Assembly: GCF_900105065.1 (NCBI RefSeq)
Contig: NZ_LT629749.1
Coordinates: 372,001-436,000 of the forward strand
Origin: Friedmanniella luteola
GTDB taxonomy: Bacteria; Actinomycetota; Actinomycetes; Propionibacteriales; Propionibacteriaceae
Length of the DNA stretch: 64,000 bases
Direction of reading: 5' to 3'
In this document: one piece after another, positions 1-64,000 of the stretch
How positions within the stretch are numbered: the first letter of the stretch is position 1
Layout of the letters: every line of letters begins with the position of its first letter
Made by a program: the position numbers and the translations under genes
The notes under the pieces: model-generated
Seen by the model: only the letters and a program-made list of their open reading frames with translations
The model's database searches: none
Told to the model about the DNA's origin: nothing

Positions 1-407
1 AGCTGGCTGCCGACGGCGTTGGCGATGGCCGCCGCGGTCTCCGGGTCGGCGTTGGCCACGTTGATCTGCATCACCACGGTGTTGCGGGGGGTGGTGATCC
101 GGATGCTGCGGCCGAGCTGCTTGACCGTCATGGTGAGCCCGAGGTCGTCGATCACCGGGTTCAGCACGGCCGGCGACGTGGCCAGCTGGCCGAACGACGC
201 CATCTGGTCCTGCACGTAGTTGGAACCCTGGGCCAGCTCGGCCGCCGAGTCGCCGACGCTCACCGTGAAGTACTGGGTGGCCGTGGCGGTGTAGAGCGGG
301 GTCCGGGTGGTGGAGACGGCGTAGACGCCGGCGCCGACCAGCAGGGTGATGATGCCGATCAGGATCCAGTGCCGCAGCAGCAGCCGGACGGTCGAGGCGA
401 AGCTCAT
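1..407 (-). CDS. Wzz/YveK-like polysaccharide co-polymerase, N-terminal part
   Basis: This reverse-strand gene runs off the left edge; 135 residues are visible. The start ATG is at 407-405 and the product opens with a short cytoplasmic stretch followed by a membrane helix (about residues 15-35, containing WILIGIITLLVGAGVYAVS) and an extracytoplasmic region with LYTATATQYFTVS and NTVVMQINVANADPETAAAI. This is the usual layout of the Wzz/YveK/CapA-type chain-length determinants that regulate polymer length in Wzx/Wzy-dependent capsule and exopolysaccharide export. It lies next to glycosyltransferase and EPS genes, which supports the call. A fused C-terminal tyrosine kinase or a second membrane helix may lie outside the window and cannot be judged. 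Confidence 0.75.
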   Translation of the reverse strand, partial: MSFASTVRLLLRHWILIGIITLLVGAGVYAVSTTRTPLYTATATQYFTVSVGDSAAELAQGSNYVQDQMASFGQLATSPAVLNPVIDDLGLTMTVKQLGRSIRITTPRNTVVMQINVANADPETAAAIANAVGSQ

Positions 408-654
408 GACGGGGGAAGACCTCTCGTGCGACGTGTGCGTGCGCGCGGGGACGGCGCACGGGAACGGGCCGACGCCGAGAGCACCCGGGACCCGGCCCCG
501 GTGTCGTCGGATACTGTAATCCACCCGGACCGGCCTGCCGGGCGCATCGATCAGGTTCCGGCGCGCCCGCCGTCCGCGCGTCGGACCGGGTGCCGGGGCG
601 CCGCCCGCGAGAGCGCGCAGCCAGGCCGTCGCGCCACCGCCCGCAAGGAGCCCC

Positions 655-1596
655 ATGACGTCCCCCCAGCCCGCGGCCGCCGAGGTCGTCGTCGCCGTCC
701 TCACCTTCCGCCGCGCCGAGCAGCTCGGCGTCCTGCTGCCCCAGCTGGTGGCCCAGGCCGAGGAGCTCGACGCCGACGGGTCCTGGTCGACCACCGTCGT
801 GGTGGTGGACAACGACCCGGCCCGCAGCGGCGAGCCCGTCGCGGCGGCGCACGCGCCCCGGGTCCGCTACGTGCACGAGGAGGTCCCCGGCATCGCGGCG
901 GGCCGGGCCCGCGCCGTCGCCGAGGCCGGGGACGCGGACGCCCTGGTGTTCATCGACGACGACGAGGAGCCGACGCCCGGCTGGCTGGCCCGGCTGGTCG
1001 GCACCTGGCACGCGGAGGGCCGGCCGGCCGGCGTCGTCGGCCGGGTGAGCCCGACCTACGCCGGCGTGAGCGACCCGTGGGTCGACGCCGGGGGCTTCTT
1101 CCGGCGCCGGCGCCACGCCACGGGCACCGAGGTCGCCGCGGCGTCGTCGGCGAACCTGCTGCTGGACCTCCGGCTGCTCCGCGCGCTCGGCCTCACCTTC
1201 GACCGGGGGCTGGGCCTGCGCGGCGGCGAGGACACCCTGCTCACCCAGAGCCTGACGCGGGCCGGTCACCGGCTCATCTGGTGCGACGAGGCCGAGGTCG
1301 TCGACCACATCCCGCCGTCCCGGATGGACCGGCGCTGGGTGCTGCGGCGCGCCTTCAGCCACGGCGCCGTCGCCAGCCGCATCGAGCTCGGGTTCGCCGC
1401 CCGGGTGCTGCCGGTGCGGGCCCGGCTCGCGGTCGGGGCGGTGGCCCGGGTGGCCGCCGGGCTGCTCCGTGCCCTCCTCGGCCGGCTGCGCGGCGACCTC
1501 GGGCAGCGCGCCCGCGGCTGGCGGCTGGCGGCGAAGGGCGCTGGCATGCTCGTCGGTGCGCTCGGTCGGGACGTGGCCGAGTACCGACGGCCCTGA
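655..1596 (+). CDS. GT2 family glycosyltransferase
   Basis: A 313-residue glycosyltransferase of the GT-A fold, family 2, expected to transfer a sugar from a nucleotide-sugar donor at the cytoplasmic face of the membrane. Visible are the N-terminal strand VVVAVLTFRRAEQL, the WSTTVVVVDNDP segment, and the acidic donor/metal motif FIDDDEEPTPGW near residue 100. A later GGEDTLL motif is typical of the acceptor side of GT2 enzymes. The start ATG has an AAGGAG ribosome binding site in the preceding GCAAGGAGCCCC. It diverges from the Wzz-like gene and precedes the giant secreted PKD protein, so a role in building the EPS repeat unit is likely. Donor and acceptor sugars cannot be predicted. Confidence 0.8.
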   Translation: MTSPQPAAAEVVVAVLTFRRAEQLGVLLPQLVAQAEELDADGSWSTTVVVVDNDPARSGEPVAAAHAPRVRYVHEEVPGIAAGRARAVAEAGDADALVFIDDDEEPTPGWLARLVGTWHAEGRPAGVVGRVSPTYAGVSDPWVDAGGFFRRRRHATGTEVAAASSANLLLDLRLLRALGLTFDRGLGLRGGEDTLLTQSLTRAGHRLIWCDEAEVVDHIPPSRMDRRWVLRRAFSHGAVASRIELGFAARVLPVRARLAVGAVARVAAGLLRALLGRLRGDLGQRARGWRLAAKGAGMLVGALGRDVAEYRRP

Positions 1597-1609
1597 GACC
1601 TCGGTCACA
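1594..1609. promoter_or_regulatory. CRP-like palindrome upstream of PKD protein gene
   Basis: TGAGACCTCGGTCACA fits the CRP/GlxR consensus TGTGA-N6-TCACA with one mismatch. It overlaps the stop codon of the upstream GT2 gene and lies about 150 bp before the start at 1757. Binding is inferred from sequence only. Confidence 0.4.
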
Positions 1610-1691
1610 GGCTGAGCGCAGCGCCCGGCCGCCCGGGCACGAACCGGACACGAACAGGTAACGGACGTCGGCGGGCGGCGGCGGAATTCCT

Positions 1692-1697
1692 TAGTCT
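1692..1697 (+). promoter_or_regulatory. -10-like box for the PKD protein gene
   Basis: TAGTCT stands about 60 nt before the ATG at 1757. No convincing -35 hexamer is visible. The leader that follows contains CGCAACGATCGC (1731-1742), a 12-mer also found before the beta-helix gene. Confidence 0.3.
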
Positions 1698-1756
1698 TCC
1701 TCTGCGACAGGACCCACGGGGGGTGGGCCGCGCAACGATCGCTCGGGGACTTCCAC

Positions 1757-4700
1757 ATGGCGTTGACGCCTTCGCGTGCCAAGCGCGCGCTCATCACCCT
1801 GCTCTCGACCAGCATCCTCGCGGGTGCGCTGGTCGCCGCAGGTGCCGGCTCCGCCGCGGCGGCGGAGGCGGCGAGCGCGTACAACGTGGTCGACCGCAAC
1901 GCCACCACCGGCGTGACGGCCGACGCGCTGCCGACCGTGCAGATCGACGGCGTCGTCTGGGACCAGGCCATCGTCGGGGACACGGTGTACGCGGGCGGCC
2001 AGTTCGCCAACGCGCGGCCGGCCGGCGCCGCCGCCGGCACGAGCCTCACGCCGCGGGGCAACCTGCTCTCCTACAACATCCGCACCGGGGTGCTGAACAC
2101 CGGCTTCGCGCCGACGGTGAACGGCCGGATCCGCGCCATGGCCGTCTCCCCGGACAAGTCGCGGCTCTACGTCGTCGGCTCGTTCACGACGGTCAACGGG
2201 CAGAGCCGCAGCCGGGTGGCCGCCTTCAACACGAGCGACGGGTCGCTCGTCCCCACCTTCAAGCCGGTCGCCAGCTCCGACGTCTTCTCGATCGCCGTCT
2301 CGGACGACGCCGTGTACCTCGGCGGCTGGTTCGGCGCGGTCAACGGGGTCGCCCGGCAGCGGCTGGCCGCCGTCAGCCCCACCACCGGCGCCACCCTCGC
2401 CTGGGCGCCGACCAGCGACAGCACCGTCAACACCATGGCGCTGACCCCGGACCGGACGCGGCTGCTCGTCGGCGGCATCTTCGCCAACCTCAACGGCTCG
2501 CCGGCCATCGGCCTGGGCTCGCTCGACGCCACGACGGGCACCCTCTACCCGTTCGCCGCCAACCAGACGATCCAGAACTACGGCAACTCCGCCGGCATCT
2601 ACAGCCTCAAGACCGACGGCACCAACGTCTACGGCGCGGCCTACTGGTTCGGCGGCACCGGCAACTTCGAGGGCATGTTCGTCGCCGACCCGATGAGCGG
2701 CGCCCTCAAGTCCATGGCCGACTGCCACGGCGACACCTACGACGTCTCACCGGTCGGCGGCGTCGTCTACACCGTGAGCCACCACCACGACTGCTCGAAC
2801 ATGAACGGCTTCCCCGACACCAACCCGCGCAGCCGCTGGATGCGGGCCAACGCGTTCACCGTCGCGGCGACCACGACGACCGGCCCCAACAACGCCGGGG
2901 GCTACTACAGCTTCCAGGGCCAGCCGTCCTCCTCGATCGTCAACTGGTTCCCCGACGTCTCCGTCGGCTCCTACACGGGCCAGTCGCAGGGCGGCTGGAC
3001 CACCGAGGCCACCAGCGAGTACGTCGTCCAGGGCGGGGAGTTCCCGCTGGTCAACAACACCGGCCAGCAGGGCCTGGTGCGCTTCGCGATCCCCTCGATC
3101 GCCACGAACAAGCAGGGCCCGCGGGCGACGGCGGCCGAGAGCGCGCCCAGCCTGCGCGGCATCTCCGGCACCTCGGTGCGCGTCTCCTTCAAGGCGAACT
3201 TCGACCGCGACGACCAGCAGCTGACCTACAAGCTGTTCCGCACCGACCGGCCCGCCACGCCGGTGCTGACCAGGACCGTCACGTCGCAGTTCTGGAACCG
3301 GCCCACCCAGGTGTTCACCGACACCGGCCTGACCCCGGGCGCCGGCTACGGCTACTACGTCACCGCCACCGACCCGACCGGGAACACGTCCAAGAGCGCG
3401 ACGACCACCATCACCACGGGCACCGCCGTCGTCGACGACAGCCCGTACGCCCGGGCCGTGCAGACCGACGGCGCGGCCCACTACTGGCGCCTCGACGAGG
3501 CCGCGGGCGCGACCTCGTCCGTCGACTGGGCGGGCGGCAACGACCTGGTGCTCGGCGCCGGCGTGACCAGCGGCGCGGCCGGGGCCGTGCAGGGCTCGCC
3601 CGACACCGCCGCCACGTTCGACGGCGGCGCGACCGGTGTGGCGGGGCAGAGCAGCACCGAGCACAGCAGCAACACCTTCAGCGCGGAGGCCTGGTTCAGC
3701 ACCACCACGGCGACCGGCGGCAAGATCCTCGGTTTCGGGGACAGCCAGACCGGCTCGAGCGGCAGCTACGACCGGCACCTCTACATGGACAACAGCGGAC
3801 GCCTCACCTTCGGCGTCTACCCGGGCAGCGTCCGCACGGTGACCAGCGCGGGCAGCTACAACGACGGCCAGTGGCACCACGTCGTCGCCTCCCTGTCGCC
3901 CTCGGGCCTGCAGCTGTTCGTCGACGGCCTGCGGGTCGGCATCGACACCGGCACCACCACCGGCCAGGACTACCAGGGCTACTGGCGGATCGGCGGGGAC
4001 AACATCGGCAGCTGGCCCGCCCAGCCCTCGAGCAGCACCTTCGCCGGGACCATCGACGACGTCGCGATCTACCCGACCGCGCTGACCCAGACCCAGGTGC
4101 GGGACCACTTCACCAAGAGCGGCCGCACGGTCGACGTCCCGGCGGCCCCGACCGACGCGTACGGCCGGCAGGTCCACGGCGACGACCCGCTGTTCTTCTG
4201 GCGGCTCGACGAGACCACCGGCAGCACCGTCGCCGACGCCAGCGAGGCGCGGACGGCGGGCAACCTGGCCGGCGGCGTCACCCTCGGCGCGGCCAGCACC
4301 GTGACGGCCGGCAAGGCAGCCGCGTTCGACGGCAGCACCGGGACGATCGCGAGCAGCCGGACCTTCACCAACCCCACGGCCTACTCCGAGGAGGTGTGGT
4401 TCAAGACCACGACCACCAACGGCGGCAAGCTGATGGGCTTCGGGGACCAGCCGAGCGGCTTCTCGAACAACTACGACCGGCACGTCTACATGGAGAACAG
4501 CGGCCAGCTGACCTTCGGCGTGTGGACGGGCCAGGCCAACACCACGACGACCCCGGCGGCCTACAACGACGGCGCCTGGCACCACATGGTCGCCACCCAG
4601 GACGCCACCGCCGGCATGCGGCTCTACGTCGACGGCGTGCTCGCGGGCAGCAACGGCCAGACCTCGAACCAGGGCTACACCGGCTACTGGCGGGTGGGCG

Positions 4701-7402
4701 GGGACACCTCCTGGGGCGGCAGCAGCGCGTTCTTCGCCGGCTCGCTGGACGAGGCCGCCGTCTACCCCTACGCGCTGAGCGCCGCGCAGGTCGCGGCCCA
4801 CCACGACGCCTCCGGCGCGGCGGTGGACGCCGCTCCCGTGGCCTCCTTCACCTCCTCCTGCACCGACGCCACCTGCTACCTCGACGGGTCCGCCAGCAGC
4901 GACCCGGACGGCTCTGTCACGGCGTGGGCGTGGGCCTTCGGGGACGCGACCACCGGAACCGGCTCGACGGCCTCGCACACCTACGCGGCGTCCGGCAGCT
5001 ACGACGTCACCCTGACCGTCACCGACGACCAGGGCCGGAAGAGCAGCACCACCCGTCCGGTCACGGTCACCAAGCCGGTGCCGAACCAGGCCCCGGTCGC
5101 CGCCTTCACCAGCACCTGCGACGAGCGGGCCTGCACCGTCGACGCCGCCACCAGCACCGACGCCGACGGCTCCGTGGCGACCTACGCCTGGTCCTTCGGC
5201 GACGGGGACACCTCGGCGCTGCCCCGACCGACGCACACCTACACCGCCGACGGCACCTACCCGGTGACCCTGACGGTCACCGACGACCGGGGGGCCAGCG
5301 ACACCGTGACCCACCCCGTCTCCGTGCAGCGGGCGAACGTCGCGCCGGTCGCGTCCTTCACCTCCACCGCGCAGGCGCTGGCCGCCAGCTTCGACGGCTC
5401 GGCCTCCACGGACGGCGACGGCACGGTCGACGGCTACGCCTGGACCTTCGGCGACGGCACCTCCGGGACCGGTGTCAAGCCCAGTCACACCTACCCGAGG
5501 GCCGGCAGCTACGACGTCACCCTGACCGTCACCGACGACCGCGGCGCCACCAACCAGGTGACCCGGCCGGTCGCGGTGACCGCGCCGGCCGCCAACGCGG
5601 CTCCCGTGGCCGCGTTCGGCTCGACGACCTCGGACCTGAGGGTCAGCGTCGACGGGTCGGGTTCGACGGACGCCGACGGCACCGTGGCCTCCTACGCCTG
5701 GACCTACGGTGACGGGTCGACCGGGACCGGTCGGACCGACACCCACACCTACGCGGCGGCGGGCACCTACAGCGTCAAGCTGACGGTGACCGACGACGGC
5801 GGGCTGACCGGCTCGCTGACCAGGAGCGTCACCGTCACCGCGGCGCCGCAGCCGCCGGCCGGCGACGTCCTCGCCGCCGACGCCTTCGGCCGCACGGGCT
5901 CCCGCTGGGGCACCGCGGACGTCGGCGGGGCCTGGACCGACTCGGGCGCGACCTACTTCTCCACCGCCGGTGGCAAGGGCGTGCTCGCGATGACCAAGGC
6001 CGGCTCCGGCCCGACGGCGACGCTGGGCACGGTCGCCGCCACCGACTCCAGCACGACCGCGGAGTTCACGCTCGACAAGGTCGCCAACAGCGGCGGGCTG
6101 CAGATCATCCTGGCGGCCCGCAAGCAGGGCACCTCGGAGTACCGGCTCAAGGCGCGGGTGCTGTCCGACGGCACCGTCCGGCTCGGCGTCACCCAGGTGG
6201 TCTCCGGGACGGAGACCTCCCTCAAGGAGGTGCTCGTCAGCGGCCTGACCATCACCCCGGGTGAGGTGTACGAGCTGCGCTTCGACGTGACCGGCACGGG
6301 CACCACGACGCTGGCCGCGAAGCTCTGGAAGGCCACGGCCTCCGAGCCGACGGCCGCCCAGGTCAGCGCGACCAGCACCGTCGCCGGGCTCCAGACGCCG
6401 GGTGCCGCCGCGGTCCAGGGCTACCTGGCCTCGACGGTCACCAACCTCCCGGTCACCCTGCGCTTCGACGGGTACGCGGTCGCCCGGGCGGGCACCACGC
6501 CCCCGCCGGCGGCGAACGTCAAGCCGGCCGCGGCCTTCGGCTCCTCGACCTCGGACCTGAGGGTCAGCGTCGACGGGTCGGGTTCGACGGACGCCGACGG
6601 CACCGTGGCCTCCTACACCTGGACCTACGGTGACGGGTCGACCGGGACCGGTCGGACCGACACCCACACCTACGCGGCGGCGGGCACCTACAGCGTCAAG
6701 CTGACGGTGACCGACGACGGCGGGCTGACCGACTCGCTGACCAGGAGCGTCACCGTCACCGCGGCCCCGCCCGCCACCACGGTCGTGGCCTCGGACGCCT
6801 TCGGTCGGACCGGCACCCGCTGGGGGACCGCCGACGCCGGCGGCGCGTGGACCGACTCGACGGCCTTCTCGACCGCCGGGGGCAAGGGCCTGGTGACGGT
6901 GGCCAAGGCCGGATCCGGTCCCCTCGCCGCCCTCAACGGCGTCTCGGTGCTCGACTCCTCGACCACCGTGACGGTGTCCGCCGACAAGGCGGCGACCGGC
7001 GGCGGCAGCTACGTCACCGTGGCGGCCCGCAAGCAGGGCACCTCGGAGTACCGGCTCAAGGTCCGGCTGGTCGCCGACGGCACGGTGCGGCTCAGCACCA
7101 CCGTCGTCGCCAGCGGCACCGAGACGCTGCTGAAGGACAGCCTGGTCCCGGGGCTGACCTCCACCGCGGGCGACGTGCTGAAGGTGCGGTTCGACGTGAC
7201 CGGCAGCGGCACCACGACGCTCGCAGGCAAGGTCTGGAAGGCCTCGGCCACCGAGCCGGCCGCCGCCCAGATCAGCAGCACCAGCTCCCAGGCCGGCCTG
7301 CAGAGCGCCGGTGGGGTGGCCCTGACCGGCTACCTCTCGGGCAGCACCACCAACGCCCCGGTGGTCTTCGCCTTCGACGACCTGGTCGTCACCCGGCGCT
7401 GA
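1757..7402 (+). CDS. giant secreted propeller/LamG/PKD protein
   Basis: An 1,881-residue exported protein. A signal peptide (about 1-36, ending SAAAAE) is followed by a DUF5122/delta-60-like propeller (about 40-450, repeats of the type VYAGGQF...G...RLAAV). Then come an FN3-like domain (about 455-558), two LamG/concanavalin-like domains each opening with HYWRLDE or FFWRLDE (about 560-790 and 800-1020), four PKD domains (about 1025-1360), a jelly-roll-like module starting DAFGRTGSRWG (about 1370-1575), a fifth PKD domain and a second copy of the module starting DAFGRTGTRWG (about 1675-1881). PKD and LamG domains are usual adhesion or glycan-binding folds; no catalytic signature is seen and no sortase or membrane anchor follows. 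It sits inside the EPS locus, so a matrix or surface scaffold role is my inference. A strong terminator follows. Confidence 0.8.
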   Translation: MALTPSRAKRALITLLSTSILAGALVAAGAGSAAAAEAASAYNVVDRNATTGVTADALPTVQIDGVVWDQAIVGDTVYAGGQFANARPAGAAAGTSLTPRGNLLSYNIRTGVLNTGFAPTVNGRIRAMAVSPDKSRLYVVGSFTTVNGQSRSRVAAFNTSDGSLVPTFKPVASSDVFSIAVSDDAVYLGGWFGAVNGVARQRLAAVSPTTGATLAWAPTSDSTVNTMALTPDRTRLLVGGIFANLNGSPAIGLGSLDATTGTLYPFAANQTIQNYGNSAGIYSLKTDGTNVYGAAYWFGGTGNFEGMFVADPMSGALKSMADCHGDTYDVSPVGGVVYTVSHHHDCSNMNGFPDTNPRSRWMRANAFTVAATTTTGPNNAGGYYSFQGQPSSSIVNWFPDVSVGSYTGQSQGGWTTEATSEYVVQGGEFPLVNNTGQQGLVRFAIPSIATNKQGPRATAAESAPSLRGISGTSVRVSFKANFDRDDQQLTYKLFRTDRPATPVLTRTVTSQFWNRPTQVFTDTGLTPGAGYGYYVTATDPTGNTSKSATTTITTGTAVVDDSPYARAVQTDGAAHYWRLDEAAGATSSVDWAGGNDLVLGAGVTSGAAGAVQGSPDTAATFDGGATGVAGQSSTEHSSNTFSAEAWFSTTTATGGKILGFGDSQTGSSGSYDRHLYMDNSGRLTFGVYPGSVRTVTSAGSYNDGQWHHVVASLSPSGLQLFVDGLRVGIDTGTTTGQDYQGYWRIGGDNIGSWPAQPSSSTFAGTIDDVAIYPTALTQTQVRDHFTKSGRTVDVPAAPTDAYGRQVHGDDPLFFWRLDETTGSTVADASEARTAGNLAGGVTLGAASTVTAGKAAAFDGSTGTIASSRTFTNPTAYSEEVWFKTTTTNGGKLMGFGDQPSGFSNNYDRHVYMENSGQLTFGVWTGQANTTTTPAAYNDGAWHHMVATQDATAGMRLYVDGVLAGSNGQTSNQGYTGYWRVGGDTSWGGSSAFFAGSLDEAAVYPYALSAAQVAAHHDASGAAVDAAPVASFTSSCTDATCYLDGSASSDPDGSVTAWAWAFGDATTGTGSTASHTYAASGSYDVTLTVTDDQGRKSSTTRPVTVTKPVPNQAPVAAFTSTCDERACTVDAATSTDADGSVATYAWSFGDGDTSALPRPTHTYTADGTYPVTLTVTDDRGASDTVTHPVSVQRANVAPVASFTSTAQALAASFDGSASTDGDGTVDGYAWTFGDGTSGTGVKPSHTYPRAGSYDVTLTVTDDRGATNQVTRPVAVTAPAANAAPVAAFGSTTSDLRVSVDGSGSTDADGTVASYAWTYGDGSTGTGRTDTHTYAAAGTYSVKLTVTDDGGLTGSLTRSVTVTAAPQPPAGDVLAADAFGRTGSRWGTADVGGAWTDSGATYFSTAGGKGVLAMTKAGSGPTATLGTVAATDSSTTAEFTLDKVANSGGLQIILAARKQGTSEYRLKARVLSDGTVRLGVTQVVSGTETSLKEVLVSGLTITPGEVYELRFDVTGTGTTTLAAKLWKATASEPTAAQVSATSTVAGLQTPGAAAVQGYLASTVTNLPVTLRFDGYAVARAGTTPPPAANVKPAAAFGSSTSDLRVSVDGSGSTDADGTVASYTWTYGDGSTGTGRTDTHTYAAAGTYSVKLTVTDDGGLTDSLTRSVTVTAAPPATTVVASDAFGRTGTRWGTADAGGAWTDSTAFSTAGGKGLVTVAKAGSGPLAALNGVSVLDSSTTVTVSADKAATGGGSYVTVAARKQGTSEYRLKVRLVADGTVRLSTTVVASGTETLLKDSLVPGLTSTAGDVLKVRFDVTGSGTTTLAGKVWKASATEPAAAQISSTSSQAGLQSAGGVALTGYLSGSTTNAPVVFAFDDLVVTRR
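5625..5844. repeat. 220-bp duplicated PKD-coding segment, copy 1
   Basis: This stretch matches 6546-6765 at an offset of 921 bp with about two mismatches by eye (GCC/ACC near 5696 and GGC/GAC near 5810). The offset equals 307 codons, one PKD domain plus one jelly-roll module, so it marks a recent in-frame module duplication or gene conversion. Confidence 0.9.
6546..6765. repeat. 220-bp duplicated PKD-coding segment, copy 2
   Basis: Second copy of the segment at 5625-5844. The jelly-roll modules that follow each copy are far more diverged, so homogenisation seems limited to the PKD part. Confidence 0.9.
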
Positions 7403-7409
7403 GCCGGGC

Positions 7410-7460
7410 TCCTCCCACCCGGCGGGCCGCCCGTCCGCGGACCCCGACCGGGTGGGAGGA
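7410..7460 (+). terminator. hairpin terminator after the PKD protein gene
   Basis: Arms TCCTCCCACCCGG (7410-7422) and CCGGGTGGGAGGA (7448-7460) form a perfect 13-bp stem with a 25-nt GC-rich loop, eight bases after the stop codon. There is no U tract, as is common in high-GC genomes. It would separate the PKD gene from the lipoprotein gene. Confidence 0.7.
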
Positions 7461-7497
7461 TCGGCGCCTGACCTCGGGGGAACGAGAGAGGCCAGAC

Positions 7498-8109
7498 ATG
7501 TCCCGCACCCCAGCCCGGCCGGTGGCCCGCGCCACCGCCGCCCTGCTGCTCGCCGTCCTGCTCGGCGGCTGCACCGCGGAGGCCGGCAGCGGCACCAGCA
7601 GCACCCCGCCGGCCGAGCCGCCGCCCGTCCCGGCGTCCAGCGCAGCGACCACGCCGGTCCCCGCGCCCACCCCGGGCAGCGCCGGGTCCACCGTCGCCGG
7701 CCAGCCCGTCCGCCAGCGCAAGGCCGTGCGGCTCGACGCCCCGGGCCAGGCCGCCGACGACGTCGCCGTCCGGCTGACGTCGGTGCGGGCGATCACCGCC
7801 AGGGCGAGTGGTCCGGGCGAGGTGGCGGGTCCGGCCCTCGCCGTCACCGTGCAGATCGAGAACGGCACCAGCCAGGCCGTCGAGCTCGGCTCGACCGTGG
7901 TCAACCTGACCGACAGCGAGGGTGCGCCCGGGTCGGTGATGTCGGCCGAGCCGGCCAGCCCGCTGCCCGCGGCCGTCGCGGCCGGAGCGCAGGTCGCAGG
8001 CGTCTACGTCTTCACCGTGCCGGAGGGCCGGCGCGACCCGGTCACCGTCGAGGTCGGCGTGACGCCCAGTGACCCACTGGTCGTGTTCCGTGGGCGACCG
8101 ACCGGCTGA
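7498..8109 (+). CDS. secreted lipoprotein of the PKD-protein-associated family
   Basis: A 203-residue lipoprotein: a signal peptide with the lipobox LLGGC at about residue 21, a Ser/Thr/Pro-rich linker to about residue 75, then an immunoglobulin-like domain resembling the DUF4352 type. The chosen ATG has GAGAGAGG upstream. The C-terminal domain shares a pattern with the lipoprotein at 24517-25266 (GPGEVAGP, then ENGTSQAVEL, then VYVFTVPEGRR, then a final FRG), so the two are probably paralogues. Both stand beside a propeller/PKD protein, which suggests a partner or anchoring role at the cell surface. That function is inference; no enzymatic motif is visible. Confidence 0.75.
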   Translation: MSRTPARPVARATAALLLAVLLGGCTAEAGSGTSSTPPAEPPPVPASSAATTPVPAPTPGSAGSTVAGQPVRQRKAVRLDAPGQAADDVAVRLTSVRAITARASGPGEVAGPALAVTVQIENGTSQAVELGSTVVNLTDSEGAPGSVMSAEPASPLPAAVAAGAQVAGVYVFTVPEGRRDPVTVEVGVTPSDPLVVFRGRPTG

Positions 8110-8124
8110 CCCGGCGGCAGCCCG

Positions 8125-8130
8125 TAGCGT
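8125..8130 (+). promoter_or_regulatory. leaderless-type -10 box for PIG-V-like gene
   Basis: TAGCGT ends 6 nt before the ATG at 8137, the spacing expected when transcription starts at the start codon. No Shine-Dalgarno sequence precedes the ATG. Confidence 0.5.
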
Positions 8131-8136
8131 GCAGCC

Positions 8137-9390
8137 ATGGACTCCGCCCTCCGGCTCGGGACGACCCTCGGGCAGCTGACGGACCGGGTGCTCGGGGCGT
8201 TCGGCTCCGGCGTCCGCCGCTTCACCACCTGGCGGTGGTGGCTGCAGGTGCTGGTGGTCTGGGCCCTCGGCCGCCTCTTCACCCTGCTGCTGGTGCTGAC
8301 CGTGGCCCGGATGCAGGGACCGAACCCGTGGACCACCGAGCGGCCGGGCTACCTGGACTACATCGACGGCTGGGACGCCGGCTGGTACCACAAGATCTTC
8401 GACGAGGGCTATCCCCGCGTGCTGCCGCGCGACACCGCCGGGCAGCTCGACCCGAACCAGTGGGCCTTCTACCCGGTGCTGCCCGGCCTGGCCAAGCTCC
8501 TCAACCTGGGCACCGGCGTCTCGTGGCTGGTGCTGGGGCCCCTGATCTCCCTGCTGGCCAGCCTCGCCCTGTGCCTGCTGCTCCACCGGCTGTTCGCCAG
8601 CCGCGCCAGCGCCGGCACCGCCCTGATGGCCGTCGCCCTGTTCTCGTTCCAGCCGGCCGCGCCGGTGCTGCAGTTCGGCTACGCGGAGTCGCTCGGCCTG
8701 GCGCTCCTCGTCGGCGTGCTGCTCTGCCTGGTGCACGAGCGCTACTGGACCGCCGTCCCGCTCGTGGTCGTGCTCAGCCTCACCCGCCCGACGAGCGCGC
8801 CCCTCGCGCTGACCATGCTGCTGGTCGCGGTCGGCTGGTTCCTGCTCCGCCGCACGCAGCCGGTCGCACGCCGACGCTGGCTGGGGCTGGGCGTCCTCAC
8901 CGTGGTGACCGGCCTGAGCACCTTCCTCTGGCCCGCGGTGATGGCGGTCGTCACCGGCGACCCGGACGCCTACTTCGAGACCGAGGCCGCCTGGCACGGC
9001 AACAGCGCCGTGCTGCCCGGCGAGCTGTGGGCCAACATCGGCATCCGGCTGTTCGGCAAGCCGCTGGGCCTCCTGGCCCCCGTCGTCGTCGTCCTCGGCC
9101 TCGTGCTGGTGATGGCCACCCGCACCGTCCGCCGGCTCGGTCCGGTGCTGTACCTCTGGACGGCCAGCTACCTGCTGTACCTGCTCGGGGTGGTCGCCCC
9201 GAACGGCGCCCTGCCCCGGCTGCTGCTGCCGGCCTTCCCGCTGCTGCTGGCGGCGGCGATGGCGTCCCGGTCGAGGGCCTACCGGGTCACGCTGGTGATC
9301 GCCAGCCTCGTCGGTCAGGTCGTCTGGGTGGCCTGGCTGTGGCACTGGTCCGGCGTGGGGCTGCACGGCGCCGCGGAGTCCAACCCCTAG
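8137..9390 (+). CDS. PIG-V-like integral membrane mannosyltransferase
   Basis: A 417-residue multi-spanning membrane protein with about ten hydrophobic helices. The conserved loop motif GWDAGWYHKI near residue 76 and NQWAFYPVLP soon after match the PIG-V/GT-C type mannosyltransferases, in which an aspartate of this first loop acts with a polyprenyl-phosphate sugar donor. A second feature is the LTRPTSAPLAL segment typical of this family. Such enzymes glycosylate lipids or secreted proteins outside the membrane. In this setting it could decorate the EPS or the neighbouring secreted PKD and beta-helix proteins; which of these is not shown by the sequence. It is transcribed after the lipoprotein gene with its own -10 box. 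Confidence 0.75.
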   Translation: MDSALRLGTTLGQLTDRVLGAFGSGVRRFTTWRWWLQVLVVWALGRLFTLLLVLTVARMQGPNPWTTERPGYLDYIDGWDAGWYHKIFDEGYPRVLPRDTAGQLDPNQWAFYPVLPGLAKLLNLGTGVSWLVLGPLISLLASLALCLLLHRLFASRASAGTALMAVALFSFQPAAPVLQFGYAESLGLALLVGVLLCLVHERYWTAVPLVVVLSLTRPTSAPLALTMLLVAVGWFLLRRTQPVARRRWLGLGVLTVVTGLSTFLWPAVMAVVTGDPDAYFETEAAWHGNSAVLPGELWANIGIRLFGKPLGLLAPVVVVLGLVLVMATRTVRRLGPVLYLWTASYLLYLLGVVAPNGALPRLLLPAFPLLLAAAMASRSRAYRVTLVIASLVGQVVWVAWLWHWSGVGLHGAAESNP

Positions 9391-9426
9391 TCGGGGCCGC
9401 GCCGACACGGCGTGCCGGGGCCGGGG

Positions 9427-9442
9427 CGTGACCGAGATCACA
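9427..9442. promoter_or_regulatory. CRP-like palindrome upstream of beta-helix gene
   Basis: CGTGACCGAGATCACA matches TGTGA-N6-TCACA in nine of ten half-site positions. It is about 225 bp upstream of the ATG at 9666, in the 275-bp gap after the PIG-V-like gene. Confidence 0.5.
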
Positions 9443-9665
9443 CCGGGAGAGGTGTAACACCGAGCCCGACCGGTGCGTGCCGGGGCCGGGTCCGGGGGCC
9501 GCCAAGAAGCCCCTGACCAGGGGTCACGCCGCGATTTCCGTGACCTCTGGTTGACCGGAACGAGACCGTTCCGTGATTTCTGGCCTGGGGCAGGCTGTGC
9601 CACACTTCCTCGCAACGATCGCACAACAATTCTCAGCCCTCGCCCCCAGACTGCAGGAGTGCCCC

Positions 9666-12158
9666 ATGCCATCGTCCTCTACTGTCGCGCGCCGAAGATG
9701 GGCCCTGCCCGTCGCCGGCCTCGCGTCGACGGTGCTCGCCAGCATCGCCCTGACGGCGGCGCCGTCGCTGGCCGCCGCGGCCACCACCATCGCCACGGAC
9801 GGCTTCGACCGTTCCGCCGCCTCCGGCTGGGGCGCCGCGCCCAGCGGCGGCGCCTGGTCGGTCACGGGCGGAGCCAGCCGCTCGGTGGCCGGCAGCGCCG
9901 CCACCGTGGCCGGCGTGGGGGCGAACCGCTCCTTCCGGGCTTCGCTGCCCGCGGTCAAGCTGGCCAACGGCACCGTCCGCGCCGCGTTCACCGTGCCCAA
10001 GGGCACCCAGGTCTACTACAGCGCCGAGGCCCGCCGGCAGGCCAACGGCACCGCGTACGGCAGCCGCGCCCGGATCGACGCCAACCGCAAGCTGCACACC
10101 GAGGTCGTCCGCGTGGCCGGCGGCGCCGCCACCGTGCTGGCGTCGAAGGTGCTCGGCACCGTGGCGCCCGGCCAGAGCGTGACGGTCGAGCTCGACGTCG
10201 CCGGCACCTCGTCGGTCGTCGTCCGCAGCAAGGCCTACGTCACCGGGACGCGCGCTCCCGACTGGCAGGCCCGCGCCACCGACAAGGCCGGGTCGCGCAT
10301 CGCGGCCGCCGGTGCCGTCGGCGTCAGCGGCTACGTCAGCGCCGGGCAGGCCGCGCAGACCTGGAAGACCCTGGCCTTCTCGGCCCTGAGCACCGGCAGC
10401 ACCGCGGCCACCCCGCCGGCTCCGCCCGTCGTCGCGCCGCCGGCACCTCCCGTCGTCGCCAAGCCGACCGCCACGCCGGCCGCGTCGGGCAAGCACGGCG
10501 CCGCCGCCGTCGGCAGCACCGCCTACCCGGTGCCCAGCAACGCCGTCTTCGTCTCCACCTCGGGCAGCGACTCGGCCTCGGGCAGCAAGAGCGCCCCGGT
10601 CCGGACCGTGACCAAGGCCCTCACCAAGGTGTCGAGCGGCCGGACCATCGTGATCCGCGGCGGGACCTACCACGAGTACTTCATCGTCCCGCCCGGCAAG
10701 GCCGTGACGATCCAGAGTTACCCGAACGAGGCCGTGTGGTTCGACGGCTCCAGCAAGGTGAGCGGCTTCACCGCCTCCGGCAGCGCCTGGCGGGCCGACG
10801 GCTACAGCTCCTTCGACGCCAGCCCGACCTACACCAAGGGCGCCCCCGACGGCACGGCGGTCGGCTGGACGTTCCTCAACCCGGCCCACCCGATGGCCGC
10901 GCACCCCGACCAGGTGTGGATCGACGGCGCCGAGCAGAAGCAGGTCGGCGCGCTCAGCCAGGTCAAGGCCGGCACGTTCTTCGTCGACCGCGGCGCCAAG
11001 CGGCTCTACCTCGGCACCAACCCCGCAGGCCGCTCGGTCCAGGCCAGCACGCTGAGCCAGGCCATCTCGCTGCGAGCTCCCGGCACGACGATCCGCGGCC
11101 TCGGCTTCCGGCGCTACGCCTCCTCGGTCCCGCAGCAGGGCGTCATCACCGCCTACTACCCGAACCAGAAGCTCGAGAACGTCGAGGTCCGGGACAGCGC
11201 CACGGCGGGCGTGGGCATCTTCAAGCCCGGCTCCAGCCTCAAGAACGTGACCATCACCGGGAGCGGGCAGATCGGCCTGCAGGCCAGCTACGCCGACGGC
11301 CTGACGGTCGACAACCTGTCCCTGCGGAACAGCAACGACCAGAACTTCAACCCGACGCCCAGCGCCGGCGGGTTCAAGGTCACCACGACGCGTGGCTTCA
11401 CCATGAAGAACAGCGAGATCACGGGGACGATCGGCAACCAGTTCTGGACCGACCAGTCGACCTACGACATCAACCTGACGAACAACACGATCACCAACGG
11501 CACCCGCTGGGGCATCGTCCTCGAGATCTCCTCCAAGGCCGTCATCGCCGGCAACGTCGTGGCCGGCAACGCCCACGACGGGATCATGATCTCGAACACC
11601 AACAACGTCAGCGTGTGGAACAACACGCTGGTGAACAACGGCCGCTCCGGGCTGGCGATCGCGCAGGACAAGCGGCGGATCACCCAGCTGTCGGTGTCCG
11701 GGCACGACCGCCGTCGCGCCCAGCCGGACATGTCCATGCCGTGGACGACCACGAACGTCACCGTGGGGAACAACATCTTCACCGGCGGGACCGGGAGCAA
11801 GTCGGCCATCTACCTGGTCGAGTCCTGGGACCGGGCGCTGAACGCGGAGCAGATGGCCACCTACTCCAACGGCAACGTGTTCAGCCAGAAGGCGGTGGGC
11901 ACCCCCAAGCTCGCCACGGTCTGGGGCAACGCCGGGGCCTACTCCACGAACTTCGTGAAGTTCTCCGACTACGTGGCCGCCACCGGCCGGGACCGGAACA
12001 GCTACCACCACCTGGGCGCGTCCCCGGTGAACGGCAGCTACCAGGCCGTCGCGGCGATCTCCAGCCGGGACACCACGGTGGGCCAGCCGCTGCCGGCGGC
12101 CGTGGCGACCAAGGTCGGCCGGGCCGCCGGGACGCGGCACCTCGGCGCCTGGCGCTGA
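9666..12158 (+). CDS. secreted parallel beta-helix protein, possible polysaccharide lyase or epimerase
   Basis: An 830-residue exported protein. The signal peptide (about 1-37, ending SLAAAAT) is followed by a jelly-roll-like module beginning DGFDRSAASGWG (about 40-240) that resembles the C-terminal modules of both PKD proteins. After a Pro/Ala linker (about 245-275) comes a DUF1565-like opening, VFVSTSGSDSASGS and IVIRGGTYHEYF (about 290-350), and a right-handed parallel beta-helix with Asn-rich turns such as NLTNNTITNGTRWG to about residue 700. This architecture is shared by polysaccharide lyases, epimerases and depolymerases; the catalytic residues cannot be assigned by eye. The start ATG has AGGAG nine bases upstream, and an in-frame upstream ATG lacks a signal sequence. 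Likely it processes or binds the EPS. Confidence 0.75.
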   Translation: MPSSSTVARRRWALPVAGLASTVLASIALTAAPSLAAAATTIATDGFDRSAASGWGAAPSGGAWSVTGGASRSVAGSAATVAGVGANRSFRASLPAVKLANGTVRAAFTVPKGTQVYYSAEARRQANGTAYGSRARIDANRKLHTEVVRVAGGAATVLASKVLGTVAPGQSVTVELDVAGTSSVVVRSKAYVTGTRAPDWQARATDKAGSRIAAAGAVGVSGYVSAGQAAQTWKTLAFSALSTGSTAATPPAPPVVAPPAPPVVAKPTATPAASGKHGAAAVGSTAYPVPSNAVFVSTSGSDSASGSKSAPVRTVTKALTKVSSGRTIVIRGGTYHEYFIVPPGKAVTIQSYPNEAVWFDGSSKVSGFTASGSAWRADGYSSFDASPTYTKGAPDGTAVGWTFLNPAHPMAAHPDQVWIDGAEQKQVGALSQVKAGTFFVDRGAKRLYLGTNPAGRSVQASTLSQAISLRAPGTTIRGLGFRRYASSVPQQGVITAYYPNQKLENVEVRDSATAGVGIFKPGSSLKNVTITGSGQIGLQASYADGLTVDNLSLRNSNDQNFNPTPSAGGFKVTTTRGFTMKNSEITGTIGNQFWTDQSTYDINLTNNTITNGTRWGIVLEISSKAVIAGNVVAGNAHDGIMISNTNNVSVWNNTLVNNGRSGLAIAQDKRRITQLSVSGHDRRRAQPDMSMPWTTTNVTVGNNIFTGGTGSKSAIYLVESWDRALNAEQMATYSNGNVFSQKAVGTPKLATVWGNAGAYSTNFVKFSDYVAATGRDRNSYHHLGASPVNGSYQAVAAISSRDTTVGQPLPAAVATKVGRAAGTRHLGAWR

Positions 12159-12200
12159 GCACCGCCCCACCCGGGCCCTGCGCCCACAGCACGACGCCAC

Positions 12201-12231
12201 GAGCCGTGCCGGTCACCGACCGGCACGGCTC
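12201..12231. terminator. bidirectional hairpin between convergent genes
   Basis: GAGCCGTGCCGGTC (12201-12214) and GACCGGCACGGCTC (12218-12231) form a perfect 14-bp stem with a 3-nt loop, midway between the ends of the beta-helix gene and the acyltransferase gene on the other strand. Confidence 0.85.
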
Positions 12232-12249
12232 GTCCGCGTCCGGGCAGGG

Positions 12250-13386
12250 TCAGCGCGGCGCGCTGGGCGTGCCGGCGGGGACGTCGACGACCGCAGCCTG
12301 CTGGACCGTGCGCGGACGGCCGACGTGCTTGAGCCGCAGCACCGGCTTCTCCAGGCCGAACCAGCTCGCCGCGGCCAGCGGGAGCGTCAGGGCCAGCGAG
12401 GCGAGCGCGAAGAGGGGGACGCCCAGCGACGCCGCCCCCACCACGGCCAGCAGCTGCTGCAGCGGGAAGGCGTAGATGTAGGTGCCGTAGGACAGGTCCT
12501 GGCGGAACTGGAGGCGCGGGTGCCGACCGAGGGCGCCCAGCCCGAGCATCAGGTAGGCGAGCGGCAGCGCGCCGACGACGCGGTAGTCCGGGAGCAGGCA
12601 CGACAGCAGCACCACGGCGGCCGCGAGCAGCAGGTAGCGGCCCCGGACGACGACCCGGTCGCGGTAGCGGTAGAGCAGGGCGCCCGCGACGAACGGCAGC
12701 CCGAAGCGCGAGCCCAGGGTCAGCCAGTAGTTGTCGACCGGGCCGTAGGAGGTGGCCACGGTGGTGACGGTGAGGACCACGAAGGCGACCGCCATGGTGT
12801 GGCGCCGCTTCAGCAGGCCCACCAGCCCCAGCCCGAGGACGGCCAGGTAGCAGAAGAACTCCCACACCAGGGTCCACATCGAGCCGTTCCACACCCCGGG
12901 GAACGGCACCCCGGCCGGGGTGCCGACGATGCCGTACTGGTGCACCCACAGCGCGGCGTTCGTGCCCACGTAGGAGGCGGCGTCGCGCCAGTAGCCCGCG
13001 GGCAGGCCGACCCCGCCGATGACCAGCGCCAGCGGGGCGATCACCAGGGCCGTCAGCAGCAGGCTCGCCCAGAACCCGGGGAAGATGCGCAGCACGCGGG
13101 CCCGCAGGAACGTCGAGACCTGCGGCGCGCGGAGCCAGCTGGAGACGATGAGGTAACCCGAGATGGTGAAGAAGCCGTCCACGCCCACGTGGCTGAGCAG
13201 CTGGCGCAGGGGGGCGAACGCGATGTCGCCGCCGGTGAGGGGGAAGGCGTGCCAGACGATGACCGAGACCGCGAGCAGCAGCCGGATGGCGTTCAGGGCG
13301 TTCTGGCGCGGGTCGAAGACGGCGGCGAAGGTGCGCGGGGCGGGCGGCGCCGTCGTCCGGTCGTCGGGCACATCACGGAGGGACAC
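12250..13386 (-). CDS. OafA-type acyltransferase 3 family membrane protein
   Basis: A 378-residue membrane protein with about ten predicted helices, of the acyltransferase 3 family that O-acetylates surface polysaccharides using cytoplasmic acyl donors. The family features are visible: VIVWHAFPLTGG in the first helix (conserved histidine near residue 46), VGVDGFFTISGYLI near residue 70, and FLRARVLRIFPGFW with the RxxR-like basic loop near residue 95. The start is GTG with AAAGG upstream. A -10 box TATGAT lies on the reverse strand at 13446-13441, giving a leader of about 50 nt. With the hexapeptide acyltransferase that diverges from it, this makes two acetyl-decorating enzymes in one EPS locus. 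Confidence 0.85.
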   Translation of the reverse strand: MSLRDVPDDRTTAPPAPRTFAAVFDPRQNALNAIRLLLAVSVIVWHAFPLTGGDIAFAPLRQLLSHVGVDGFFTISGYLIVSSWLRAPQVSTFLRARVLRIFPGFWASLLLTALVIAPLALVIGGVGLPAGYWRDAASYVGTNAALWVHQYGIVGTPAGVPFPGVWNGSMWTLVWEFFCYLAVLGLGLVGLLKRRHTMAVAFVVLTVTTVATSYGPVDNYWLTLGSRFGLPFVAGALLYRYRDRVVVRGRYLLLAAAVVLLSCLLPDYRVVGALPLAYLMLGLGALGRHPRLQFRQDLSYGTYIYAFPLQQLLAVVGAASLGVPLFALASLALTLPLAAASWFGLEKPVLRLKHVGRPRTVQQAAVVDVPAGTPSAPR

Positions 13387-13440
13387 GAGCGTTGCCTTTG
13401 GTCGCCGGACGGACAGCTCTCGTCGTCGAGGTGCGCACGC

Positions 13441-13446
13441 ATCATA
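13441..13446 (-). promoter_or_regulatory. -10 box for acyltransferase 3 gene
   Basis: Reverse-strand TATGAT, close to the consensus TATAAT, about 55 nt before the GTG start at 13386. No matching -35 hexamer was recognised. Confidence 0.4.
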
Positions 13447-13498
13447 ACCGCCGGTCGCCGGCGCCGGTCGGGTCAGGCCCCGGGCGGGGCGCCGCCGT

Positions 13499-13504
13499 TA
13501 GACT
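13499..13504 (+). promoter_or_regulatory. -10 box for hexapeptide acyltransferase gene
   Basis: TAGACT lies 9 nt before the GTG at 13514, close to leaderless spacing. It supports the 13514 start over the later GTG codons at 13538 and 13556. Confidence 0.4.
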
Positions 13505-13513
13505 GACCAGCCA

Positions 13514-14092
13514 GTGGGGCCGCCCCCGAGCCCCGCGGTGAGGGAGCTGGTGCCCGTGTCCCGTCTGCGCATGGTGCGCCGGCACTTCTGGAGCTACCTG
13601 CGGGGCGTGCTGCGCGGCCACCCCGGGGTGCGGATCGAGTCCCGCGTCAAGCTGCTGGGTCCCGGCACCTACGCGCTGGCGAGCGGCTGCACGATCTCCA
13701 AGGGTGCGCACCTGTGGGTCGGCCCGGGCGCCACCCTGACCGTCGGCAAGGGCGCCAAGATCGGCGCCCGCACCAAGGTCAACGTCGGCTCCGGGGTCAC
13801 GATCGGGCCGGACGTCCGGATCTCCTGGGAGGTCCAGCTGCTCGACACCGACTTCCACTGGACGACGTCGCCGTCCGGCCGCCGGCGCGAGCACAAGGCC
13901 CCGATCGTGATCGAGCCGAAGGTGCTGGTCGGCACCCGTTCGCTGGTCCTGAAGGGCGTCACCATCGGACGCGGCTCGGTGGTGGGCGCCGGCGCGGTGG
14001 TGCGCCGCGACGTCCCGCCGGGGACGATCGTGGCCGGCAACCCGGCCGAGCCCGTCGGCGAGGTGTCCGACTGGGGCAGCGCCCCGGACTGA
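13514..14092 (+). CDS. left-handed beta-helix (hexapeptide) acyltransferase
   Basis: A 192-residue protein of the LbetaH hexapeptide-repeat acyltransferase superfamily (WbbJ/maa type), which forms trimers and transfers acetyl groups to sugars. Imperfect hexapeptide turns run from about residue 50 to 165, such as LTVGKG, AKIGAR, VTIGPD and VTIGRGSVVGAGAVV, ending in the family tail VPPGTIVAGNPA. A histidine in TDFHWTTS (about residue 117) corresponds to the usual catalytic position. The start is uncertain: GTG 13514 follows a -10 box at near-leaderless spacing, while GTG 13556 has GAGGGAG upstream. It ends 1 bp from the convergent polymerase gene. Confidence 0.85.
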   Translation: MGPPPSPAVRELVPVSRLRMVRRHFWSYLRGVLRGHPGVRIESRVKLLGPGTYALASGCTISKGAHLWVGPGATLTVGKGAKIGARTKVNVGSGVTIGPDVRISWEVQLLDTDFHWTTSPSGRRREHKAPIVIEPKVLVGTRSLVLKGVTIGRGSVVGAGAVVRRDVPPGTIVAGNPAEPVGEVSDWGSAPD

Positions 14093-14093
14093 G

Positions 14094-15404
14094 CTAGCGC
14101 GCCGCCGGCTCGAGCGCCCGGGCGGGGCGGTGCCGGCGGACGGGCGGCCGGCGCAGCGCCGCCCGCTCGGCCCGGTGCTCGGCGTTGGCCAGCACCTGGG
14201 TGCTGACCGCCAGCCCGACCGCGAACCACAGCACGGCGGCGTACTGCGTGATGAGGGCGACGGTGACCAGGGCGGGGATCTGCGCGACGACGGCGATGGT
14301 CGCGGCCGTGGCCCGCCCGCGCAGCACGTAGAGGACCGCCGAGGCCAGCAGCAGCAGGACGAGGATGCTGGGCACCCAGCCGAAGATCAGGCCGAAGAGC
14401 AGCAGCGCGTTGTCGACGGAGCCGAACGCCCCGATCGAGACCTCCGACGTCGTCGAGACCGAGAAGTTGTCGGCCAGCCCGAAGGGCTGGATGTAGGTGA
14501 GCAGCTGCAGCAGCTCCGAGCGGTAGAGCGCGCTGCCCTCCGCCTCGGTGCCGGAGGCCACGAACACGTCCTGGACCAGGGTGTACACCAGGCCGGCGGC
14601 CACGAGGACCAGCAGCAGCAGGCCGACCCGGTAGGCCCGGGAGAGCGAGTCGCGGAGGAACAGGCAGGCCAGCACCACGGACCCGGCGGCGGTCACCATG
14701 CCGGTGCGGCTGAAGCTGACCACCGCGCCGAAGACCATCAGGACGACCATGGCCGTCTTCAGCAGGGGACGGAACCGGCTGCCCAGGGTGAGGGCGACCG
14801 CCACCCCCAGCGAGCTGCCCAGCGCGATGGAGTGCCCGAAGGCCCCCTCGGCGCGGAGGATGCCGCCGCGCGGCTGCAGGCCGCCCCACACCTCGTAGTT
14901 GGCGTTGTCCGCCGTGATGTAGGTGGTGAAGAGGTTGGTGCCGGTGGCGAACTCCAGCACGGCCAGCGCCGCCACCACCGAGAAGAACACCCCGACCGCG
15001 CCGTAGATCCACCGCGCGTCGAGCACCGAGGTGATGATCCGGCCGAGCAGGAAGGCGCCGGCCCAGGCGGTGGCGAGGTCGAACGTCGCGCTGAGGGTGG
15101 TCAGCCGCAGGAGGTACTCGACCACCGCGATCACGCCGATGGCGACGAAGAAGAGGTCGACGTAGGACCAGCGGATGCCGACGACCGTCGGCAGCAGGCT
15201 GGCCGCCGTCAGCAGGGTGATGATCGTGAAGGCCGGGAAGTAGGCGACCACCGACTGCCCGACCCACACCGGCACGAAGCAGATGACCGTCAGCCACGCG
15301 AGGACCGCGACCTTCGGCGAGCGGCGGAGGCCGGCGAAGACGACCGCCAGCACCAGGACAGCGGCGGCCAGCTGCAGGCCGCTGTCGAACTGCGAGCCGG
15401 TCAC
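14094..15404 (-). CDS. Wzy-like O-antigen polymerase/ligase family protein
   Basis: A 436-residue integral membrane protein with about twelve hydrophobic segments and a large periplasmic-side loop (around GTEAEGSALYRSELLQLL), in the layout of the O-antigen polymerase/ligase family (Wzy/WaaL). In a Wzx/Wzy system this protein would join repeat units outside the membrane. The motif GGLQPRGGILRAEGAFGHSI before the loop resembles the conserved RxxG...F.hP/H pattern of the family. The GTG start overlaps the stop codon of a 12-codon leader ORF (GTGA), which has a strong ribosome binding site while the GTG itself has none, so translation is probably coupled. Start assignment depends on that reading. 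Confidence 0.75.
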   Translation of the reverse strand: MTGSQFDSGLQLAAAVLVLAVVFAGLRRSPKVAVLAWLTVICFVPVWVGQSVVAYFPAFTIITLLTAASLLPTVVGIRWSYVDLFFVAIGVIAVVEYLLRLTTLSATFDLATAWAGAFLLGRIITSVLDARWIYGAVGVFFSVVAALAVLEFATGTNLFTTYITADNANYEVWGGLQPRGGILRAEGAFGHSIALGSSLGVAVALTLGSRFRPLLKTAMVVLMVFGAVVSFSRTGMVTAAGSVVLACLFLRDSLSRAYRVGLLLLVLVAAGLVYTLVQDVFVASGTEAEGSALYRSELLQLLTYIQPFGLADNFSVSTTSEVSIGAFGSVDNALLLFGLIFGWVPSILVLLLLASAVLYVLRGRATAATIAVVAQIPALVTVALITQYAAVLWFAVGLAVSTQVLANAEHRAERAALRRPPVRRHRPARALEPAAR

Positions 15405-15439
15405 GAGGCGGTCTGCGGGGTGCGGGCTGACGCAGCCAT
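15401..15439 (-). CDS. 12-residue leader ORF coupled to the Wzy-like gene
   Basis: On the reverse strand an ATG at 15439 opens MAASARTPQTAS and stops at a TGA that shares three bases with the GTG start of the polymerase. GAGGAG at 15452-15447 lies 7 nt before this ATG, an ideal ribosome binding site. The peptide has no attenuator-like codon run, so its likely role is to deliver ribosomes to the weak downstream start. An alternative is a sequencing error that splits the true N-terminus of the polymerase. Confidence 0.45.
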   Translation of the reverse strand: MAASARTPQTAS

Positions 15440-15611
15440 GGGCGTGCTCCTCGTGAACGGTCCGGCGTCCCGACGCCGGCGGCCCGGGCCGGCGGACGCC
15501 CGGTGGTCCCCGGGCGTCGCGGACCGGGGACGGGTGGTCGCGGCCCACTCTAGGTGGTCCGGCCGGCTCGCGCCGACGACCACGCGGGCGGCCCTGCTCA
15601 CGACCAGACCC

Positions 15612-17552
15612 TCACGACCCGGTCCCCGCGACCAGCGCCCGGGCCCGTCGGTAGGCGAGCAGGTGCAGGTCCGCGGCCGTCGACCAGTCGCGGGCGGAGA
15701 GGTCGGGGCGTCCCGTCGGGCCCCCGGCGAGCCGGGCCAGGGTCGACGTCAGGTCCTCCGCGGTCAGCCCGCCCGCGTAGGTGTGGATCCACCCCGGCCC
15801 CACCTCCGCGGCCAGCTGCGTGTTCACCTCGTTGTCGGGCACCAGGACCGGACGGTCGAGGGAGAGGGCGGCCAGCACGCCGCCGGAGTTGTGCATCTCC
15901 CGGTAGGGCAGCACCACCAGCTGCGCCGCCGACGCTGCCGCCACCAGCTCGGCGTCGGTGAGGAACTCCAGGTGCGTGCTGATCCGCGGGTCCGGACCGG
16001 CCAGTGCCGTCAGCTCCGCCCGCAGGTCCGGGCTGGAGGGTCGGCCCCCGACGAACAGGCTCAGCCCCGGGTCGGTCGCCGCGCGGAAGGCGGACAGCAG
16101 GGTGTCGACCGCCTTGTAGCGGCGGATGAGCCCGAAGTAGGCGAGCCGGCCGGGCACCGGCTCCGCGCGCGGGTGGGCGGCGAACCAGTCCCGGTAGTGA
16201 CCGTGCACGACCGTCTCGTGGGGTCGCTCGGCCAGCTCGGTGCTCGTGTTGATCCGGATCAGCAGCGTCGTCCAGCGCTGGAACCAGCGCAGCAGCACCG
16301 TCTCGCGCCGGCTGATCCCCGAGGGCAGCTCGAGGTTGTGCACCGTCCGGACCACCGCGGTCCCGCGCAGCCGGAGGCGGAGCAGCAGGGCCACGAAGAG
16401 CAGCTGGCGGAGCGCCTTCTTCACCGGCGTGCTGCCGGTGACCAGGATCTCCGGCCAGTGCGCGTGGAACACGTCGTGGTCACCCGTCAGCGCCCGGCGC
16501 CAGCTGAAGGTGCTGAGCGTGACGTCGGGGTGGGCGTCCAGGCAGTCCTTGAGCATCCAGATGTAGGGGTTCGTCGTCGGCCGCGGGTCGGGGAAGGACT
16601 GCAGGACCCGCACCGGACCGGCGGCGTCCGCGGTGCGGGTCGTCCGGGCGGCCCGGCGGAGGAGGCGCAACCCGTCCAGGGTGCCCCCGACCATCGCCGT
16701 CCACGGGGCGGTCGAGGTGAGCAGCTGGCGCCGGCCGCCGCGCAGCACGATGGCGTACGCCTCGGGCAGCGCGGTCGCGACCCAGCGTCGCCGGTCGGCC
16801 GCGTCGAGGTGCTGACCGGCGAACAGCAGCCGGTTGCGGATGTTGTAGCGGTAGTAGGTGGCCGACTTGGCCCGGCCGCCGCCCTCGCCCTGGGTGCCGC
16901 CCTCGTCGTGGACGGCCTCGGCCTCGCGGACGACCCGCAGGGAGCCGCCCGCCTCCCGGACCCGGCGGGACAGGTCGACGTCCTCCCAGTAGAGGAAGTA
17001 GCGGTCGTCGAAGCCGCCGACGGCGTCCCAGAGCCGGCGGCTGAGCAGCAGGCACGCCCCGCTCAGCCACATCTCGACCCGGGGCTCCGGGTCGGTCGGG
17101 CGCTTGCGGGTGGCCCGCATGCTGCCGCGGTCGAGGTAGAGGTCGGTGCCGTCGGACCAGACCCGGCCGTCGACCGTCCGCACCACCGGCCCGACCATCA
17201 CCATCGGGTCGGCGGCGACGACGCGCTGCAGCCGCTCCAGGGCCGAGCCGTCCAGGCGCGCGTCCGGGTTGAGCAGCAGCAGCTGCTCGGCGCCGGCGTC
17301 GAGCGCCGCCCGGGCCCCGAGGTTGACCCCGGAGCCGAAGCCGACGTTGGTCGGGCTGGCGACCAGCAGCCAGCCACGCGCGGCGCAGAGCGTGCGGACG
17401 GCGGCGAGCTCGGCCGCGGAGGTGAAGTTGTCGACCACCACGACGTCCAGGTCGGGCGACGCCGCGGCGACGGCCGTGAGGTTGGTCGCCAGCAGCGCCG
17501 ACGAGCCGTAGTTGACGACGACGGCCGCGCAGCGGGGGAGGGGGCCGCTCAC
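15612..17552 (-). CDS. GT2-GT4 bifunctional glycosyltransferase fusion
   Basis: A 646-residue protein with two glycosyltransferase units in one frame. Residues 1 to about 295 form a GT-A, family 2 enzyme of the rhamnosyltransferase/WbbL kind, with VVVVDNFTSAAEL, the LLLNPDARLDG donor motif near residue 95 and FLYWEDVDLSRRV near residue 187. Residues from about 314 (VRVLQSFPDPRP) form a GT-B enzyme of family 4 or similar, with YFGLIRRYKAVDTL near 470 and the donor-binding REMHNSGGVLAA near 553. The GTG start overlaps the flippase stop as GTGA, so it is the last gene of a coupled operon. A fusion implies two consecutive sugar additions to the lipid-linked repeat unit; donors are unknown. Confidence 0.8.
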   Translation of the reverse strand: MSGPLPRCAAVVVNYGSSALLATNLTAVAAASPDLDVVVVDNFTSAAELAAVRTLCAARGWLLVASPTNVGFGSGVNLGARAALDAGAEQLLLLNPDARLDGSALERLQRVVAADPMVMVGPVVRTVDGRVWSDGTDLYLDRGSMRATRKRPTDPEPRVEMWLSGACLLLSRRLWDAVGGFDDRYFLYWEDVDLSRRVREAGGSLRVVREAEAVHDEGGTQGEGGGRAKSATYYRYNIRNRLLFAGQHLDAADRRRWVATALPEAYAIVLRGGRRQLLTSTAPWTAMVGGTLDGLRLLRRAARTTRTADAAGPVRVLQSFPDPRPTTNPYIWMLKDCLDAHPDVTLSTFSWRRALTGDHDVFHAHWPEILVTGSTPVKKALRQLLFVALLLRLRLRGTAVVRTVHNLELPSGISRRETVLLRWFQRWTTLLIRINTSTELAERPHETVVHGHYRDWFAAHPRAEPVPGRLAYFGLIRRYKAVDTLLSAFRAATDPGLSLFVGGRPSSPDLRAELTALAGPDPRISTHLEFLTDAELVAAASAAQLVVLPYREMHNSGGVLAALSLDRPVLVPDNEVNTQLAAEVGPGWIHTYAGGLTAEDLTSTLARLAGGPTGRPDLSARDWSTAADLHLLAYRRARALVAGTGS

Positions 17553-19090
17553 CGGTTCTTCCCCGTCCCCTTGCGGACGATCTGGAGCACCCCGGTGATG
17601 TCGCGGCGGAACATCGGCACCAGCAGGAACGCCAGCGCGTAGACGACGCCGGCGGCGGCGACGGCGACCGGCAGCTGCACCCAGCGGCCCCACTGCGCGG
17701 TCAGCTCGCAGGCCCCGAAGGCACCGGCCGCGAGGAACGCGGTCAGGACCAGGATCCGGCCCGCCCCGACGAACAGCGGACCCACGTCCACCGGCGCCTT
17801 GCGGGACAGCCACCAGAACGACAGCGGCCAGGCCAGCGCGGGGGCCAGCGCGTAGCCCCAGGCGACCCCGGTCACGCCCCAGGTGCTGCCGACCAGGATG
17901 CAGGCGATCTTGATCGTCACCGTGATCATCGTGTACTGCAGCAGCTCCTTGGTGAGCCCGTGCGACAGGTAGATCCACAGCCCGACGTAGGCGAGGCTCT
18001 GGAACACCCCGGCCACCGCCAGCAGCCGCAGGATCGGCTCGACCGACAGCCACTGCCGGCCCAGGAAGATCGACGTGATCGGTCCGGCGGCGCCGATGAC
18101 CACCCCCAGCCCGGCCACCAGGGTCAGCCCCAGGGCGGACTGGCCGCGCTGGATGTAGGCGTTCGAGGCCGCCCGGTCGTCGCGCAGCCGGGAGAGCACG
18201 GGCAGGGCGACCTTCGTGGTGGGCGCTCGGAGCTGACCCAGCGGGGTCATCAGCAGCTGGAACGCCCGGTTGTACAGGCCCAGGGCCTCCGAGCCGAAGC
18301 GGGTGCCGATGGTGAGGGAGTCGATGTTGTTGCCCAGGTAGCCGACGAACAGCGAACCCGCGAGCTGCCAGCCGAACCGGAAGAGGTCCCGCATCGGCGC
18401 CCGGCGGGGCAGGCGGGGGATCCACCGCGCGGTCACGGCGTTGCCGACCAGCAGCACCACGGCCATGGTCAGCTGCTGCACGGCGAGGGCCCAGTAGCCG
18501 GCGCCCTGGACGGCGGCCACGATGGCGACCACCAGCGAGATCGCGGGGGCCGCGACGTCCACGACGGCCAGCGTGGTGAAGCGCAGGCGCCGGTTCAGGT
18601 CGGCCCGGTACTGGGTACCCATCCCGTTCAGCACGAAGACGAAGGCGAGCACGTGGGTGAGGCCGACGAGCTCCTCGTGGCCGTAGACCGCGGCGACCAG
18701 TGGGGCGGTGAAGAAGACCAGCACCGTGAAGGCCAGGCCCGCGCCGGTGTTGATCCAGAACAGGTTGTCGCGCTGGGCACGCGACAGCGTCTTGGCCTGC
18801 ACGGCCGCCGAGGACAGCCCGAAGTCCCGGAAGATCTCGGCGACGCCGATGATCGCGGTCACCATCGCCACCAGGCCGTAGTCGCCCGGCGTCAGCAGCC
18901 GGGCGAGGACGACGACGCCGACCACCTGCAGCAGGATCTTGACGCCCTGCCCCCCGACCGTGATCAGGGCGCCCCGGGCGGCGGTGCGGCCGAGGGTGCC
19001 GCGCTGGGCCTGGGCGGCGGCCCGCTCGGCGGCGGCCTCGGCCTCGGCCTCGTCGAGCGGCGGCTGCGTGAGCGACGGGTCGGTGCTCAT
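17549..19090 (-). CDS. Wzx-type polysaccharide flippase
   Basis: A 513-residue membrane protein of the MOP/PST superfamily, with about fourteen hydrophobic helices. It would flip the undecaprenyl-linked repeat unit across the membrane. After a charged N-terminus rich in Ala/Glu (residues 1-33) the protein shows GALITVGGQGVKILLQVVGVVVLARLL-type sequence and the PGDYGLVAMV motif common to this family, and later GLYNRAFQL and WLSVEPILRLLAVAG. The ATG shares the sequence ATGA with the stop of the FrhB-like gene, and the gene's own stop overlaps the next start by 4 bp, so it belongs to one translationally coupled unit with its neighbours. Confidence 0.88.
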   Translation of the reverse strand: MSTDPSLTQPPLDEAEAEAAAERAAAQAQRGTLGRTAARGALITVGGQGVKILLQVVGVVVLARLLTPGDYGLVAMVTAIIGVAEIFRDFGLSSAAVQAKTLSRAQRDNLFWINTGAGLAFTVLVFFTAPLVAAVYGHEELVGLTHVLAFVFVLNGMGTQYRADLNRRLRFTTLAVVDVAAPAISLVVAIVAAVQGAGYWALAVQQLTMAVVLLVGNAVTARWIPRLPRRAPMRDLFRFGWQLAGSLFVGYLGNNIDSLTIGTRFGSEALGLYNRAFQLLMTPLGQLRAPTTKVALPVLSRLRDDRAASNAYIQRGQSALGLTLVAGLGVVIGAAGPITSIFLGRQWLSVEPILRLLAVAGVFQSLAYVGLWIYLSHGLTKELLQYTMITVTIKIACILVGSTWGVTGVAWGYALAPALAWPLSFWWLSRKAPVDVGPLFVGAGRILVLTAFLAAGAFGACELTAQWGRWVQLPVAVAAAGVVYALAFLLVPMFRRDITGVLQIVRKGTGKNR

Positions 19091-20337
19091 CGGCCCGCCC
19101 CGGGGGTGCTGCGGGCGCGCTGGACGCGGCGGAAGCTGCCCTTGGCCGTGCGGGCCGTCTCGCGCCAGTCGGCCAGGGCGAGCCGGGCCAGCCCGAAGCC
19201 GCGGTAGCGGGGGACCGGTCGGCCGGCGAGCCGGGCACCGGCGAGCCGCCCCAGCAGCGTGCTCCGCCGGGAGACCTGCAGCGGCTGGACGTCGGCGAGG
19301 GCGTCGAGGTCCAGCGACCGGCCGACCAGCACCCCCGCGGCGAAGGCGCGCTGCAGGACCTCGTGCCCGCGCGGGGTGCGGGCGAGCACGGCGCTGCAGC
19401 CGTCGCCCTCGGCGAACACGGGGTAGCCCCGGGCGTCGGTGTGCCAGAAGTCGGCGGCGGTGATGTCGCTGCTCTCACCCACCCCGTCGGGGCAGATCTT
19501 GCAGCGCCACTGGGTCGTCTTGCCGAGGTGCTGGCCCCACGACTCGTCGTAGGTGGTGCGGACGGTGCTGCCGTCCTCGGCCTCGGCGGTGAAGTGGCCG
19601 GGCCAGCCCCGACCGCGGTACCAGAGGTCACGGAGCGGGGCGCCCGCGGGCACCCCCAGCTGGGCGACCAGGGCGTCCGTGGCGTGCTGGCTCGGGGTGC
19701 CGGCGCAGAAGAAGGAGAGCAGCAGCGGCGGCGACCCGGCGTCGGCGGGGGCGCCGTCCAGCAGGGCCCGGGCGGCGGAGATCTCGCAGGGCTTCCCGAC
19801 CAGCCCGGTGCCGGGGGCGAGCGCCCCCGGGGCGGCGACCGAGGCCACCGGGGCGTAGCGCGACCCGGCGGAGGCCAGCGCCTCCGCGCGGCTGGTGATG
19901 GTGACCGACACGGTCCGCCGGGGCTCGGCCGCGGCGGCCCGGGCGCCGGTGAAGGAGGCCTGCTCGCCGTTCTCGGTGAGCCAGGCGACCAGAGCGGTCA
20001 GCGTCCCGCCGCTGCTGCCGCGGTGCCGGATCTCCGGGTCGGCGGCCCAGGCCTCCCAGCCGCTGACGACCGGGCCGAGCGTCGGGTGCACGGTGGCCCC
20101 GGCCGGCCGCGGGGAGACGACGCGGCGGCCCGGGCAGATCCGGTCGAACGTGGCGTCGGCCCCGGGCTCCGGCGCCGGTTCGCGCGCGCTGCGCACCGGA
20201 CGGGCGTAGCCGTCGGCCGACAGGGCCATCTCCAGACCCGGGTCCAGCAGCGTGCAGGCCCCGCAGCCCGAGCAGTTCGCGGTGTCCACGACCCGGCTGA
20301 CGGCGCGGTCCAGCGCCTCGGCGGTGGCCGCGACCAT
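19087..20337 (-). CDS. FrhB/FdhB-like coenzyme F420 domain protein in the EPS operon
   Basis: A 416-residue protein matching the coenzyme F420 hydrogenase/dehydrogenase beta-subunit family. Near the N-terminus is a ferredoxin-type cysteine cluster, CSGCGACTLLDPG (about residues 20-32); the central part shows GSSGGTLTALVAWL and LVGKPCEISAARAL; a second cysteine pair follows in WRCKICPDGVGESSDI near residue 279. FrhB-type proteins use F420H2 or flavin and iron-sulfur clusters. Homologues next to polysaccharide pyruvyl transferases occur in many EPS and cell-wall glycan clusters, where their substrate is mostly unproven. It starts one base inside the stop of the pyruvyl transferase (TGATG) and its own stop overlaps the flippase start. 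Confidence 0.85.
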   Translation of the reverse strand: MVAATAEALDRAVSRVVDTANCSGCGACTLLDPGLEMALSADGYARPVRSAREPAPEPGADATFDRICPGRRVVSPRPAGATVHPTLGPVVSGWEAWAADPEIRHRGSSGGTLTALVAWLTENGEQASFTGARAAAAEPRRTVSVTITSRAEALASAGSRYAPVASVAAPGALAPGTGLVGKPCEISAARALLDGAPADAGSPPLLLSFFCAGTPSQHATDALVAQLGVPAGAPLRDLWYRGRGWPGHFTAEAEDGSTVRTTYDESWGQHLGKTTQWRCKICPDGVGESSDITAADFWHTDARGYPVFAEGDGCSAVLARTPRGHEVLQRAFAAGVLVGRSLDLDALADVQPLQVSRRSTLLGRLAGARLAGRPVPRYRGFGLARLALADWRETARTAKGSFRRVQRARSTPGAGR

Positions 20338-21440
20338 CAGCGCCGCCCCGCCGCCACCGCGTCGACCCGGCCGGCCAGGGCCCCGGTGGCCAGCGCGAGC
20401 GTGCTCGCGGCCCGCTCCCGGACGGCCACGACCTGCGCCCGCAGGTCGTCCCGGGCGGCGATCTCCGCCACCACGGCGGGCGCCTCGTCGGCGGAGGTGC
20501 GCAGGTCGACGACGTGCTCCCAGCCCAGGTCGGCCATCAGCGGGGCGAACTTGCGCGAGTAGGCCAGCGGGATCGCCGGGGTGCCGACCGAGAGGGCGTT
20601 CAGGCAGGCGTGCATGCGGGAGCCGATGACCAGCTCGGCCCCGGCCAGCATGGTGCGGATGTCGGTCAGCGACATGGGGACGAGCACCTCGGCGGTGGGC
20701 GCGTGCGCGTCCCGGAACTCCTCGACGGCCGGCACGTCGTCGTCGGGGTTGTCCGAGGGCAGCACGTGGGCGAGCAGGCTGACGGTCCGCCCCGCGGCCA
20801 CCAGCCGGTCGTGCACGTCGGTGACGGTGCGCCGGTAGGCGGCGGCGTCGACGTGCGGGCCCGGCTGCCACAGCAGCCCGGAGACGTTGAGGACGACGTC
20901 GCGACGCGTCGTCGGCTCGGGCACGTCGAGGGCGAACACGACGTCGGTCGTCAGGACGTCCACCGGGCGCCCGAGGTCGGCCGACGCCTGCGCGCTGATG
21001 CTGTCGCGGGCCATCACCACCGACGCGGTGCGCAGGGAGCGCTGCGCGAGGGCCCGCGCCCGGCGGGAGCCGAACGGCCCGATCGTCTGCGGGCTCAGCA
21101 CGACGGGCACGCCGACGCGCGCGGCGAACTCGGTCGTCGCGCACATCGCGGAGAGCCGCTTGAGGCCGTAGATGTCGGCGAAGGAGTCACCGGCGCGGGT
21201 GTCCATCACCAGGTCGAACCCGCGGAACCAGTCCGCGAGGCCCCGCTGGCGCAGCACCGCCTCCTTGGCGACCTCGGCCACCGAGCCGAGCCGGACCGGC
21301 GCCGTCCGGGCGCCGTAGTTGTAGAACACGAACTCGGCGTCCGGCCAGACGCGTCGCGTCAGCGCCTCCGTGCCCGCACCGAGAACTCTCACCCCGAGGT
21401 TTGGGGACCGGTCGTCGGCCCAGATGACCAAAACTCTCAT
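20337..21440 (-). CDS. polysaccharide pyruvyl transferase family protein
   Basis: A 367-residue protein of the CsaB/WcaK polysaccharide pyruvyl transferase family, which adds ketal-linked pyruvate from phosphoenolpyruvate to sugars of surface glycans. Visible landmarks are the Rossmann-like start VLVIWADDRSPNLGVRVLG, the SPQTIGPFGSRRARALA segment, MARDSISAQASADLG, and the C-terminal VIGSRMHACLNALSVGTPAIPLAYSRK that is diagnostic of the family. The ATG at 21440 has AAGGA ten bases upstream; a GTG at 21443 is the alternative. It is the first gene of a tightly coupled set with FrhB-like, flippase and glycosyltransferase genes. A TACAGT -10 box is at 21475-21470 on the same strand. Confidence 0.88.
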   Translation of the reverse strand: MRVLVIWADDRSPNLGVRVLGAGTEALTRRVWPDAEFVFYNYGARTAPVRLGSVAEVAKEAVLRQRGLADWFRGFDLVMDTRAGDSFADIYGLKRLSAMCATTEFAARVGVPVVLSPQTIGPFGSRRARALAQRSLRTASVVMARDSISAQASADLGRPVDVLTTDVVFALDVPEPTTRRDVVLNVSGLLWQPGPHVDAAAYRRTVTDVHDRLVAAGRTVSLLAHVLPSDNPDDDVPAVEEFRDAHAPTAEVLVPMSLTDIRTMLAGAELVIGSRMHACLNALSVGTPAIPLAYSRKFAPLMADLGWEHVVDLRTSADEAPAVVAEIAARDDLRAQVVAVRERAASTLALATGALAGRVDAVAAGRR

Positions 21441-21469
21441 CACTGCCCGTCCTTGCTGGTAGGCGCATC

Positions 21470-21475
21470 ACTGTA
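21470..21475 (-). promoter_or_regulatory. -10 box for the pyruvyl transferase operon
   Basis: Reverse-strand TACAGT about 30 nt before the ATG at 21440, following a hairpin terminator that ends the PKD gene. It suggests that the four-gene EPS operon is transcribed on its own. Confidence 0.45.
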
Positions 21476-21544
21476 CGGGCCGGATGAGACGGTCGTGTCA
21501 CACACGTCAGTGCCCGGTGGTGCGCTCGTGGCCCCCGAGGCCAG

Positions 21545-21570
21545 CGGGCGGCGCCCCGGTGCGCCGCCCG
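21545..21570 (-). terminator. hairpin terminator after the second PKD protein gene
   Basis: CGGGCGGCGC (21545-21554) and GCGCCGCCCG (21561-21570) form a perfect 10-bp stem with a 6-nt loop, about 25 nt past the stop codon of the PKD gene that is read toward it. Confidence 0.65.
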
Positions 21571-21593
21571 TCGTCGTGCCGGTCAGGTGCCCG

Positions 21594-24452
21594 TCAGTTC
21601 CCCGTCCGCCGAGCCGTGAGCTCGCTCACGGAGAGGCTGACCGGGGCCGTCGAGGTGCCCGACAGGTAGGCCCGGACGGCCACACCGGCCGGCGCCTGCA
21701 GGCTCGCCGTGGTGTCCGTCGCGGTGGCGGCCCACGCCGTCGGCTCGGTGGTGCCGGCGGCCCAGACCTTGGTCCGCAGGTTGGTCGTGCCGCTGCCCCA
21801 GGCCTGGATGCGCACCGCGTAGTCCTGCCCCGCCACGAAGGTCCCGGGCAGCACCTTGCTGGCCAGGCTGGTCTCGGTACCGGCCTCGTTGCGGTTCAGG
21901 TAGACCACCATCGTGCCGCTGGCCTGGACCCAGATCTTGGCGTGGTAGCCGTTCGTCTGGTCACCGCGGACGATCGCCCGGGTGTACTGGCCGCCGCCGG
22001 TCGGCGCCTTGTCGAACGCGAAGGTCAGCTGCAGGTCGGTGTCGGTGGAGGAGATCGGCAGCCGGGCGGTCGGGCCCGAGCCGGCGGCCGCCATCTTGAT
22101 GACGCCCTGGCCGGCGCCGACCGTGAACAGGGTGGTGCTGCCGCTGTAGGTCCAGGCGCCGCCCGTCTCCGCGCTGCCCCAGCCGGAGGCCGAGGTGCGC
22201 TCGAACGTGTCGGCGGCCAGCACGTCGTTGGCCGGCGGCGCCGCCACGGTCAGCTGCTTCGTCACGGTGCCGGTCGCGCCCTGGTCGTCGGTCACCGTCA
22301 GCTTGACGCTGTAGGTGCCCGCGGCGGCGTAGGTGCGGCTGGCCGTGCGGCCGGTCGCGGTGGAGCCGTCGCCGAAGGTCCAGGCGTAGGAGGCGACGGT
22401 GCCGTCGCTGTCGGTCGAGCCGCCGCCGTCGACGCTGACCGTCAGCCCGGTGGCGGTGCTGGTGAAGGCCGCCGTCGGGGCGGCGTTCGCCGGCGGGGCC
22501 GACGCCACGGTCACCGACCGGGTGGTGGTGCCGGTGGCGCCCTGGTTGTCGGTCACCGTCAGCCTGACGCTGTAGGTGCCCGCGGCCGCGTAGGTGCGGC
22601 TGGCGGTGCGGCCGGTCGCGGTGGAGCCGTCGCCGAAGGTCCAGGCGTAGGAGGCGACGGTGCCGTCGGCGTCGGTCGAGCCGCCGCCGTCGACGCTGAC
22701 CGTCAGCCCGGTGGCGGTGCTGGTGAAGGACGCGGTCGGGGCGGCGTTGCCGCTGGCCGAGACGCTGTTCGAGACCGGGCTGAGCAGCTCGTTGCCGAAC
22801 GGGTCGGTGACCCGCACCTGGTAGGTGTGGCTGCCCGCCGGGGCGGTCCGGTCGTCGACGGTCTGCGCCGGCAGCGTCCAGAAGTTGCTGTCCACCGTCC
22901 GGGTGTCCACCAGGGCCTCGGCCGCCGTGCCGCGGTCGCGGTACAGCTGGTAGGTCAGGCGCTGGTTGTCCTTGTCCCAGGCCGCGCCGTAGGTGACGCG
23001 GACGGTGCCGGCTGCGGGCACGGAGGCGGTGGTGGCCGGCGGGGCGCTGCGGACCGGCACCGTGCCGAGGTACTGCGGGCCCACCTTGTTCGGGGCGACG
23101 CCGGGCGCCGTGTCGGGCAGCGCGTAGCGGGTCAGGCCCTGCTGGGCCTTGCCGTTGACCGTGGGGAACTCGCCGCCGAGGGCGATGTAGCGCCCGCCGC
23201 TGACGACGTTCCAGGCCGCCTGGTACTGCTGGCTCGCGGTGCCGATGCCCAGCTCGGGGTACCAGTGCAGCATGGTCGGCGCGGGCCGGCCCTTGTAGTT
23301 CCAGCCGTAGGCGTTGGGCCCGTTGTTGAGCCCGGTCGGCGCGGTGGTGAAGGCGCCGGCCGGCTGCCAGCGGGTCCGCGGGCTGGTGTCGCCGAAGCCG
23401 CCGATCGAGCGGCAGTCGTGGGTGTGGCTGACCGTGTACGTGACGTCGCCGACCGGCTCCACGTCGTAGGTGTCGCCCAGGCAGTCGACCATCCAGCGGA
23501 TCGCGCCGTTGGCCGGGTTGAGGGAGAAGCTGCCCTCGAACAGGCCGCCGGCGCCGAAGGCGAAGCCGCTGCCGTAGACCCAGGTGCCGTCGTTCGTCAG
23601 CGAGTTGATCGCCCCCTTGCCGGAGTCCCGGAGGGTGCCGCTGGCCGCCCAGGGCAGGTTGGTCCCGGAGGTCGCCCCCACCGCACCGAGACCGTAGACG
23701 GCGGCGCTGTTGAGCGTCGAGAACTGGCCACCGATGACGACCTTGGTGGCGTCCGGGGTGGTGGTCAGCGACCAGACGTAGCCGTCGTCGGCCTTCGGCG
23801 CCCAGGACAGCAGCGCGCTGGTGCTGGTGCTGAAGGCGGCGAGCCGCTTGCGGGGGGCGACGACCGTGCCCGAACCGGCGCTCTCGAACGCGCCGCCGAC
23901 GTAGAGGGTGCTGGCCGTCGCCGTCAGCGCCTTGACCTGGCCGTTGGCGATGGGCGCGAAGCCGGGGGCCAGGGCCCCGGTGGCGGTGTCGAAGGCGGCC
24001 AGGTGCTGGCGTGACTGCCCGTCCACCGTGGTGAAGTCGCCGCCCACGTAGACGCGCTTGCCGTCGGGCGAGGCCGTGATGGCCAGGCCCGCCGCGTTCA
24101 GGGTGTGGTTGAAGGAGGCCACCCGCTCACCGGTGGTGATGTCGTAGGCGAAGAGGTGGCCGACGCTGATCTCGGTCGGTCCGCCCGCCCACATGCCCGG
24201 CGGCCGGGCCTTGGTGAAGTCGCCGGTCGCGTAGACGGTGGTGCCGACGACGACCTGGCTCCAGACCACGCCTGTCAGCTGCCAGGTGGGCAGCGGGTCG
24301 ACCGAGACGGTCGTGGGCAGCGTGGCCGCGACCGGCCGGGTGTCCGCCGTGGCCGCCGGCGCCGCGCCGAGGCCGAGGGCGACGACGGCCGTGGCCAGCC
24401 CCCCGGCGGTGAGCCTGGACACGCGGGACCAGCGGCCCTGCAGGATTCCCAT
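21594..24452 (-). CDS. secreted propeller/PKD protein, second copy
   Basis: A 952-residue exported protein that is a shorter relative of the 1,881-residue protein at 1757. Order of parts: signal peptide (about 1-36, ending PAATADT), DUF5122-like propeller (about 40-450; LTGVVWSQVVVGTTVYATG aligns with the other protein's start), FN3-like domain (about 455-565), two PKD domains of 87 residues that are nearly identical at DNA level (offset 261 bp), and a C-terminal jelly-roll-like module opening DTFERTSASGWG (about 741-952). No LamG domains are present. The ATG has GAGGGGAATC upstream; an earlier in-frame ATG would put charged residues before the signal peptide. It follows the lipoprotein and sugar transferase genes on the same strand. 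Function as an EPS-associated surface protein is inferred. Confidence 0.8.
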   Translation of the reverse strand: MGILQGRWSRVSRLTAGGLATAVVALGLGAAPAATADTRPVAATLPTTVSVDPLPTWQLTGVVWSQVVVGTTVYATGDFTKARPPGMWAGGPTEISVGHLFAYDITTGERVASFNHTLNAAGLAITASPDGKRVYVGGDFTTVDGQSRQHLAAFDTATGALAPGFAPIANGQVKALTATASTLYVGGAFESAGSGTVVAPRKRLAAFSTSTSALLSWAPKADDGYVWSLTTTPDATKVVIGGQFSTLNSAAVYGLGAVGATSGTNLPWAASGTLRDSGKGAINSLTNDGTWVYGSGFAFGAGGLFEGSFSLNPANGAIRWMVDCLGDTYDVEPVGDVTYTVSHTHDCRSIGGFGDTSPRTRWQPAGAFTTAPTGLNNGPNAYGWNYKGRPAPTMLHWYPELGIGTASQQYQAAWNVVSGGRYIALGGEFPTVNGKAQQGLTRYALPDTAPGVAPNKVGPQYLGTVPVRSAPPATTASVPAAGTVRVTYGAAWDKDNQRLTYQLYRDRGTAAEALVDTRTVDSNFWTLPAQTVDDRTAPAGSHTYQVRVTDPFGNELLSPVSNSVSASGNAAPTASFTSTATGLTVSVDGGGSTDADGTVASYAWTFGDGSTATGRTASRTYAAAGTYSVRLTVTDNQGATGTTTRSVTVASAPPANAAPTAAFTSTATGLTVSVDGGGSTDSDGTVASYAWTFGDGSTATGRTASRTYAAAGTYSVKLTVTDDQGATGTVTKQLTVAAPPANDVLAADTFERTSASGWGSAETGGAWTYSGSTTLFTVGAGQGVIKMAAAGSGPTARLPISSTDTDLQLTFAFDKAPTGGGQYTRAIVRGDQTNGYHAKIWVQASGTMVVYLNRNEAGTETSLASKVLPGTFVAGQDYAVRIQAWGSGTTNLRTKVWAAGTTEPTAWAATATDTTASLQAPAGVAVRAYLSGTSTAPVSLSVSELTARRTGN

Positions 24453-24516
24453 CAGATGATTCCCCTCGAGTGATGGCCGTCCGTCGTCGGCGACGGGCGG
24501 GTCGTGCACGAGCCGG

Positions 24517-25266
24517 CTAGCCGGCGTCGCCTTCGAACGTCGCGAGACCGTGCCGGGCGTCCAGGTCGACGGTCAGGGCGACCGCCGATCGTCCCGATCG
24601 CGGCACGGAGAAGGAGTAGCGCGCGTCGGCGCTCCGGCCGGGCGCGATGCGGGTGCCGAAGTCGGCCGCCTCGTCGTCGTACACCGGGGTCGCCAGCCGG
24701 CGGTCGGACCGGCCGTAGGTCAGCGTGGCCACCACCTGCGTGGCGTCGACCGGGACCTCCGAGCCGTTGGTCAGCCGCAGGGTGAAGGAGGTGACGGGGC
24801 CGTTGACCGCGCCCGGGCCCTTGGCCTCCAGCACGGCGTTCTCCACGTCCCGCACCTCCAGCCGCAGGCCGTCGGACCAGCGCAGGTCGGCGTCCAGGTC
24901 ACCCTGCACGGCAGCCAGCCGCTCGGCCTGGCTGGCACGGGCCACGGGTGTCGGGCTGACGGGGGCCTCGGGGTCGGGCGCCGGAGCGGCCGACGGGGTG
25001 CCCGAGGGCGACGGGGCCGCCGACGGCGAGCCGGTGGCCCGGGGCGTGGACCCGCTGGCGGTCGGCGGGCCGGAGGCCGTCGTGGCGGGGCTCGGCGCGG
25101 CGGAAGGAGCCCCCGTCCCGGCGGCGGACGGCGTCGGCGAGCCGGCCGGCGCGGTGGCCCCGGGCGGGGGGCTGTCGGGCGTGCCGCAGGCGGTGGCGAC
25201 GAGGGCGCAGCCGAGCGCCATCGTCGTCAGAGCGAGCCGCAGCCCGTGAGCACCCACCGTCAGCAT
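24517..25266 (-). CDS. secreted lipoprotein paired with the second PKD protein
   Basis: A 249-residue predicted lipoprotein. The signal peptide ends in the lipobox-like VATAC (Cys near residue 27) and is followed by a long low-complexity Pro/Ser/Ala/Thr linker (about 30-110). The C-terminal part (about 115-249) is an immunoglobulin-like domain whose pattern, AKGPGAVNGPV, then RLTNGSEVPVDA, then RYSFSVPRSGR, then LATFEG, parallels the lipoprotein at 7498-8109. It starts 13 bp after the stop of the sugar transferase gene and precedes the second PKD gene, so the three probably form one transcript. A wall-spanning linker plus a globular domain suggests surface exposure; the partner is not known. 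Confidence 0.72.
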   Translation of the reverse strand: MLTVGAHGLRLALTTMALGCALVATACGTPDSPPPGATAPAGSPTPSAAGTGAPSAAPSPATTASGPPTASGSTPRATGSPSAAPSPSGTPSAAPAPDPEAPVSPTPVARASQAERLAAVQGDLDADLRWSDGLRLEVRDVENAVLEAKGPGAVNGPVTSFTLRLTNGSEVPVDATQVVATLTYGRSDRRLATPVYDDEAADFGTRIAPGRSADARYSFSVPRSGRSAVALTVDLDARHGLATFEGDAG

Positions 25267-25279
25267 CCCCGAGCAGGTC

Positions 25280-27028
25280 TCAGTACGCGCCGCGGCGGGC
25301 GACCACGGCGAAGAAGGTCTTCCACAGGATGAGCAGGTCGAGGGTGAGCGTCCAGTTCTCCACGTAGCGCAGGTCCAGCCGGACCGTCTCCTCCCAGCTC
25401 AGCAGCGAGCGGCCGCTGACCTGCCACAGGCCGGTCAGGCCGGGCGTGACGAGCAGCCGGCGGCGGGCGTGGTCCTCGTAGCCGTCCACCTCCGACTGCA
25501 GCGGCGGGCGCGGCCCCACCAGCGACATGGAGCCGGAGAGCACGTTGAACAGCTGGGGCAGCTCGTCGAGGGAGAACTTGCGGAGGAACTTCCCGACGCG
25601 GGTGATGCGCGGGTCGTCCTCCATCTTGAACATGTGCCCGATGTCGGGGTTGCCGGCGCGCAGCTCGGCCAGCTTGGCCTCGGCGTCGACGTGCATCGAG
25701 CGGAACTTCAGCATGGTGAAGGTCGAGCCGTCCAGGCCCACCCGGGTCTGCCGGAAGATCACCGGGCCGCCGTCGTTCAGCTTGACCGCCAGGGCCAGCG
25801 CCGCGAGGAGGGGGGAGATGACCAGGACGCCGGCGCCGGTGAGCGCCAGGTCGGTGGCCCGCTTGACGAAGCGCCGCCAGCCGGTGAAGTGCGGCTGCTC
25901 GACGTGCAGCAGCGGCAGGCCGACGTAGGGCCGGATGTGCATCCGGGGACCGGCGACCTCGACCAGGCCGGGGTGCACCAGCAGCTCGACGCCGGCACCC
26001 TCGAGCGCCCAGGAGAGCTCGCGGAGGTAGTTGTGCCGGGTGGCGTCGCTGCCGGTGACGGCGACCGCGTCGGCGGCGTAGGCGTGGATCAGCTCGGGCA
26101 CCTGGTCCAGGTCGCCGATGACGGCGAGGCCGGCGTCGCGCGCCCGGGCGACGTCGGAGCGGGGCACGCAGACCCCGATGACGTTCATGCCGGCGTGCGG
26201 CTCGCGGGTCAGGACCGAGGTCAGGTCGGCGGTGGCGTAGGCGCTGCCCACCACGATCACCCGGCGGACGTTGCGCCCCGCCCGCTGCTGGCGGTGCAGG
26301 TTCTTGCGGGCCGCGAAGCGGACGGCGATGCTGCCGAGACCCGCGAGCGGGACGGCGATCACCGAGAGGGCGACCACGCCCAGGCTCTCGGTGATGGCGG
26401 CGGGCACCGCGCCCACCGCGACTGCGAAGACGACGGCCCGCATGACGGCGCGCATCTCGTCGTCGCCGACGCCGATGTTGCTGCGCTCGTAGCCGCGGCT
26501 GATCGCGATGGCCAGCGGCCAGGCCAGCGCGGCGCCCAGCACGATGATCACCGTCTTGACGGTGCCGAAGGGGATGTCGAGGACCGGCAGGGCCAGCAGG
26601 ACGGCGGCCATCCCGACCAGGACGTCGGAGCCCACCACCCCGAGGGTGTAGCGCCGCGTCCAGGCGGCCAGACCCGGGGTGTGGACCGGGGTCGGCTCCA
26701 GGGCGGCCTGGGTCCGGGGGTCGCGACGTGCGGTCTCCCCGGCGGAGTCGGCCGGGCGTCGACGGACGACGTCCAGCGAGCCGGTGTCCGGGCTGACGTC
26801 GTGCGATCCGTGGGTGGTGCTGGCCGCGAGGGCGTCGTGGCTCTCGGCGGTGTCGCGGGCGCGCAGCTCGCGCTCCGCCCCCAGCCCCTCGGCCCCGTCC
26901 GGCCCAGGCCGCGCGGCCGTCCTCGGCGCCGTTCGGCGCCGCGGAGTACTCAGGTGATGCCATGCAGATGTCCCCCGTACGTCTTGTCGCCCCCCGACAA
27001 GCCCAAACCCGGTGCCGACCACAGCCAC
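25280..27028 (-). CDS. initiating polyprenyl sugar-phosphate transferase; start or frame uncertain
   Basis: A PssY/WbaP-type polyprenyl glycosylphosphotransferase that starts EPS synthesis by loading a sugar phosphate on undecaprenyl phosphate. Several membrane helices precede a CoA-binding-like middle domain, then a Bac_transf catalytic domain with KRATDLALTGAGVLVISPL, FRQTRVGLDGSTFTMLKFRS, the DELPQLFNVLSGSMSLVGPRP block and TPGLTGLWQVSGRS. The body is sound to its C-terminus. Upstream, the only in-frame starts before the first helix are GTG codons at 27028 and 27022 with weak ribosome binding sites. A better-looking ATG at 26963, with GGGGGA before it, is in a different frame. Either the gene has a long odd N-terminus or one extra base sits between about 26963 and 26880. 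The coordinates given use the in-frame GTG. Confidence 0.75.
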   Translation of the reverse strand: MAVVGTGFGLVGGRQDVRGTSAWHHLSTPRRRTAPRTAARPGPDGAEGLGAERELRARDTAESHDALAASTTHGSHDVSPDTGSLDVVRRRPADSAGETARRDPRTQAALEPTPVHTPGLAAWTRRYTLGVVGSDVLVGMAAVLLALPVLDIPFGTVKTVIIVLGAALAWPLAIAISRGYERSNIGVGDDEMRAVMRAVVFAVAVGAVPAAITESLGVVALSVIAVPLAGLGSIAVRFAARKNLHRQQRAGRNVRRVIVVGSAYATADLTSVLTREPHAGMNVIGVCVPRSDVARARDAGLAVIGDLDQVPELIHAYAADAVAVTGSDATRHNYLRELSWALEGAGVELLVHPGLVEVAGPRMHIRPYVGLPLLHVEQPHFTGWRRFVKRATDLALTGAGVLVISPLLAALALAVKLNDGGPVIFRQTRVGLDGSTFTMLKFRSMHVDAEAKLAELRAGNPDIGHMFKMEDDPRITRVGKFLRKFSLDELPQLFNVLSGSMSLVGPRPPLQSEVDGYEDHARRRLLVTPGLTGLWQVSGRSLLSWEETVRLDLRYVENWTLTLDLLILWKTFFAVVARRGAY

Positions 27029-27263
27029 GAGGTATCCGAGCCGGCGATCTGCTCCACCGTGGTGGAGTTGATACGCCGTCTGCTGATACGCACTGTGAAC
27101 AACCGGGCTCCGGCAGGCTATCAACAGGGAACTTTCCGGGCGTCGGACCGAGACGAAATCGTGATGAGACTCTCGACACAAGGATCAGAGGGGCCACTTC
27201 TGCCCCGGGAGCCTCCTGGAGCCCACACCAGCCACGCCTGCCTCTGGCGCACCACGGGTGTGG

Positions 27264-28139
27264 TCAGGCCGGGGGGAGCAGGCCCGCGATGTTCGAGGTC
27301 ATCAGGCCCTGGCAGCCGAGGCGCAGGGCGCGGGCGCGGTCCTCGTCGCTGGTCAGGGCCCACATCACGGCCGGCTTCCCGTTCCGGACCGCAGCGTCGG
27401 TCACGGCGCTGACGAAGGCATCCGGCTGCTCCCGCGGGACCCCGAGCATGTCGATGTGGGCCGCCGCCGCGTAGCGCTCGAGGTTGGCCCCCAGGTGGCT
27501 CGGCTGGTCCAGCACGTAGCCCCAGGTGCCGAACCCGTTCCCCTTCGCCCGCTCGAACAGGGCCGAGTTGACGTACTGCTTCCACACCACCCGCTCGGGC
27601 TGGCCGAGCCCGACGAGGCGGGCCATCAGCGGCTCCGCGGCCGCCGGGACCTTCGGCTCGACGAACAGCACGAAGCGGTCGGCGTAGGCGTCCACGACAT
27701 CGTCGAACCTGGTCAGGGGCCTGCTGGGCTGCGTCGGGTCGGTGGTCCGGGCCGCGCTCACCTGCAGCGCGGACAGGGTGGACCAAGGCGTCGTGGCGAT
27801 GTCGTGGTCGACGCCGGTGACCCGGGCGGTGCTGGGGTCGTGGCTGCAGACGAGCACCCCGTCGGCGCTGAGGCAGACCGAGATCTCCAGGGCGTGCAGC
27901 CCCGGGAGCCGGCTGGACTGCTCGTAGGCGTAGGCCGTCATCTCCGGCCAGTTGCCGCCGCCCCCGCGGTGGGCCACGTAGAACGGGCGCTGGGCCAGCA
28001 GGTCCTTCACCGTGGCGGCCGGGCCGTCACCCCGCGACGGCGCGCAGCCGACCGCGGCGGTCGCCGCCCCCGCCAGCAGCCCGCCGAGCAGGGCGCGGCG
28101 GGACAGGGACCCGGGCGGACGGGTCGGGGCGCTGGTCAT
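27264..28139 (-). CDS. glycerophosphodiester phosphodiesterase, Tat-type lipoprotein
   Basis: A 291-residue GDPD-family protein that would hydrolyse glycerophosphodiesters outside the membrane. The N-terminus SLSRRALLGGLLAG...AVGCAPS combines a twin-arginine motif and a lipobox. The catalytic region shows FYVAHRGGGGNWPEMT (about residues 53-68), the LEISVCLSADGVLVCSHD stretch and VEPKVP, which correspond to the HR/GxxxN, E.D..... and ExK elements of GDPDs. The downstream MWALTSDEDRARALRLG segment ends the TIM barrel. The ATG has AGGACC upstream, and a TAGAAT -10 box lies at 28176-28171. The gene reads toward the EPS initiation gene but 235 bp separate them. Confidence 0.85.
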   Translation of the reverse strand: MTSAPTRPPGSLSRRALLGGLLAGAATAAVGCAPSRGDGPAATVKDLLAQRPFYVAHRGGGGNWPEMTAYAYEQSSRLPGLHALEISVCLSADGVLVCSHDPSTARVTGVDHDIATTPWSTLSALQVSAARTTDPTQPSRPLTRFDDVVDAYADRFVLFVEPKVPAAAEPLMARLVGLGQPERVVWKQYVNSALFERAKGNGFGTWGYVLDQPSHLGANLERYAAAAHIDMLGVPREQPDAFVSAVTDAAVRNGKPAVMWALTSDEDRARALRLGCQGLMTSNIAGLLPPA

Positions 28140-28170
28140 GGAGGTCCTGTCGGCGGGAGATCGGACAGCC

Positions 28171-28176
28171 ATTCTA
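28171..28176 (-). promoter_or_regulatory. -10 box for the GDPD gene
   Basis: Reverse-strand TAGAAT, about 30 nt upstream of the ATG at 28139. It also argues for that start, since the next in-frame ATG upstream (28172) would overlap the box. Confidence 0.45.
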
Positions 28177-28292
28177 GGGAAGGCGGCCGACCGGCGATTT
28201 CCGTCCGGGTCCCGGTCGTGTCACCGAGGTCGTTTCCCCGCCCGGCCGAAATGCGCGGGAATGCGCCATTTCCGGACGGCGACGCGCGGAAG

Positions 28293-28811
28293 TCAGACGA
28301 AATGCTGGCCGTCGGCCCCGGCGGGGAGCCGGACCTCGACCAGGACGGCGGAGCTGGGGTCCGCCCAGCTGCCCGCCACCTCCAGGCGGGCCAGCGTGGC
28401 CGGCGGGAAGCGGTCGGCGACGGCGGCGGAGGCCGCCGGGGACGAGCTGCCGGGGTCGGCCACGTCGTAGACCACGCCCGGTACGGCGGGCGCGTGCCCG
28501 ACCACGAGGACGGTCGCGACGTCGGCCGCGGCCACCAGCTCCAGCACCTCGTCCGAGCCCGCCTGGTAGAGCAGCGGGACCAGCTCGACGGGGGCGTCCA
28601 GGCCCAGCCGCTCCAGCGTCTGCCGGGTGCGGACGGCCGGTGAGCAGAGCACCCGGTCGACCACCAGCCCCTGCTCGCGCAGGAACGCGCCGACACCGTC
28701 GGCCTCCGCCTCGCCCCGGGAGCTCAGCCGGCGGTCGGCGTCGGCGTGCCCCGGTCGGGCCGGCTCGGCGGTCGCGTGGCGCAGCAGCAGCAGGGTGCGG
28801 GTGGTGGTCAC
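28293..28811 (-). CDS. sixA: SixA-type histidine phosphatase
   Basis: A 172-residue member of the histidine phosphatase superfamily. The phosphate pocket motif LLRHATAE stands at about residues 10-17, the second arginine in CSPAVRTRQTL, and the second catalytic histidine in VLVVGHAPAVPG. Length and the ADADRRLSSRGEAEA segment match SixA, which removes phosphate from phosphohistidine in phosphorelay or PTS proteins. The physiological substrate in Actinobacteria is uncertain. The GTG start has TAGCCT 6 nt upstream, so the message is probably leaderless. It diverges from the CE7 esterase gene. Confidence 0.85.
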   Translation of the reverse strand: MTTTRTLLLLRHATAEPARPGHADADRRLSSRGEAEADGVGAFLREQGLVVDRVLCSPAVRTRQTLERLGLDAPVELVPLLYQAGSDEVLELVAAADVATVLVVGHAPAVPGVVYDVADPGSSSPAASAAVADRFPPATLARLEVAGSWADPSSAVLVEVRLPAGADGQHFV

Positions 28812-28817
28812 CGCCGC

Positions 28818-28823
28818 AGGCTA
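28818..28823 (-). promoter_or_regulatory. leaderless-type -10 box for sixA
   Basis: Reverse-strand TAGCCT with a 6-nt spacer to the GTG start at 28811. Confidence 0.5.
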
Positions 28824-28856
28824 CGACCTGGCCGGGCGGCCGGGCGGTCCTCGTCC

Positions 28857-28862
28857 TAGACT
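28857..28862 (+). promoter_or_regulatory. leaderless-type -10 box for the CE7 esterase gene
   Basis: TAGACT with an 8-nt spacer to the ATG at 28871; the divergent sixA box is only 34 bp away, so the two promoters share upstream DNA. Confidence 0.5.
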
Positions 28863-28870
28863 CCGCGACC

Positions 28871-29863
28871 ATGGCCATGTTCGACCTGCCCCTCGCCGAG
28901 CTCGAGTCCTACCGCCCCGACGTCGCCGAGCCCGACGACTTCGACGACTTCTGGACCGGAACTCTCGCGGAGGCCCGCGCCTTCGACCTCGCGCCCACCC
29001 TCGAGCCGGTGGACAACCGGCTGGCTCTCGTCGACACCTACGACGTCAGCTTCGCCGGTGCGGGCGGCACGCCGGTCCGGGCCTGGCTGCACGTCCCGGC
29101 CGGGGCGACGGGCCCCCTGCCGACCGTCGTGCAGTACCACGGCTACTCCCACAGCCGCGGCTTCCCGCACAGCAGCACGATCTGGGCGCAGGCCGGCTAC
29201 GCGCACCTCTCGATGGACACCCGCGGCCAGGGCTGGCGGGTCGGGGGCGGCAGCAGCACCGGCGACGCCTCGCCCGACGCCGGCCTCAACCACGCCCCCG
29301 GCTTCATGACCTCCGGCATCCTCGACCCGTCCACCTACTACTACCGTCGCGTCTACACCGACGCCGTCCGGCTGCTCGAGCTGACCCAGGACCACCCGCT
29401 GCTGGACGCCCGCCGCGTGGTGGTCACCGGGGGCAGCCAGGGGGGCGGCCTCGCGATCGCGGCCGCCGGGCTGGCCCCGCTGGCCGGCGTCGAGCTGGCC
29501 GGCTGCGCGCCCGACGTGCCCTTCCTCTGCCACTTCGCCCGGGCCGTCGCACTCACGGACAACCACCCGTACCGGGAGATCGCGGAGTACCTCGCGGGCT
29601 GGCGCGACCACGCGGAGGCGGCGTTCCGCACCCTCTCCTACGTCGACGGCGTCAACCTGGCCAAGCGGGCCCTCGCCCCGGCCCTGTTCTCCGTGGCGCT
29701 GATGGACGCCACCTGCCCGCCCTCGACGGTGTACGCCGCCTACAACCACTACCGCGGCGCGGACAAGTCGATCAACGTCTACCCCTACAACGACCACGAG
29801 GGCGGCGAGGGCTACCAGGTGGCCGCGCAGCTCGACTGGTTCGCCGAGCGCTTCGCCGGCTGA
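28871..29863 (+). CDS. acetylxylan esterase / cephalosporin-C deacetylase (CE7) family
   Basis: A 330-residue alpha/beta hydrolase of carbohydrate esterase family 7, which removes acetyl groups from short oligosaccharides and related acetyl esters in the cytoplasm. The N-terminal PDDFDDFWTGTLAEA helix, the RGQGWR motif with oxyanion role, the nucleophile motif GGSQGGGLAI (Ser near residue 188), the catalytic Asp in LMDATCPPSTVYAAYN and the His in NDHEGG are all in family order. There is no signal peptide. Its position next to an EPS locus with two O-acetyltransferases makes turnover of acetylated oligosaccharides plausible, but it is not in that operon. Confidence 0.88.
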   Translation: MAMFDLPLAELESYRPDVAEPDDFDDFWTGTLAEARAFDLAPTLEPVDNRLALVDTYDVSFAGAGGTPVRAWLHVPAGATGPLPTVVQYHGYSHSRGFPHSSTIWAQAGYAHLSMDTRGQGWRVGGGSSTGDASPDAGLNHAPGFMTSGILDPSTYYYRRVYTDAVRLLELTQDHPLLDARRVVVTGGSQGGGLAIAAAGLAPLAGVELAGCAPDVPFLCHFARAVALTDNHPYREIAEYLAGWRDHAEAAFRTLSYVDGVNLAKRALAPALFSVALMDATCPPSTVYAAYNHYRGADKSINVYPYNDHEGGEGYQVAAQLDWFAERFAG

Positions 29864-29864
29864 C

Positions 29865-29885
29865 CCCCGGCCGGCCCGGCCGGGG
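29865..29885 (+). terminator. hairpin terminator after the CE7 esterase gene
   Basis: CCCCGGCCG (29865-29873) pairs with CGGCCGGGG (29877-29885) around a 3-nt loop, directly after the stop codon. Confidence 0.6.
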
Positions 29886-29908
29886 CCCCCGCGTGGTCAC
29901 CGGGCTTG

Positions 29909-29924
29909 TGTAATCTCCGTCACA
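29909..29924. promoter_or_regulatory. CRP-like palindrome upstream of ggt
   Basis: TGTAATCTCCGTCACA reads TGTGACGGAGATTACA on the reverse strand, nine of ten half-site positions of TGTGA-N6-TCACA. It lies 32 bp before the ATG at 29957, where a bound regulator could either activate or repress. Confidence 0.5.
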
Positions 29925-29956
29925 CCGGCCGCCCGGCCGGGGAGCGGAGGGGCGCG

Positions 29957-31849
29957 ATGACGACGAGCGCGACGAGGGCGACGACACCCGGCCGGCGAGG
30001 CTGGACGGGGCTGCTGGGCGTGGCGGTGACGGGAGCCGCGCTGGTCGCGGGCGGGCTGGCCCCGGCGGCCGCGGCGCCGGCCCCCGCAGCCCCGGCCGCT
30101 CCGGCGAGCGCGTCCGGCCCGGCCCCGGCAGCCGCCCGGCAGACGGAGAAGAACGCCGTCGCCTTCGGCACCGGGGGCGCGGTGGCGAGCGTCGACCCGG
30201 AGGCGACCGAGGCCGGGCTGCGGGTGCTGAGGGCGGGTGGCAACGCCGTCGACGCGGCCGTGGCGACCGCAGCGGCGCTCGGGGTCACCGAGCCGTACTC
30301 GGCCGGGGTCGGCGGGGGCGGCTACCTGGTCCACTACGACGCGCGCACCCGTCGGGTCGCCACGCTGGACGGCCGCGAGACCGCGCCGGCCGGCGCCGGG
30401 CCGGACACCTTCCTCGACGACGCGGGGAAGCCGTACACCTTCGCGCAACTGGTGACCAGCGGCCGTTCCGTCGGGGTGCCGGGCACCCCGGCCACCTGGG
30501 AGGAGGCCCTCGACCGCTGGGGCACGCTGAGCCTGCGGCAGGCGCTCCGGCCCGCCGTCAGGATCGCGCGTCGCGGCTTCGTCGTCGACGAGACGTTCCA
30601 CCGGCAGACCGTGGAGAACCAGACCCGGTTCCGGGACATCAGCACGACGGCCGATCTCTTCCTGCCGGACGGGGACGCCCCGGCCGTCGGGTCCGTCTTC
30701 CGCAACCCCGACCTGGCCGCCACCTACGAGGCGCTCGGCCGCGAGGGCGCCGATGTCCTCTACCGGGGCCGGATCGGCCGCGACATCGCCCGCACCGTGC
30801 AGGACCCGCCGACCGCCGTCGGCGCCGCGCTGCCGGTGCCTGCCGGCACCCTGGCCCGCGCCGACCTCGCCCGCTACCGGGTGCTGCGGCAGGCCCCGAC
30901 CAGGGTGCGCTACCGCGGGCTCGACGTCTGGGGGATGGCGCCCTCCTCCAGCGGCGGCACCACCGTCGGGGAGGCCCTGAACATCCTCGGCACCCAGCGG
31001 CTGGCCGGGATGGACGACGAGCAGGTCCTGCACCACTACCTCGACGCCTCGGCCCTGGCGTTCGCCGACCGGACCGCCTACGTGGGCGACCCGGCGTTCG
31101 TGGACGTGCCGACGCGGACGCTGCTGAGCCGGCGGTTCGCCCGCACCCGGGCCTGCCTGGTCGACCCGGTGCGCGCCCTGCCCACCCCGACCCCGCCCGG
31201 TGACCTGGACGCCCGCGGCTGCCGGACCGCGCCGCCCGCCGGCGCCGAGGGCGCGGGCACCTCGACGACCCACCTGGTCACCGCGGACCGGTGGGGCGAC
31301 GTGGTCTCCTACACCCTGACCATCGAGCAGACGGGCGGCTCGGGCATCGTCGTGCCCGGCCGCGGCTTCCTGCTCAACAACGAGCTGACCGACTTCACCA
31401 CCGCCTACGACCCGGACGACCCCAACCGGATCGAGCCCGGCAAGCGCCCCCGCAGCTCGATGGCGCCCACCATCGTCACCCGGCGCGGCCGGCCCGTGCT
31501 GGCTCTCGGCTCGCCCGGCGGTTCGACGATCATCACCACCGTGCTGCAGACGCTGGTCAACCGCGTCGACCTGGGGCTGACCCTGCCCGAGGCGGTGGCG
31601 GCGCCGCGGGCCAGTCACCGCAACAACGCGACGGTCAGCGCCGAGCAGGCCTTCATCGACCGCTACGGCCCCGCCCTCAGCGCCGTCGGGTACACGTTCA
31701 CGCCCAGCGGCGCCGCGGGGACCAGTGCGGCCGAGATCGGGGCCGTGACGGCGCTCGAGTTCTTCCCGCGGGGTCGCGTGCAGGCGGTCGCGGAGCCGGT
31801 CCGCCGGGGCGGCGGGGACGCGGGGGTGGTGCGACCGCGCAGCCGTTGA
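29957..31849 (+). CDS. ggt: secreted gamma-glutamyltransferase
   Basis: A 630-residue exported gamma-glutamyltransferase/transpeptidase (Ntn hydrolase). A long N-terminus with twin arginine-like RRGW and a hydrophobic core ending in APAAAAPAPA looks like a signal peptide. The large-subunit part contains GGNAVDAAVATAAALGVTEP and GGGGYLVHYD. The autocleavage site is GTSTTHLV with the catalytic Thr near residue 437, beginning the small subunit, followed by NNELTDFT and GKRPRSSMAPTIV and the LGSPGGSTI glycine motif. It acts on glutathione or gamma-glutamyl peptides outside the cell. The ATG has GGAGGGG nearby as ribosome binding site. Confidence 0.92.
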   Translation: MTTSATRATTPGRRGWTGLLGVAVTGAALVAGGLAPAAAAPAPAAPAAPASASGPAPAAARQTEKNAVAFGTGGAVASVDPEATEAGLRVLRAGGNAVDAAVATAAALGVTEPYSAGVGGGGYLVHYDARTRRVATLDGRETAPAGAGPDTFLDDAGKPYTFAQLVTSGRSVGVPGTPATWEEALDRWGTLSLRQALRPAVRIARRGFVVDETFHRQTVENQTRFRDISTTADLFLPDGDAPAVGSVFRNPDLAATYEALGREGADVLYRGRIGRDIARTVQDPPTAVGAALPVPAGTLARADLARYRVLRQAPTRVRYRGLDVWGMAPSSSGGTTVGEALNILGTQRLAGMDDEQVLHHYLDASALAFADRTAYVGDPAFVDVPTRTLLSRRFARTRACLVDPVRALPTPTPPGDLDARGCRTAPPAGAEGAGTSTTHLVTADRWGDVVSYTLTIEQTGGSGIVVPGRGFLLNNELTDFTTAYDPDDPNRIEPGKRPRSSMAPTIVTRRGRPVLALGSPGGSTIITTVLQTLVNRVDLGLTLPEAVAAPRASHRNNATVSAEQAFIDRYGPALSAVGYTFTPSGAAGTSAAEIGAVTALEFFPRGRVQAVAEPVRRGGGDAGVVRPRSR

Positions 31850-31854
31850 GGGGC

Positions 31855-32448
31855 TCAGCCCGGGCGACGGACCGCGTAGGTGCCGACGACGATGCCCGTC
31901 GGGGTGGCGACCGTGCGCTCCACCTCCAGCTCGGTGTACCGGCCGTCGAACAACCGGGCGCCGAGGCCGAGCACGACGGGGACCACGGTCAGCACGTAGC
32001 GGTCGACGAGGTCGGCCGCGGCGAGCGCGCGCACCAGCTGCCCGCTGCCGAGCAGGACGAGGTCGCCCTCGCCGTCGGCCTTGAGCCGGCGCACGCCCGC
32101 GACCGGGTCGGGGCCCAGCAGGGTGGTGGCCGGGTAGGGCAGCGGGTCCGCCAGCGTGCTCGACGCCACGTGCTTCGGGGTCCGCAGCAGCACCTCGGCG
32201 AACGGGTTGGGCTCGGGGGTGCTGGTCCAGTGGCCCAGCAGGTCCAGGTAGGTGCGCCGACCGAGGACGAGGCCGGTCGTGGCGGCCAGGCCCCCCGTCG
32301 AGGCCTGGGCGGCGGCCGGGTCGGCGGCCAGCGCCGCGGAGGCCCAGCCGCCGTGCGCGAACCCGCCGCGGGTGTCCTCGTCGGGCCGGCCGGGCGCCTG
32401 CATCACCCCGTCCAGCGAGACGTTCTCGACGGCGACCAAGCTCCTCAT
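31855..32448 (-). CDS. dihydrofolate reductase / RibD C-terminal family protein
   Basis: A 197-residue protein of the RibD-C/DHFR-like fold, a family of NADPH-dependent reductases usually annotated as dihydrofolate reductase family protein. Landmarks are VAVENVSLDGVMQAPG at the N-terminus, LVLGRRTYLDLLGHW near residue 60, and the C-terminal LLGSGQLVRALAAADLVD and VPVVLGLGARLF. Most members are not true DHFRs and their substrate is unknown. It ends 5 bp from the end of ggt on the opposite strand. The ATG has GGAGG seven bases upstream. Confidence 0.82.
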   Translation of the reverse strand: MRSLVAVENVSLDGVMQAPGRPDEDTRGGFAHGGWASAALAADPAAAQASTGGLAATTGLVLGRRTYLDLLGHWTSTPEPNPFAEVLLRTPKHVASSTLADPLPYPATTLLGPDPVAGVRRLKADGEGDLVLLGSGQLVRALAAADLVDRYVLTVVPVVLGLGARLFDGRYTELEVERTVATPTGIVVGTYAVRRPG

Positions 32449-32539
32449 GCGTCCTCCACGGCTTCGATGTCCACGCCCGTCCGACCCGGGCCGGGGTCGG
32501 AACTCGTCGGGGGGACCCGCGGAACTCGCGCGGCCGGGC

Positions 32540-33547
32540 TCAGGCGTCCTTGACCGCGACGAAGACGTCGCGGTGGATGGAGGCGTCGACGCGGTGCCCG
32601 AACTCCAGGTAGGGGCCGGACTCCAGCGGGCGCAGCCCGGCCTCGGTCGCCAGCGCGGAGAGCCGCTCGCGGGTCAGCCCGTAGGTGTTCCAGGACAGCC
32701 CGAGCGCGCCGCCGACCTTGAGCTGCCCGGCCCACACCCCGAGGGCCTCACCCAGCAGGGCGGCGGCGGAACGGTCGCGCTTGCCGGACAGCGGCTGGCT
32801 GCCGTGCACGATCCCGTACGGCGCGTCGGTGACCACCGCGTCGAACCGCCGCTTGCCGTACAGGGCCGCCGACTGCCGGGTGTCACCGGAGAAGACGGAC
32901 AGGTTCTGGGTCCGTCCGCCCGCGTCGGGGGTGACGGCGAGGTCGAGGCGGCGGCCCAGGCTCTTGCCCTCGCGCCGCACCGGGGTCATGTCGATGGTGT
33001 GCTTGAGGCGCTTGCGCCGCAGGTAGGTCTTGAGGAAGGCGGTGTACGCCTCGACCGCCTTGAGGTCGGACTCCACCCCGGCGGCGTCGTGGCCGAGGAT
33101 CAGCGCGGTGCTCAGCGTGGTCCCGCGGCCGCACATCGGGTCGAGGACGGCCCGGACGCCGTCGGCCGGCCGGACGACCGAGGCCAGCGTCACGTTGGTC
33201 AGCAGCCGGGTGAACTGCTCGTTCGTCTTGCCCGGGTACTTGGGGATGGTGACGAGGTCGTCGTCGAAGCGGTCCGGCCGGACCAGCGGCACCGGCCGCA
33301 GCAGCTCGCCCTCGCGGCGGTACACGGCGAAGGCCGCCGACAGCCGGCCCAGGACGTCGGAGGTCCGCTCGTCCAGGTCGTCGAGCGCCACGGCCAGGTA
33401 GTCGACGCCGGCCACCTCGACCGGCTGGACCAGCCCCGGGTCCTCCGCACCCAGCAGGATGCGCAGCTCGGCGGCCACCAGGGCGTCGGCCGCGCCGGCG
33501 TAGACACGGTTGGCTGACGGCGACAGCAGCAGGAGGTGCCCGCTCAC
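32540..33547 (-). CDS. TRM11/TrmG10-like SAM-dependent RNA or DNA methyltransferase
   Basis: A 335-residue class I methyltransferase. The SAM-binding motif LDPMCGRGTTLSTALILG is near residue 132, and the catalytic motif is DAPYG (near residue 239), a variant of the (D/N)PP(Y/F) motif of N-methyltransferases. The LRRKRLKHT basic stretch and the RRLDLAVTPD segment precede it. The layout with an N-terminal domain followed by the methylase domain is like the TRM11/TrmG10 tRNA guanosine-N2 enzymes, but a DNA target cannot be excluded. The GTG start overlaps the stop of a 23-codon ORF as GTGA, so it is translationally coupled. Confidence 0.75.
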   Translation of the reverse strand: MSGHLLLLSPSANRVYAGAADALVAAELRILLGAEDPGLVQPVEVAGVDYLAVALDDLDERTSDVLGRLSAAFAVYRREGELLRPVPLVRPDRFDDDLVTIPKYPGKTNEQFTRLLTNVTLASVVRPADGVRAVLDPMCGRGTTLSTALILGHDAAGVESDLKAVEAYTAFLKTYLRRKRLKHTIDMTPVRREGKSLGRRLDLAVTPDAGGRTQNLSVFSGDTRQSAALYGKRRFDAVVTDAPYGIVHGSQPLSGKRDRSAAALLGEALGVWAGQLKVGGALGLSWNTYGLTRERLSALATEAGLRPLESGPYLEFGHRVDASIHRDVFVAVKDA

Positions 33548-33615
33548 GAGGCCACCACCGTCCCGGTCCGGTCGTCCTCCGCCACGTGCCCCACCCCTGT
33601 CACCGCGTACCGCAT
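33544..33615 (-). CDS. 23-residue small ORF coupled to the methyltransferase
   Basis: ATG at 33615 encodes a peptide opening MRYAVTGVGHVAEDD and ending GTVVAS. Its TGA overlaps the GTG of the methyltransferase by four bases. A TAGAGT -10 box lies 8 nt before the ATG, so this ORF would be the first read on a leaderless message, and third codon positions are almost all G or C. No family is recognised. It may be a real microprotein, or simply a translation-initiation device for the weak downstream GTG. Confidence 0.5.
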   Translation of the reverse strand: MRYAVTGVGHVAEDDRTGTVVAS

Positions 33616-33623
33616 GGGCGACC

Positions 33624-33629
33624 ACTCTA
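33624..33629 (-). promoter_or_regulatory. leaderless-type -10 box for the small ORF and methyltransferase
   Basis: Reverse-strand TAGAGT with an 8-nt spacer to the ATG at 33615. Confidence 0.45.
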
Positions 33630-33645
33630 GTGATCGGCCGGCGGC

Positions 33646-33651
33646 TAGCGT
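33646..33651 (+). promoter_or_regulatory. leaderless-type -10 box for the first fluC gene
   Basis: TAGCGT with a 6-nt spacer to the GTG at 33658. With no 5' leader there is no room for a fluoride riboswitch. Confidence 0.5.
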
Positions 33652-33657
33652 GACCGC

Positions 33658-34077
33658 GTGACGACGACCCGGCCCGTGCACCTGCGGCCCCGGAGCGTCG
33701 GCCTCGTGTTCGTCGGGGGCGCGGCCGGCACCGCGGTGCGCGCCCTGGCCGCCGCCGCCGTCCCGCCGCGGTCCGGGGTGCCCGTCACGGTGCTGGTCGT
33801 CAACGTCGTCGGGGCCTTCCTGCTGGGGCTGCTGCTGCAGCGGCTGCAGCACGCCGGCCGGGACGACGGCCGCCGCCGCGACCTCCGGCTGCTGCTGGGC
33901 ACCGGGGTGCTCGGCGGCTTCACCACCTACAGCGCGCTCGCGGTGGACACGGCCGGGCTGGCCGCCGACGGCCGGGCGGGCGCGGCGGCCCTCTACGGCG
34001 GCGGCACCCTCGTCCTCGGCCTCGCCGCCGCCCTGCTGGGGCTGCGCTGCGGCGGGCTCGGGCGGGCGGCGCGGTGA
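33658..34077 (+). CDS. crcB: FluC (CrcB) fluoride channel subunit 1
   Basis: A 139-residue four-helix membrane protein of the CrcB/Fluc fluoride exporter family. The family motifs are present: GGAAGTAVRAL in helix 1, the LVVNVVGAFLLGLLL helix 2 with its pore asparagine, and GVLGGFTTYSAL in helix 3 with the phenylalanine and Thr/Ser pore residues. Many Actinobacteria encode two adjacent half-different subunits that together form the dual-topology channel; here the next gene starts inside this gene's stop (GTGA). It relieves cytoplasmic fluoride toxicity. Confidence 0.88.
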   Translation: MTTTRPVHLRPRSVGLVFVGGAAGTAVRALAAAAVPPRSGVPVTVLVVNVVGAFLLGLLLQRLQHAGRDDGRRRDLRLLLGTGVLGGFTTYSALAVDTAGLAADGRAGAAALYGGGTLVLGLAAALLGLRCGGLGRAAR

Positions 34078-34457
34078 CGCCCGCCCTGCTCGTCGTCGTG
34101 GCGCTGGCCGGCGGCGCCGGCGCGGCCGCCCGCCTGGTGCTCGACGGCGAGGTGCGGCGCCGGCTCGGCGACGGCCTGCCCCGGGGCACGGCGCTGGTGA
34201 ACCTCAGCGGCTCCCTGCTGCTCGGGCTGCTCACCGGGCTGGCCGCGGGCGGGCTGCTGCCGCCGACGGCCCGGGTGGTCGTGGGCACCGGGTTCCTGGG
34301 CGGCTTCACGACCTTCTCCACCGCCGCCGTCGAGACCGTGCGGCTCGCCCTGCAGCGCCGCACCGGGGCGGCCGTCCTGCACGGCGCCGGACAGCTGGTG
34401 GCCGGTGTGCTGCTCGCCGGGTCCGGCCTGGCCGCCGGCCTGGCCCTGGCCGGCTGA
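34074..34457 (+). CDS. crcB: FluC (CrcB) fluoride channel subunit 2
   Basis: A 127-residue four-helix protein, second subunit of the fluoride channel. The motifs GGAGAAARLVLD, LVNLSGSLLLGLL and TGFLGGFTTFSTAAVE align with the pore motifs of the first subunit. The charge balance of its loops differs from subunit 1 (helix 1-2 loop rich in Arg), in line with an opposite membrane orientation and a heterodimer. It overlaps the first subunit gene by 4 bp. Confidence 0.88.
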   Translation: MTPALLVVVALAGGAGAAARLVLDGEVRRRLGDGLPRGTALVNLSGSLLLGLLTGLAAGGLLPPTARVVVGTGFLGGFTTFSTAAVETVRLALQRRTGAAVLHGAGQLVAGVLLAGSGLAAGLALAG

Positions 34458-34478
34458 GTGACCGCCAGACTGGCGCCC

Positions 34479-35324
34479 ATGACCTCACGGCTGACCTCGT
34501 TCACCTCCGGGAACCTCACCTTCGACGTCCGTGACGAGGGCCCGCTGGACGGTCCGGTCGTGGTCGCCCTGCACGGCTTCCCGCAGACCTCCGCCTGCTG
34601 GTCGGGCGTCATCCCACCGCTCGTCGCCGCGGGCCACCGCGTGCTCGCTCCCGACCAGCGCGGCTACTCCCCGGGCGCCCGGCCGTCGGACGTGGCCTCC
34701 TACGCCACGGCCCGGCTGGCGGGCGACGTGCTGGCGCTCGCCGACGCCGCCGGCGCGGACCGCTTCCACCTGGTGGGGCACGACTGGGGGGCGGCCGTCG
34801 GCTGGACGCTGGCCGGTCGGCACGCCGACCGGGTGGCCTCCTTCACCGCCGTCTCCGTGCCGCACCCGGCCGCGCTGGCGCGCGCCCTGCGCGGCACCCA
34901 GGCGCTCCGCTCCTGGTACATGGCCGCCTTCCAGGTGCCCGGACTGGCCGAGCGGGTGTTCCGGGCCCGCGGCGGGGACGTCGTCCGGCGGCTGCTGACC
35001 CGCAGCGGGCTGCCCGACCCGGAGCCGTCGGTCCGGCTGCTCGCCGACCCGGCGGCGGCCACCGGGACCGTGAACTGGTACCGGGCGCTGCGGCTGCCGG
35101 GCAACCTCCGCGCGGGGCGGACCCGGGTGCCCACCCTCTACGTGTGGAGCGACCGCGACGTCGCCCTGGGCCGACGGGCGGCCGAGGGCACCGCGGCCTT
35201 CGTCGACGGGCCCTACCGGTTCGTCGTGCTGGCCGGCGTCTCGCACTGGGTGCCGGAGGAGCGGCCGGCCGAGCTGGCCGCCCTGCTGCTCGAGCACCTC
35301 GCCGCGCACCCGTCGGACCGCTGA
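34479..35324 (+). CDS. alpha/beta hydrolase, epoxide hydrolase/dehalogenase-like
   Basis: A 281-residue cytoplasmic alpha/beta hydrolase. The oxyanion motif [13 protein letters not shown], the nucleophile elbow [10 protein letters not shown] (Asp near residue 102) and the catalytic histidine in [11 protein letters not shown] follow the epoxide hydrolase/haloalkane dehalogenase pattern, where the nucleophile is an aspartate in a GHDWG elbow. The acid is probably in [11 protein letters not shown]. Substrate is unknown. Two starts are possible: ATG 34479, 7 nt after CAGACT, or GTG 34458 directly after the fluC stop. Confidence 0.82.
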
Positions 35325-35358
35325 GCGGGCGCGGCGGGGCGGGCGGGCCCGGCCCGCT

Positions 35359-35364
35359 TACGCT
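35359..35364 (+). promoter_or_regulatory. leaderless-type -10 box for the glycosidase-like gene
   Basis: TACGCT with a 7-nt spacer to the ATG at 35372; no ribosome binding site precedes it. Confidence 0.5.
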
Positions 35365-35371
35365 CGCCCCC

Positions 35372-36268
35372 ATGAGCACCTCGATCGAGGAGGACCTGCC
35401 GCGCTACGACGAGGCCGCGGTGGTCGTCCCCGCGCCGGCGACCGGCCCCGGCAACTGGGCGGGCGCCGCCACCGCCGTGCTGGAGGACGGGGTGTTCTGG
35501 CTGGCCTACCGGGTCCGCCGCCCGCTGGACGAGGGACGCGGCGTCAGCGTCGTCGTGGCCCGCTCCGACGACGGGGTGGCGTTCACCCCGGTCGCCGAGG
35601 TGCACCGGGACGCCTTCGGCGCCGCGTCGTTCGAGCGGCCGGTGCTGCTGCGCCGGCCGGACGGCGGCTGGCGGCTCTACCTCAGCTGCGCCACCCCCGG
35701 GTCGAAGCACTGGTGGATCGAGGCGCTGGACGCCGACCGGCCCGAGGACCTCGCGGCGGGCGTCCGCCACCGCGTGCTGCCCGGCGACGAGTCGTGGGGG
35801 GTCAAGGACCCGGTGGTCGTGGTGGACGAGCGCGGCTGGCGGATGTGGGTGTGCTGCCACCCGCTGGCCGAGGCCGGTCACGAGGACCGGATGGTGACCC
35901 GCTACGCGACCAGTGACGACGGGCTGACCTGGACGGACCGCGGACCCGTGCTGCGCGGCCGGCCGGCCACCTGGGACTCCCGCGGCGCCCGGGTCACCGC
36001 CGTCCTGACCGAGCAGCCGCTCACCGTGCTCTACGACGGCCGGGACAGCGCGGCCGCGAACTGGTTCGAGCGGACCGGGGTCGCCCGCGAGCAGGACGGG
36101 ATCCTGGTGCCGCTGGGCGACGGCCCCGTCGCGGAGTCGCCGGAGAGCGACGGCGCCCTGCGCTACGCCAGCGTCGTCGCCCTCCCGGACGGCGGGCACC
36201 GGTTCTACTTCGAGGCGGCCCGGGCCGACGGGTCCCACGACCTGATGACCTCGCTCAGCCGGCGTTGA
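35372..36268 (+). CDS. glycoside hydrolase-like five-bladed propeller protein
   Basis: A 298-residue cytoplasmic protein with the repeated blade pattern of GH43/GH32/GH130-type five-bladed propellers: [56 protein letters not shown], and [17 protein letters not shown]. The D in KDPVVVV and the E in SFERP occupy positions where such enzymes carry an acid, but I cannot assign catalysis. No signal peptide is present. The gene stands alone between a hydrolase and a convergent sulfotransferase gene. It may act on an intracellular oligosaccharide or be a non-catalytic member. Confidence 0.65.
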
Positions 36269-36277
36269 GCGGCTGAC

Positions 36278-37246
36278 TCAGGCGGTCCCGGTCCGCTCGG
36301 AGAAGGAGCCGCGGCCCGCGCCCGAGCGCCAGTCGGCGAACGACTCCCCGAGGACCTCCTCGAGCACGTCCACGTCGTCGGCCACGTCGGCCAGCAGCGC
36401 ACCCCGCTGCTCCGGGGTGAGCCGCGGCCGCCGGGAGGGGCCGCCCCGCTGCAACGCCGCGACCAGCGGGCGGCTGGCCCGCCGCCAGACCTGGGGCGGC
36501 GCGAAAGCCCCGGCCGCCGCCCCGGCGCGCACCGCCAGGGCCAGGGCCCGGGTGCGCGGCCCGTCCTCGACGAAGCCGCGGGAGTTGTCGGGCGGCACGG
36601 TGCCGACGCAGCCCGCGTCAACGCCGAGGAAGCGGCTCACCCGGTCCAGCGTGGCGACCGGCTCGGACACCAGCTCCCGGTAGCGGAGCACCAGCACGCG
36701 CTCGCGCTCGACCCGGCTGAAGAGGTCGGCGAGCTGCTCCCCGTAGCGGCCCATCCGGCGGTAGTGCCAGAACGGCGCCCAGCCCGCGTCGACCCGACGG
36801 TCCTCGTCCCGCCAGGCCCGGACGAAGTCGGCCTCGGGCTCCAGCCCGTCGGCCCAGAGGTGGGTCCAGTTGGAGTAGGCGCGGTCGACGGGGTCGCGGA
36901 CGACGACGACCAGCTTGGCGTCCGGCAGCTCCTCGGCGATCCGCCGCCGGGCGTCGGGGGAGTAGAGGTAGAAGGGTGTGCTCTCCAGCCGGACGCTGGC
37001 CGGCGGCGCGTCGGCGAACAGCGCCTCGTAGTTCCGCCGGCGCCACACCCACTCCTGCTGGCTGTGGGCGTCACCGGGACCGCGGTAGGCCGGCGGCGGC
37101 GCCTCGCCGCACAGGTAGAACTTGGGCTCCTTGACCGGCGAGGCCCAGATCTGGGGGTGAGCCCGGAGGGCGGCGTGCAGGGCGCTGGTCCCGGCCTTCG
37201 GCGCGCCGACCAGCAGCGCGTCCGGACGGGGTTCCCGAGTGCTCAT
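36278..37246 (-). CDS. sulfotransferase family protein
   Basis: A 322-residue PAPS-dependent sulfotransferase. The 5'-phosphosulfate loop LVGAPKAGTSALHAAL starts near residue 11, and the 3'-phosphate motif VVVVRDPVDRAYSNWTHLW is near residue 110, both in the usual order. The catalytic-region KEPKFYL precedes them as in heparan-type and glycolipid sulfotransferases. The C-terminal RLTPEQRGALLADVADDV resembles the acceptor-side helix of these enzymes. Acceptor unknown: a glycan, a lipid or a secondary metabolite are possible. The ATG follows TACAAT at leaderless spacing. Confidence 0.85.
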   Translation of the reverse strand: MSTREPRPDALLVGAPKAGTSALHAALRAHPQIWASPVKEPKFYLCGEAPPPAYRGPGDAHSQQEWVWRRRNYEALFADAPPASVRLESTPFYLYSPDARRRIAEELPDAKLVVVVRDPVDRAYSNWTHLWADGLEPEADFVRAWRDEDRRVDAGWAPFWHYRRMGRYGEQLADLFSRVERERVLVLRYRELVSEPVATLDRVSRFLGVDAGCVGTVPPDNSRGFVEDGPRTRALALAVRAGAAAGAFAPPQVWRRASRPLVAALQRGGPSRRPRLTPEQRGALLADVADDVDVLEEVLGESFADWRSGAGRGSFSERTGTA

Positions 37247-37253
37247 GCCGGGA

Positions 37254-37259
37254 ATTGTA
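37254..37259 (-). promoter_or_regulatory. leaderless-type -10 box for the sulfotransferase gene
   Basis: Reverse-strand TACAAT, near consensus, with a 7-nt spacer to the ATG at 37246. Confidence 0.55.
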
Positions 37260-37339
37260 GGAGAGCGAGCACGGAGAGGGCCGACGAGCCCACCACCATC
37301 GGTCACGGCGCGGCCGGCCCGGCCAGCGTCGGGGGCCAG

Positions 37340-37378
37340 GAGCCCCGTCCGCGTCCGAGCGGAGCGAGGACCGACAAC
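37340..37378. repeat. 39-bp dispersed repeat, copy 1
   Basis: The core GTCCGCGTCCGAGCGGAGCG contains a TCCGC/GCGGA hairpin. Similar copies stand at 37882-37920 and 37924-37961. It lies between the divergent sulfotransferase and VOC genes. Confidence 0.7.
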
Positions 37379-37383
37379 GCCGC

Positions 37384-37389
37384 TAGGGT
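37384..37389 (+). promoter_or_regulatory. leaderless-type -10 box for the VOC gene
   Basis: TAGGGT with an 8-nt spacer to the ATG at 37398. Confidence 0.5.
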
Positions 37390-37397
37390 CGGCGTCC

Positions 37398-37775
37398 ATG
37401 CACCGGATCCTGCTGCGCGAGGTCATCGTCGACGTCCCGTCCGCCGCCCTGGACGCGTCCCGCCGCTTCTGGGCCGAGGCCCTGGCCGCCTCGCCCCGGG
37501 TGGTCGGCGACGCCGGTGAGTTCACCTCGCTCGACGACGCGGCCGCCCTCCCGCACGTCGCCGTCCAGGACGTCGGCACCACCCCGGCCCGCTACCACCT
37601 CGACCTGGAGAGCGACGACGTCGACGCCGAGGTCGCCCGCCTGGTCCGCCTCGGCGGCACGGAGGTCTGCCGCGGCGACGGCCTCGTCGTCGTGGCCGAC
37701 CCGGCCGGCCTGCTGCTCTGCGTGCTGCCCCCGGAGAGCGACGAGTTCGCCACCCGCTCCCGTGCAGTGGAGTGA
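37398..37775 (+). CDS. VOC/glyoxalase-like domain protein
   Basis: A 125-residue single-domain protein of the vicinal oxygen chelate (glyoxalase-like) superfamily. It has the paired beta-alpha-beta-beta-beta units, with VIVDVPSAALDASRRFWAEAL in the first and RYHLDLESDDVDAEVARLVRLG in the second, and closes with VVVADPAGLLLCVLPP. Small proteins of this type bind or modify small molecules, often giving resistance to antibiotics or toxic aldehydes. The ligand cannot be inferred. The ATG at 37398 fits the leaderless -10 box; an upstream in-frame ATG would place the start before that promoter. Confidence 0.78.
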   Translation: MHRILLREVIVDVPSAALDASRRFWAEALAASPRVVGDAGEFTSLDDAAALPHVAVQDVGTTPARYHLDLESDDVDAEVARLVRLGGTEVCRGDGLVVVADPAGLLLCVLPPESDEFATRSRAVE

Positions 37776-37881
37776 CAGCAGGATCTGACCACCGCTAGCG
37801 AGGACGGCGGACCGGCGCCCACTCACGTCGCGACCACGGTGGGCCGGCCCCGATCACTCGACCGACACCGGACGGGGTCAG

Positions 37882-37961
37882 GAGGCCCGTCCGCGTCCGG
37901 GCGGAGCGAGCACAGACAACTCAGAGCCCCGTCCGCATCTGAGCGGAGCGAAGATCAGTAG
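37882..37961. repeat. 39-bp dispersed repeat, copies 2 and 3
   Basis: Copy 2 (37882-37920) and copy 3 (37924-37961) are in direct orientation and nearly adjacent. Copy 3 runs into the stop codon of ppa. Their hairpins may work as a terminator for ppa or the VOC gene. Confidence 0.65.
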
Positions 37962-38488
37962 TTCTGCTCCTTCGCCCTCGCGAAGCTGGCCTCGACCTCG
38001 GCCTCGGCCTCGGAGCGCCCGGTCCAGGTGGCACCCTCGACGGACTTGCCGGGCTCGAGGTCCTTGTAGACGGTGAAGAAGTGCTCGATCTCGAGCAGCA
38101 GGTACTCGCGGACGTCGGTGATGTCGCGCAGGTGGTCGCGCCGGTGGTCGGAGGCGGGGACGCAGAGCACCTTGTCGTCGCCGCCGGCCTCGTCGGTCAT
38201 CCGGAACATGGCGATCGCCCGGCACTTGATGAGGCAGCCGGGGAAGGTCGGCTCGGAGACCAGCACGAGCGCGTCGAGGGGGTCGCCGTCCTGGCCGAGC
38301 GTGCCCTCGATGAAGCCGTAGTCCGCCGGGTAGGCGGTCGAGGTGAACAGGGTGCGGTCGAGGCGGATGCGGCCCGTCGCGTGGTCGACCTCGTACTTGT
38401 TCTTCTGGCCCTTGGGGATCTCGACCAGGACGTCGAACTCCATGCCACTGAGCGGGGTCGCCTGGTGCTCGGCGTTGGGTGCGGTCAC
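37955..38488 (-). CDS. ppa: inorganic pyrophosphatase
   Basis: A 177-residue family I soluble inorganic pyrophosphatase, which hydrolyses pyrophosphate in the cytoplasm. The sequence holds [19 protein letters not shown], the [20 protein letters not shown] segment and the metal-binding signature [11 protein letters not shown], followed by [13 protein letters not shown]. An N-terminal extension of about 15 residues relative to many family members comes from the GTG start at 38488, which has the strong ribosome binding site AAGGAGGA; an internal ATG (MEFDV) is the alternative. It diverges from dacB. Confidence 0.95.
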
Positions 38489-38550
38489 AGATCCTCCTTA
38501 GGATGGGCTGCGTCGCGGGAGCAGGGGGTGCGGCCAGCCAAGCGTGAGCC

Positions 38551-38556
38551 TAGCGT
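38551..38556 (+). promoter_or_regulatory. -10 box for dacB
   Basis: TAGCGT about 20 nt before the ATG at 38576; AAGGGAG in the short leader may serve as ribosome binding site. Confidence 0.4.
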
Positions 38557-38575
38557 CAAGGGAGCGTGCCGTCCG

Positions 38576-40015
38576 ATGGGTCCCAGGCGGTTCGCCGTGG
38601 CCCTGGTGGCCATGCTCGCGGTGGTCGGCGTGATCCTCGGCCTGGTCAGCGGCTTCTTCGCCAGCGCGGCCGGGAGCGGCCTGCGCGCGACCGGGCTGTG
38701 GAGCGACGGCGGCGCCTCGACTGTCAGCCCCGGCACCTTCGACTCCCCGGCCGCCACCGGGACGCCGTCCGCCACGGCGGCGGCCGACGGGCTGCCCCGA
38801 CCGGTGCTGCCGGCCGCGACCGAGACGCGCGTGCCGTCGGCCCGCCAGGTCGCCGCCCGGGTCGCCGCCGTCGACGACGCCGCGATGGGCGGCCGCTTCT
38901 CGGCCCAGGTCGCCGACCTCGCGACCGGCGAGGTCCTCTACGCCCACCGGGCCGCCTCGCCGGCCATCCCGGCGTCGACCACCAAGCTGCTGACCTCGAC
39001 GGCGGCCCTGTCGCTGCTCGGGCCGGAGCACGTCTTCACCACCGAGGTGGTGCGCGCGGGGGCCGGGAAGGTCGTCCTCGTCGGGGGCGGTGACCCCTAC
39101 CTCGCGAGCCGAGCACCGGAGGCGGGGGAACCGGCGTCCGCCTCGCTCGCCGCGCTCGCCGCGACCACGGCGAAAGCCCTGCGGAAGGCGGGCCGCACGG
39201 AGGTGGCCCTCGGCTACGACGCCTCGCTGTTCTCCGGACCGGCCTGGAACCCGCGCTGGCCCGCCGGCTACGCCGACCAGGTCACGCCCGTCTCGGCGCT
39301 CTGGGTGGACGAGGGCCGCACGGCCGGCGTCTCGCCCGGACCGCGGGTGCCCGACCCGGCCCGGGACGCGGCGGAGGCCTTCGCCGCAGCGCTGGAGAAG
39401 AAGGGCGTCGAGGTGACGCGCACGGCGAAGGCCGAGGCGCCGGCCTCCGCCAGGCCGCTGGCGCGGGCCACCTCGCTGCCGCTGGAGCAGGTCGTCGAGC
39501 GGCTGCTGCTGGCCAGCGACAACGACGCCGCCGAGGTGCTGCTCCGCCACGTCGCCCTGGCCGCCCACGCCGACGGCAGCTCGGCCGAGGGCACCCGCGC
39601 GGTCCGCCGCACGCTGGACCGGCTCGGCCTGTGGCCCGACGACGCGCGCCTGCAGGACGGCAGCGGGCTGGCCCGGGAGACGCGGGTGCCGGCCGAGGCG
39701 CTCGTCGACCTGCTGCGGCTGGCGGCCGACCCGGCGCACCCGGAGCTGCGCCCCGTGCTGACCGGGCTGCCCGTCGCCGGCGTCGAGGGCAGCCTGCGGA
39801 ACCGCTACGGCGACGAGGCGAGCCGCGCCGGCCGCGGCCTCGTGCGCGGCAAGACCGGGACCCTGACCGGTGTGCACGCGCTGGCGGGCTACCTGCGGAC
39901 CGCGGACGGCACCCAGCTGGCCTACGCGTTCCTGGTCAACGACGCGACGGACGACTTCGCCGCCAAGGTGTGGCTCGACCGGGTGAGCGCCGCCCTCAGC
40001 CGCTGCGGGTGCTGA
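38576..40015 (+). CDS. dacB: D-alanyl-D-alanine carboxypeptidase/endopeptidase (PBP4, S13)
   Basis: A 479-residue penicillin-binding protein of the peptidase S13 family that trims cell-wall peptides outside the membrane. A signal anchor (about residues 7-30) is followed by a Ser/Thr/Ala-rich linker, then the active-site motifs in order: SXXK in PASTTKLL (Ser near 134), SXN as ASDNDAAEVLL (near 314) and KTG in RGKTGTLTG (near 425). The long insert between the first two motifs is typical of the family. The position beside ppa, the DUF2342 gene, tilS and hpt is the conserved actinobacterial arrangement. Confidence 0.92.
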   Translation: MGPRRFAVALVAMLAVVGVILGLVSGFFASAAGSGLRATGLWSDGGASTVSPGTFDSPAATGTPSATAAADGLPRPVLPAATETRVPSARQVAARVAAVDDAAMGGRFSAQVADLATGEVLYAHRAASPAIPASTTKLLTSTAALSLLGPEHVFTTEVVRAGAGKVVLVGGGDPYLASRAPEAGEPASASLAALAATTAKALRKAGRTEVALGYDASLFSGPAWNPRWPAGYADQVTPVSALWVDEGRTAGVSPGPRVPDPARDAAEAFAAALEKKGVEVTRTAKAEAPASARPLARATSLPLEQVVERLLLASDNDAAEVLLRHVALAAHADGSSAEGTRAVRRTLDRLGLWPDDARLQDGSGLARETRVPAEALVDLLRLAADPAHPELRPVLTGLPVAGVEGSLRNRYGDEASRAGRGLVRGKTGTLTGVHALAGYLRTADGTQLAYAFLVNDATDDFAAKVWLDRVSAALSRCGC

Positions 40016-40055
40016 GACCCGCCCTGCACCGCGACCCGGGCGGGGAGCGGCGGAA

Positions 40056-40061
40056 TACCCT
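40056..40061 (+). promoter_or_regulatory. leaderless-type -10 box for the DUF2342 gene
   Basis: TACCCT with a 6-nt spacer to the ATG at 40068. Confidence 0.45.
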
Positions 40062-40067
40062 CGCTGC

Positions 40068-41129
40068 ATGACAACCTCCATGGTCGACTGGACGGTCGCG
40101 GCGAGCACGGCCCGCAGGCTGGTCAAGCCGGGACCCGAGATCAGCCTCCGCGGCGCCGAGCAGGCCGTGGCCCAGCTGCGGGCCAGCGCCGTCCGCGCCG
40201 AGGCCTACGTCGTGGAGGTGACCGGGCTGCCGGTCCCCAGTGCCACCGCGCCGGTGCTGGTGGTGGACCGACCGGGGTGGATCCAGGCCAACGTCGACGG
40301 GTTCCGCCAGGTCCTCGCGCCGCTGGAGGCGCGGTCGGCGGAGAAGCTCGGCGCCAGCCCGGGGATGGCCGCCGTCGGGAGCCGGGTCACCGGGGCCGAG
40401 CTGGGCGCCCTGCTCAGCTACCTGGCCCCGAAGGTGCTGGGCCAGTTCGACCCCTTCTTCCCCGGCGCGCCCGGCGAGCCGGGCGGGCGGCTGCTGCTGG
40501 TCGCCCCGAACATCGTGTCCGTGGAGCGCGAGCTCGACGTCGACCCCGCGGACTTCCGGTTGTGGGTCTGCCTGCACGAGGAGACGCACCGCGTCCAGTT
40601 CACCGCCGTGCCCTGGCTGCGCGACCACCTGAACGCCCAGGTCGCCGAGATCGTCGGCTCCACCGAGCTGGACGCCGGTGCGGTGCTGCAGATGCTCGGC
40701 GACGGCGCCAAGCGGGTCGCCGCGGCCCTGCGGACGGGGGAGGAGCTGTCGATCGTCGACCTGGTGCAGACCCGCGCGCAGCGCGAGACGGTCGACCGGA
40801 TCACCGCCGTGATGTCGTTGCTGGAGGGCCACGCCGACGTGGTGATGGACAGCGTCGGTCCGTCGGTGGTGCCGAGCGTCGCCACCATCCGCCGCCGCTT
40901 CACCAACCGTCGGGAGGGCCAGGGCTTCGACAAGGTCGTCCGCCGGCTGCTGGGCCTGGACGCCAAGATGCGGCAGTACCGCGACGGCGCCCGGTTCTGC
41001 CGCGCGGTCATCGACGCCGTCGGGATGACCGGCTTCAACCGCGTCTGGACCTCACCGAACACGCTGCCGAGCCGCGAGGAGATCGCCGACCCGACGCTGT
41101 GGCTGGCGCGGGTCCCCAGCGTCTCCTGA
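40068..41129 (+). CDS. zinc-dependent metalloprotease, DUF2342/Zincin_2 family
   Basis: A 353-residue member of an actinobacterial zincin-like family (DUF2342), often named coenzyme F420 biosynthesis-associated protein because of genomic links. The zinc motif HEETH (HExxH) is near residue 170 in WVCLHEETHRVQF, and a distal LLEGHADVVMD segment supplies a further His/Glu pair. The conserved C-terminal FNRVWTSPNTLPSREEI is present. The protein has no signal peptide. Natural substrate unknown. It precedes tilS by 13 bp and is probably co-transcribed with tilS and hpt. Confidence 0.88.
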   Translation: MTTSMVDWTVAASTARRLVKPGPEISLRGAEQAVAQLRASAVRAEAYVVEVTGLPVPSATAPVLVVDRPGWIQANVDGFRQVLAPLEARSAEKLGASPGMAAVGSRVTGAELGALLSYLAPKVLGQFDPFFPGAPGEPGGRLLLVAPNIVSVERELDVDPADFRLWVCLHEETHRVQFTAVPWLRDHLNAQVAEIVGSTELDAGAVLQMLGDGAKRVAAALRTGEELSIVDLVQTRAQRETVDRITAVMSLLEGHADVVMDSVGPSVVPSVATIRRRFTNRREGQGFDKVVRRLLGLDAKMRQYRDGARFCRAVIDAVGMTGFNRVWTSPNTLPSREEIADPTLWLARVPSVS

Positions 41130-41142
41130 GCCGGCCGACCCG

Positions 41143-42105
41143 GTGGCCCGTCGCGCGCTCGGCCCGGCGACGCTCGCCGTCGTCCAGGCGGTCGACGCTG
41201 CGCTGACCCCCGCCGACGCCCGGCTGCTGGTGGCCTGCTCCGGCGGAGCCGACTCGCTCGCCCTCGCCGCGGCGGCCCGGCACGTCGCGGAGCGGCGCGG
41301 CCTGCCCTGTGCCGCCGTCGTGGTGGACCACCGGCTGCAGGACGGGTCCGACGCGGTCGCGGCCCGGGCGGCGCACGCGGTGCGCGGCCTCGGACTGCCC
41401 GACGTCGCCGTCGTCGCGGTCACGGTGGGCACCCGGGGCGGCCCCGAGGCCGCGGCCCGCGACGCCCGCCACGCCGCGCTCCGGTCCGCCGCGGCCGGGG
41501 CGCCGCCCGCGACCGTCCTGCTCGGCCACACCCGCGACGACCAGGCCGAGAGCGTGCTGCTGGGGCTGGCCCGCGGGTCCGGCCCGCGCTCGCTGGCCGG
41601 GATGGCGGTCCGCACCGGCGGACTGCTGCGGCCCCTGCTGGACCTGCCGCGGACCACGACGGAGCAGGCCTGCGCCGAGCTGGGACTCGTGCCCTGGTCC
41701 GACCCGCACAACGTCGACTCCCGCTTCGCCCGGGTCCGCGTCCGCCGGCAGGTGCTGCCCGTGCTGGAGGAGGCGCTCGGCCCCGGGGTGGGCGCCGCCC
41801 TGGCCCGCACGGCCCGGCTGGCCCGCGACGACGCCGACCTGCTCGACGCGCTGGCCGCCGAGGCCGACCCCGGCACCGACACCCTCGACTGCGCCGGTCT
41901 GGCCGTCCTGCCGGCTGCGCTGCGCAGCCGGGTGCTGCGCCGCTGGCTGGCGGGCCGCGGCGCGGAGGACGTCGGCGCCGAGCACGTGCAGGGCGTCGAC
42001 GCGCTCGTCACGGCCTGGCACGGGCAGCGCGGGGTGGACCTCCGGGGCGGGACGGTGGCGCGCCGCGAGGGTCGGCTGCTGTGGCAGGCTGTCGGCCGTG
42101 GATGA
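41143..42105 (+). CDS. tilS: tRNA(Ile)-lysidine synthase
   Basis: A 320-residue PP-loop ATPase that converts C34 of tRNA(Ile)CAU to lysidine. The P-loop LVACSGGADSLALA begins near residue 25, and the LGHTRDDQAESVLLGLARG and PWSDPHNVDSRFARVRVR segments are diagnostic. The C-terminal domain is short, as in other actinobacterial TilS proteins. The start GTG lies 13 bp after the metalloprotease gene, and the stop overlaps hpt by 8 bp. Confidence 0.93.
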   Translation: MARRALGPATLAVVQAVDAALTPADARLLVACSGGADSLALAAAARHVAERRGLPCAAVVVDHRLQDGSDAVAARAAHAVRGLGLPDVAVVAVTVGTRGGPEAAARDARHAALRSAAAGAPPATVLLGHTRDDQAESVLLGLARGSGPRSLAGMAVRTGGLLRPLLDLPRTTTEQACAELGLVPWSDPHNVDSRFARVRVRRQVLPVLEEALGPGVGAALARTARLARDDADLLDALAAEADPGTDTLDCAGLAVLPAALRSRVLRRWLAGRGAEDVGAEHVQGVDALVTAWHGQRGVDLRGGTVARREGRLLWQAVGRG

Positions 42106-42649
42106 CACCCAGCTCCCCGGCGACCTCACCCGCGTGCTCTACAGCAAGGAGGAGGTCGCGGCGCGGATGCGGGAGCTGGCCGCCCAGATCGACGAGGACT
42201 ACGCCGATCAGGACCTGTTGCTGGTGGGGGTGCTCAACGGCGCCGTGATGGTGATGGCCGACCTGTCCCGGGCGCTGAGGATCCACTGCCGGATGGACTG
42301 GATGGCCGTCTCCTCCTACGGCTCCGGCACCCAGTCCTCGGGCGTCGTGCGGATCCTCAAGGACCTCAGCACCGACATCACCGGCGTCCACGTGCTGGTG
42401 GTCGAGGACATCATCGACACCGGCCTCACGCTCTCCTACCTGATCAGCAACCTGCGCTCGCGCAACCCCGCGAGCCTCAAGGTGATGACCGCCTTCCGCA
42501 AGCCCGAGGCCGCGCAGAACGCCGTCGAGGTCGCCTACGTCGGCTTCGACATCCCCAACGAGTTCGTGGTCGGCTACGGCCTCGACTACGACGGGCACTA
42601 CCGCAACCTCACCTCGGTCGGCACGCTCAGCCCGCACGTGTACTCGTAA
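42098..42649 (+). CDS. hpt: hypoxanthine phosphoribosyltransferase
   Basis: A 183-residue purine salvage enzyme that joins hypoxanthine or guanine to PRPP. The PRPP-binding signature VLVVEDIIDTGLTLSYL is near residue 105, with LLVGVLNGAVMVMADL and YVGFDIPNEFVVGYGLDYD in the expected places. The GTG start at 42098 overlaps the end of tilS in another frame, as is usual for this gene pair. Downstream there is no simple terminator but a 164-bp tandem repeat with strong hairpins. Confidence 0.95.
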   Translation: MDDTQLPGDLTRVLYSKEEVAARMRELAAQIDEDYADQDLLLVGVLNGAVMVMADLSRALRIHCRMDWMAVSSYGSGTQSSGVVRILKDLSTDITGVHVLVVEDIIDTGLTLSYLISNLRSRNPASLKVMTAFRKPEAAQNAVEVAYVGFDIPNEFVVGYGLDYDGHYRNLTSVGTLSPHVYS

Positions 42650-43066
42650 GTGCCGGGCGCGAGCGGCGACAAGTTGCGCCCGGTCGCGGCGACGCTCGCC
42701 GGGGCACGCGCGAGCGTCGGCAAGGACGGCCCGGACGCTGTCTGGACGACGAGGCCGGAGTCGACACGTTCTTCGTCGGCTCCGGGCGAGGAGGAAGACA
42801 GCGTCTTGAGGGTCGGCCGGGCGCGAGCGGCGACACGTTGCGCCCGGTCGCGGCGACGCTCGCCGGGGCACGCGCGAGCGTCGGCAAGGACGGCCCGGAC
42901 GCTGTCTGGACGACGAGGCCGGAGTCGACACGTTCTTCGTCGGCTCCGGGCGAGGAGGAAGCCAGCGTCTCGAGGGTCGGCCGGGCGCGAGCGGCGACAG
43001 ATTGCGCTCGACGCTAGCCTTGGCCGCTAGAGGGCGCGTCTGTGCTCCCACACTCCTAGGCAGGTC
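42650..43066. other. intergenic region between hpt and ftsH
   Basis: 417 bp without a credible gene. Two full 164-bp repeat units (42655-42818 and 42819-42982) and the first 18 bp of a third fill most of it. After the repeats come a TAGCCT -10-like box (43015-43020) and a 46-nt leader to ftsH. Open frames across it change register between repeat units (164 is not a multiple of 3), so they are not coding. Confidence 0.85.
42655..43000. repeat. 164-bp tandem repeat with nested hairpins, 2.1 copies
   Basis: Units start at 42655, 42819 and 42983 with GGGCGCGAGCGGCGACA. The full units differ at only a few sites. Each has a perfect 10-bp stem, CGACGCTCGC and GCGAGCGTCG, around a 10-nt loop (42690-42719 and 42854-42883). 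Unit 1 also has GACGCTGTCT (42734-42743) pairing with AGACAGCGTC (42796-42805); unit 2 has a changed second arm (GCCAGCGTC). Confidence 0.92.
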
Positions 43067-45178
<2,112 letters not shown>

Positions 45179-45206
45179 CGGGCGGCTCCACGACGGGACG
45201 GCGGCG

Positions 45207-45860
45207 GTGAGCGCGGACCGGATCGTCGACGTCGACGGCGTCGGTCAGCGCGGCGTCTCCCCGGCGGAGGCGCCGGCCACCGTGCCGCAGTCGATCGCCC
45301 CGTTCGACCACGCCCGGGTCTCCGCCGCGGTGCGCGAGATCCTCATCGGGATCGGCGAGGACCCGGACCGCGACGGCCTCCGCGAGACCCCGGACCGGGT
45401 CGCCCGGGCCTACGCGGAGATGTTCGCCGGCCTGCACCAGGCGCCCGACGAGGTGCTGGCCAAGCGGTTCGACCTCGGCTTCGACGAGCTGGTGCTCGTC
45501 AAGGACATCGAGGTGTGGAGCTGCTGCGAGCACCACCTGGTGCCCTTCACCGGCGTCGCGCACATCGGCTACATCCCCAGCAAGGACGGCACGATCACCG
45601 GCCTGTCCAAGCTGGCCCGGCTCGTCGACCTGTACGCCAAGCGCCCGCAGGTGCAGGAGCGGCTCACCACCCAGGTGGCCGACGCCCTGGAGCGGATCCT
45701 GCAGCCGCGCGGGGTGATCGTCGTCTTCGAGTGCGAGCACCTCTGCATGACCATGCGCGGCGTCCGGAAGCCGGGCTCGAAGACGGTGACCAGCGCCGTC
45801 CGCGGCCACCTGCGCAACTCCGCCACCCGGGCCGAGGCGATGGGCCTGATCCGCAGCTGA
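45207..45860 (+). CDS. folE: GTP cyclohydrolase I
   Basis: A 217-residue enzyme that makes 7,8-dihydroneopterin triphosphate from GTP, the first step of folate synthesis. The zinc and active-site motif [13 protein letters not shown] is near residue 105, with [26 protein letters not shown] and [18 protein letters not shown] following as in all type IA enzymes. A 35-residue N-terminal extension precedes the helix [19 protein letters not shown]. It starts 28 bp after ftsH, GTG start with GGCGG-type ribosome binding site. Confidence 0.96.
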
Positions 45861-45889
45861 CCGCCGCCCGGGGGCGGGGCGCCGCGCCC

Positions 45890-45895
45890 TAGGGT
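45890..45895 (+). promoter_or_regulatory. leaderless-type -10 box for folP
   Basis: TAGGGT with a 6-nt spacer to the GTG at 45902. An internal promoter would let folP-folB-folK be expressed apart from ftsH-folE. Confidence 0.45.
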
Positions 45896-45901
45896 GAGGT
45901 G

Positions 45902-46759
45902 GTGAGCTCACCCCCGGTCGTCCGCGGCCTGCCCGCGCCGGGCCGCACGCTGGTGATGGGCGTCCTCAACGTCACCCCCGACTCCTTCTCCGACGGCGGC
46001 CGCTGGTTCGACACCGACGCGGCCATCGCCCACGGGCTCGCGCTGGCCGCCGAGGGCGCCGACCTCGTCGACGTCGGTGGGGAGTCCACCCGTCCCGGGG
46101 CCGAACGGCCCGATCTGGGCGAGGAGCTGCGCCGGGTCGTCCCCGTGGTCGAGGCCCTGACCGCGGCCGGCGTCGTGGTCAGCACGGACACCATGCGCGC
46201 CGAGGTGGCCGCCGCCGCGGTCGGCGCGGGCGCCCGGCTCGTCAACGACGTCTCCGGCGGGCTGGCCGACCCCGAGATGCTGGCGTGCGTCGCTGGCCTC
46301 GACACCGCGTACGTGTGCATGCACTGGCGTGGCCACGCGACGGTCATGCAGGACCGGACGGCCTACGCCGACGTCGTCGACGACGTGGTCGCCGAGCTGG
46401 GGGCCCGGCTGGACGCCGCCCGGGCGGCCGGCATCGCCGACGACCGGCTGGTGGTCGACGTGGGGTACGGCTTCGCCAAGACGGCCGAGCACAACTGGCA
46501 GCTGCTGCGCCGGCCCGACGCCCTCGCGGGCCTCGGCGTCCCGCAGCTGGTCGGCGTCTCCCGCAAGGCCTTCCTGGGTGCCCTGCTGCCGGACGCCGAC
46601 GGGCGCCCCCGCCCGGCGGCCGGCCGGGAGGACGCCACCACCGCGCTCACGACGCTGCTGGCGCTGCAGGGCGTCTGGGGGGTGCGGGTGCACGCCGTCC
46701 GCGCCGGCCGGGACGCCGTGGCCGTCGTCGGACGCCTCGGGGGCCGTTGGTCCGCCTGA
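45902..46759 (+). CDS. folP: dihydropteroate synthase
   Basis: A 285-residue TIM-barrel enzyme that joins p-aminobenzoate to the pterin diphosphate; the target of sulfonamides. The signatures MGVLNVTPDSFSDGG, DVGGESTRPGAE, RLVNDVSGGL and VGVSRKAFLGALL are present in order. The start codon is one of two consecutive GTGs; I chose 45902 because the -10 box TAGGGT then has standard leaderless spacing. The lysine in SRKAF and the downstream HAVRAGRDAVAVV complete the active site. Confidence 0.94.
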   Translation: MSSPPVVRGLPAPGRTLVMGVLNVTPDSFSDGGRWFDTDAAIAHGLALAAEGADLVDVGGESTRPGAERPDLGEELRRVVPVVEALTAAGVVVSTDTMRAEVAAAAVGAGARLVNDVSGGLADPEMLACVAGLDTAYVCMHWRGHATVMQDRTAYADVVDDVVAELGARLDAARAAGIADDRLVVDVGYGFAKTAEHNWQLLRRPDALAGLGVPQLVGVSRKAFLGALLPDADGRPRPAAGREDATTALTTLLALQGVWGVRVHAVRAGRDAVAVVGRLGGRWSA

Positions 46760-46794
46760 CGTCTCGAGGTCGCGGGCCCGTTGCCCGGTGGCGG

Positions 46795-46800
46795 TAAGGT
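46795..46800 (+). promoter_or_regulatory. possible -10 box before folB
   Basis: TAAGGT, 24 nt before the folB ATG, with a strong AGAGGAGGTGGGGG ribosome binding region between them. Confidence 0.3.
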
Positions 46801-46824
46801 GCCCCCTTCCAGAGGAGGTGGGGG

Positions 46825-47217
46825 ATGGTCGACGACACGCGCTCAGCCGGGCCTGCCCGCGACCGGGTCGCCCTGCGCGGCCTGGCCGGGTTCGGGCACC
46901 ACGGCGTGTTCGCCTTCGAGCGCGAGCAGGGTCAGCGCTTCGTGGTCGACGTGGTGTGCACGCTGGACCTCGCCCCCGCCGCCGAGACCGACGACCTGGA
47001 GCGGACGGTGGACTACGGCGTCCTCGCCGCCGACGTCGTGGCCGACATCGCGGGTGAGCCGCTGGACCTGATCGAGGCGCTCGCCGACCGGATCGCCCGC
47101 ACCTGCCTCCGCCGGCCCGCGGTGGAGAGCGTCGAGGTCACCGTGCACAAGCCCGACGCCCCGATGCCGGTACCCGCCACCGACGTGGCCGTCACCCTGA
47201 CAAGGAGCAAGGTATGA
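46825..47217 (+). CDS. folB: dihydroneopterin aldolase
   Basis: A 130-residue tunnel-fold enzyme of folate synthesis that converts dihydroneopterin to 6-hydroxymethyl-dihydropterin. GLAGFGHHGVFAFEREQGQ holds the family's G.HGV..EE-like motif, and VDYGVLAADV and VEVTVHKPDAPMP are present at the usual positions. The ATG has AGAGGAGGTGGGGG upstream, one of the strongest ribosome binding sites in the window. It overlaps folK by 4 bp (ATGA). Confidence 0.94.
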   Translation: MVDDTRSAGPARDRVALRGLAGFGHHGVFAFEREQGQRFVVDVVCTLDLAPAAETDDLERTVDYGVLAADVVADIAGEPLDLIEALADRIARTCLRRPAVESVEVTVHKPDAPMPVPATDVAVTLTRSKV

Positions 47218-47780
47218 CCTCCCCCAACCCGTACGCGATCGACACCGACACCCTGAGCGGCATGAAGCCGCTGCGGAAGGTCGTCTACTCGATCGGCTCC
47301 AACCTGGGCGACCGGCTCAGCAACCTGCAGGGCGCTGTCGACGCCCTCCGCGACACCCCCGACGTCATCGTCGTCGACGTCTCCTCGGTCTACGAGACCG
47401 CGGCCGTGGGCGGGCCGGAGGACAGCCCGGCCTTCCTCAACATCGTGCTCGTCGCCGAGACCACGCTGGAGCCGCGCACCCTGCTGGAGCGCGCCCAGGC
47501 CGTCGAGGACGCCTACGGCCGGGACCGCAGCACCGGCCGCTGGAGCCCGCGCACGCTCGACGTCGACCTGATCCTCGTGGGCGCGGCCGAGGTCGACCAG
47601 CCCGACCTGACCCTGCCGCACCCGCTGGCGGGCGAGCGCGGGTTCGTGCTCGTGCCGTGGGCCGAGATCGACCCCAAGGGCACGCTGCCCGGTCGCGCGG
47701 GAACCGTCGGCGAGCTGGCCGCGGCCGTCGACACCGACGGCGTCAGCCGTCGCGACGACCTCAGCGTCGAGAGCGACTGA
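47214..47780 (+). CDS. folK: 2-amino-4-hydroxy-6-hydroxymethyldihydropteridine pyrophosphokinase
   Basis: A 188-residue HPPK that transfers pyrophosphate from ATP to the pterin alcohol for FolP. The motifs SIGSNLGDRLSNLQGAV, the DRSTGRWSPRTLDVDLILV signature and LPHPLAGERGFVLVPWAEI are all visible. An N-terminal extension of about 20 residues precedes the core; the ATG overlaps the folB stop, which argues for the long form. A stop and six bases separate it from the DUF3180 gene. Confidence 0.95.
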   Translation: MTSPNPYAIDTDTLSGMKPLRKVVYSIGSNLGDRLSNLQGAVDALRDTPDVIVVDVSSVYETAAVGGPEDSPAFLNIVLVAETTLEPRTLLERAQAVEDAYGRDRSTGRWSPRTLDVDLILVGAAEVDQPDLTLPHPLAGERGFVLVPWAEIDPKGTLPGRAGTVGELAAAVDTDGVSRRDDLSVESD

Positions 47781-47786
47781 GGCCGG

Positions 47787-48281
47787 TTGGCCGAGCAACC
47801 GGGCGGCGGGTCCGTCGACCTCACCCCCCGCCGTGCCCTGGTGGTGGCCGCGCTGTTCGGCGGACTCGTGGGCTGGCTGGTCGTCGTCACCGCCAACGCC
47901 TTCGACCTGATCCCGCCGCGCATCGCGTGGTCGGCGCCGATCGGGCTGGTCGTGTTCGCGGCGCTCGTCGGGGCGCTGGCCTGGACCACCCACCAGCGGA
48001 TCCAGGTGCGCCGCGAGCGGATGGACCCCCAGCGGGCCGTCGCGTTCCTCGTGCTGGGCAAGGCGTCCGCCCTGGCCGGTGCGCTGGTCGCCGGCGGCTA
48101 CCTCGGGTTCGCCCTGAACTTCGTGACCAAGCTGGACGCCTCGACCCCCCGCGACCGGGTCATCCGCTCGGCCGTGGCCGTCGTCGCGGGCCTGGCCCTG
48201 ATGGTCGGCGGGCTGCTGCTGGAGCGGGCCTGCAAGGTCCCGGACTCCGACGACGACGACCCCGAGCCGGACCCCCGCTGA
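47787..48281 (+). CDS. DUF3180 membrane protein
   Basis: A 164-residue protein with four predicted membrane helices and a short acidic tail (DSDDDDPEPD). DUF3180 proteins follow folK in most Actinobacteria and have no known function. Landmarks are ALVVAALFGGLVGWLVV at the N-terminus and VLGKASALAGALVAGGYLGF in the third helix. The start is TTG at 47787, 6 bp after folK, so expression probably relies on coupling to the folate operon. Confidence 0.88.
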   Translation: MAEQPGGGSVDLTPRRALVVAALFGGLVGWLVVVTANAFDLIPPRIAWSAPIGLVVFAALVGALAWTTHQRIQVRRERMDPQRAVAFLVLGKASALAGALVAGGYLGFALNFVTKLDASTPRDRVIRSAVAVVAGLALMVGGLLLERACKVPDSDDDDPEPDPR

Positions 48282-48294
48282 CCCTGCGGACCCT

Positions 48295-48317
48295 CCCTTC
48301 GACGAGCTCGGGGCAGG
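48295..48317 (+). repeat. interspersed palindromic-type repeat, left copy
   Basis: CCCTTCGACGAGCTCGGGGC resembles the reverse complement of the unit at 49163-49181. Together they flank the gene at 48386 in inverted orientation. Elements like CCCTTCGACAGGCTCAGGG are scattered between genes of many high-GC bacteria. Confidence 0.55.
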
Positions 48318-48373
48318 CTGGCTCGGGGCAGGTTCGGGGCGCGCCGTTCCCGGGCCGCCGCCCGCTCCGCCAC

Positions 48374-48379
48374 TAGGGT
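48374..48379 (+). promoter_or_regulatory. leaderless-type -10 box
   Basis: TAGGGT with a 6-nt spacer to the GTG at 48386. Confidence 0.5.
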
Positions 48380-48385
48380 GACGCC

Positions 48386-49069
48386 GTGACCTCCGTGCGC
48401 GCCTCCGCCTCCCGATCCGCCCCGACCTCCCGGCTGCGCCGGGCGTCCGAGGTCGTGCTCGTGGTGGGGACGGTGGTGGCGGTCGCCGCGGCCTTCGGGC
48501 CGGCCTGGGCCACCCGCGTCGGCGTCGCGGTCGCCGTGGCCGCGGCCGTCGTCGCCTGCGTCTGCGCCTGGCGAGAGCTGTTCAACGCCGAGCGCCGGCA
48601 CGCCCGCACGCTGCTCCAGACCTCGCAGCGGCACGGCGCCCAGCTCCGCGAGGAGCGCCGGCGCAACGCGGAGGTCGTGGACACCCTGACCGACCGGGTG
48701 CGGGAGACCGTCGCCGTGGTGGACGGCCAGCGGGTGACCATCGCCGGCCTCCGGCACGAGGTCTTCGCCCTCGAGGGTGACCGGACGTCCCTGCGGACCG
48801 CCGTCGCCGACCGCGACCGCACCATCACCTCGCTGCGCACCGCGGTGCAGAAGCAGGAGGTCCAGATCACCGGCCTGGAGGCCCGGGTCGCCGAGCTCGT
48901 GCACGAGCTGGACGAGGACGGCGCCCAGGTGCACCGGCTGCCCGCCCTGGCGCAGGACGAGCTGGACGCCCTGACCGAGCGCGAGGACTCCCTCGTCCTC
49001 GACCTCCGCACCCTGGAGACCATCCGCGGCGTGCTGCCGAACTACGAGGCCGACCGCCGCCTCGCCTGA
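48386..49069 (+). CDS. membrane protein with C-terminal coiled coil, unknown function
   Basis: A 227-residue protein that I do not recognise. A basic N-terminus (about 1-20) is followed by two close hydrophobic helices (about 22-58) and then a long alpha-helical, heptad-rich region (about 65-205; LTDRVRETVAVVDGQRVTI, LRTAVADRDRTITSLRTAV). Such an arrangement places a coiled coil in the cytoplasm at the membrane. The gene has its own leaderless-type promoter and is bracketed by an inverted pair of intergenic repeats. A structural or cell-envelope scaffold role is a guess. Confidence 0.75.
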   Translation: MTSVRASASRSAPTSRLRRASEVVLVVGTVVAVAAAFGPAWATRVGVAVAVAAAVVACVCAWRELFNAERRHARTLLQTSQRHGAQLREERRRNAEVVDTLTDRVRETVAVVDGQRVTIAGLRHEVFALEGDRTSLRTAVADRDRTITSLRTAVQKQEVQITGLEARVAELVHELDEDGAQVHRLPALAQDELDALTEREDSLVLDLRTLETIRGVLPNYEADRRLA

Positions 49070-49100
49070 CCGCCCACGGGGCTGGGCCTCGCGCAACCCC

Positions 49101-49181
49101 CCGAGCCTGTCCCCACGCGCCCTGAGCCTGTCTGCACGCGCCCTGAGCCTGTCCCCACGCGCCCTGAGCCTGTCGAAGGGC
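49101..49181. repeat. 21-bp tandem repeats, four units
   Basis: Units of CCTGAGCCTGTCCCCACGCGC and variants start at 49101, 49121, 49142 and 49163; the last changes to CCTGAGCCTGTCGAAGGGC. They lie between convergent genes, just after the stop of the nuoD-like gene at 49188. Confidence 0.85.
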
Positions 49182-49187
49182 AAGGGC

Positions 49188-50345
49188 TCAGCGGTCGATG
49201 TCCCCGACGACGTAGCCGACGGAGGCCAGCGCGAGCTCGAGGTCCGCGACCGGCACGCCCACCAGCACCCGCTCCAGCGCCGCCGCGTTGCTGAAGGACG
49301 GCGTCCGCAGCTTGAAGCGCCACGGCGTCTTCTCCCCGCGGGAGACGACGAAGAAGCCGGCCACCCCGAGCGGCGCCTCGAGGGCGAGGTAGCCCTCGCC
49401 CTCGGGCAGCTTGACGATCTTGCCCAGCCGCACCTCGACCGGCCCGTCCAGGTCGGCGAGCCGGGCGGCGCACGCGTCGACCAGCGCGCAGGCGTCGACC
49501 ACCTCGGCGAGCTGGGCCGCCCACCGGGCGCGGGCGTCGCCCGCCGTCGAGGGCGCCGGACGGAGCAGCGCGGCGAGCCCGGCGTAGGGGAGCGGGGACG
49601 GTGCGCGGCGCAGGTCGAGGGCGACGCCGCTGGCCCGGGCCAGCACCCCGCCCAGCCCGAAGGCGGCGACGGTCCCCGCTTCGAGCGGCGCCACCCCGCT
49701 CCCGAGGCTGGGGTCGGCCGCCAGCAGGGCGGTGGTCCGCTCCGCCGCGGCCCGCACCCGGGCGGTCAGCGCCGTCTCCCCGGCCAGCCAGTCCACGTCG
49801 GCGTCGACGGCGAGGCCGCCGATCCGCGCCACCATCGGGTGCACCCGGTTCCCGGTCAGCCGCCGGGTCTGCTCGCGCAGGGCCTCCCGCAGCGGGGCGA
49901 GCGCCGGGGCGCCCGGGAGGCGGGCGGCGAGGGCGGTCAGGAAGCCGAGGTGGCTCAGCAGCCGGGTGTGCTCGGCCAGCAGCAGCCGCAGCCAGGCGGC
50001 CCGCACCGGCACCTCCAGGCCGAGCAGCTGCTCGCAGACCAGCGCGACGCCGAGCTCGCCGAAGAAGGGGGCCTGCCAGTCGTGCCGGTCGGCGAGCATG
50101 CCGATCTGGCGGTAGTCGCGGACCTCGAACAGCTTCTCCGCCCCGCGGTGCAGGGCCCCGACGACCACCCGGGCGCTCGTGACCACACCGTCCTCGGTCC
50201 AGAGGTCCAGCTCGACGAGGCCGGTGCTGCTGGGGTGGTCGGCCCCCAGGTCGAGGACCACGGTGCCGTCGGCAGGTGCGGTGGCGGCGTCCGGCAGCAC
50301 CCCCACCGCCGGTGAGCCGACGAGGACGCGGAGCGGGACGTGCAC
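49188..50345 (-). CDS. orphan NuoD-like (49-kDa complex I subunit) protein
   Basis: A 385-residue relative of NADH-quinone oxidoreductase subunit D, a member of the NiFe-hydrogenase large-subunit superfamily. The motif VVGALHRGAEKLFEVRDYRQ (Arg67) matches the HIGLLHRGTEKL region of NuoD/NDUFS2, and the C-terminus closes with SFSNAAALERVLVGVPVADLELALASVGYVVGDIDR-like family residues. It is shorter than typical NuoD (about 430-440) and no other nuo gene lies nearby. The GTG start is 4 bp after the stop of a MidA/NDUFAF7-type methyltransferase gene. It may act as an alternative subunit or a protein with a moonlighting role; activity is unproven. Confidence 0.82.
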   Translation of the reverse strand: MHVPLRVLVGSPAVGVLPDAATAPADGTVVLDLGADHPSSTGLVELDLWTEDGVVTSARVVVGALHRGAEKLFEVRDYRQIGMLADRHDWQAPFFGELGVALVCEQLLGLEVPVRAAWLRLLLAEHTRLLSHLGFLTALAARLPGAPALAPLREALREQTRRLTGNRVHPMVARIGGLAVDADVDWLAGETALTARVRAAAERTTALLAADPSLGSGVAPLEAGTVAAFGLGGVLARASGVALDLRRAPSPLPYAGLAALLRPAPSTAGDARARWAAQLAEVVDACALVDACAARLADLDGPVEVRLGKIVKLPEGEGYLALEAPLGVAGFFVVSRGEKTPWRFKLRTPSFSNAAALERVLVGVPVADLELALASVGYVVGDIDR

Positions 50346-50349
50346 CCGC

Positions 50350-51324
50350 TCAGGTTGTCACAGCGCGCGGTGGCACCTCCTGCAGCAGCCAGTGGTGACC
50401 ACCCCAGCCGGTCGGTGCGGTGAGCGCGTGCCGCCGGCTCCGGCCCGCCAGCCCCGTCAGCGGGTCCGCGCCCGGGTCGGCCGGGGGGAGCAGCCCGGGC
50501 AGCACCCGGGCCTGCCGGCCCGCCAGCGCGGTGCGGGCCCCGACGGCGACCCCCGCAGCCGCCACGGCGTCGACGGCCACGTGCGCGGTCAGGTTGCGGT
50601 CGGCCCCCGGCGAGGGTTCGACGGCGCGGCCGTCCCGGTACGCGGCCAGCGTGCCGGTGCGCGGACGGCCTCCCGCCGTGTGCCCGTAGTCGACCAGCAG
50701 CGCCGCCCCGCCGCCCGCCGCCAGCCCGCCGACCACCGACGCCCAGGCCGCGTCCCGGGTCCGGCCCACCTCGACCCGGACGCCGTCCGGCCACCAGCGC
50801 CGCAGCCAGGCGTCGTCGGCCGCGGCCAGCGGCCGGAGGGGCGTGCGGTCGGCGTCGAGCTCGTACCACCGCCCGTCGGTCCGGTCCGCCAGCCGGCAGG
50901 GCAGGTCGTCCAGCCACTCGACCGCCAGCACCAGCGTCGGGACCCCGTCGGCCAGCAGCGCCGGCACCGCCCCGGCCACCCAGACGTCGGCGCGCACGTC
51001 CCACCGGTCGGTCCGCCAGCCGACGGCCGGGTCGAGCTCGGGCGGACGTCCCCGCAGGTCGACCCCGACGAGGTCGAGCCCGGGGCGCACGGCCCGGAGC
51101 GCCGTCAGCAGCCGGCCGTCCCCGGCGCCCAGCTCCAGCACGCGGTGCAGCCCGGGCCGCTCCCGCAGCAGGGTCGCGACGGCCTGCGCCAGCTCGGGGC
51201 CCAGCGTGGACGCGGTGCGGAAGTGGGCCGACGGCACTTGCGTCGTCCAGAAGCCGTCCGGGCCGGAGGCTGCGCTCACCCACGCGTCGAAGAAGGAGCC
51301 CGGATGGGGGAGCATGGGCGCCAT
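50350..51324 (-). CDS. MidA/NDUFAF7-type SAM-dependent methyltransferase
   Basis: A 324-residue methyltransferase fitting the Methyltransf_28 (COG1565) family. The SAM motif is VLELGAGDGRLLTAL near residue 60; HFRTASTLGPELAQAVATLL precedes it as the family's N-terminal element; the later ALLVDYGHTAGG, GTLAAYRDGRAVE and DRNLTAHVAVDAV match the family's DYG...GT...DLTAHVDF pattern. The mitochondrial homologue NDUFAF7 dimethylates an arginine of the NuoD homologue NDUFS2. Here the gene is followed, 4 bp on, by a NuoD-like gene, so the same enzyme-substrate pair is suggested. Its ATG overlaps the divergent nadB start region. Confidence 0.8.
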   Translation of the reverse strand: MAPMLPHPGSFFDAWVSAASGPDGFWTTQVPSAHFRTASTLGPELAQAVATLLRERPGLHRVLELGAGDGRLLTALRAVRPGLDLVGVDLRGRPPELDPAVGWRTDRWDVRADVWVAGAVPALLADGVPTLVLAVEWLDDLPCRLADRTDGRWYELDADRTPLRPLAAADDAWLRRWWPDGVRVEVGRTRDAAWASVVGGLAAGGGAALLVDYGHTAGGRPRTGTLAAYRDGRAVEPSPGADRNLTAHVAVDAVAAAGVAVGARTALAGRQARVLPGLLPPADPGADPLTGLAGRSRRHALTAPTGWGGHHWLLQEVPPRAVTT

Positions 51325-53050
51325 GGTGCCCGACGCTGCTCTCCAGCAGCCCTCGCCCGCCCGCACGCCGGGCGGGCTCCCGGCGCTGCCCCCGCTGCCC
51401 GACCTGCCGGGCCGACTGGCGTCGGAGCCGCCCGGCTGGACCCACGAGGTGGACGTCGTCGTCGTCGGCTCCGGGATCGCCGGGCTGACCGCCGCCCTGG
51501 AGTGCCGCGAGCTGGGCACCGTGCTGGTGGTCACCAAGGACGTCGTGGCCGCCGGCTCCACGCCCTGGGCCCAGGGCGGGATCGCCTCGGTGCAGGGCGA
51601 GGGGGACACGGTGGAGCAGCACGTCGAGGACACCCTCGTGGCCGGGGCCGGGCTCTGCGACGAGGCCGCGGTCCGGGTGCTGGTCAGCGAGGGACCCGAC
51701 GAGGTCGCCACCCTGATCGCCCGCGGCGCCGAGTTCGACCGGGACGCCGCCGGCGCGCTGGCGCTGACCCGGGAGGGCGGCCACCACCGCAACCGGATCG
51801 CCCACGCCGGCGGCGACGCCACCGGCGCCGAGATCGAGCGGGCCCTGGTGACGGCCGTCAAGGCCGACCCGGCCATCGAGGTCGTGGAGCACGCGCTGGT
51901 GCTGGACCTGATCCCCGCCGCGACCGCTCCGGGCGAGCCGCCCGCGGTCGCCGGGGTCACCCTGCACGTGATGGGCGAGGGCAGCCGCGGCGGCGTCGGC
52001 GCCGTGCACGCCCGGGCCGTGGTGCTGGCCACCGGGGGCATCGGCCAGATCTACGCCGTCACCACCAACCCGCCGGTGGCCACCGGAGACGGCGTCGCCG
52101 CCGCCCTGCGCGCCGGGGCGGTCCTGCGCGACGTCGAGTTCATCCAGTTCCACCCGACGGTGCTGTTCATGGGTGCCGGCGCCCGCGGCCAGCTCCCGCT
52201 GGTCAGCGAGGCGGTGCGCGGCGAGGGCGGGCTGCTGGTCAACGGCCGCGGCGAGCGGTTCATGGTGGGCCAGCACGACCTGGCCGAGCTGGCGCCCCGC
52301 GACGTCGTCGCCAAGGGGATCATGAAGGAGATGGCCCGGGAGGGCTCCGACCACGTCTTCGTCGACGGCCGGGCGCTCGGCGAGGAGACCTGGCGGGTCC
52401 GGTTCCCGACCATCCTCAACAGCTGCCGCCAGCTGGGCCTCGACCCGAGCGTCGACCTCATCCCCGTGGCCCCCGCCTGCCACTACTTCTGCGGCGGCGT
52501 GCGGACCGACCTCGACGGGGCGACGAACCTCGGCGGTCTCTACGCGTGCGGCGAGGTGGCCTCCTCCGGCGTGCACGGGGCCAACCGGCTGGCCTCCAAC
52601 TCGCTCCTGGAGGGCCTGGTGTTCGCCCGCCGGATCGCCGCCCGGCTGCTGGCCGACCCGCCGCCCCGGCGCCGGCCCGCCGCCGTGGACGGCCGGGTCG
52701 CGGGTCTCGTGGGCGCCGCCGTGGTGCCCGCGCTGCAGCAGACGATGAGCCGGCACGCCGCCGGTCTCCGGGACGCCGACGGCCTGACCACGTGCCTGGC
52801 GGACCTGGCCCGGCTGGCCGCCCAGCCCGCCGGCGAGCCCGTGCTGTCCTCCTGGGAGGCGACCAACCTGCTCACCGTCGCGACCGCCGTCACCGCGTCG
52901 GCGCTGCTCCGCGAGGAGTCACGCGGGGCCCACTGGCGCGACGACCACGAGGGCCGCCGCCCGGGCTGGCAGGGTCACCTCGAGGTGCGCGCCGACCCCG
53001 CCGCCGGCCTCGCCCACGCCTACGTCCCCACGCCCCAGGAGCAGCCGTGA
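51323..53050 (+). CDS. nadB: L-aspartate oxidase
   Basis: A 575-residue FAD enzyme that oxidises L-aspartate to iminoaspartate, first step of de novo NAD synthesis. The FAD-binding motif VVVVGSGIAGLTAALEC starts near residue 44; STPWAQGGIASV, EGGHHRNRIAHAGGDATG, EFIQFHPTVLF and the HGANRLASNSLLEGLVFA motif identify NadB rather than succinate dehydrogenase. A 40-residue Pro-rich N-terminus precedes. ATG 51323 has GGGGGAG 11 nt upstream; ATG 51314 is the alternative. It overlaps nadC by 4 bp (GTGA). No nadA lies in the window. Confidence 0.94.
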   Translation: MVPDAALQQPSPARTPGGLPALPPLPDLPGRLASEPPGWTHEVDVVVVGSGIAGLTAALECRELGTVLVVTKDVVAAGSTPWAQGGIASVQGEGDTVEQHVEDTLVAGAGLCDEAAVRVLVSEGPDEVATLIARGAEFDRDAAGALALTREGGHHRNRIAHAGGDATGAEIERALVTAVKADPAIEVVEHALVLDLIPAATAPGEPPAVAGVTLHVMGEGSRGGVGAVHARAVVLATGGIGQIYAVTTNPPVATGDGVAAALRAGAVLRDVEFIQFHPTVLFMGAGARGQLPLVSEAVRGEGGLLVNGRGERFMVGQHDLAELAPRDVVAKGIMKEMAREGSDHVFVDGRALGEETWRVRFPTILNSCRQLGLDPSVDLIPVAPACHYFCGGVRTDLDGATNLGGLYACGEVASSGVHGANRLASNSLLEGLVFARRIAARLLADPPPRRRPAAVDGRVAGLVGAAVVPALQQTMSRHAAGLRDADGLTTCLADLARLAAQPAGEPVLSSWEATNLLTVATAVTASALLREESRGAHWRDDHEGRRPGWQGHLEVRADPAAGLAHAYVPTPQEQP

Positions 53051-54012
53051 CCGCAGCAGGACCCATCGGGACCGCCGACGCCGCCGATCTCGCGAGGGTC
53101 ACCACGCCCGCCGGGGCCCGGGAGCGCCTGGTCGGGGCCGGGCTGGACGCCGACGCCGTCGAGACCGTCATCGCCGAGGCGCTGGACGAGGACCTCGGCG
53201 GCCGGGGCGTGCTGCCCGCGGGGACGGGCCACGGCGTCGACGTCACCTCGGTGGCCACGGTCGCCGCCGACGCGACCGCGAGCGCGGCGTTCACCGTCCG
53301 ACGACCGGGCACGGTGGCGGGGCTCGACGTCGCGGCGGCCGTGCTGGCCCTGGTCTGCGCGCCGGTCGGCCCACTCGAGGTCGTCCTGCACTCCTCCGAC
53401 GGTGACCGGGTCGAGCCGGGCGACGTGGTGATGACGGTGCACGCGGGTGCGCGGGCCCTGCTGACCGCCGAGCGTGTCGCCCTGAACCTGCTCACCCTGA
53501 TGTCCGGCACGGCCACGGCGACCCGCACCTGGGTCGACGCCCTGGCGGGCACGGGCACCCGCGTCCGCGACTCCCGCAAGACGCTGCCGGGGCTGCGGAT
53601 GCTGCAGAAGTACGCCGTCCGGGTGGCGGGCGGGGTCAACCACCGGATGTCGCTGGCCGACGCCGCGCTGATCAAGGACAACCACGTCATCGCCGCCGGC
53701 GGGGTGGTGCCCGCCTTCGAGGCGGTCCGGGCGGCCTTCCCCGACGTCTGGGTGCAGGTGGAGGTGACGTCGGCCCAGCAGGCCCGCGACGTCGTCGCCG
53801 CCGGCGCGCAGGACGTGCTGCTGGACAACATGACGATCGCCGAGATGACCGCCGTGGTGGCCGAGCTCCGGGGCCGGGCGACCTTCGAGGCGAGCGGCGG
53901 CCTCACCCTGGCCAGCGCCGCCGCGGTGGCGACGACGGGCGTTGATTTCGTCGCGGTGGGGGCGATCACGCATTCCGCTCCGATACTCGATATCGCCCTC
54001 GAGTTCAACTGA
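53047..54012 (+). CDS. nadC: nicotinate-nucleotide pyrophosphorylase (carboxylating)
   Basis: A 321-residue quinolinate phosphoribosyltransferase. The family hallmarks are VALNLLTLMSGTATATRTWV, DSRKTLPGLRMLQKYAV, GGVNHRMSLADAALIKDNH, QVEVTSAQQARD, VLLDNMTIAEM and ASGGLTLAS...GVDFVAVGAITHS. An N-terminal extension of about 30 residues precedes the usual start. The GTG overlaps the nadB stop. It makes nicotinate mononucleotide from quinolinate for NAD synthesis. Between its end and lsr2 the DNA becomes noticeably richer in A and T. Confidence 0.94.
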   Translation: MTAAGPIGTADAADLARVTTPAGARERLVGAGLDADAVETVIAEALDEDLGGRGVLPAGTGHGVDVTSVATVAADATASAAFTVRRPGTVAGLDVAAAVLALVCAPVGPLEVVLHSSDGDRVEPGDVVMTVHAGARALLTAERVALNLLTLMSGTATATRTWVDALAGTGTRVRDSRKTLPGLRMLQKYAVRVAGGVNHRMSLADAALIKDNHVIAAGGVVPAFEAVRAAFPDVWVQVEVTSAQQARDVVAAGAQDVLLDNMTIAEMTAVVAELRGRATFEASGGLTLASAAAVATTGVDFVAVGAITHSAPILDIALEFN

Positions 54013-54033
54013 TCCGTTTTGGCCGTTCTGCGC

Positions 54034-54039
54034 TATGTT
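54034..54039 (+). promoter_or_regulatory. -10 box for lsr2
   Basis: TATGTT, 38 nt before the lsr2 ATG, in an AT-rich pocket (about 53940-54060) where Lsr2 itself could bind. Confidence 0.4.
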
Positions 54040-54076
54040 CATTGTGTCCGACCACGAACGAATAGCGGAGGTAGCC

Positions 54077-54421
54077 ATGGCGCAAAGGGTGCAGATCATT
54101 CTGGAAGACGATTACGACGGCGGCGAGGCCGACGAGACCGTGTCCTTCGCCCTCGACGGGGCCGAGTACGAGATCGACCTCAGCTCGGAGAATGCGCAGA
54201 AGCTGCGCGACGAGTTCGCGGCGTGGATCGGGCACGCCCGCAAGACCGGTGGCCGCCGCCGCCGGGTCACCAACGGCGCGAGCGCCAAGGCGGCGGACTC
54301 CGACGGCGCCGGCAGCACCAGCGAGATCCGGGCCTGGGCGCAGGCCAACGGCCACGACGTGAGCAGCCGCGGCCGGGTCTCCTCGGAGGTCCGCGAGGCC
54401 TACGAGCGCGCCCACAGCTGA
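54077..54421 (+). CDS. lsr2: Lsr2 nucleoid-associated xenogeneic silencer
   Basis: A 114-residue histone-like protein that binds AT-rich DNA and bridges it. Residues 1-60 form the dimerisation domain (MAQRVQIILEDDYDGGEADE...VSFALDGAEYEIDLS), followed by a basic/Ala linker, and the C-terminal DNA-binding domain IRAWAQANGHDVSSRGRVSSE with the RGR AT-hook-like motif. The ATG has GGAGG six bases upstream. Its place before clpC is conserved among Actinobacteria. Confidence 0.97.
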   Translation: MAQRVQIILEDDYDGGEADETVSFALDGAEYEIDLSSENAQKLRDEFAAWIGHARKTGGRRRRVTNGASAKAADSDGAGSTSEIRAWAQANGHDVSSRGRVSSEVREAYERAHS

Positions 54422-54459
54422 GCCGGGACGCTCCTCGCAGCTCCCGCACGGGCCCGGGC

Positions 54460-54477
54460 TGTGCGCTCTGGGCGAAC
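54460..54477. promoter_or_regulatory. ClgR-like box upstream of clpC
   Basis: TGTGCGCTCTGGGCGAAC fits the corynebacterial ClgR pattern CGCY-N3-RGCGWWS at most positions. It lies 234 bp before the clpC ATG. ClgR activates clp genes in several Actinobacteria. Confidence 0.45.
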
Positions 54478-54527
54478 GCTGCCGGCCCCGTGGACGGGCC
54501 GGCAGCGCGGATCCGAGGGCGGAAACC

Positions 54528-54553
54528 GGAATCTGGCAGGCGGGAACGCGGTT
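54528..54553 (+). promoter_or_regulatory. possible ECF-sigma-type promoter before clpC
   Basis: GGAAT, an 18-bp spacer and GTT resemble the GGAAC-N18-CGTT stress promoters read by SigE/SigH-type factors. A separate TACAGT -10-like box sits at 54639-54644. Confidence 0.25.
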
Positions 54554-54710
54554 GTAACCCTCGAAGGCTGTGGTCGTCACCGCCGGCGGAGGCCGTGGTG
54601 CCAGACTCGACCCCGGGTCTCGGGCCCGTGCGGCCTACTACAGTGAACAGCGACGGTGCCGGCTTCTCCCACGAGGGCGAGGGCCGCGCCGCAGGCGAGG
54701 AGCAAACATC

Positions 54711-57251
<2,541 letters not shown>

Positions 57252-57267
57252 CCGCTGACGTCGGAGG

Positions 57268-57308
57268 ACGGCCAGGCCACCACCCCGCGGGGTGGGTGCC
57301 TGGCCGTT
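57268..57308 (+). terminator. hairpin terminator after clpC
   Basis: ACGGCCAGGC (57268-57277) pairs with GCCTGGCCGT (57298-57307), with an inner CACCCC/GGGGTG stem in the loop, 17 bp after the clpC stop. Confidence 0.85.
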
Positions 57309-57442
57309 CGGCTGTCCGGGGGCACCCCGGTCGAGGTGGTGCCCGGGACGCGCGGGCCGTGCGCACCCCACGGGCCGGTCCGGCTGGTCCGCCCGCCCGG
57401 GACGGACGCGGCGTACCCGGCCCGCTGTGGAAGGGTGAGCCG

Positions 57443-58339
57443 GTGACCGCGGACGCCCCCTCCACCACCTCGGCCCGCGCCTGGTCCCTGGAGCGCATCC
57501 CGGCCGTCTGGCTGGTGGTCGCGGGGATCGTCTCGGTGCAGTTCGGCGCGGCCATCGCGAAGCAGCTGTTCCCGCTGGTCCCGCCGACGGCGATGGTGTG
57601 GCTGCGGCTCGTCACCTCCGCCGTCGTCCTCTGGCTGGTCGTCCGGCCGCGGCTCCGCGGCCACCGTCGCGCCGACTGGGCCGTCGCCCTGCTCTTCGGC
57701 GTGAGCCTCGCCACCATGAACTGGGCCATCTACCAGTCCTTCGCGCGGATCCCGCTGGGCATCGCCGTGACCATCGAGTTCCTCGGTCCGCTGGCGGTGG
57801 CCGTGGCGGGCTCCCGGCGTCCGCGCGACCTCCTGTGGGTGCTGCTCGCCGCGCTCGGCGTCGGGCTGCTCGGGCTGTCGCGGACCCGGCTCGACCCGCT
57901 GGGGGTGCTGTTCGCCCTGCTGGCCGCGGCCGGCTGGGCCTGCTACATCCTGCTGAGCGCCCGGACCGGCCGCCGCTGGCCGGGCATCTCCGGTCTGGTC
58001 GTGGCCAGCCTGGTGGGGGCGGTGGCCCTCGGCCCGCCTGCCGTCCTGGAGGCGGGCACCCGCCTGCTGGAGCCGCGGGTGCTGCTCCTGGGGCTGGCCG
58101 TCGGGCTGCTCAGCTCGGTGATCCCCTACAGCCTGGAGCTGGTGGCCCTCCGGCGGATCCCGCCGCGGGTGTTCGGCATCCTGATGAGCCTCGAGCCGGC
58201 GGTGGCCGCCCTGGCGGCGATGCTGCTGCTGGCGGAGTTCCTCAGCCCCGTCCAGTGGGTCGCGATGGCCTGCGTCGTGCTGGCCAGCGTCGGCTCCACC
58301 CGGACCGCCCGCGAGCCCAGCGGTCCGGCCACCGTCTGA
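57443..58339 (+). CDS. EamA/RhtA-type drug/metabolite exporter
   Basis: A 298-residue membrane protein with ten predicted helices in two EamA repeats. Landmarks are FGAAIAKQLFPLVPPTAMVWLRL in the first half, MNWAIYQSFARIPLGIAVTIEFLGPL and, in the second half, SLELVALRRIPPRVFGILMSLEPAVAAL. This pattern is that of RhtA-type exporters of threonine, homoserine and similar amino acids. The GTG start has GGAAGGG ten bases upstream. It is not part of the conserved clpC neighbourhood, and its stop is 1 bp from the convergent mutY gene. Confidence 0.85.
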   Translation: MTADAPSTTSARAWSLERIPAVWLVVAGIVSVQFGAAIAKQLFPLVPPTAMVWLRLVTSAVVLWLVVRPRLRGHRRADWAVALLFGVSLATMNWAIYQSFARIPLGIAVTIEFLGPLAVAVAGSRRPRDLLWVLLAALGVGLLGLSRTRLDPLGVLFALLAAAGWACYILLSARTGRRWPGISGLVVASLVGAVALGPPAVLEAGTRLLEPRVLLLGLAVGLLSSVIPYSLELVALRRIPPRVFGILMSLEPAVAALAAMLLLAEFLSPVQWVAMACVVLASVGSTRTAREPSGPATV

Positions 58340-58340
58340 C

Positions 58341-59234
58341 TCAGCCCGGCAGGGCCACGTGCTCGGCCGTCGGGGCGACCACCAGGCCGTCGGCCACCAG
58401 CGAGGCCAGGCAGCGGGTGCGCTGCGCCTCGTCCGGCCACGCCGCCGCGAGCTCGCCCAGCGCCACCGGCTCGTCGCTGGAGCGGAGCACCGCCAGCAGG
58501 GCTCCCCGGCACTGCCGGTCGGTGCCGTCGTAGCTCTGGCCCTTCCGGGGCGGGCCGTCCCAGGCCGGGTGCCCGGCCGCCCGCCAGGCGCAGAGGTCCT
58601 GCACCGGGCAGGCGTCGCAGCGGGGGCTCCGGGCGACGCAGACGAGGGCGCCCAGCTCCATGACGGCGACGGCCCAGCGTGCGGCCCGCTCCGGCTCGTC
58701 GGGGACGAAGGCGGTGGCGGCGGCGACCTCGGCCACGGTCTGGCTCGCGGCCGGGAACGCGACGCCGCCGTCCACCCGGGCCAGCACCCGCCGCACGTTG
58801 GTGTCCAGCACCACCTCACGGCGGCCGAAGGCGAAGCTGGCGATCGCGGCGGCGGTGTAGGCGCCGATCCCGGGCAGCCGCAGCAGCGTCTCCCGGTCCG
58901 CCGGCACCTGGCCGTCGTGCTCCTTGGTGATCGCCACCGCGGCCCGGTGCAGCCGGAGCGCGCGCCGGGGGTAGCCGAGCCGGCCCCAGGCCCGGACCGC
59001 CTCGCCGGAGGGGGCGGCGGCCAGCGCCGCCGGGCTGGGCCAGCGCTCCACCCAGACCCGCCAGGGTTCGCGGACCCGTTCGACCGGCGTCTGCTGCAGC
59101 ATGAACTCGCTGACCACCACCTGCCACGGGGTGGCCTCCGGGCGGCGCCACGGCAGGTCCCGCGCGTGCACGGCGTACCAGTCCAGGACCCGCTCCACGA
59201 CGGTGGCGTGCCGGGTGGCGGGGTCGACGGTCAC
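58341..59234 (-). CDS. mutY: A/G-specific adenine DNA glycosylase
   Basis: A 297-residue HhH-GPD DNA glycosylase that removes adenine opposite 8-oxoguanine. The family features are PWQVVVSEFMLQQTPVERV, the helix-hairpin-helix LPGIGAYTAAAIASFAFG, the catalytic Asp in VLDTNVRRVLARV, and the iron-sulfur cluster cysteines C-X6-C-X2-C-X5-C ending CDACPVQDLC. The C-terminal NUDIX-like 8-oxoG domain is short. The GTG start at 59234 has TACGGT at leaderless spacing; a GTG nine bases further upstream would lie inside that spacer. Confidence 0.92.
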   Translation of the reverse strand: MTVDPATRHATVVERVLDWYAVHARDLPWRRPEATPWQVVVSEFMLQQTPVERVREPWRVWVERWPSPAALAAAPSGEAVRAWGRLGYPRRALRLHRAAVAITKEHDGQVPADRETLLRLPGIGAYTAAAIASFAFGRREVVLDTNVRRVLARVDGGVAFPAASQTVAEVAAATAFVPDEPERAARWAVAVMELGALVCVARSPRCDACPVQDLCAWRAAGHPAWDGPPRKGQSYDGTDRQCRGALLAVLRSSDEPVALGELAAAWPDEAQRTRCLASLVADGLVVAPTAEHVALPG

Positions 59235-59241
59235 GGCCGCC

Positions 59242-59247
59242 ACCGTA
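59242..59247 (-). promoter_or_regulatory. leaderless-type -10 box for mutY
   Basis: Reverse-strand TACGGT with a 7-nt spacer to the GTG at 59234. Confidence 0.45.
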
Positions 59248-59304
59248 CCTGCGCCCCCGGCCGGCGGCCCGGCGTGGCGGCCCGGTGCCCGGGTCCGCGC
59301 TGCT

Positions 59305-59310
59305 TACACT
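59305..59310 (+). promoter_or_regulatory. leaderless-type -10 box
   Basis: TACACT with a 6-nt spacer to the ATG at 59317; 57 bp from the divergent mutY box. Confidence 0.5.
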
Positions 59311-59316
59311 TCGGCC

Positions 59317-60069
59317 ATGACCAGCGTGCTGCACCCGGTGGGGCCCGAGCCCGCGGAGACGTACTGGGCGCGTCGGGTGGCCCTCCTCATCGCGCTCGTC
59401 GTGCTGGTCGGCCTGGTGGTCGCCGTGGTCGTGAACAGCACCAGCAGCGGGTCCGCCGTGTCGGCCGACCCGGTGCCGCCGCCGGTCACCGCGCCTCCCG
59501 CGACCAGCCCCTCGCCCTCGGCCAGCCCGTCCCCGTCCCCGTCGCCCTCGACCAGCCCGTCCGCGACCGCGAGCGCGTCCTCGTCCGCCCGCACCGCGGC
59601 CACCCCGGCGCCGAAGGCGTCGAAGGCGGCCAGGGCGCCGGCCGGCGCGAGCCCCAGCCCGAAGCCGACCCCGACCGGGCCGGTGGCCTGCCGGCCGAAG
59701 GAGCTGCGCGCCACCCTGACCGGCAAGCAGCGCCTCAAGCCGGAGCAGAAGTCGACGTTCACGCTCTCGCTCATCAACGGCAGCGACGCGACCTGCGTGG
59801 TGTCGGTGACGCCGGAGAACTTCGAGCTGAAGATCTACTCGGGCACCGACCGGATCTGGACCACCGACGACTGCTCGACCGCCGTCAAGAAGCGCTCGAC
59901 CACGGTCAGGGCCGAGGACGCCGTGGTGTGGACGATGACCTGGGACGGGGCCCGGTCCCGCCAGGACTGCAGGACCCGGCCGGAGGTGCCGCGCCCGGGC
60001 ACCTACTTCGCCACCGCCCAGCTCGACGGCGCCGAGCCCGTCCAGCTCCGGATGATCCTCGGCGGCTGA
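59317..60069 (+). CDS. membrane-anchored protein with extracytoplasmic beta-sandwich domain, unknown function
   Basis: A 250-residue protein with one N-terminal membrane helix (about residues 22-45, VALLIALVVLVGLVVAVVV), a Pro/Ser/Ala/Lys-rich linker (about 50-125) and a compact C-terminal domain (about 128-250) containing four cysteines (in VACRPKE, ATCVVSV, DDCST and QDCRTRP), probably forming disulfides. The domain looks like the immunoglobulin-like proteins often placed beside mutY and disA in Actinobacteria. I do not know its function. Linker plus folded domain suggests a wall-facing sensor or binding protein. Confidence 0.75.
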   Translation: MTSVLHPVGPEPAETYWARRVALLIALVVLVGLVVAVVVNSTSSGSAVSADPVPPPVTAPPATSPSPSASPSPSPSPSTSPSATASASSSARTAATPAPKASKAARAPAGASPSPKPTPTGPVACRPKELRATLTGKQRLKPEQKSTFTLSLINGSDATCVVSVTPENFELKIYSGTDRIWTTDDCSTAVKKRSTTVRAEDAVVWTMTWDGARSRQDCRTRPEVPRPGTYFATAQLDGAEPVQLRMILGG

Positions 60070-60147
60070 GCCCTCCGGGGCCTGAGCGCTCCTGACCTGC
60101 CGACGAGCGCAGGGAGCGTGGACGCGTGTCCGCCGAGGTGCCCAGGA

Positions 60148-61212
60148 TCAGTCGACGCGGTCGTCGTAGGCCGCGTCGGCCAGCCGGAGCAGGCCGTCCC
60201 GGATGGTGCGGGCCCGGCTTTCGCCGACGCCCTCGACCGCCTGCAGCTCCGGTGAGGTGGCGCCGAACAGGGCCTGCAGGGAGCCGAAGTGCTCGATCAG
60301 CCGGGCGCCGAGGCCGACGGGCAGCCGGTTGATCTGCGCGACCTGGCGGTAGCCGCGGGCCGCGACCCGGGTGTCCAGGTGGTTCTGGCCGCCGAAGCCC
60401 AGCGTGCGGGCCACGGCGAGCGGGTCGAGCAGCTCCGAGAGGTCCAGGTGGGCCAACGAGGCGAAGGAGAACTCGCTGTCACCGTCGGGCCGGTAGTCGC
60501 GCTCCAGCAGCTCGCGCAGGTCGTCCAGCCCGGCGCTCAGCTCGTACAGCTGGAGGGCGAGCAGCCGCCCGTCGGTGCCCAGCTCGACCACGTAGCCGTC
60601 CAGCTCGGCGTTCAGCCGGCGGACCATCTCCAGCCGCTGGGCGACCAGGGCGACGTCGGAGACCGTGACCTGATCCTGCACCTCGAGCGAGGACAGCCGG
60701 GCGGTCACCTCGGAGACCCGGGCGCGGTAGCGCTCCAGGGTCTGGAGGGCCTGGTTGGCCCGGGACAGGATGGCGTCCGACTGCTCGAACACCCGTCGGT
60801 GGCCGTCGAGGAACAGCGAGATGGTCGACATCGAGGCCGAGACCGAGACGACGGGCAGCCCCGACTGGCGCGCCACCCGGTCGGCGGTGCGGTGCCGGGT
60901 GCCGGTCTCGACCGTGCCGATGGAGGCGTCGGGCATCAGCTGGACGCCGGCGCTGACGATCCGGTCCGACTCCAGGTCGAGCACGATGGCGCCGTCCATC
61001 TTGGCGAGCTCGCGGAGCGCCGTGGGGCTGAACGGCACGTCGAGGGCGAACCCGCCCGTCGACACGGCGTCGGTCACGTCGTTGCGGCCCAGCACCACCA
61101 GGGCACCGGTCCGGCCGCGCAGGATCCGCTCGAAACCGTCCCGCAGCGGGGTGCCGGGGGCCATCCGCGCCAGGTGCTCGAAGAGACCGCTCCGCTGGTC
61201 CGCGCCCGCCAT
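60148..61212 (-). CDS. disA: DNA integrity scanning diadenylate cyclase
   Basis: A 354-residue octameric enzyme that makes cyclic di-AMP while scanning DNA for branched structures. The DAC domain (about 10-145) carries the diagnostic MDGAIVLDLESD near residue 70 and GTRHRTADRVARQSG near 110. A helical spine follows, and the C-terminal helix-hairpin-helix domain ends with LQAVEGVGESRARTIRDGL. The ATG at 61212 has GGTGGGGGAG upstream and TAGGAT at 61247-61242 as a -10 box. It follows radA, whose homologue inhibits DisA in other bacteria. Confidence 0.96.
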   Translation of the reverse strand: MAGADQRSGLFEHLARMAPGTPLRDGFERILRGRTGALVVLGRNDVTDAVSTGGFALDVPFSPTALRELAKMDGAIVLDLESDRIVSAGVQLMPDASIGTVETGTRHRTADRVARQSGLPVVSVSASMSTISLFLDGHRRVFEQSDAILSRANQALQTLERYRARVSEVTARLSSLEVQDQVTVSDVALVAQRLEMVRRLNAELDGYVVELGTDGRLLALQLYELSAGLDDLRELLERDYRPDGDSEFSFASLAHLDLSELLDPLAVARTLGFGGQNHLDTRVAARGYRQVAQINRLPVGLGARLIEHFGSLQALFGATSPELQAVEGVGESRARTIRDGLLRLADAAYDDRVD

Positions 61213-61241
61213 CTCCCCCACCTCTGTCCGACTGCGGCACC

Positions 61242-61247
61242 ATCCTA
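61242..61247 (-). promoter_or_regulatory. -10 box for disA
   Basis: Reverse-strand TAGGAT in the gap after radA, about 30 nt before the disA ATG. Confidence 0.4.
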
Positions 61248-61258
61248 GGGGCGCGGGC

Positions 61259-62677
61259 TCAGCCCACGTCCGCGCTGGGCGCCGGTCCGGACCCCCGGCG
61301 GGGGACCAGGCCGACGGCGTCGAGGGCCTGCTGCAGCGTGGCTGCGGCGTGCACCCGCAGGCCGTACCGCATGGTCGGCATCCGGTCCCGCGCCTGCCCC
61401 GTCTCGGCCGGCACGACGGCCTCGGTGAACCCCAGCCGGGCCGCCTCGGCCAGCCGGCGGTCGGTGCCGGGCACCCGGCGGAGCTCACCGGCGAGCCCGA
61501 CCTCGCCCAGCGCCACGACGCCGTGCGGGATGGTGTGGCCGGTCGCGGCGGAGGCGATGGCCAGGGCCGCGGCCAGGTCGGCGGACGGGTCGGCCACCTT
61601 GGCGCCGCCGACCGTGGAGACGTAGACGTCCCGGTCGTAGAGCTTCACGCGGCAGCGCCGCTCGAGCACCGCGAGCACCATGGCCAGCCGGCCGGTGTCG
61701 ACCCCGTGCATGGTCCGGCGGGCCTGGGGGAGCGGGGACGGGGCGACCAGCGCCTGCAGCTCGGCCAGCAGCGGCCGGCGACCCTCCATGGTCACGGCGA
61801 CGCAGGTGCCGGGCACCGGCTCCGCGTGCCGGGAGGTGAACAGCCCCGAGGGGTCCGGCACCTCGACGATGCCCTGCTCGCCCATCTCGAAGCAGCCGAC
61901 CTCGTCGGCGGGGCCGAACCGGTTCTTGGTGGCCCGCACCATCCGGAAGCCGGAGTGCCGGTCGCCCTCGAACGCCAGGACCACGTCGACCAGGTGCTCC
62001 AGCAGCCGCGGCCCGGCGATGGCCCCGTCCTTGGTGACGTGGCCGACGATGATGACCGCCATCCCGCGCCGCTTGGCCACCCGCACCAGGGCTCCGGTCA
62101 CCTCGCGCACCTGGGTGATGCCGCCGGGCGAGCCGTCGGCCTCCGCCGTGCCGATCGTCTGCACCGAGTCGAGCACCATCAGGGACGGCGCGACCTCCTC
62201 GATGTGGCCCAGCACGGTGCCCAGGTCGGTCTCGGCCGCGAGGTAGAGCTCCTCGGCCAGGGCGTCGGTGCGGTCGGCCCGCAGCCGGACCTGCGCGGCG
62301 GACTCCTCGCCGGTGACGTACAGCGTGCGCCGCCCGGCCTTCGCCCACCGGGCCGCCACCTCCAGCAGCAGCGTGGACTTGCCGACGCCGGGCTCCCCGG
62401 CCAGCAGCAGGACCGCGCCCGGCACCACCCCGGCGCCCAGCACGCGGTCGAGCTCGCCGACGCCGGTGAGGGTGCGGGCGGCCGCGTCGGCGCTCACCTG
62501 GCTGATCGGCACGGCCTTGGCCACCGGGATCGACGAGCGCACCGAGGCCAGCTTGGGCGCACCCTCCTCGACGACGCTGCCCCAGGTCATGCACTCGTTG
62601 CACCGGCCGACCCACTTGCCGGAGGTCCACCCGCACTCGGTGCACTTGAACGCGGGACGCGTCGTCGTCTTGGCCAT
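61259..62677 (-). CDS. radA: DNA repair protein RadA
   Basis: A 472-residue RecA-like/Lon-like protein that helps process recombination intermediates and branch migration. An N-terminal zinc finger (FKCTECGWTSGKWVGRCNEC, residues 10-29) is followed by Walker A LAGEPGVGKSTLL near residue 94, the RadA-specific KNRFGPADE motif near 250, and a C-terminal Lon-protease-like domain with STVGGAKVADPSADLAAALA. The ATG follows TACGGT by 6 nt, so it is probably leaderless. It is 46 bp upstream of disA on the same strand. Confidence 0.96.
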   Translation of the reverse strand: MAKTTTRPAFKCTECGWTSGKWVGRCNECMTWGSVVEEGAPKLASVRSSIPVAKAVPISQVSADAAARTLTGVGELDRVLGAGVVPGAVLLLAGEPGVGKSTLLLEVAARWAKAGRRTLYVTGEESAAQVRLRADRTDALAEELYLAAETDLGTVLGHIEEVAPSLMVLDSVQTIGTAEADGSPGGITQVREVTGALVRVAKRRGMAVIIVGHVTKDGAIAGPRLLEHLVDVVLAFEGDRHSGFRMVRATKNRFGPADEVGCFEMGEQGIVEVPDPSGLFTSRHAEPVPGTCVAVTMEGRRPLLAELQALVAPSPLPQARRTMHGVDTGRLAMVLAVLERRCRVKLYDRDVYVSTVGGAKVADPSADLAAALAIASAATGHTIPHGVVALGEVGLAGELRRVPGTDRRLAEAARLGFTEAVVPAETGQARDRMPTMRYGLRVHAAATLQQALDAVGLVPRRGSGPAPSADVG

Positions 62678-62683
62678 GGCTGC

Positions 62684-62689
62684 ACCGTA
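62684..62689 (-). promoter_or_regulatory. leaderless-type -10 box for radA
   Basis: Reverse-strand TACGGT with a 6-nt spacer to the ATG at 62677. Confidence 0.5.
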
Positions 62690-62733
62690 GGCGGCCCCGC
62701 TGACAGTTCCGGCCAGGCCGCGCCGCGGTCCGA

Positions 62734-63816
62734 TCAGGGCCGGGGCAGCCCCGCCGCCAGCTCGAGGACCCGGGCGTTCGCCGCGTCCTCCCCGACGGTG
62801 ATCCGCACCCCGTCACCCGGCTCCCCGGCGGCGTAGGGCCGCACGACGACCCCGCCGGCCGCGAAGGCCTCGCCGTGGGCGGCGGTGAGCGGTCCGGACG
62901 GCAGCCAGACGAAGTTGCCCTGGGCGGCGGGCACGTCGAAGCCCAGCCCGCGGAGCCCGTCCCGCAGTCCCGCCCGGGCCCGGACCAGGGCGTCGACCCG
63001 CTCCCGCAGCGCCGGCTCGGCGTCGAGGCTGGCGAGCACCGCGGCCTGGGCGGCGACCGAGATCCCGAAGGGCAGCGAGACGGCCCGGACCGCGGCGGCC
63101 AGCGCCGGCTCCGCGACGCAGTAGCCGACCCGGAAGCCCGCCAGCCCGTAGGCCTTGGAGAAGGTCCGCAGCACGGCGACCTGGGGCCGGCCCTGCAGCG
63201 CCTCGAGCCCGCGGACCGCGGCCGGGTCGTCGACGAACTCGACGTAGGCCTCGTCGACCATCACCAGCACGTGCTCCGGCACGGCGTCCAGGAAGTGCTC
63301 GAGCTCGTCGTGGGCGATCGCCGGCCCGGTCGGGTTGTTCGGCGTGCAGAGCATGACCACCCGCGTCGCGGGGGTGATGGCCGCGCGCAGGGCCTCCAGG
63401 TCGTGGACCGCGCCCGGGCCGAGCGGCACGGGGACCGGGGTGGCCCCGGTGATCTGCACGGCGATCGGGTACGCCTCGAAGCTCCGCCAGGCGAAGACCA
63501 CCTCGTCGCCGGGCTCGCAGACGGCGGCCAGCAGGTGGTACAGCACCGCCACCGAGCCGGTGCCGAAGGCGAGGCACTCCGGGGCGACGCCGAGCCGGGC
63601 GCCGACCGCGGCCGCCATCGCCGTGTTGGCCAGGTCCGGGTAGCGGTTCATCCCGGCCACCGCCGCCTCCGTGGCGGCCAGCACGCCGGGCAGCGGCGGG
63701 TACGGGTTCTCGTTGCTGGACAGCTTGTACGCGGGTCCCGCCGCGCCCGTCGGCGCCGGTCGGCCGGGCTTGTAGGCGGGCAGGGCGGCGACGGCAGGGC
63801 GGATGCGGACCGGCAT
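62734..63816 (-). CDS. HisC-like histidinol-phosphate/aromatic aminotransferase
   Basis: A 360-residue class I/II PLP aminotransferase. The HisC-type motif YKLSSNENPYPPLP is near residue 32, CTPNNPTGPAI near 160, VDEAYVEF near 195, and the PLP-lysine motif FSKAYGLAGFRVGY near 217. Standing alone rather than in the his operon, it resembles the Pat/HisC2 type that acts on phenylalanine, tyrosine or histidinol phosphate. ATG 63816 has GGGAGG nine bases upstream; ATG 63825 would have none in reach. It diverges from the ArsR regulator. Confidence 0.88.
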   Translation of the reverse strand: MPVRIRPAVAALPAYKPGRPAPTGAAGPAYKLSSNENPYPPLPGVLAATEAAVAGMNRYPDLANTAMAAAVGARLGVAPECLAFGTGSVAVLYHLLAAVCEPGDEVVFAWRSFEAYPIAVQITGATPVPVPLGPGAVHDLEALRAAITPATRVVMLCTPNNPTGPAIAHDELEHFLDAVPEHVLVMVDEAYVEFVDDPAAVRGLEALQGRPQVAVLRTFSKAYGLAGFRVGYCVAEPALAAAVRAVSLPFGISVAAQAAVLASLDAEPALRERVDALVRARAGLRDGLRGLGFDVPAAQGNFVWLPSGPLTAAHGEAFAAGGVVVRPYAAGEPGDGVRITVGEDAANARVLELAAGLPRP

Positions 63817-63896
63817 GGCGCCCATCCTCCCAGGACCGCCGGGTGGGACCCCGAGGCGGCAGGACGACGAGACGTCGCACCGACGGCGACGGGACG

Positions 63897-63925
63897 TTGC
63901 ACCAAACGGTTCAGTGTCGTATGGT
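63897..63925 (+). promoter_or_regulatory. promoter of the ArsR-family gene
   Basis: TTGCAC (63897-63902), a 17-bp spacer and TATGGT (63920-63925) form the best -35/-10 pair in the window. The -10 box ends 7 nt before the ATG at 63933. Confidence 0.7.
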
Positions 63926-63940
63926 GAACCACATGGTTCA
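63908..63940. promoter_or_regulatory. operator with three GGTTCA half-sites
   Basis: GGTTCA (63908), TGAACC (63925) and GGTTCA (63935) form two inverted pairs. The second, TGAACCACATGGTTCA, is a 7-bp/7-bp palindrome lying over the start codon. It is probably the autoregulatory site of the encoded ArsR protein. Confidence 0.65.
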
Positions 63941-64000
63941 GTCAGAGGTGCTCGACCGGGCGTTCGCCGCTCTCGCCGACCCGACCCGCCGCGGTGTCCT
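63933..64000 (+). CDS. ArsR-family transcriptional regulator, N-terminal fragment
   Basis: Only the first 22 residues are in the window (VLDRAFAALADPTRRGVL follows a short start). The ALADPTRR-VL sequence opens the winged-helix domain of ArsR/SmtB regulators, especially those paired with SRPBCC (AHSA1) domain genes. An in-frame ATG at 63921 lies inside the -10 region, so 63933 is preferred. The palindrome over its start suggests autorepression. Confidence 0.8.
   Translation, partial: MVQSEVLDRAFAALADPTRRGV

Follow-up and report, generated by a model that had tools for sequence, protein, structure and literature searches.

A predicted lectin-fold module in secreted proteins of an actinobacterial exopolysaccharide locus and in phage tail proteins

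Module-bearing secreted proteins at an exopolysaccharide locus

The window, that is, the whole stretch of 64,000 nucleotides of Friedmanniella luteola DNA analyzed here, comes from a genome of 4.72 Mb assembled as a single contig. Within it, genes for glycosyltransferases, a Wzx-type flippase, a Wzy-like membrane protein, a polysaccharide pyruvyl transferase, and an initiating sugar-phosphate transferase (Bac_transf) surround three genes whose products carry signal-peptide-like N-termini, as judged by eye (Table 1). The label of exopolysaccharide (EPS) locus given to this region in a first-pass annotation of the window is therefore right. The three secreted proteins share a module whose copies all lie between the glycosyltransferase, Wzx, Wzy-like, and Bac_transf genes.

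Table 1. Features of the EPS locus, with positions counted from the first nucleotide of the window
Feature	Position	Strand	Remarks
Glycosyltransferase family 2	655..1596	+	locus context
1,881-aa secreted protein	1757..7402	+	signal peptide, beta-propeller, fn3-like region, LamG_3 x2, PKD x4, module, PKD, module
Propeller and fn3-like region of 1,881-aa protein	1871..3436	+	AF2 pLDDT 95.4; WD40-type propeller by Foldseek
Module copy 1	5867..6493	+	motif scan, alignment, AF2 model, leave-one-out
Module copy 2	6782..7399	+	last codons before stop; motif scan, alignment, leave-one-out
417-aa membrane protein, ~9 hydrophobic segments	8137..9390	+	simple hydropathy count; no Pfam match
Secreted right-handed beta-helix protein	9666..12158	+	likely ATG 9666, open frame from 9573; Beta_helix, NosD, DUF1565 matches
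Module copy 3	9786..10400	+	directly after signal-peptide-like stretch of beta-helix protein; motif scan, alignment, leave-one-out
Acyltransferase_3	12250..13386	-	locus context
Hexapeptide-repeat transferase	13514..14092	+	locus context
Wzy-like membrane protein, ~11 hydrophobic segments	14094..15548	-	Wzy_C match under curated cut-off
Glycosyltransferase 2 / glycosyltransferase 1 protein	15612..17600	-	frame as scanned, start approximate
Wzx-type flippase	17549..19090	-	Polysacc_synt_3 match
FrhB/FdhB-like protein	19087..20400	-	frame as scanned, start approximate
Polysaccharide pyruvyl transferase	20337..21443	-	locus context
952-aa secreted protein	21594..24452	-	signal peptide, beta-propeller, fn3-like region, PKD x2, module; paralogue of 1,881-aa protein
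Module copy 4	21597..22223	-	runs to stop codon; motif scan, alignment, leave-one-out
Propeller and fn3-like region of 952-aa protein	22773..24338	-	alignment with 1,881-aa protein
Initiating sugar-phosphate transferase	25280..27181	-	Bac_transf match

The module is recognized by the motif D-x-F-x-R...WG-x-A...GG-x-W, which a scan of all six frames of the whole window places at 5879, 6794, and 9798 on the forward strand and at 22211 on the reverse strand, with no further occurrence in any frame. Copies 1 and 2 occupy residues ~1371-1579 and 1676-1881 of the 1,881-aa protein, copy 3 forms the N-terminus of the beta-helix protein, just after its signal-peptide-like stretch, and copy 4 forms the C-terminus of the 952-aa protein. 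An alignment of the four spans 215 columns with 28 invariant positions, and identity to copy 1 is 63% for copy 2, 29% for the beta-helix copy, and 42% for the copy in the 952-aa protein. When each copy was scored against a profile built from the other three, the scores were 228, 219, 63, and 164 bits; shuffled sequences (200 per copy) reached at most 4.4 bits, which rules out chance similarity. The four copies in three secreted proteins reported by the first-pass annotation are thus present and homologous. Its further description, in which every copy contains a GTxE(T/Y) or similar strand and a closing GYL/AYL-S segment, fits all but the beta-helix copy, where GGAATV replaces GTxE(T/S) and GYVS replaces GYLS. 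The carriers were also said to differ otherwise; this holds for the beta-helix protein only, because the two PKD proteins are paralogues, with 44% identity over the 512 aa of the propeller and fn3-like region and with PKD repeats in common.

Predicted fold, family relations, and occurrence of the module

Copy 1 was modeled with AlphaFold2 from an alignment of 124 natural modules. The model is all-beta, with 14 strands of at least 3 residues (mean pLDDT 97.7, pTM 0.92), and together with its structural matches it points to the ConA-like lectin/glucanase fold, a two-sheet antiparallel beta sandwich of ~200 aa; an earlier guess at a jelly roll is borne out for this copy, the one that was modeled. 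Legume lectins, GH16-type glucanases, and GH43 enzymes account for most of the 50 matches listed by Foldseek against the PDB, which also include CBM66 and, at rank 7, the evolved-Dit CBM2 of phage J-1 (5ly8). The 50 matches have E values from 3.9e-7 to 1.8e-5 and sequence identities of 6-14%; for the J-1 CBM2 and CBM66 the target-normalized TM scores are 0.66-0.77, with up to 0.77 for CBM66.

By sequence, the identification of the module as a known domain was rejected. No solved chain among the PDB sequences matched it at E 1, no Pfam family recurred consistently among the 124 modules (six families appeared, with one or two members each at E 0.01), and an NCBIfam search with the three whole window proteins gave no catalytic-family match. 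Scanning of the carriers encoded in the window and elsewhere in its own genome recognized no carbohydrate-active domain. The module is thus without a name in the libraries searched, the nearest named family being phrog_24476 of the PHROGs library ("phosphodiesterase"), which is matched by 82 of the 124 modules and to which copy 1 aligns at positions 830-1026 of 1066; this name probably refers to a different region of the phage protein. A search by title of the open-access literature found nothing on this module.

Twelve positions (D6, F8, R10, W15, G16, G21, G22, W24, R86, Y93, P162, and W165) are kept in 73-100% of copies in all types, counted over 144 propeller, 15 helix, and 48 phage module copies. 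W155 and E161 are nearly invariant in the propeller and phage copies and mostly lost in the helix copies, so that the copies need not all bind the same thing. By its predicted fold the module is a small unnamed family within the known ConA-like class, and it is probably used as a binding tag.

The own genome has eight module copies that pass the E 1e-6 threshold. Beyond the four in the window, another beta-helix protein, 3 kb upstream of the window edge, carries a fifth (G000:C1:368377-369000; L118), more distant beta-helix proteins carry two more (L119, L120), and a metallophosphoesterase-PKD protein has the last (L121); three of the eight are thus outside the locus. In a draw from the family at least 38 of 197 genomes bear the module (at most 15 candidates per genome scored), and in a second count at least 14 of 396 do (at most seven candidates per genome scored). 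Domain composition was followed in 115 module-bearing frames, taken from the window and 74 named loci: the propeller accompanies the module in 88, a beta-helix in four, and a phosphoesterase in one, and the other 22 have only PKD or LamG domains or no further part. In 102 of the 115, none of them truncated by the end of the DNA, no more than 15 aa separate the module from the frame end, and this leaves no room there for a further C-terminal anchor behind it. Helix-type frames place the module ahead of the helix in 14 of 15 cases. The exception, L085, has it behind the helix, and in the tree its module pairs with a propeller-type module (82/90), which looks like an exchange of modules.

Association with polysaccharide loci and relatives in phage tails

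Across the Propionibacteriaceae the module is strongly associated with Wzx/Bac_transf loci, and in other actinobacteria with genes of EPS type. In 28 related genomes, a Bac_transf gene or a strong Wzx gene is found no more than 30 kb away from 26 of 44 module loci, against 2.4 expected at random. The markers were the 36 strongest of 85 Wzx rows (E 7.5e-24 or better) together with the Bac_transf rows, of which all 59 were intended. The 44 loci were derived from 92 module rows, and full rescoring returned the same 92; the 28 genomes are a subset of the 38 that bear the module and hold 92 of 115 module rows, the other ten, all of at least 70 contigs, having been omitted by hand. The remaining 18 of the 44 loci have no marker within 30 kb, in part because contigs end.

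A second comparison drew on 74 distinct named actinobacterial loci, obtained from the best 80 of 247 matches of a motif-pattern search. At least one of seven EPS-type genes is present in 56 of the 74, as against 7 of 40 random 20-kb stretches, with the qualification that the random stretches come from Propionibacteriaceae only, while the named loci come from several families and are of unequal length. One of the seven control matches (L217) overlaps a module locus (of G018). A Bac_transf, Wzx, or pyruvyl transferase gene occurs in 34 of the 74 loci and in 2 of the 40 random stretches, and 18 of the 74 carry none of the seven markers in the available DNA. The marker profiles had been built up by iteration on the very pool of sequences that they were used to score. 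By both comparisons the module clusters with polysaccharide loci.

Phage genomes carry a related branch of the module as well. A pattern scan of IMG/VR found it in 53 contigs and 56 frames, and queries for the propeller, helix, phosphoesterase, LamG, and PKD parts matched none of these 56 viral frames. Among 34 frames picked by hand and scanned, 33 match phrog_24476, as expected because that family contains the module, and 26 match phrog_5313, a family without an assigned function. Neighboring genes scanned on six contigs include tape-measure genes (L153, L161, and weakly L178), a tail-spike-like gene (L175), a major head gene (L187), and a major tail gene and an endolysin (L143). In the annotated phage KimJongPhill the module gene stands two genes behind the tape measure, and a further module is present in the minor tail gene that follows; a minor tail protein of this phage is also the best match to the window module in a viral structure library (TM 0.85 on the query). 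With a viral copy as query, 50,697 phage records yielded 16 (13 phages by name), all from Streptomyces phages and annotated as minor tail protein (seven), virion structural protein (two), carbohydrate binding domain-containing protein (one), or hypothetical (six). With the window copy as query, the only "phage" record retrieved was MT835675.1, which was not counted as a phage, since it has propeller, LamG, PKD, and module matches as in bacterial proteins and carries no annotation. In genus g33 the module was matched in 22 of 121 genomes, with up to 25 candidates scored in each, and eight of the ten loci fetched, out of 25 matches, are of the phage-tail type. It thus seems that the phages bring the module to bear on hosts where EPS-locus proteins are rare, which argues for either a commoner ligand or a changed specificity.

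A candidate docking tag, its rivals, and known systems

Proteins of EPS loci and phage tails both bear this lectin-shaped module, which suggests that it is probably a sugar-gripping handle to the sugar coat of the cell. The reading favored here, with somewhat more confidence than doubt, is that the module is a lectin-fold, glycan-docking tag that would keep secreted proteins in the surface glycan layer. Propeller-PKD and beta-helix proteins would be exported by way of their signal peptides, and the module, at the end of the protein or, in most beta-helix proteins, near its start, would grip the surface glycan non-covalently and so hold the protein in the coat. Propeller, LamG, and PKD parts may then serve as arms that span or cross-link the matrix, and modules in tandem may raise avidity. 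The beta-helix part of the carriers that match Beta_helix, NosD, and DUF1565 would probably act on glycans and may trim or modify them. In actinobacterial siphophages the related branch of modules, placed in tail proteins, may promote adsorption to a layer of this kind. Evolved Dit tail proteins with carbohydrate-binding domains are reported to aid adsorption to EPS-positive lactococci (PMC10688798), and CBM-like tail domains are described for phages Alon and Tapuz (PMC13175485). A role of the present module in phage adsorption is suggested by analogy with the lactococcal evolved Dit proteins.

The first-pass annotation had instead seen in the modules and their carriers a possible polymer-specific set, a reading under which the modules of each locus would be tuned to the polymer made there. 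The strong linkage to EPS loci would suit such tuning, as would the likeness of the LamG-propeller modules of one locus, whose identity is 0.537 within loci (n = 30) and 0.414 between loci (n = 7927); this greater likeness is, however, also what recent gene duplication would give. Across protein types the likeness disappears, since LamG-propeller and helix modules are 0.291 identical within a locus (n = 25) and 0.301 between loci (n = 1880). In a tree of 115 of the 239 module sequences, with bootstrap support unsettled, 14 of 15 helix copies fall in one clade (99/96), the 40 phage copies are split off from the others by a branch (85/79; recovered in 88% of bootstrap trees), and the protein-type labels cluster beyond all shuffles. 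The identities and the grouping of the tree by type rather than by locus point to type-specific descent and argue against polymer-specific tuning, as do the own-genome copies outside the locus and the sister branch in phage tails, with its copies in Streptomyces phages and the predominance of tail-type loci in genus g33. Tuning of each module to its own polymer is thus rather unlikely, and the label of a polymer-specific set is not upheld, although the sequences are compatible with every module binding its local EPS through a common feature. For the docking tag favored above, a glycan feature common among actinobacteria is a more likely ligand than the polymer of this particular locus.

The ConA-like fold also serves enzymes and protein-protein contacts, and ConA-like domains can be structural. 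The module could accordingly be a structural or assembly domain, be it a protein contact, a C-terminal cap, or a means of multimerization, that binds no sugar at all, and its frequent position after PKD repeats, together with the occurrence of tandem PKD-module units, would be in keeping with such a part. Its cargo is nonetheless varied, comprising propeller/PKD proteins, beta-helix proteins, and a metallophosphoesterase, and the attachment may be at either end, as at the N-terminus of beta-helix proteins, the C-terminus of the metallophosphoesterase, and in phage tail proteins. Unrelated cargo at either end is better fitted by a portable binding tag than by a partner-specific interface, so that a purely structural module appears unlikely.

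The linkage to EPS loci could also be carried by the propeller and not by the module, because 88 of the 115 module frames belong to one orthologous propeller-PKD family. On that view an ancient propeller-LamG-PKD family would owe its EPS-related function to the propeller, and the module would simply be one of its components; Cys and HxH residues are invariant in the propeller, whose model is confident. PKD domains were considered as an independent control for linkage and were dropped because most PKD_4 rows among the matches listed lie in module proteins (those listed that do not are G052:C63, G179:C7, G098, G114 at 856715, and G074 at 3818463), and propeller proteins without the module were used in their place. 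Among 47 full-length propeller rows of 75, a marker is near in 37 of 39 with the module and in 1 of 8 without it. Two doubtful rows (G059:C16:189697 and G114:C1:253304) are probably mere neighbors of a module gene, and when they are moved the counts become 35 of 37 and 3 of 10, with a p-value of 6e-5 that, like the other p-values, overstates the case, since rows that share a locus or come from sister species lack independence. A Bac_transf gene does stand 9 kb from one propeller-PKD protein that has no module (G052:C63). Propeller proteins that lack the module are, however, mostly far from EPS markers, and the same loci contain module-bearing beta-helix proteins that lack the propeller, which makes linkage by descent of the propeller family alone distinctly improbable. 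Very improbable indeed is a module that is itself a glycosidase or lyase of a GH16/PL7-like superfamily, for although it has the fold class of the GH16 lichenases and R86, Y93, E161, D171, and D202 are mostly conserved in propeller copies, none of the 124 modules matched GH16, PL7, or another catalytic family in Pfam, the three whole window proteins matched none in NCBIfam, E161 is missing from 60% of the 15 helix copies, and binding modules typically occur in tandem and at the ends of proteins, as this one does.

A broader version of the docking tag may be offered tentatively, as a possibility held with less confidence than docking itself: one portable lectin-fold tag would dock propeller-PKD, beta-helix, and phosphoesterase proteins of actinobacteria to a common surface-glycan feature, and siphophage tails would use a sister branch of it. 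In that case the ligand would be a surface sugar motif common among actinobacteria, and both matrix assembly and phage adsorption would use it as a handle. A single tag for such a set of proteins is absent from the libraries and the open-access literature (by title) searched here. To our knowledge, the retention of proteins in the polysaccharide layers of Gram-positive actinobacteria is poorly known, and a domain by which EPS-linked secreted proteins could be recognized from sequence would supply candidates in many genomes. The occurrence of the family in phage tails as well hints at a connection, open to testing, between phage adsorption and the proteins of the matrix, and it is this combination of EPS-locus linkage and phage-tail use that gives the module its interest.

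Several known systems share features with the one described here. CBM66, GH16 and GH43 enzymes, and legume lectins, which we take to be members of the ConA-like lectin/glucanase superfamily, have the predicted fold in common with the module; they differ from it in sequence, with the low identities given above for the listed structural matches and no sequence match between the module and solved chains. Laminin_G_3 (PF13385) is ConA-like by its Pfam description and occurs in the same 1,881-aa secreted protein as copies 1 and 2, but its best stretch there is residues 862-1013, and neither the four modules nor their 124 relatives match it. The evolved-Dit modules of siphophages (phage J-1 Dit CBM2 and skunavirus evoDit) are carbohydrate-binding inserts in an adhesion device, and 5ly8 is structurally near the predicted module; the phage copies of the module are placed in a different tail protein, of the phrog_5313 type, and the module is common to cellular EPS-locus proteins, the likeness to the J-1 module being one of predicted fold. 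Secreted matrix proteins that bind the EPS of their own producer, some of them encoded beside EPS genes, include CdrA and LecB with Psl, Bap1, RbmC, and RbmA with VPS, and the Rap proteins of Rhizobium; these are built from different domains, and belong to a different phylum, than the module carriers of Friedmanniella luteola.

Propeller and PKD_4 domains

The module-bearing PKD proteins of the EPS locus each carry a propeller, for which the predicted fold model is confident, followed by an fn3-like region. Four propeller residues, C285, H304, H306 and C308 (a pair of cysteines and an HxH motif), are invariant among 61 relatives compared, and the propeller itself could be an enzymatic or metal-binding domain in its own right. 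A propeller copy that lacks the module occurs in the F. luteola genome (G000:C1:342394-343914) and in a related Propionibacteriaceae genome (G018:C1:2836902-2838425); it is interrupted by one in-frame TGA in both genomes and is possibly a decayed gene. Among the matches listed for 28 Propionibacteriaceae genomes, most PKD_4 domains reside in module-bearing proteins, with exceptions including those on G052:C63 and G179:C7.

Coordinates of propellers and module-bearing beta-helix proteins (window positions unless a fetched locus is named)
Feature	Position	Strand	Remark
Propeller and fn3-like region, 1,881-aa PKD protein	1871-3436	+	
Propeller and fn3-like region, 952-aa PKD protein	22773-24338	-	
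Beta-helix protein, F. luteola locus L119	L119:8432-11113	-	near 316 kb, outside EPS locus
Beta-helix protein, bacterial locus L085	L085:10730-13489	-	module C-terminal rather than N-terminal

Beta-helix proteins

Near the L119 protein lie frames resembling, by eye, sugar ABC importer permeases, as well as an aminotransferase gene. The module of the L085 protein paired in the tree with a propeller-type module; its placement and tree partner look as if the module had been exchanged.

Phage-labelled and viral contigs

The "Bacteriophage sp." scaffold MT835675.1, from human faeces, encodes a propeller-LamG-PKD-module protein that resembles the EPS-locus proteins of bacteria. The scaffold is probably bacterial and wrongly labelled as phage. 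The module is not limited to high-GC actinobacteriophages, since L138, a viral contig of 105 kb with a low G+C content, encodes a 1,569-aa frame with two copies.
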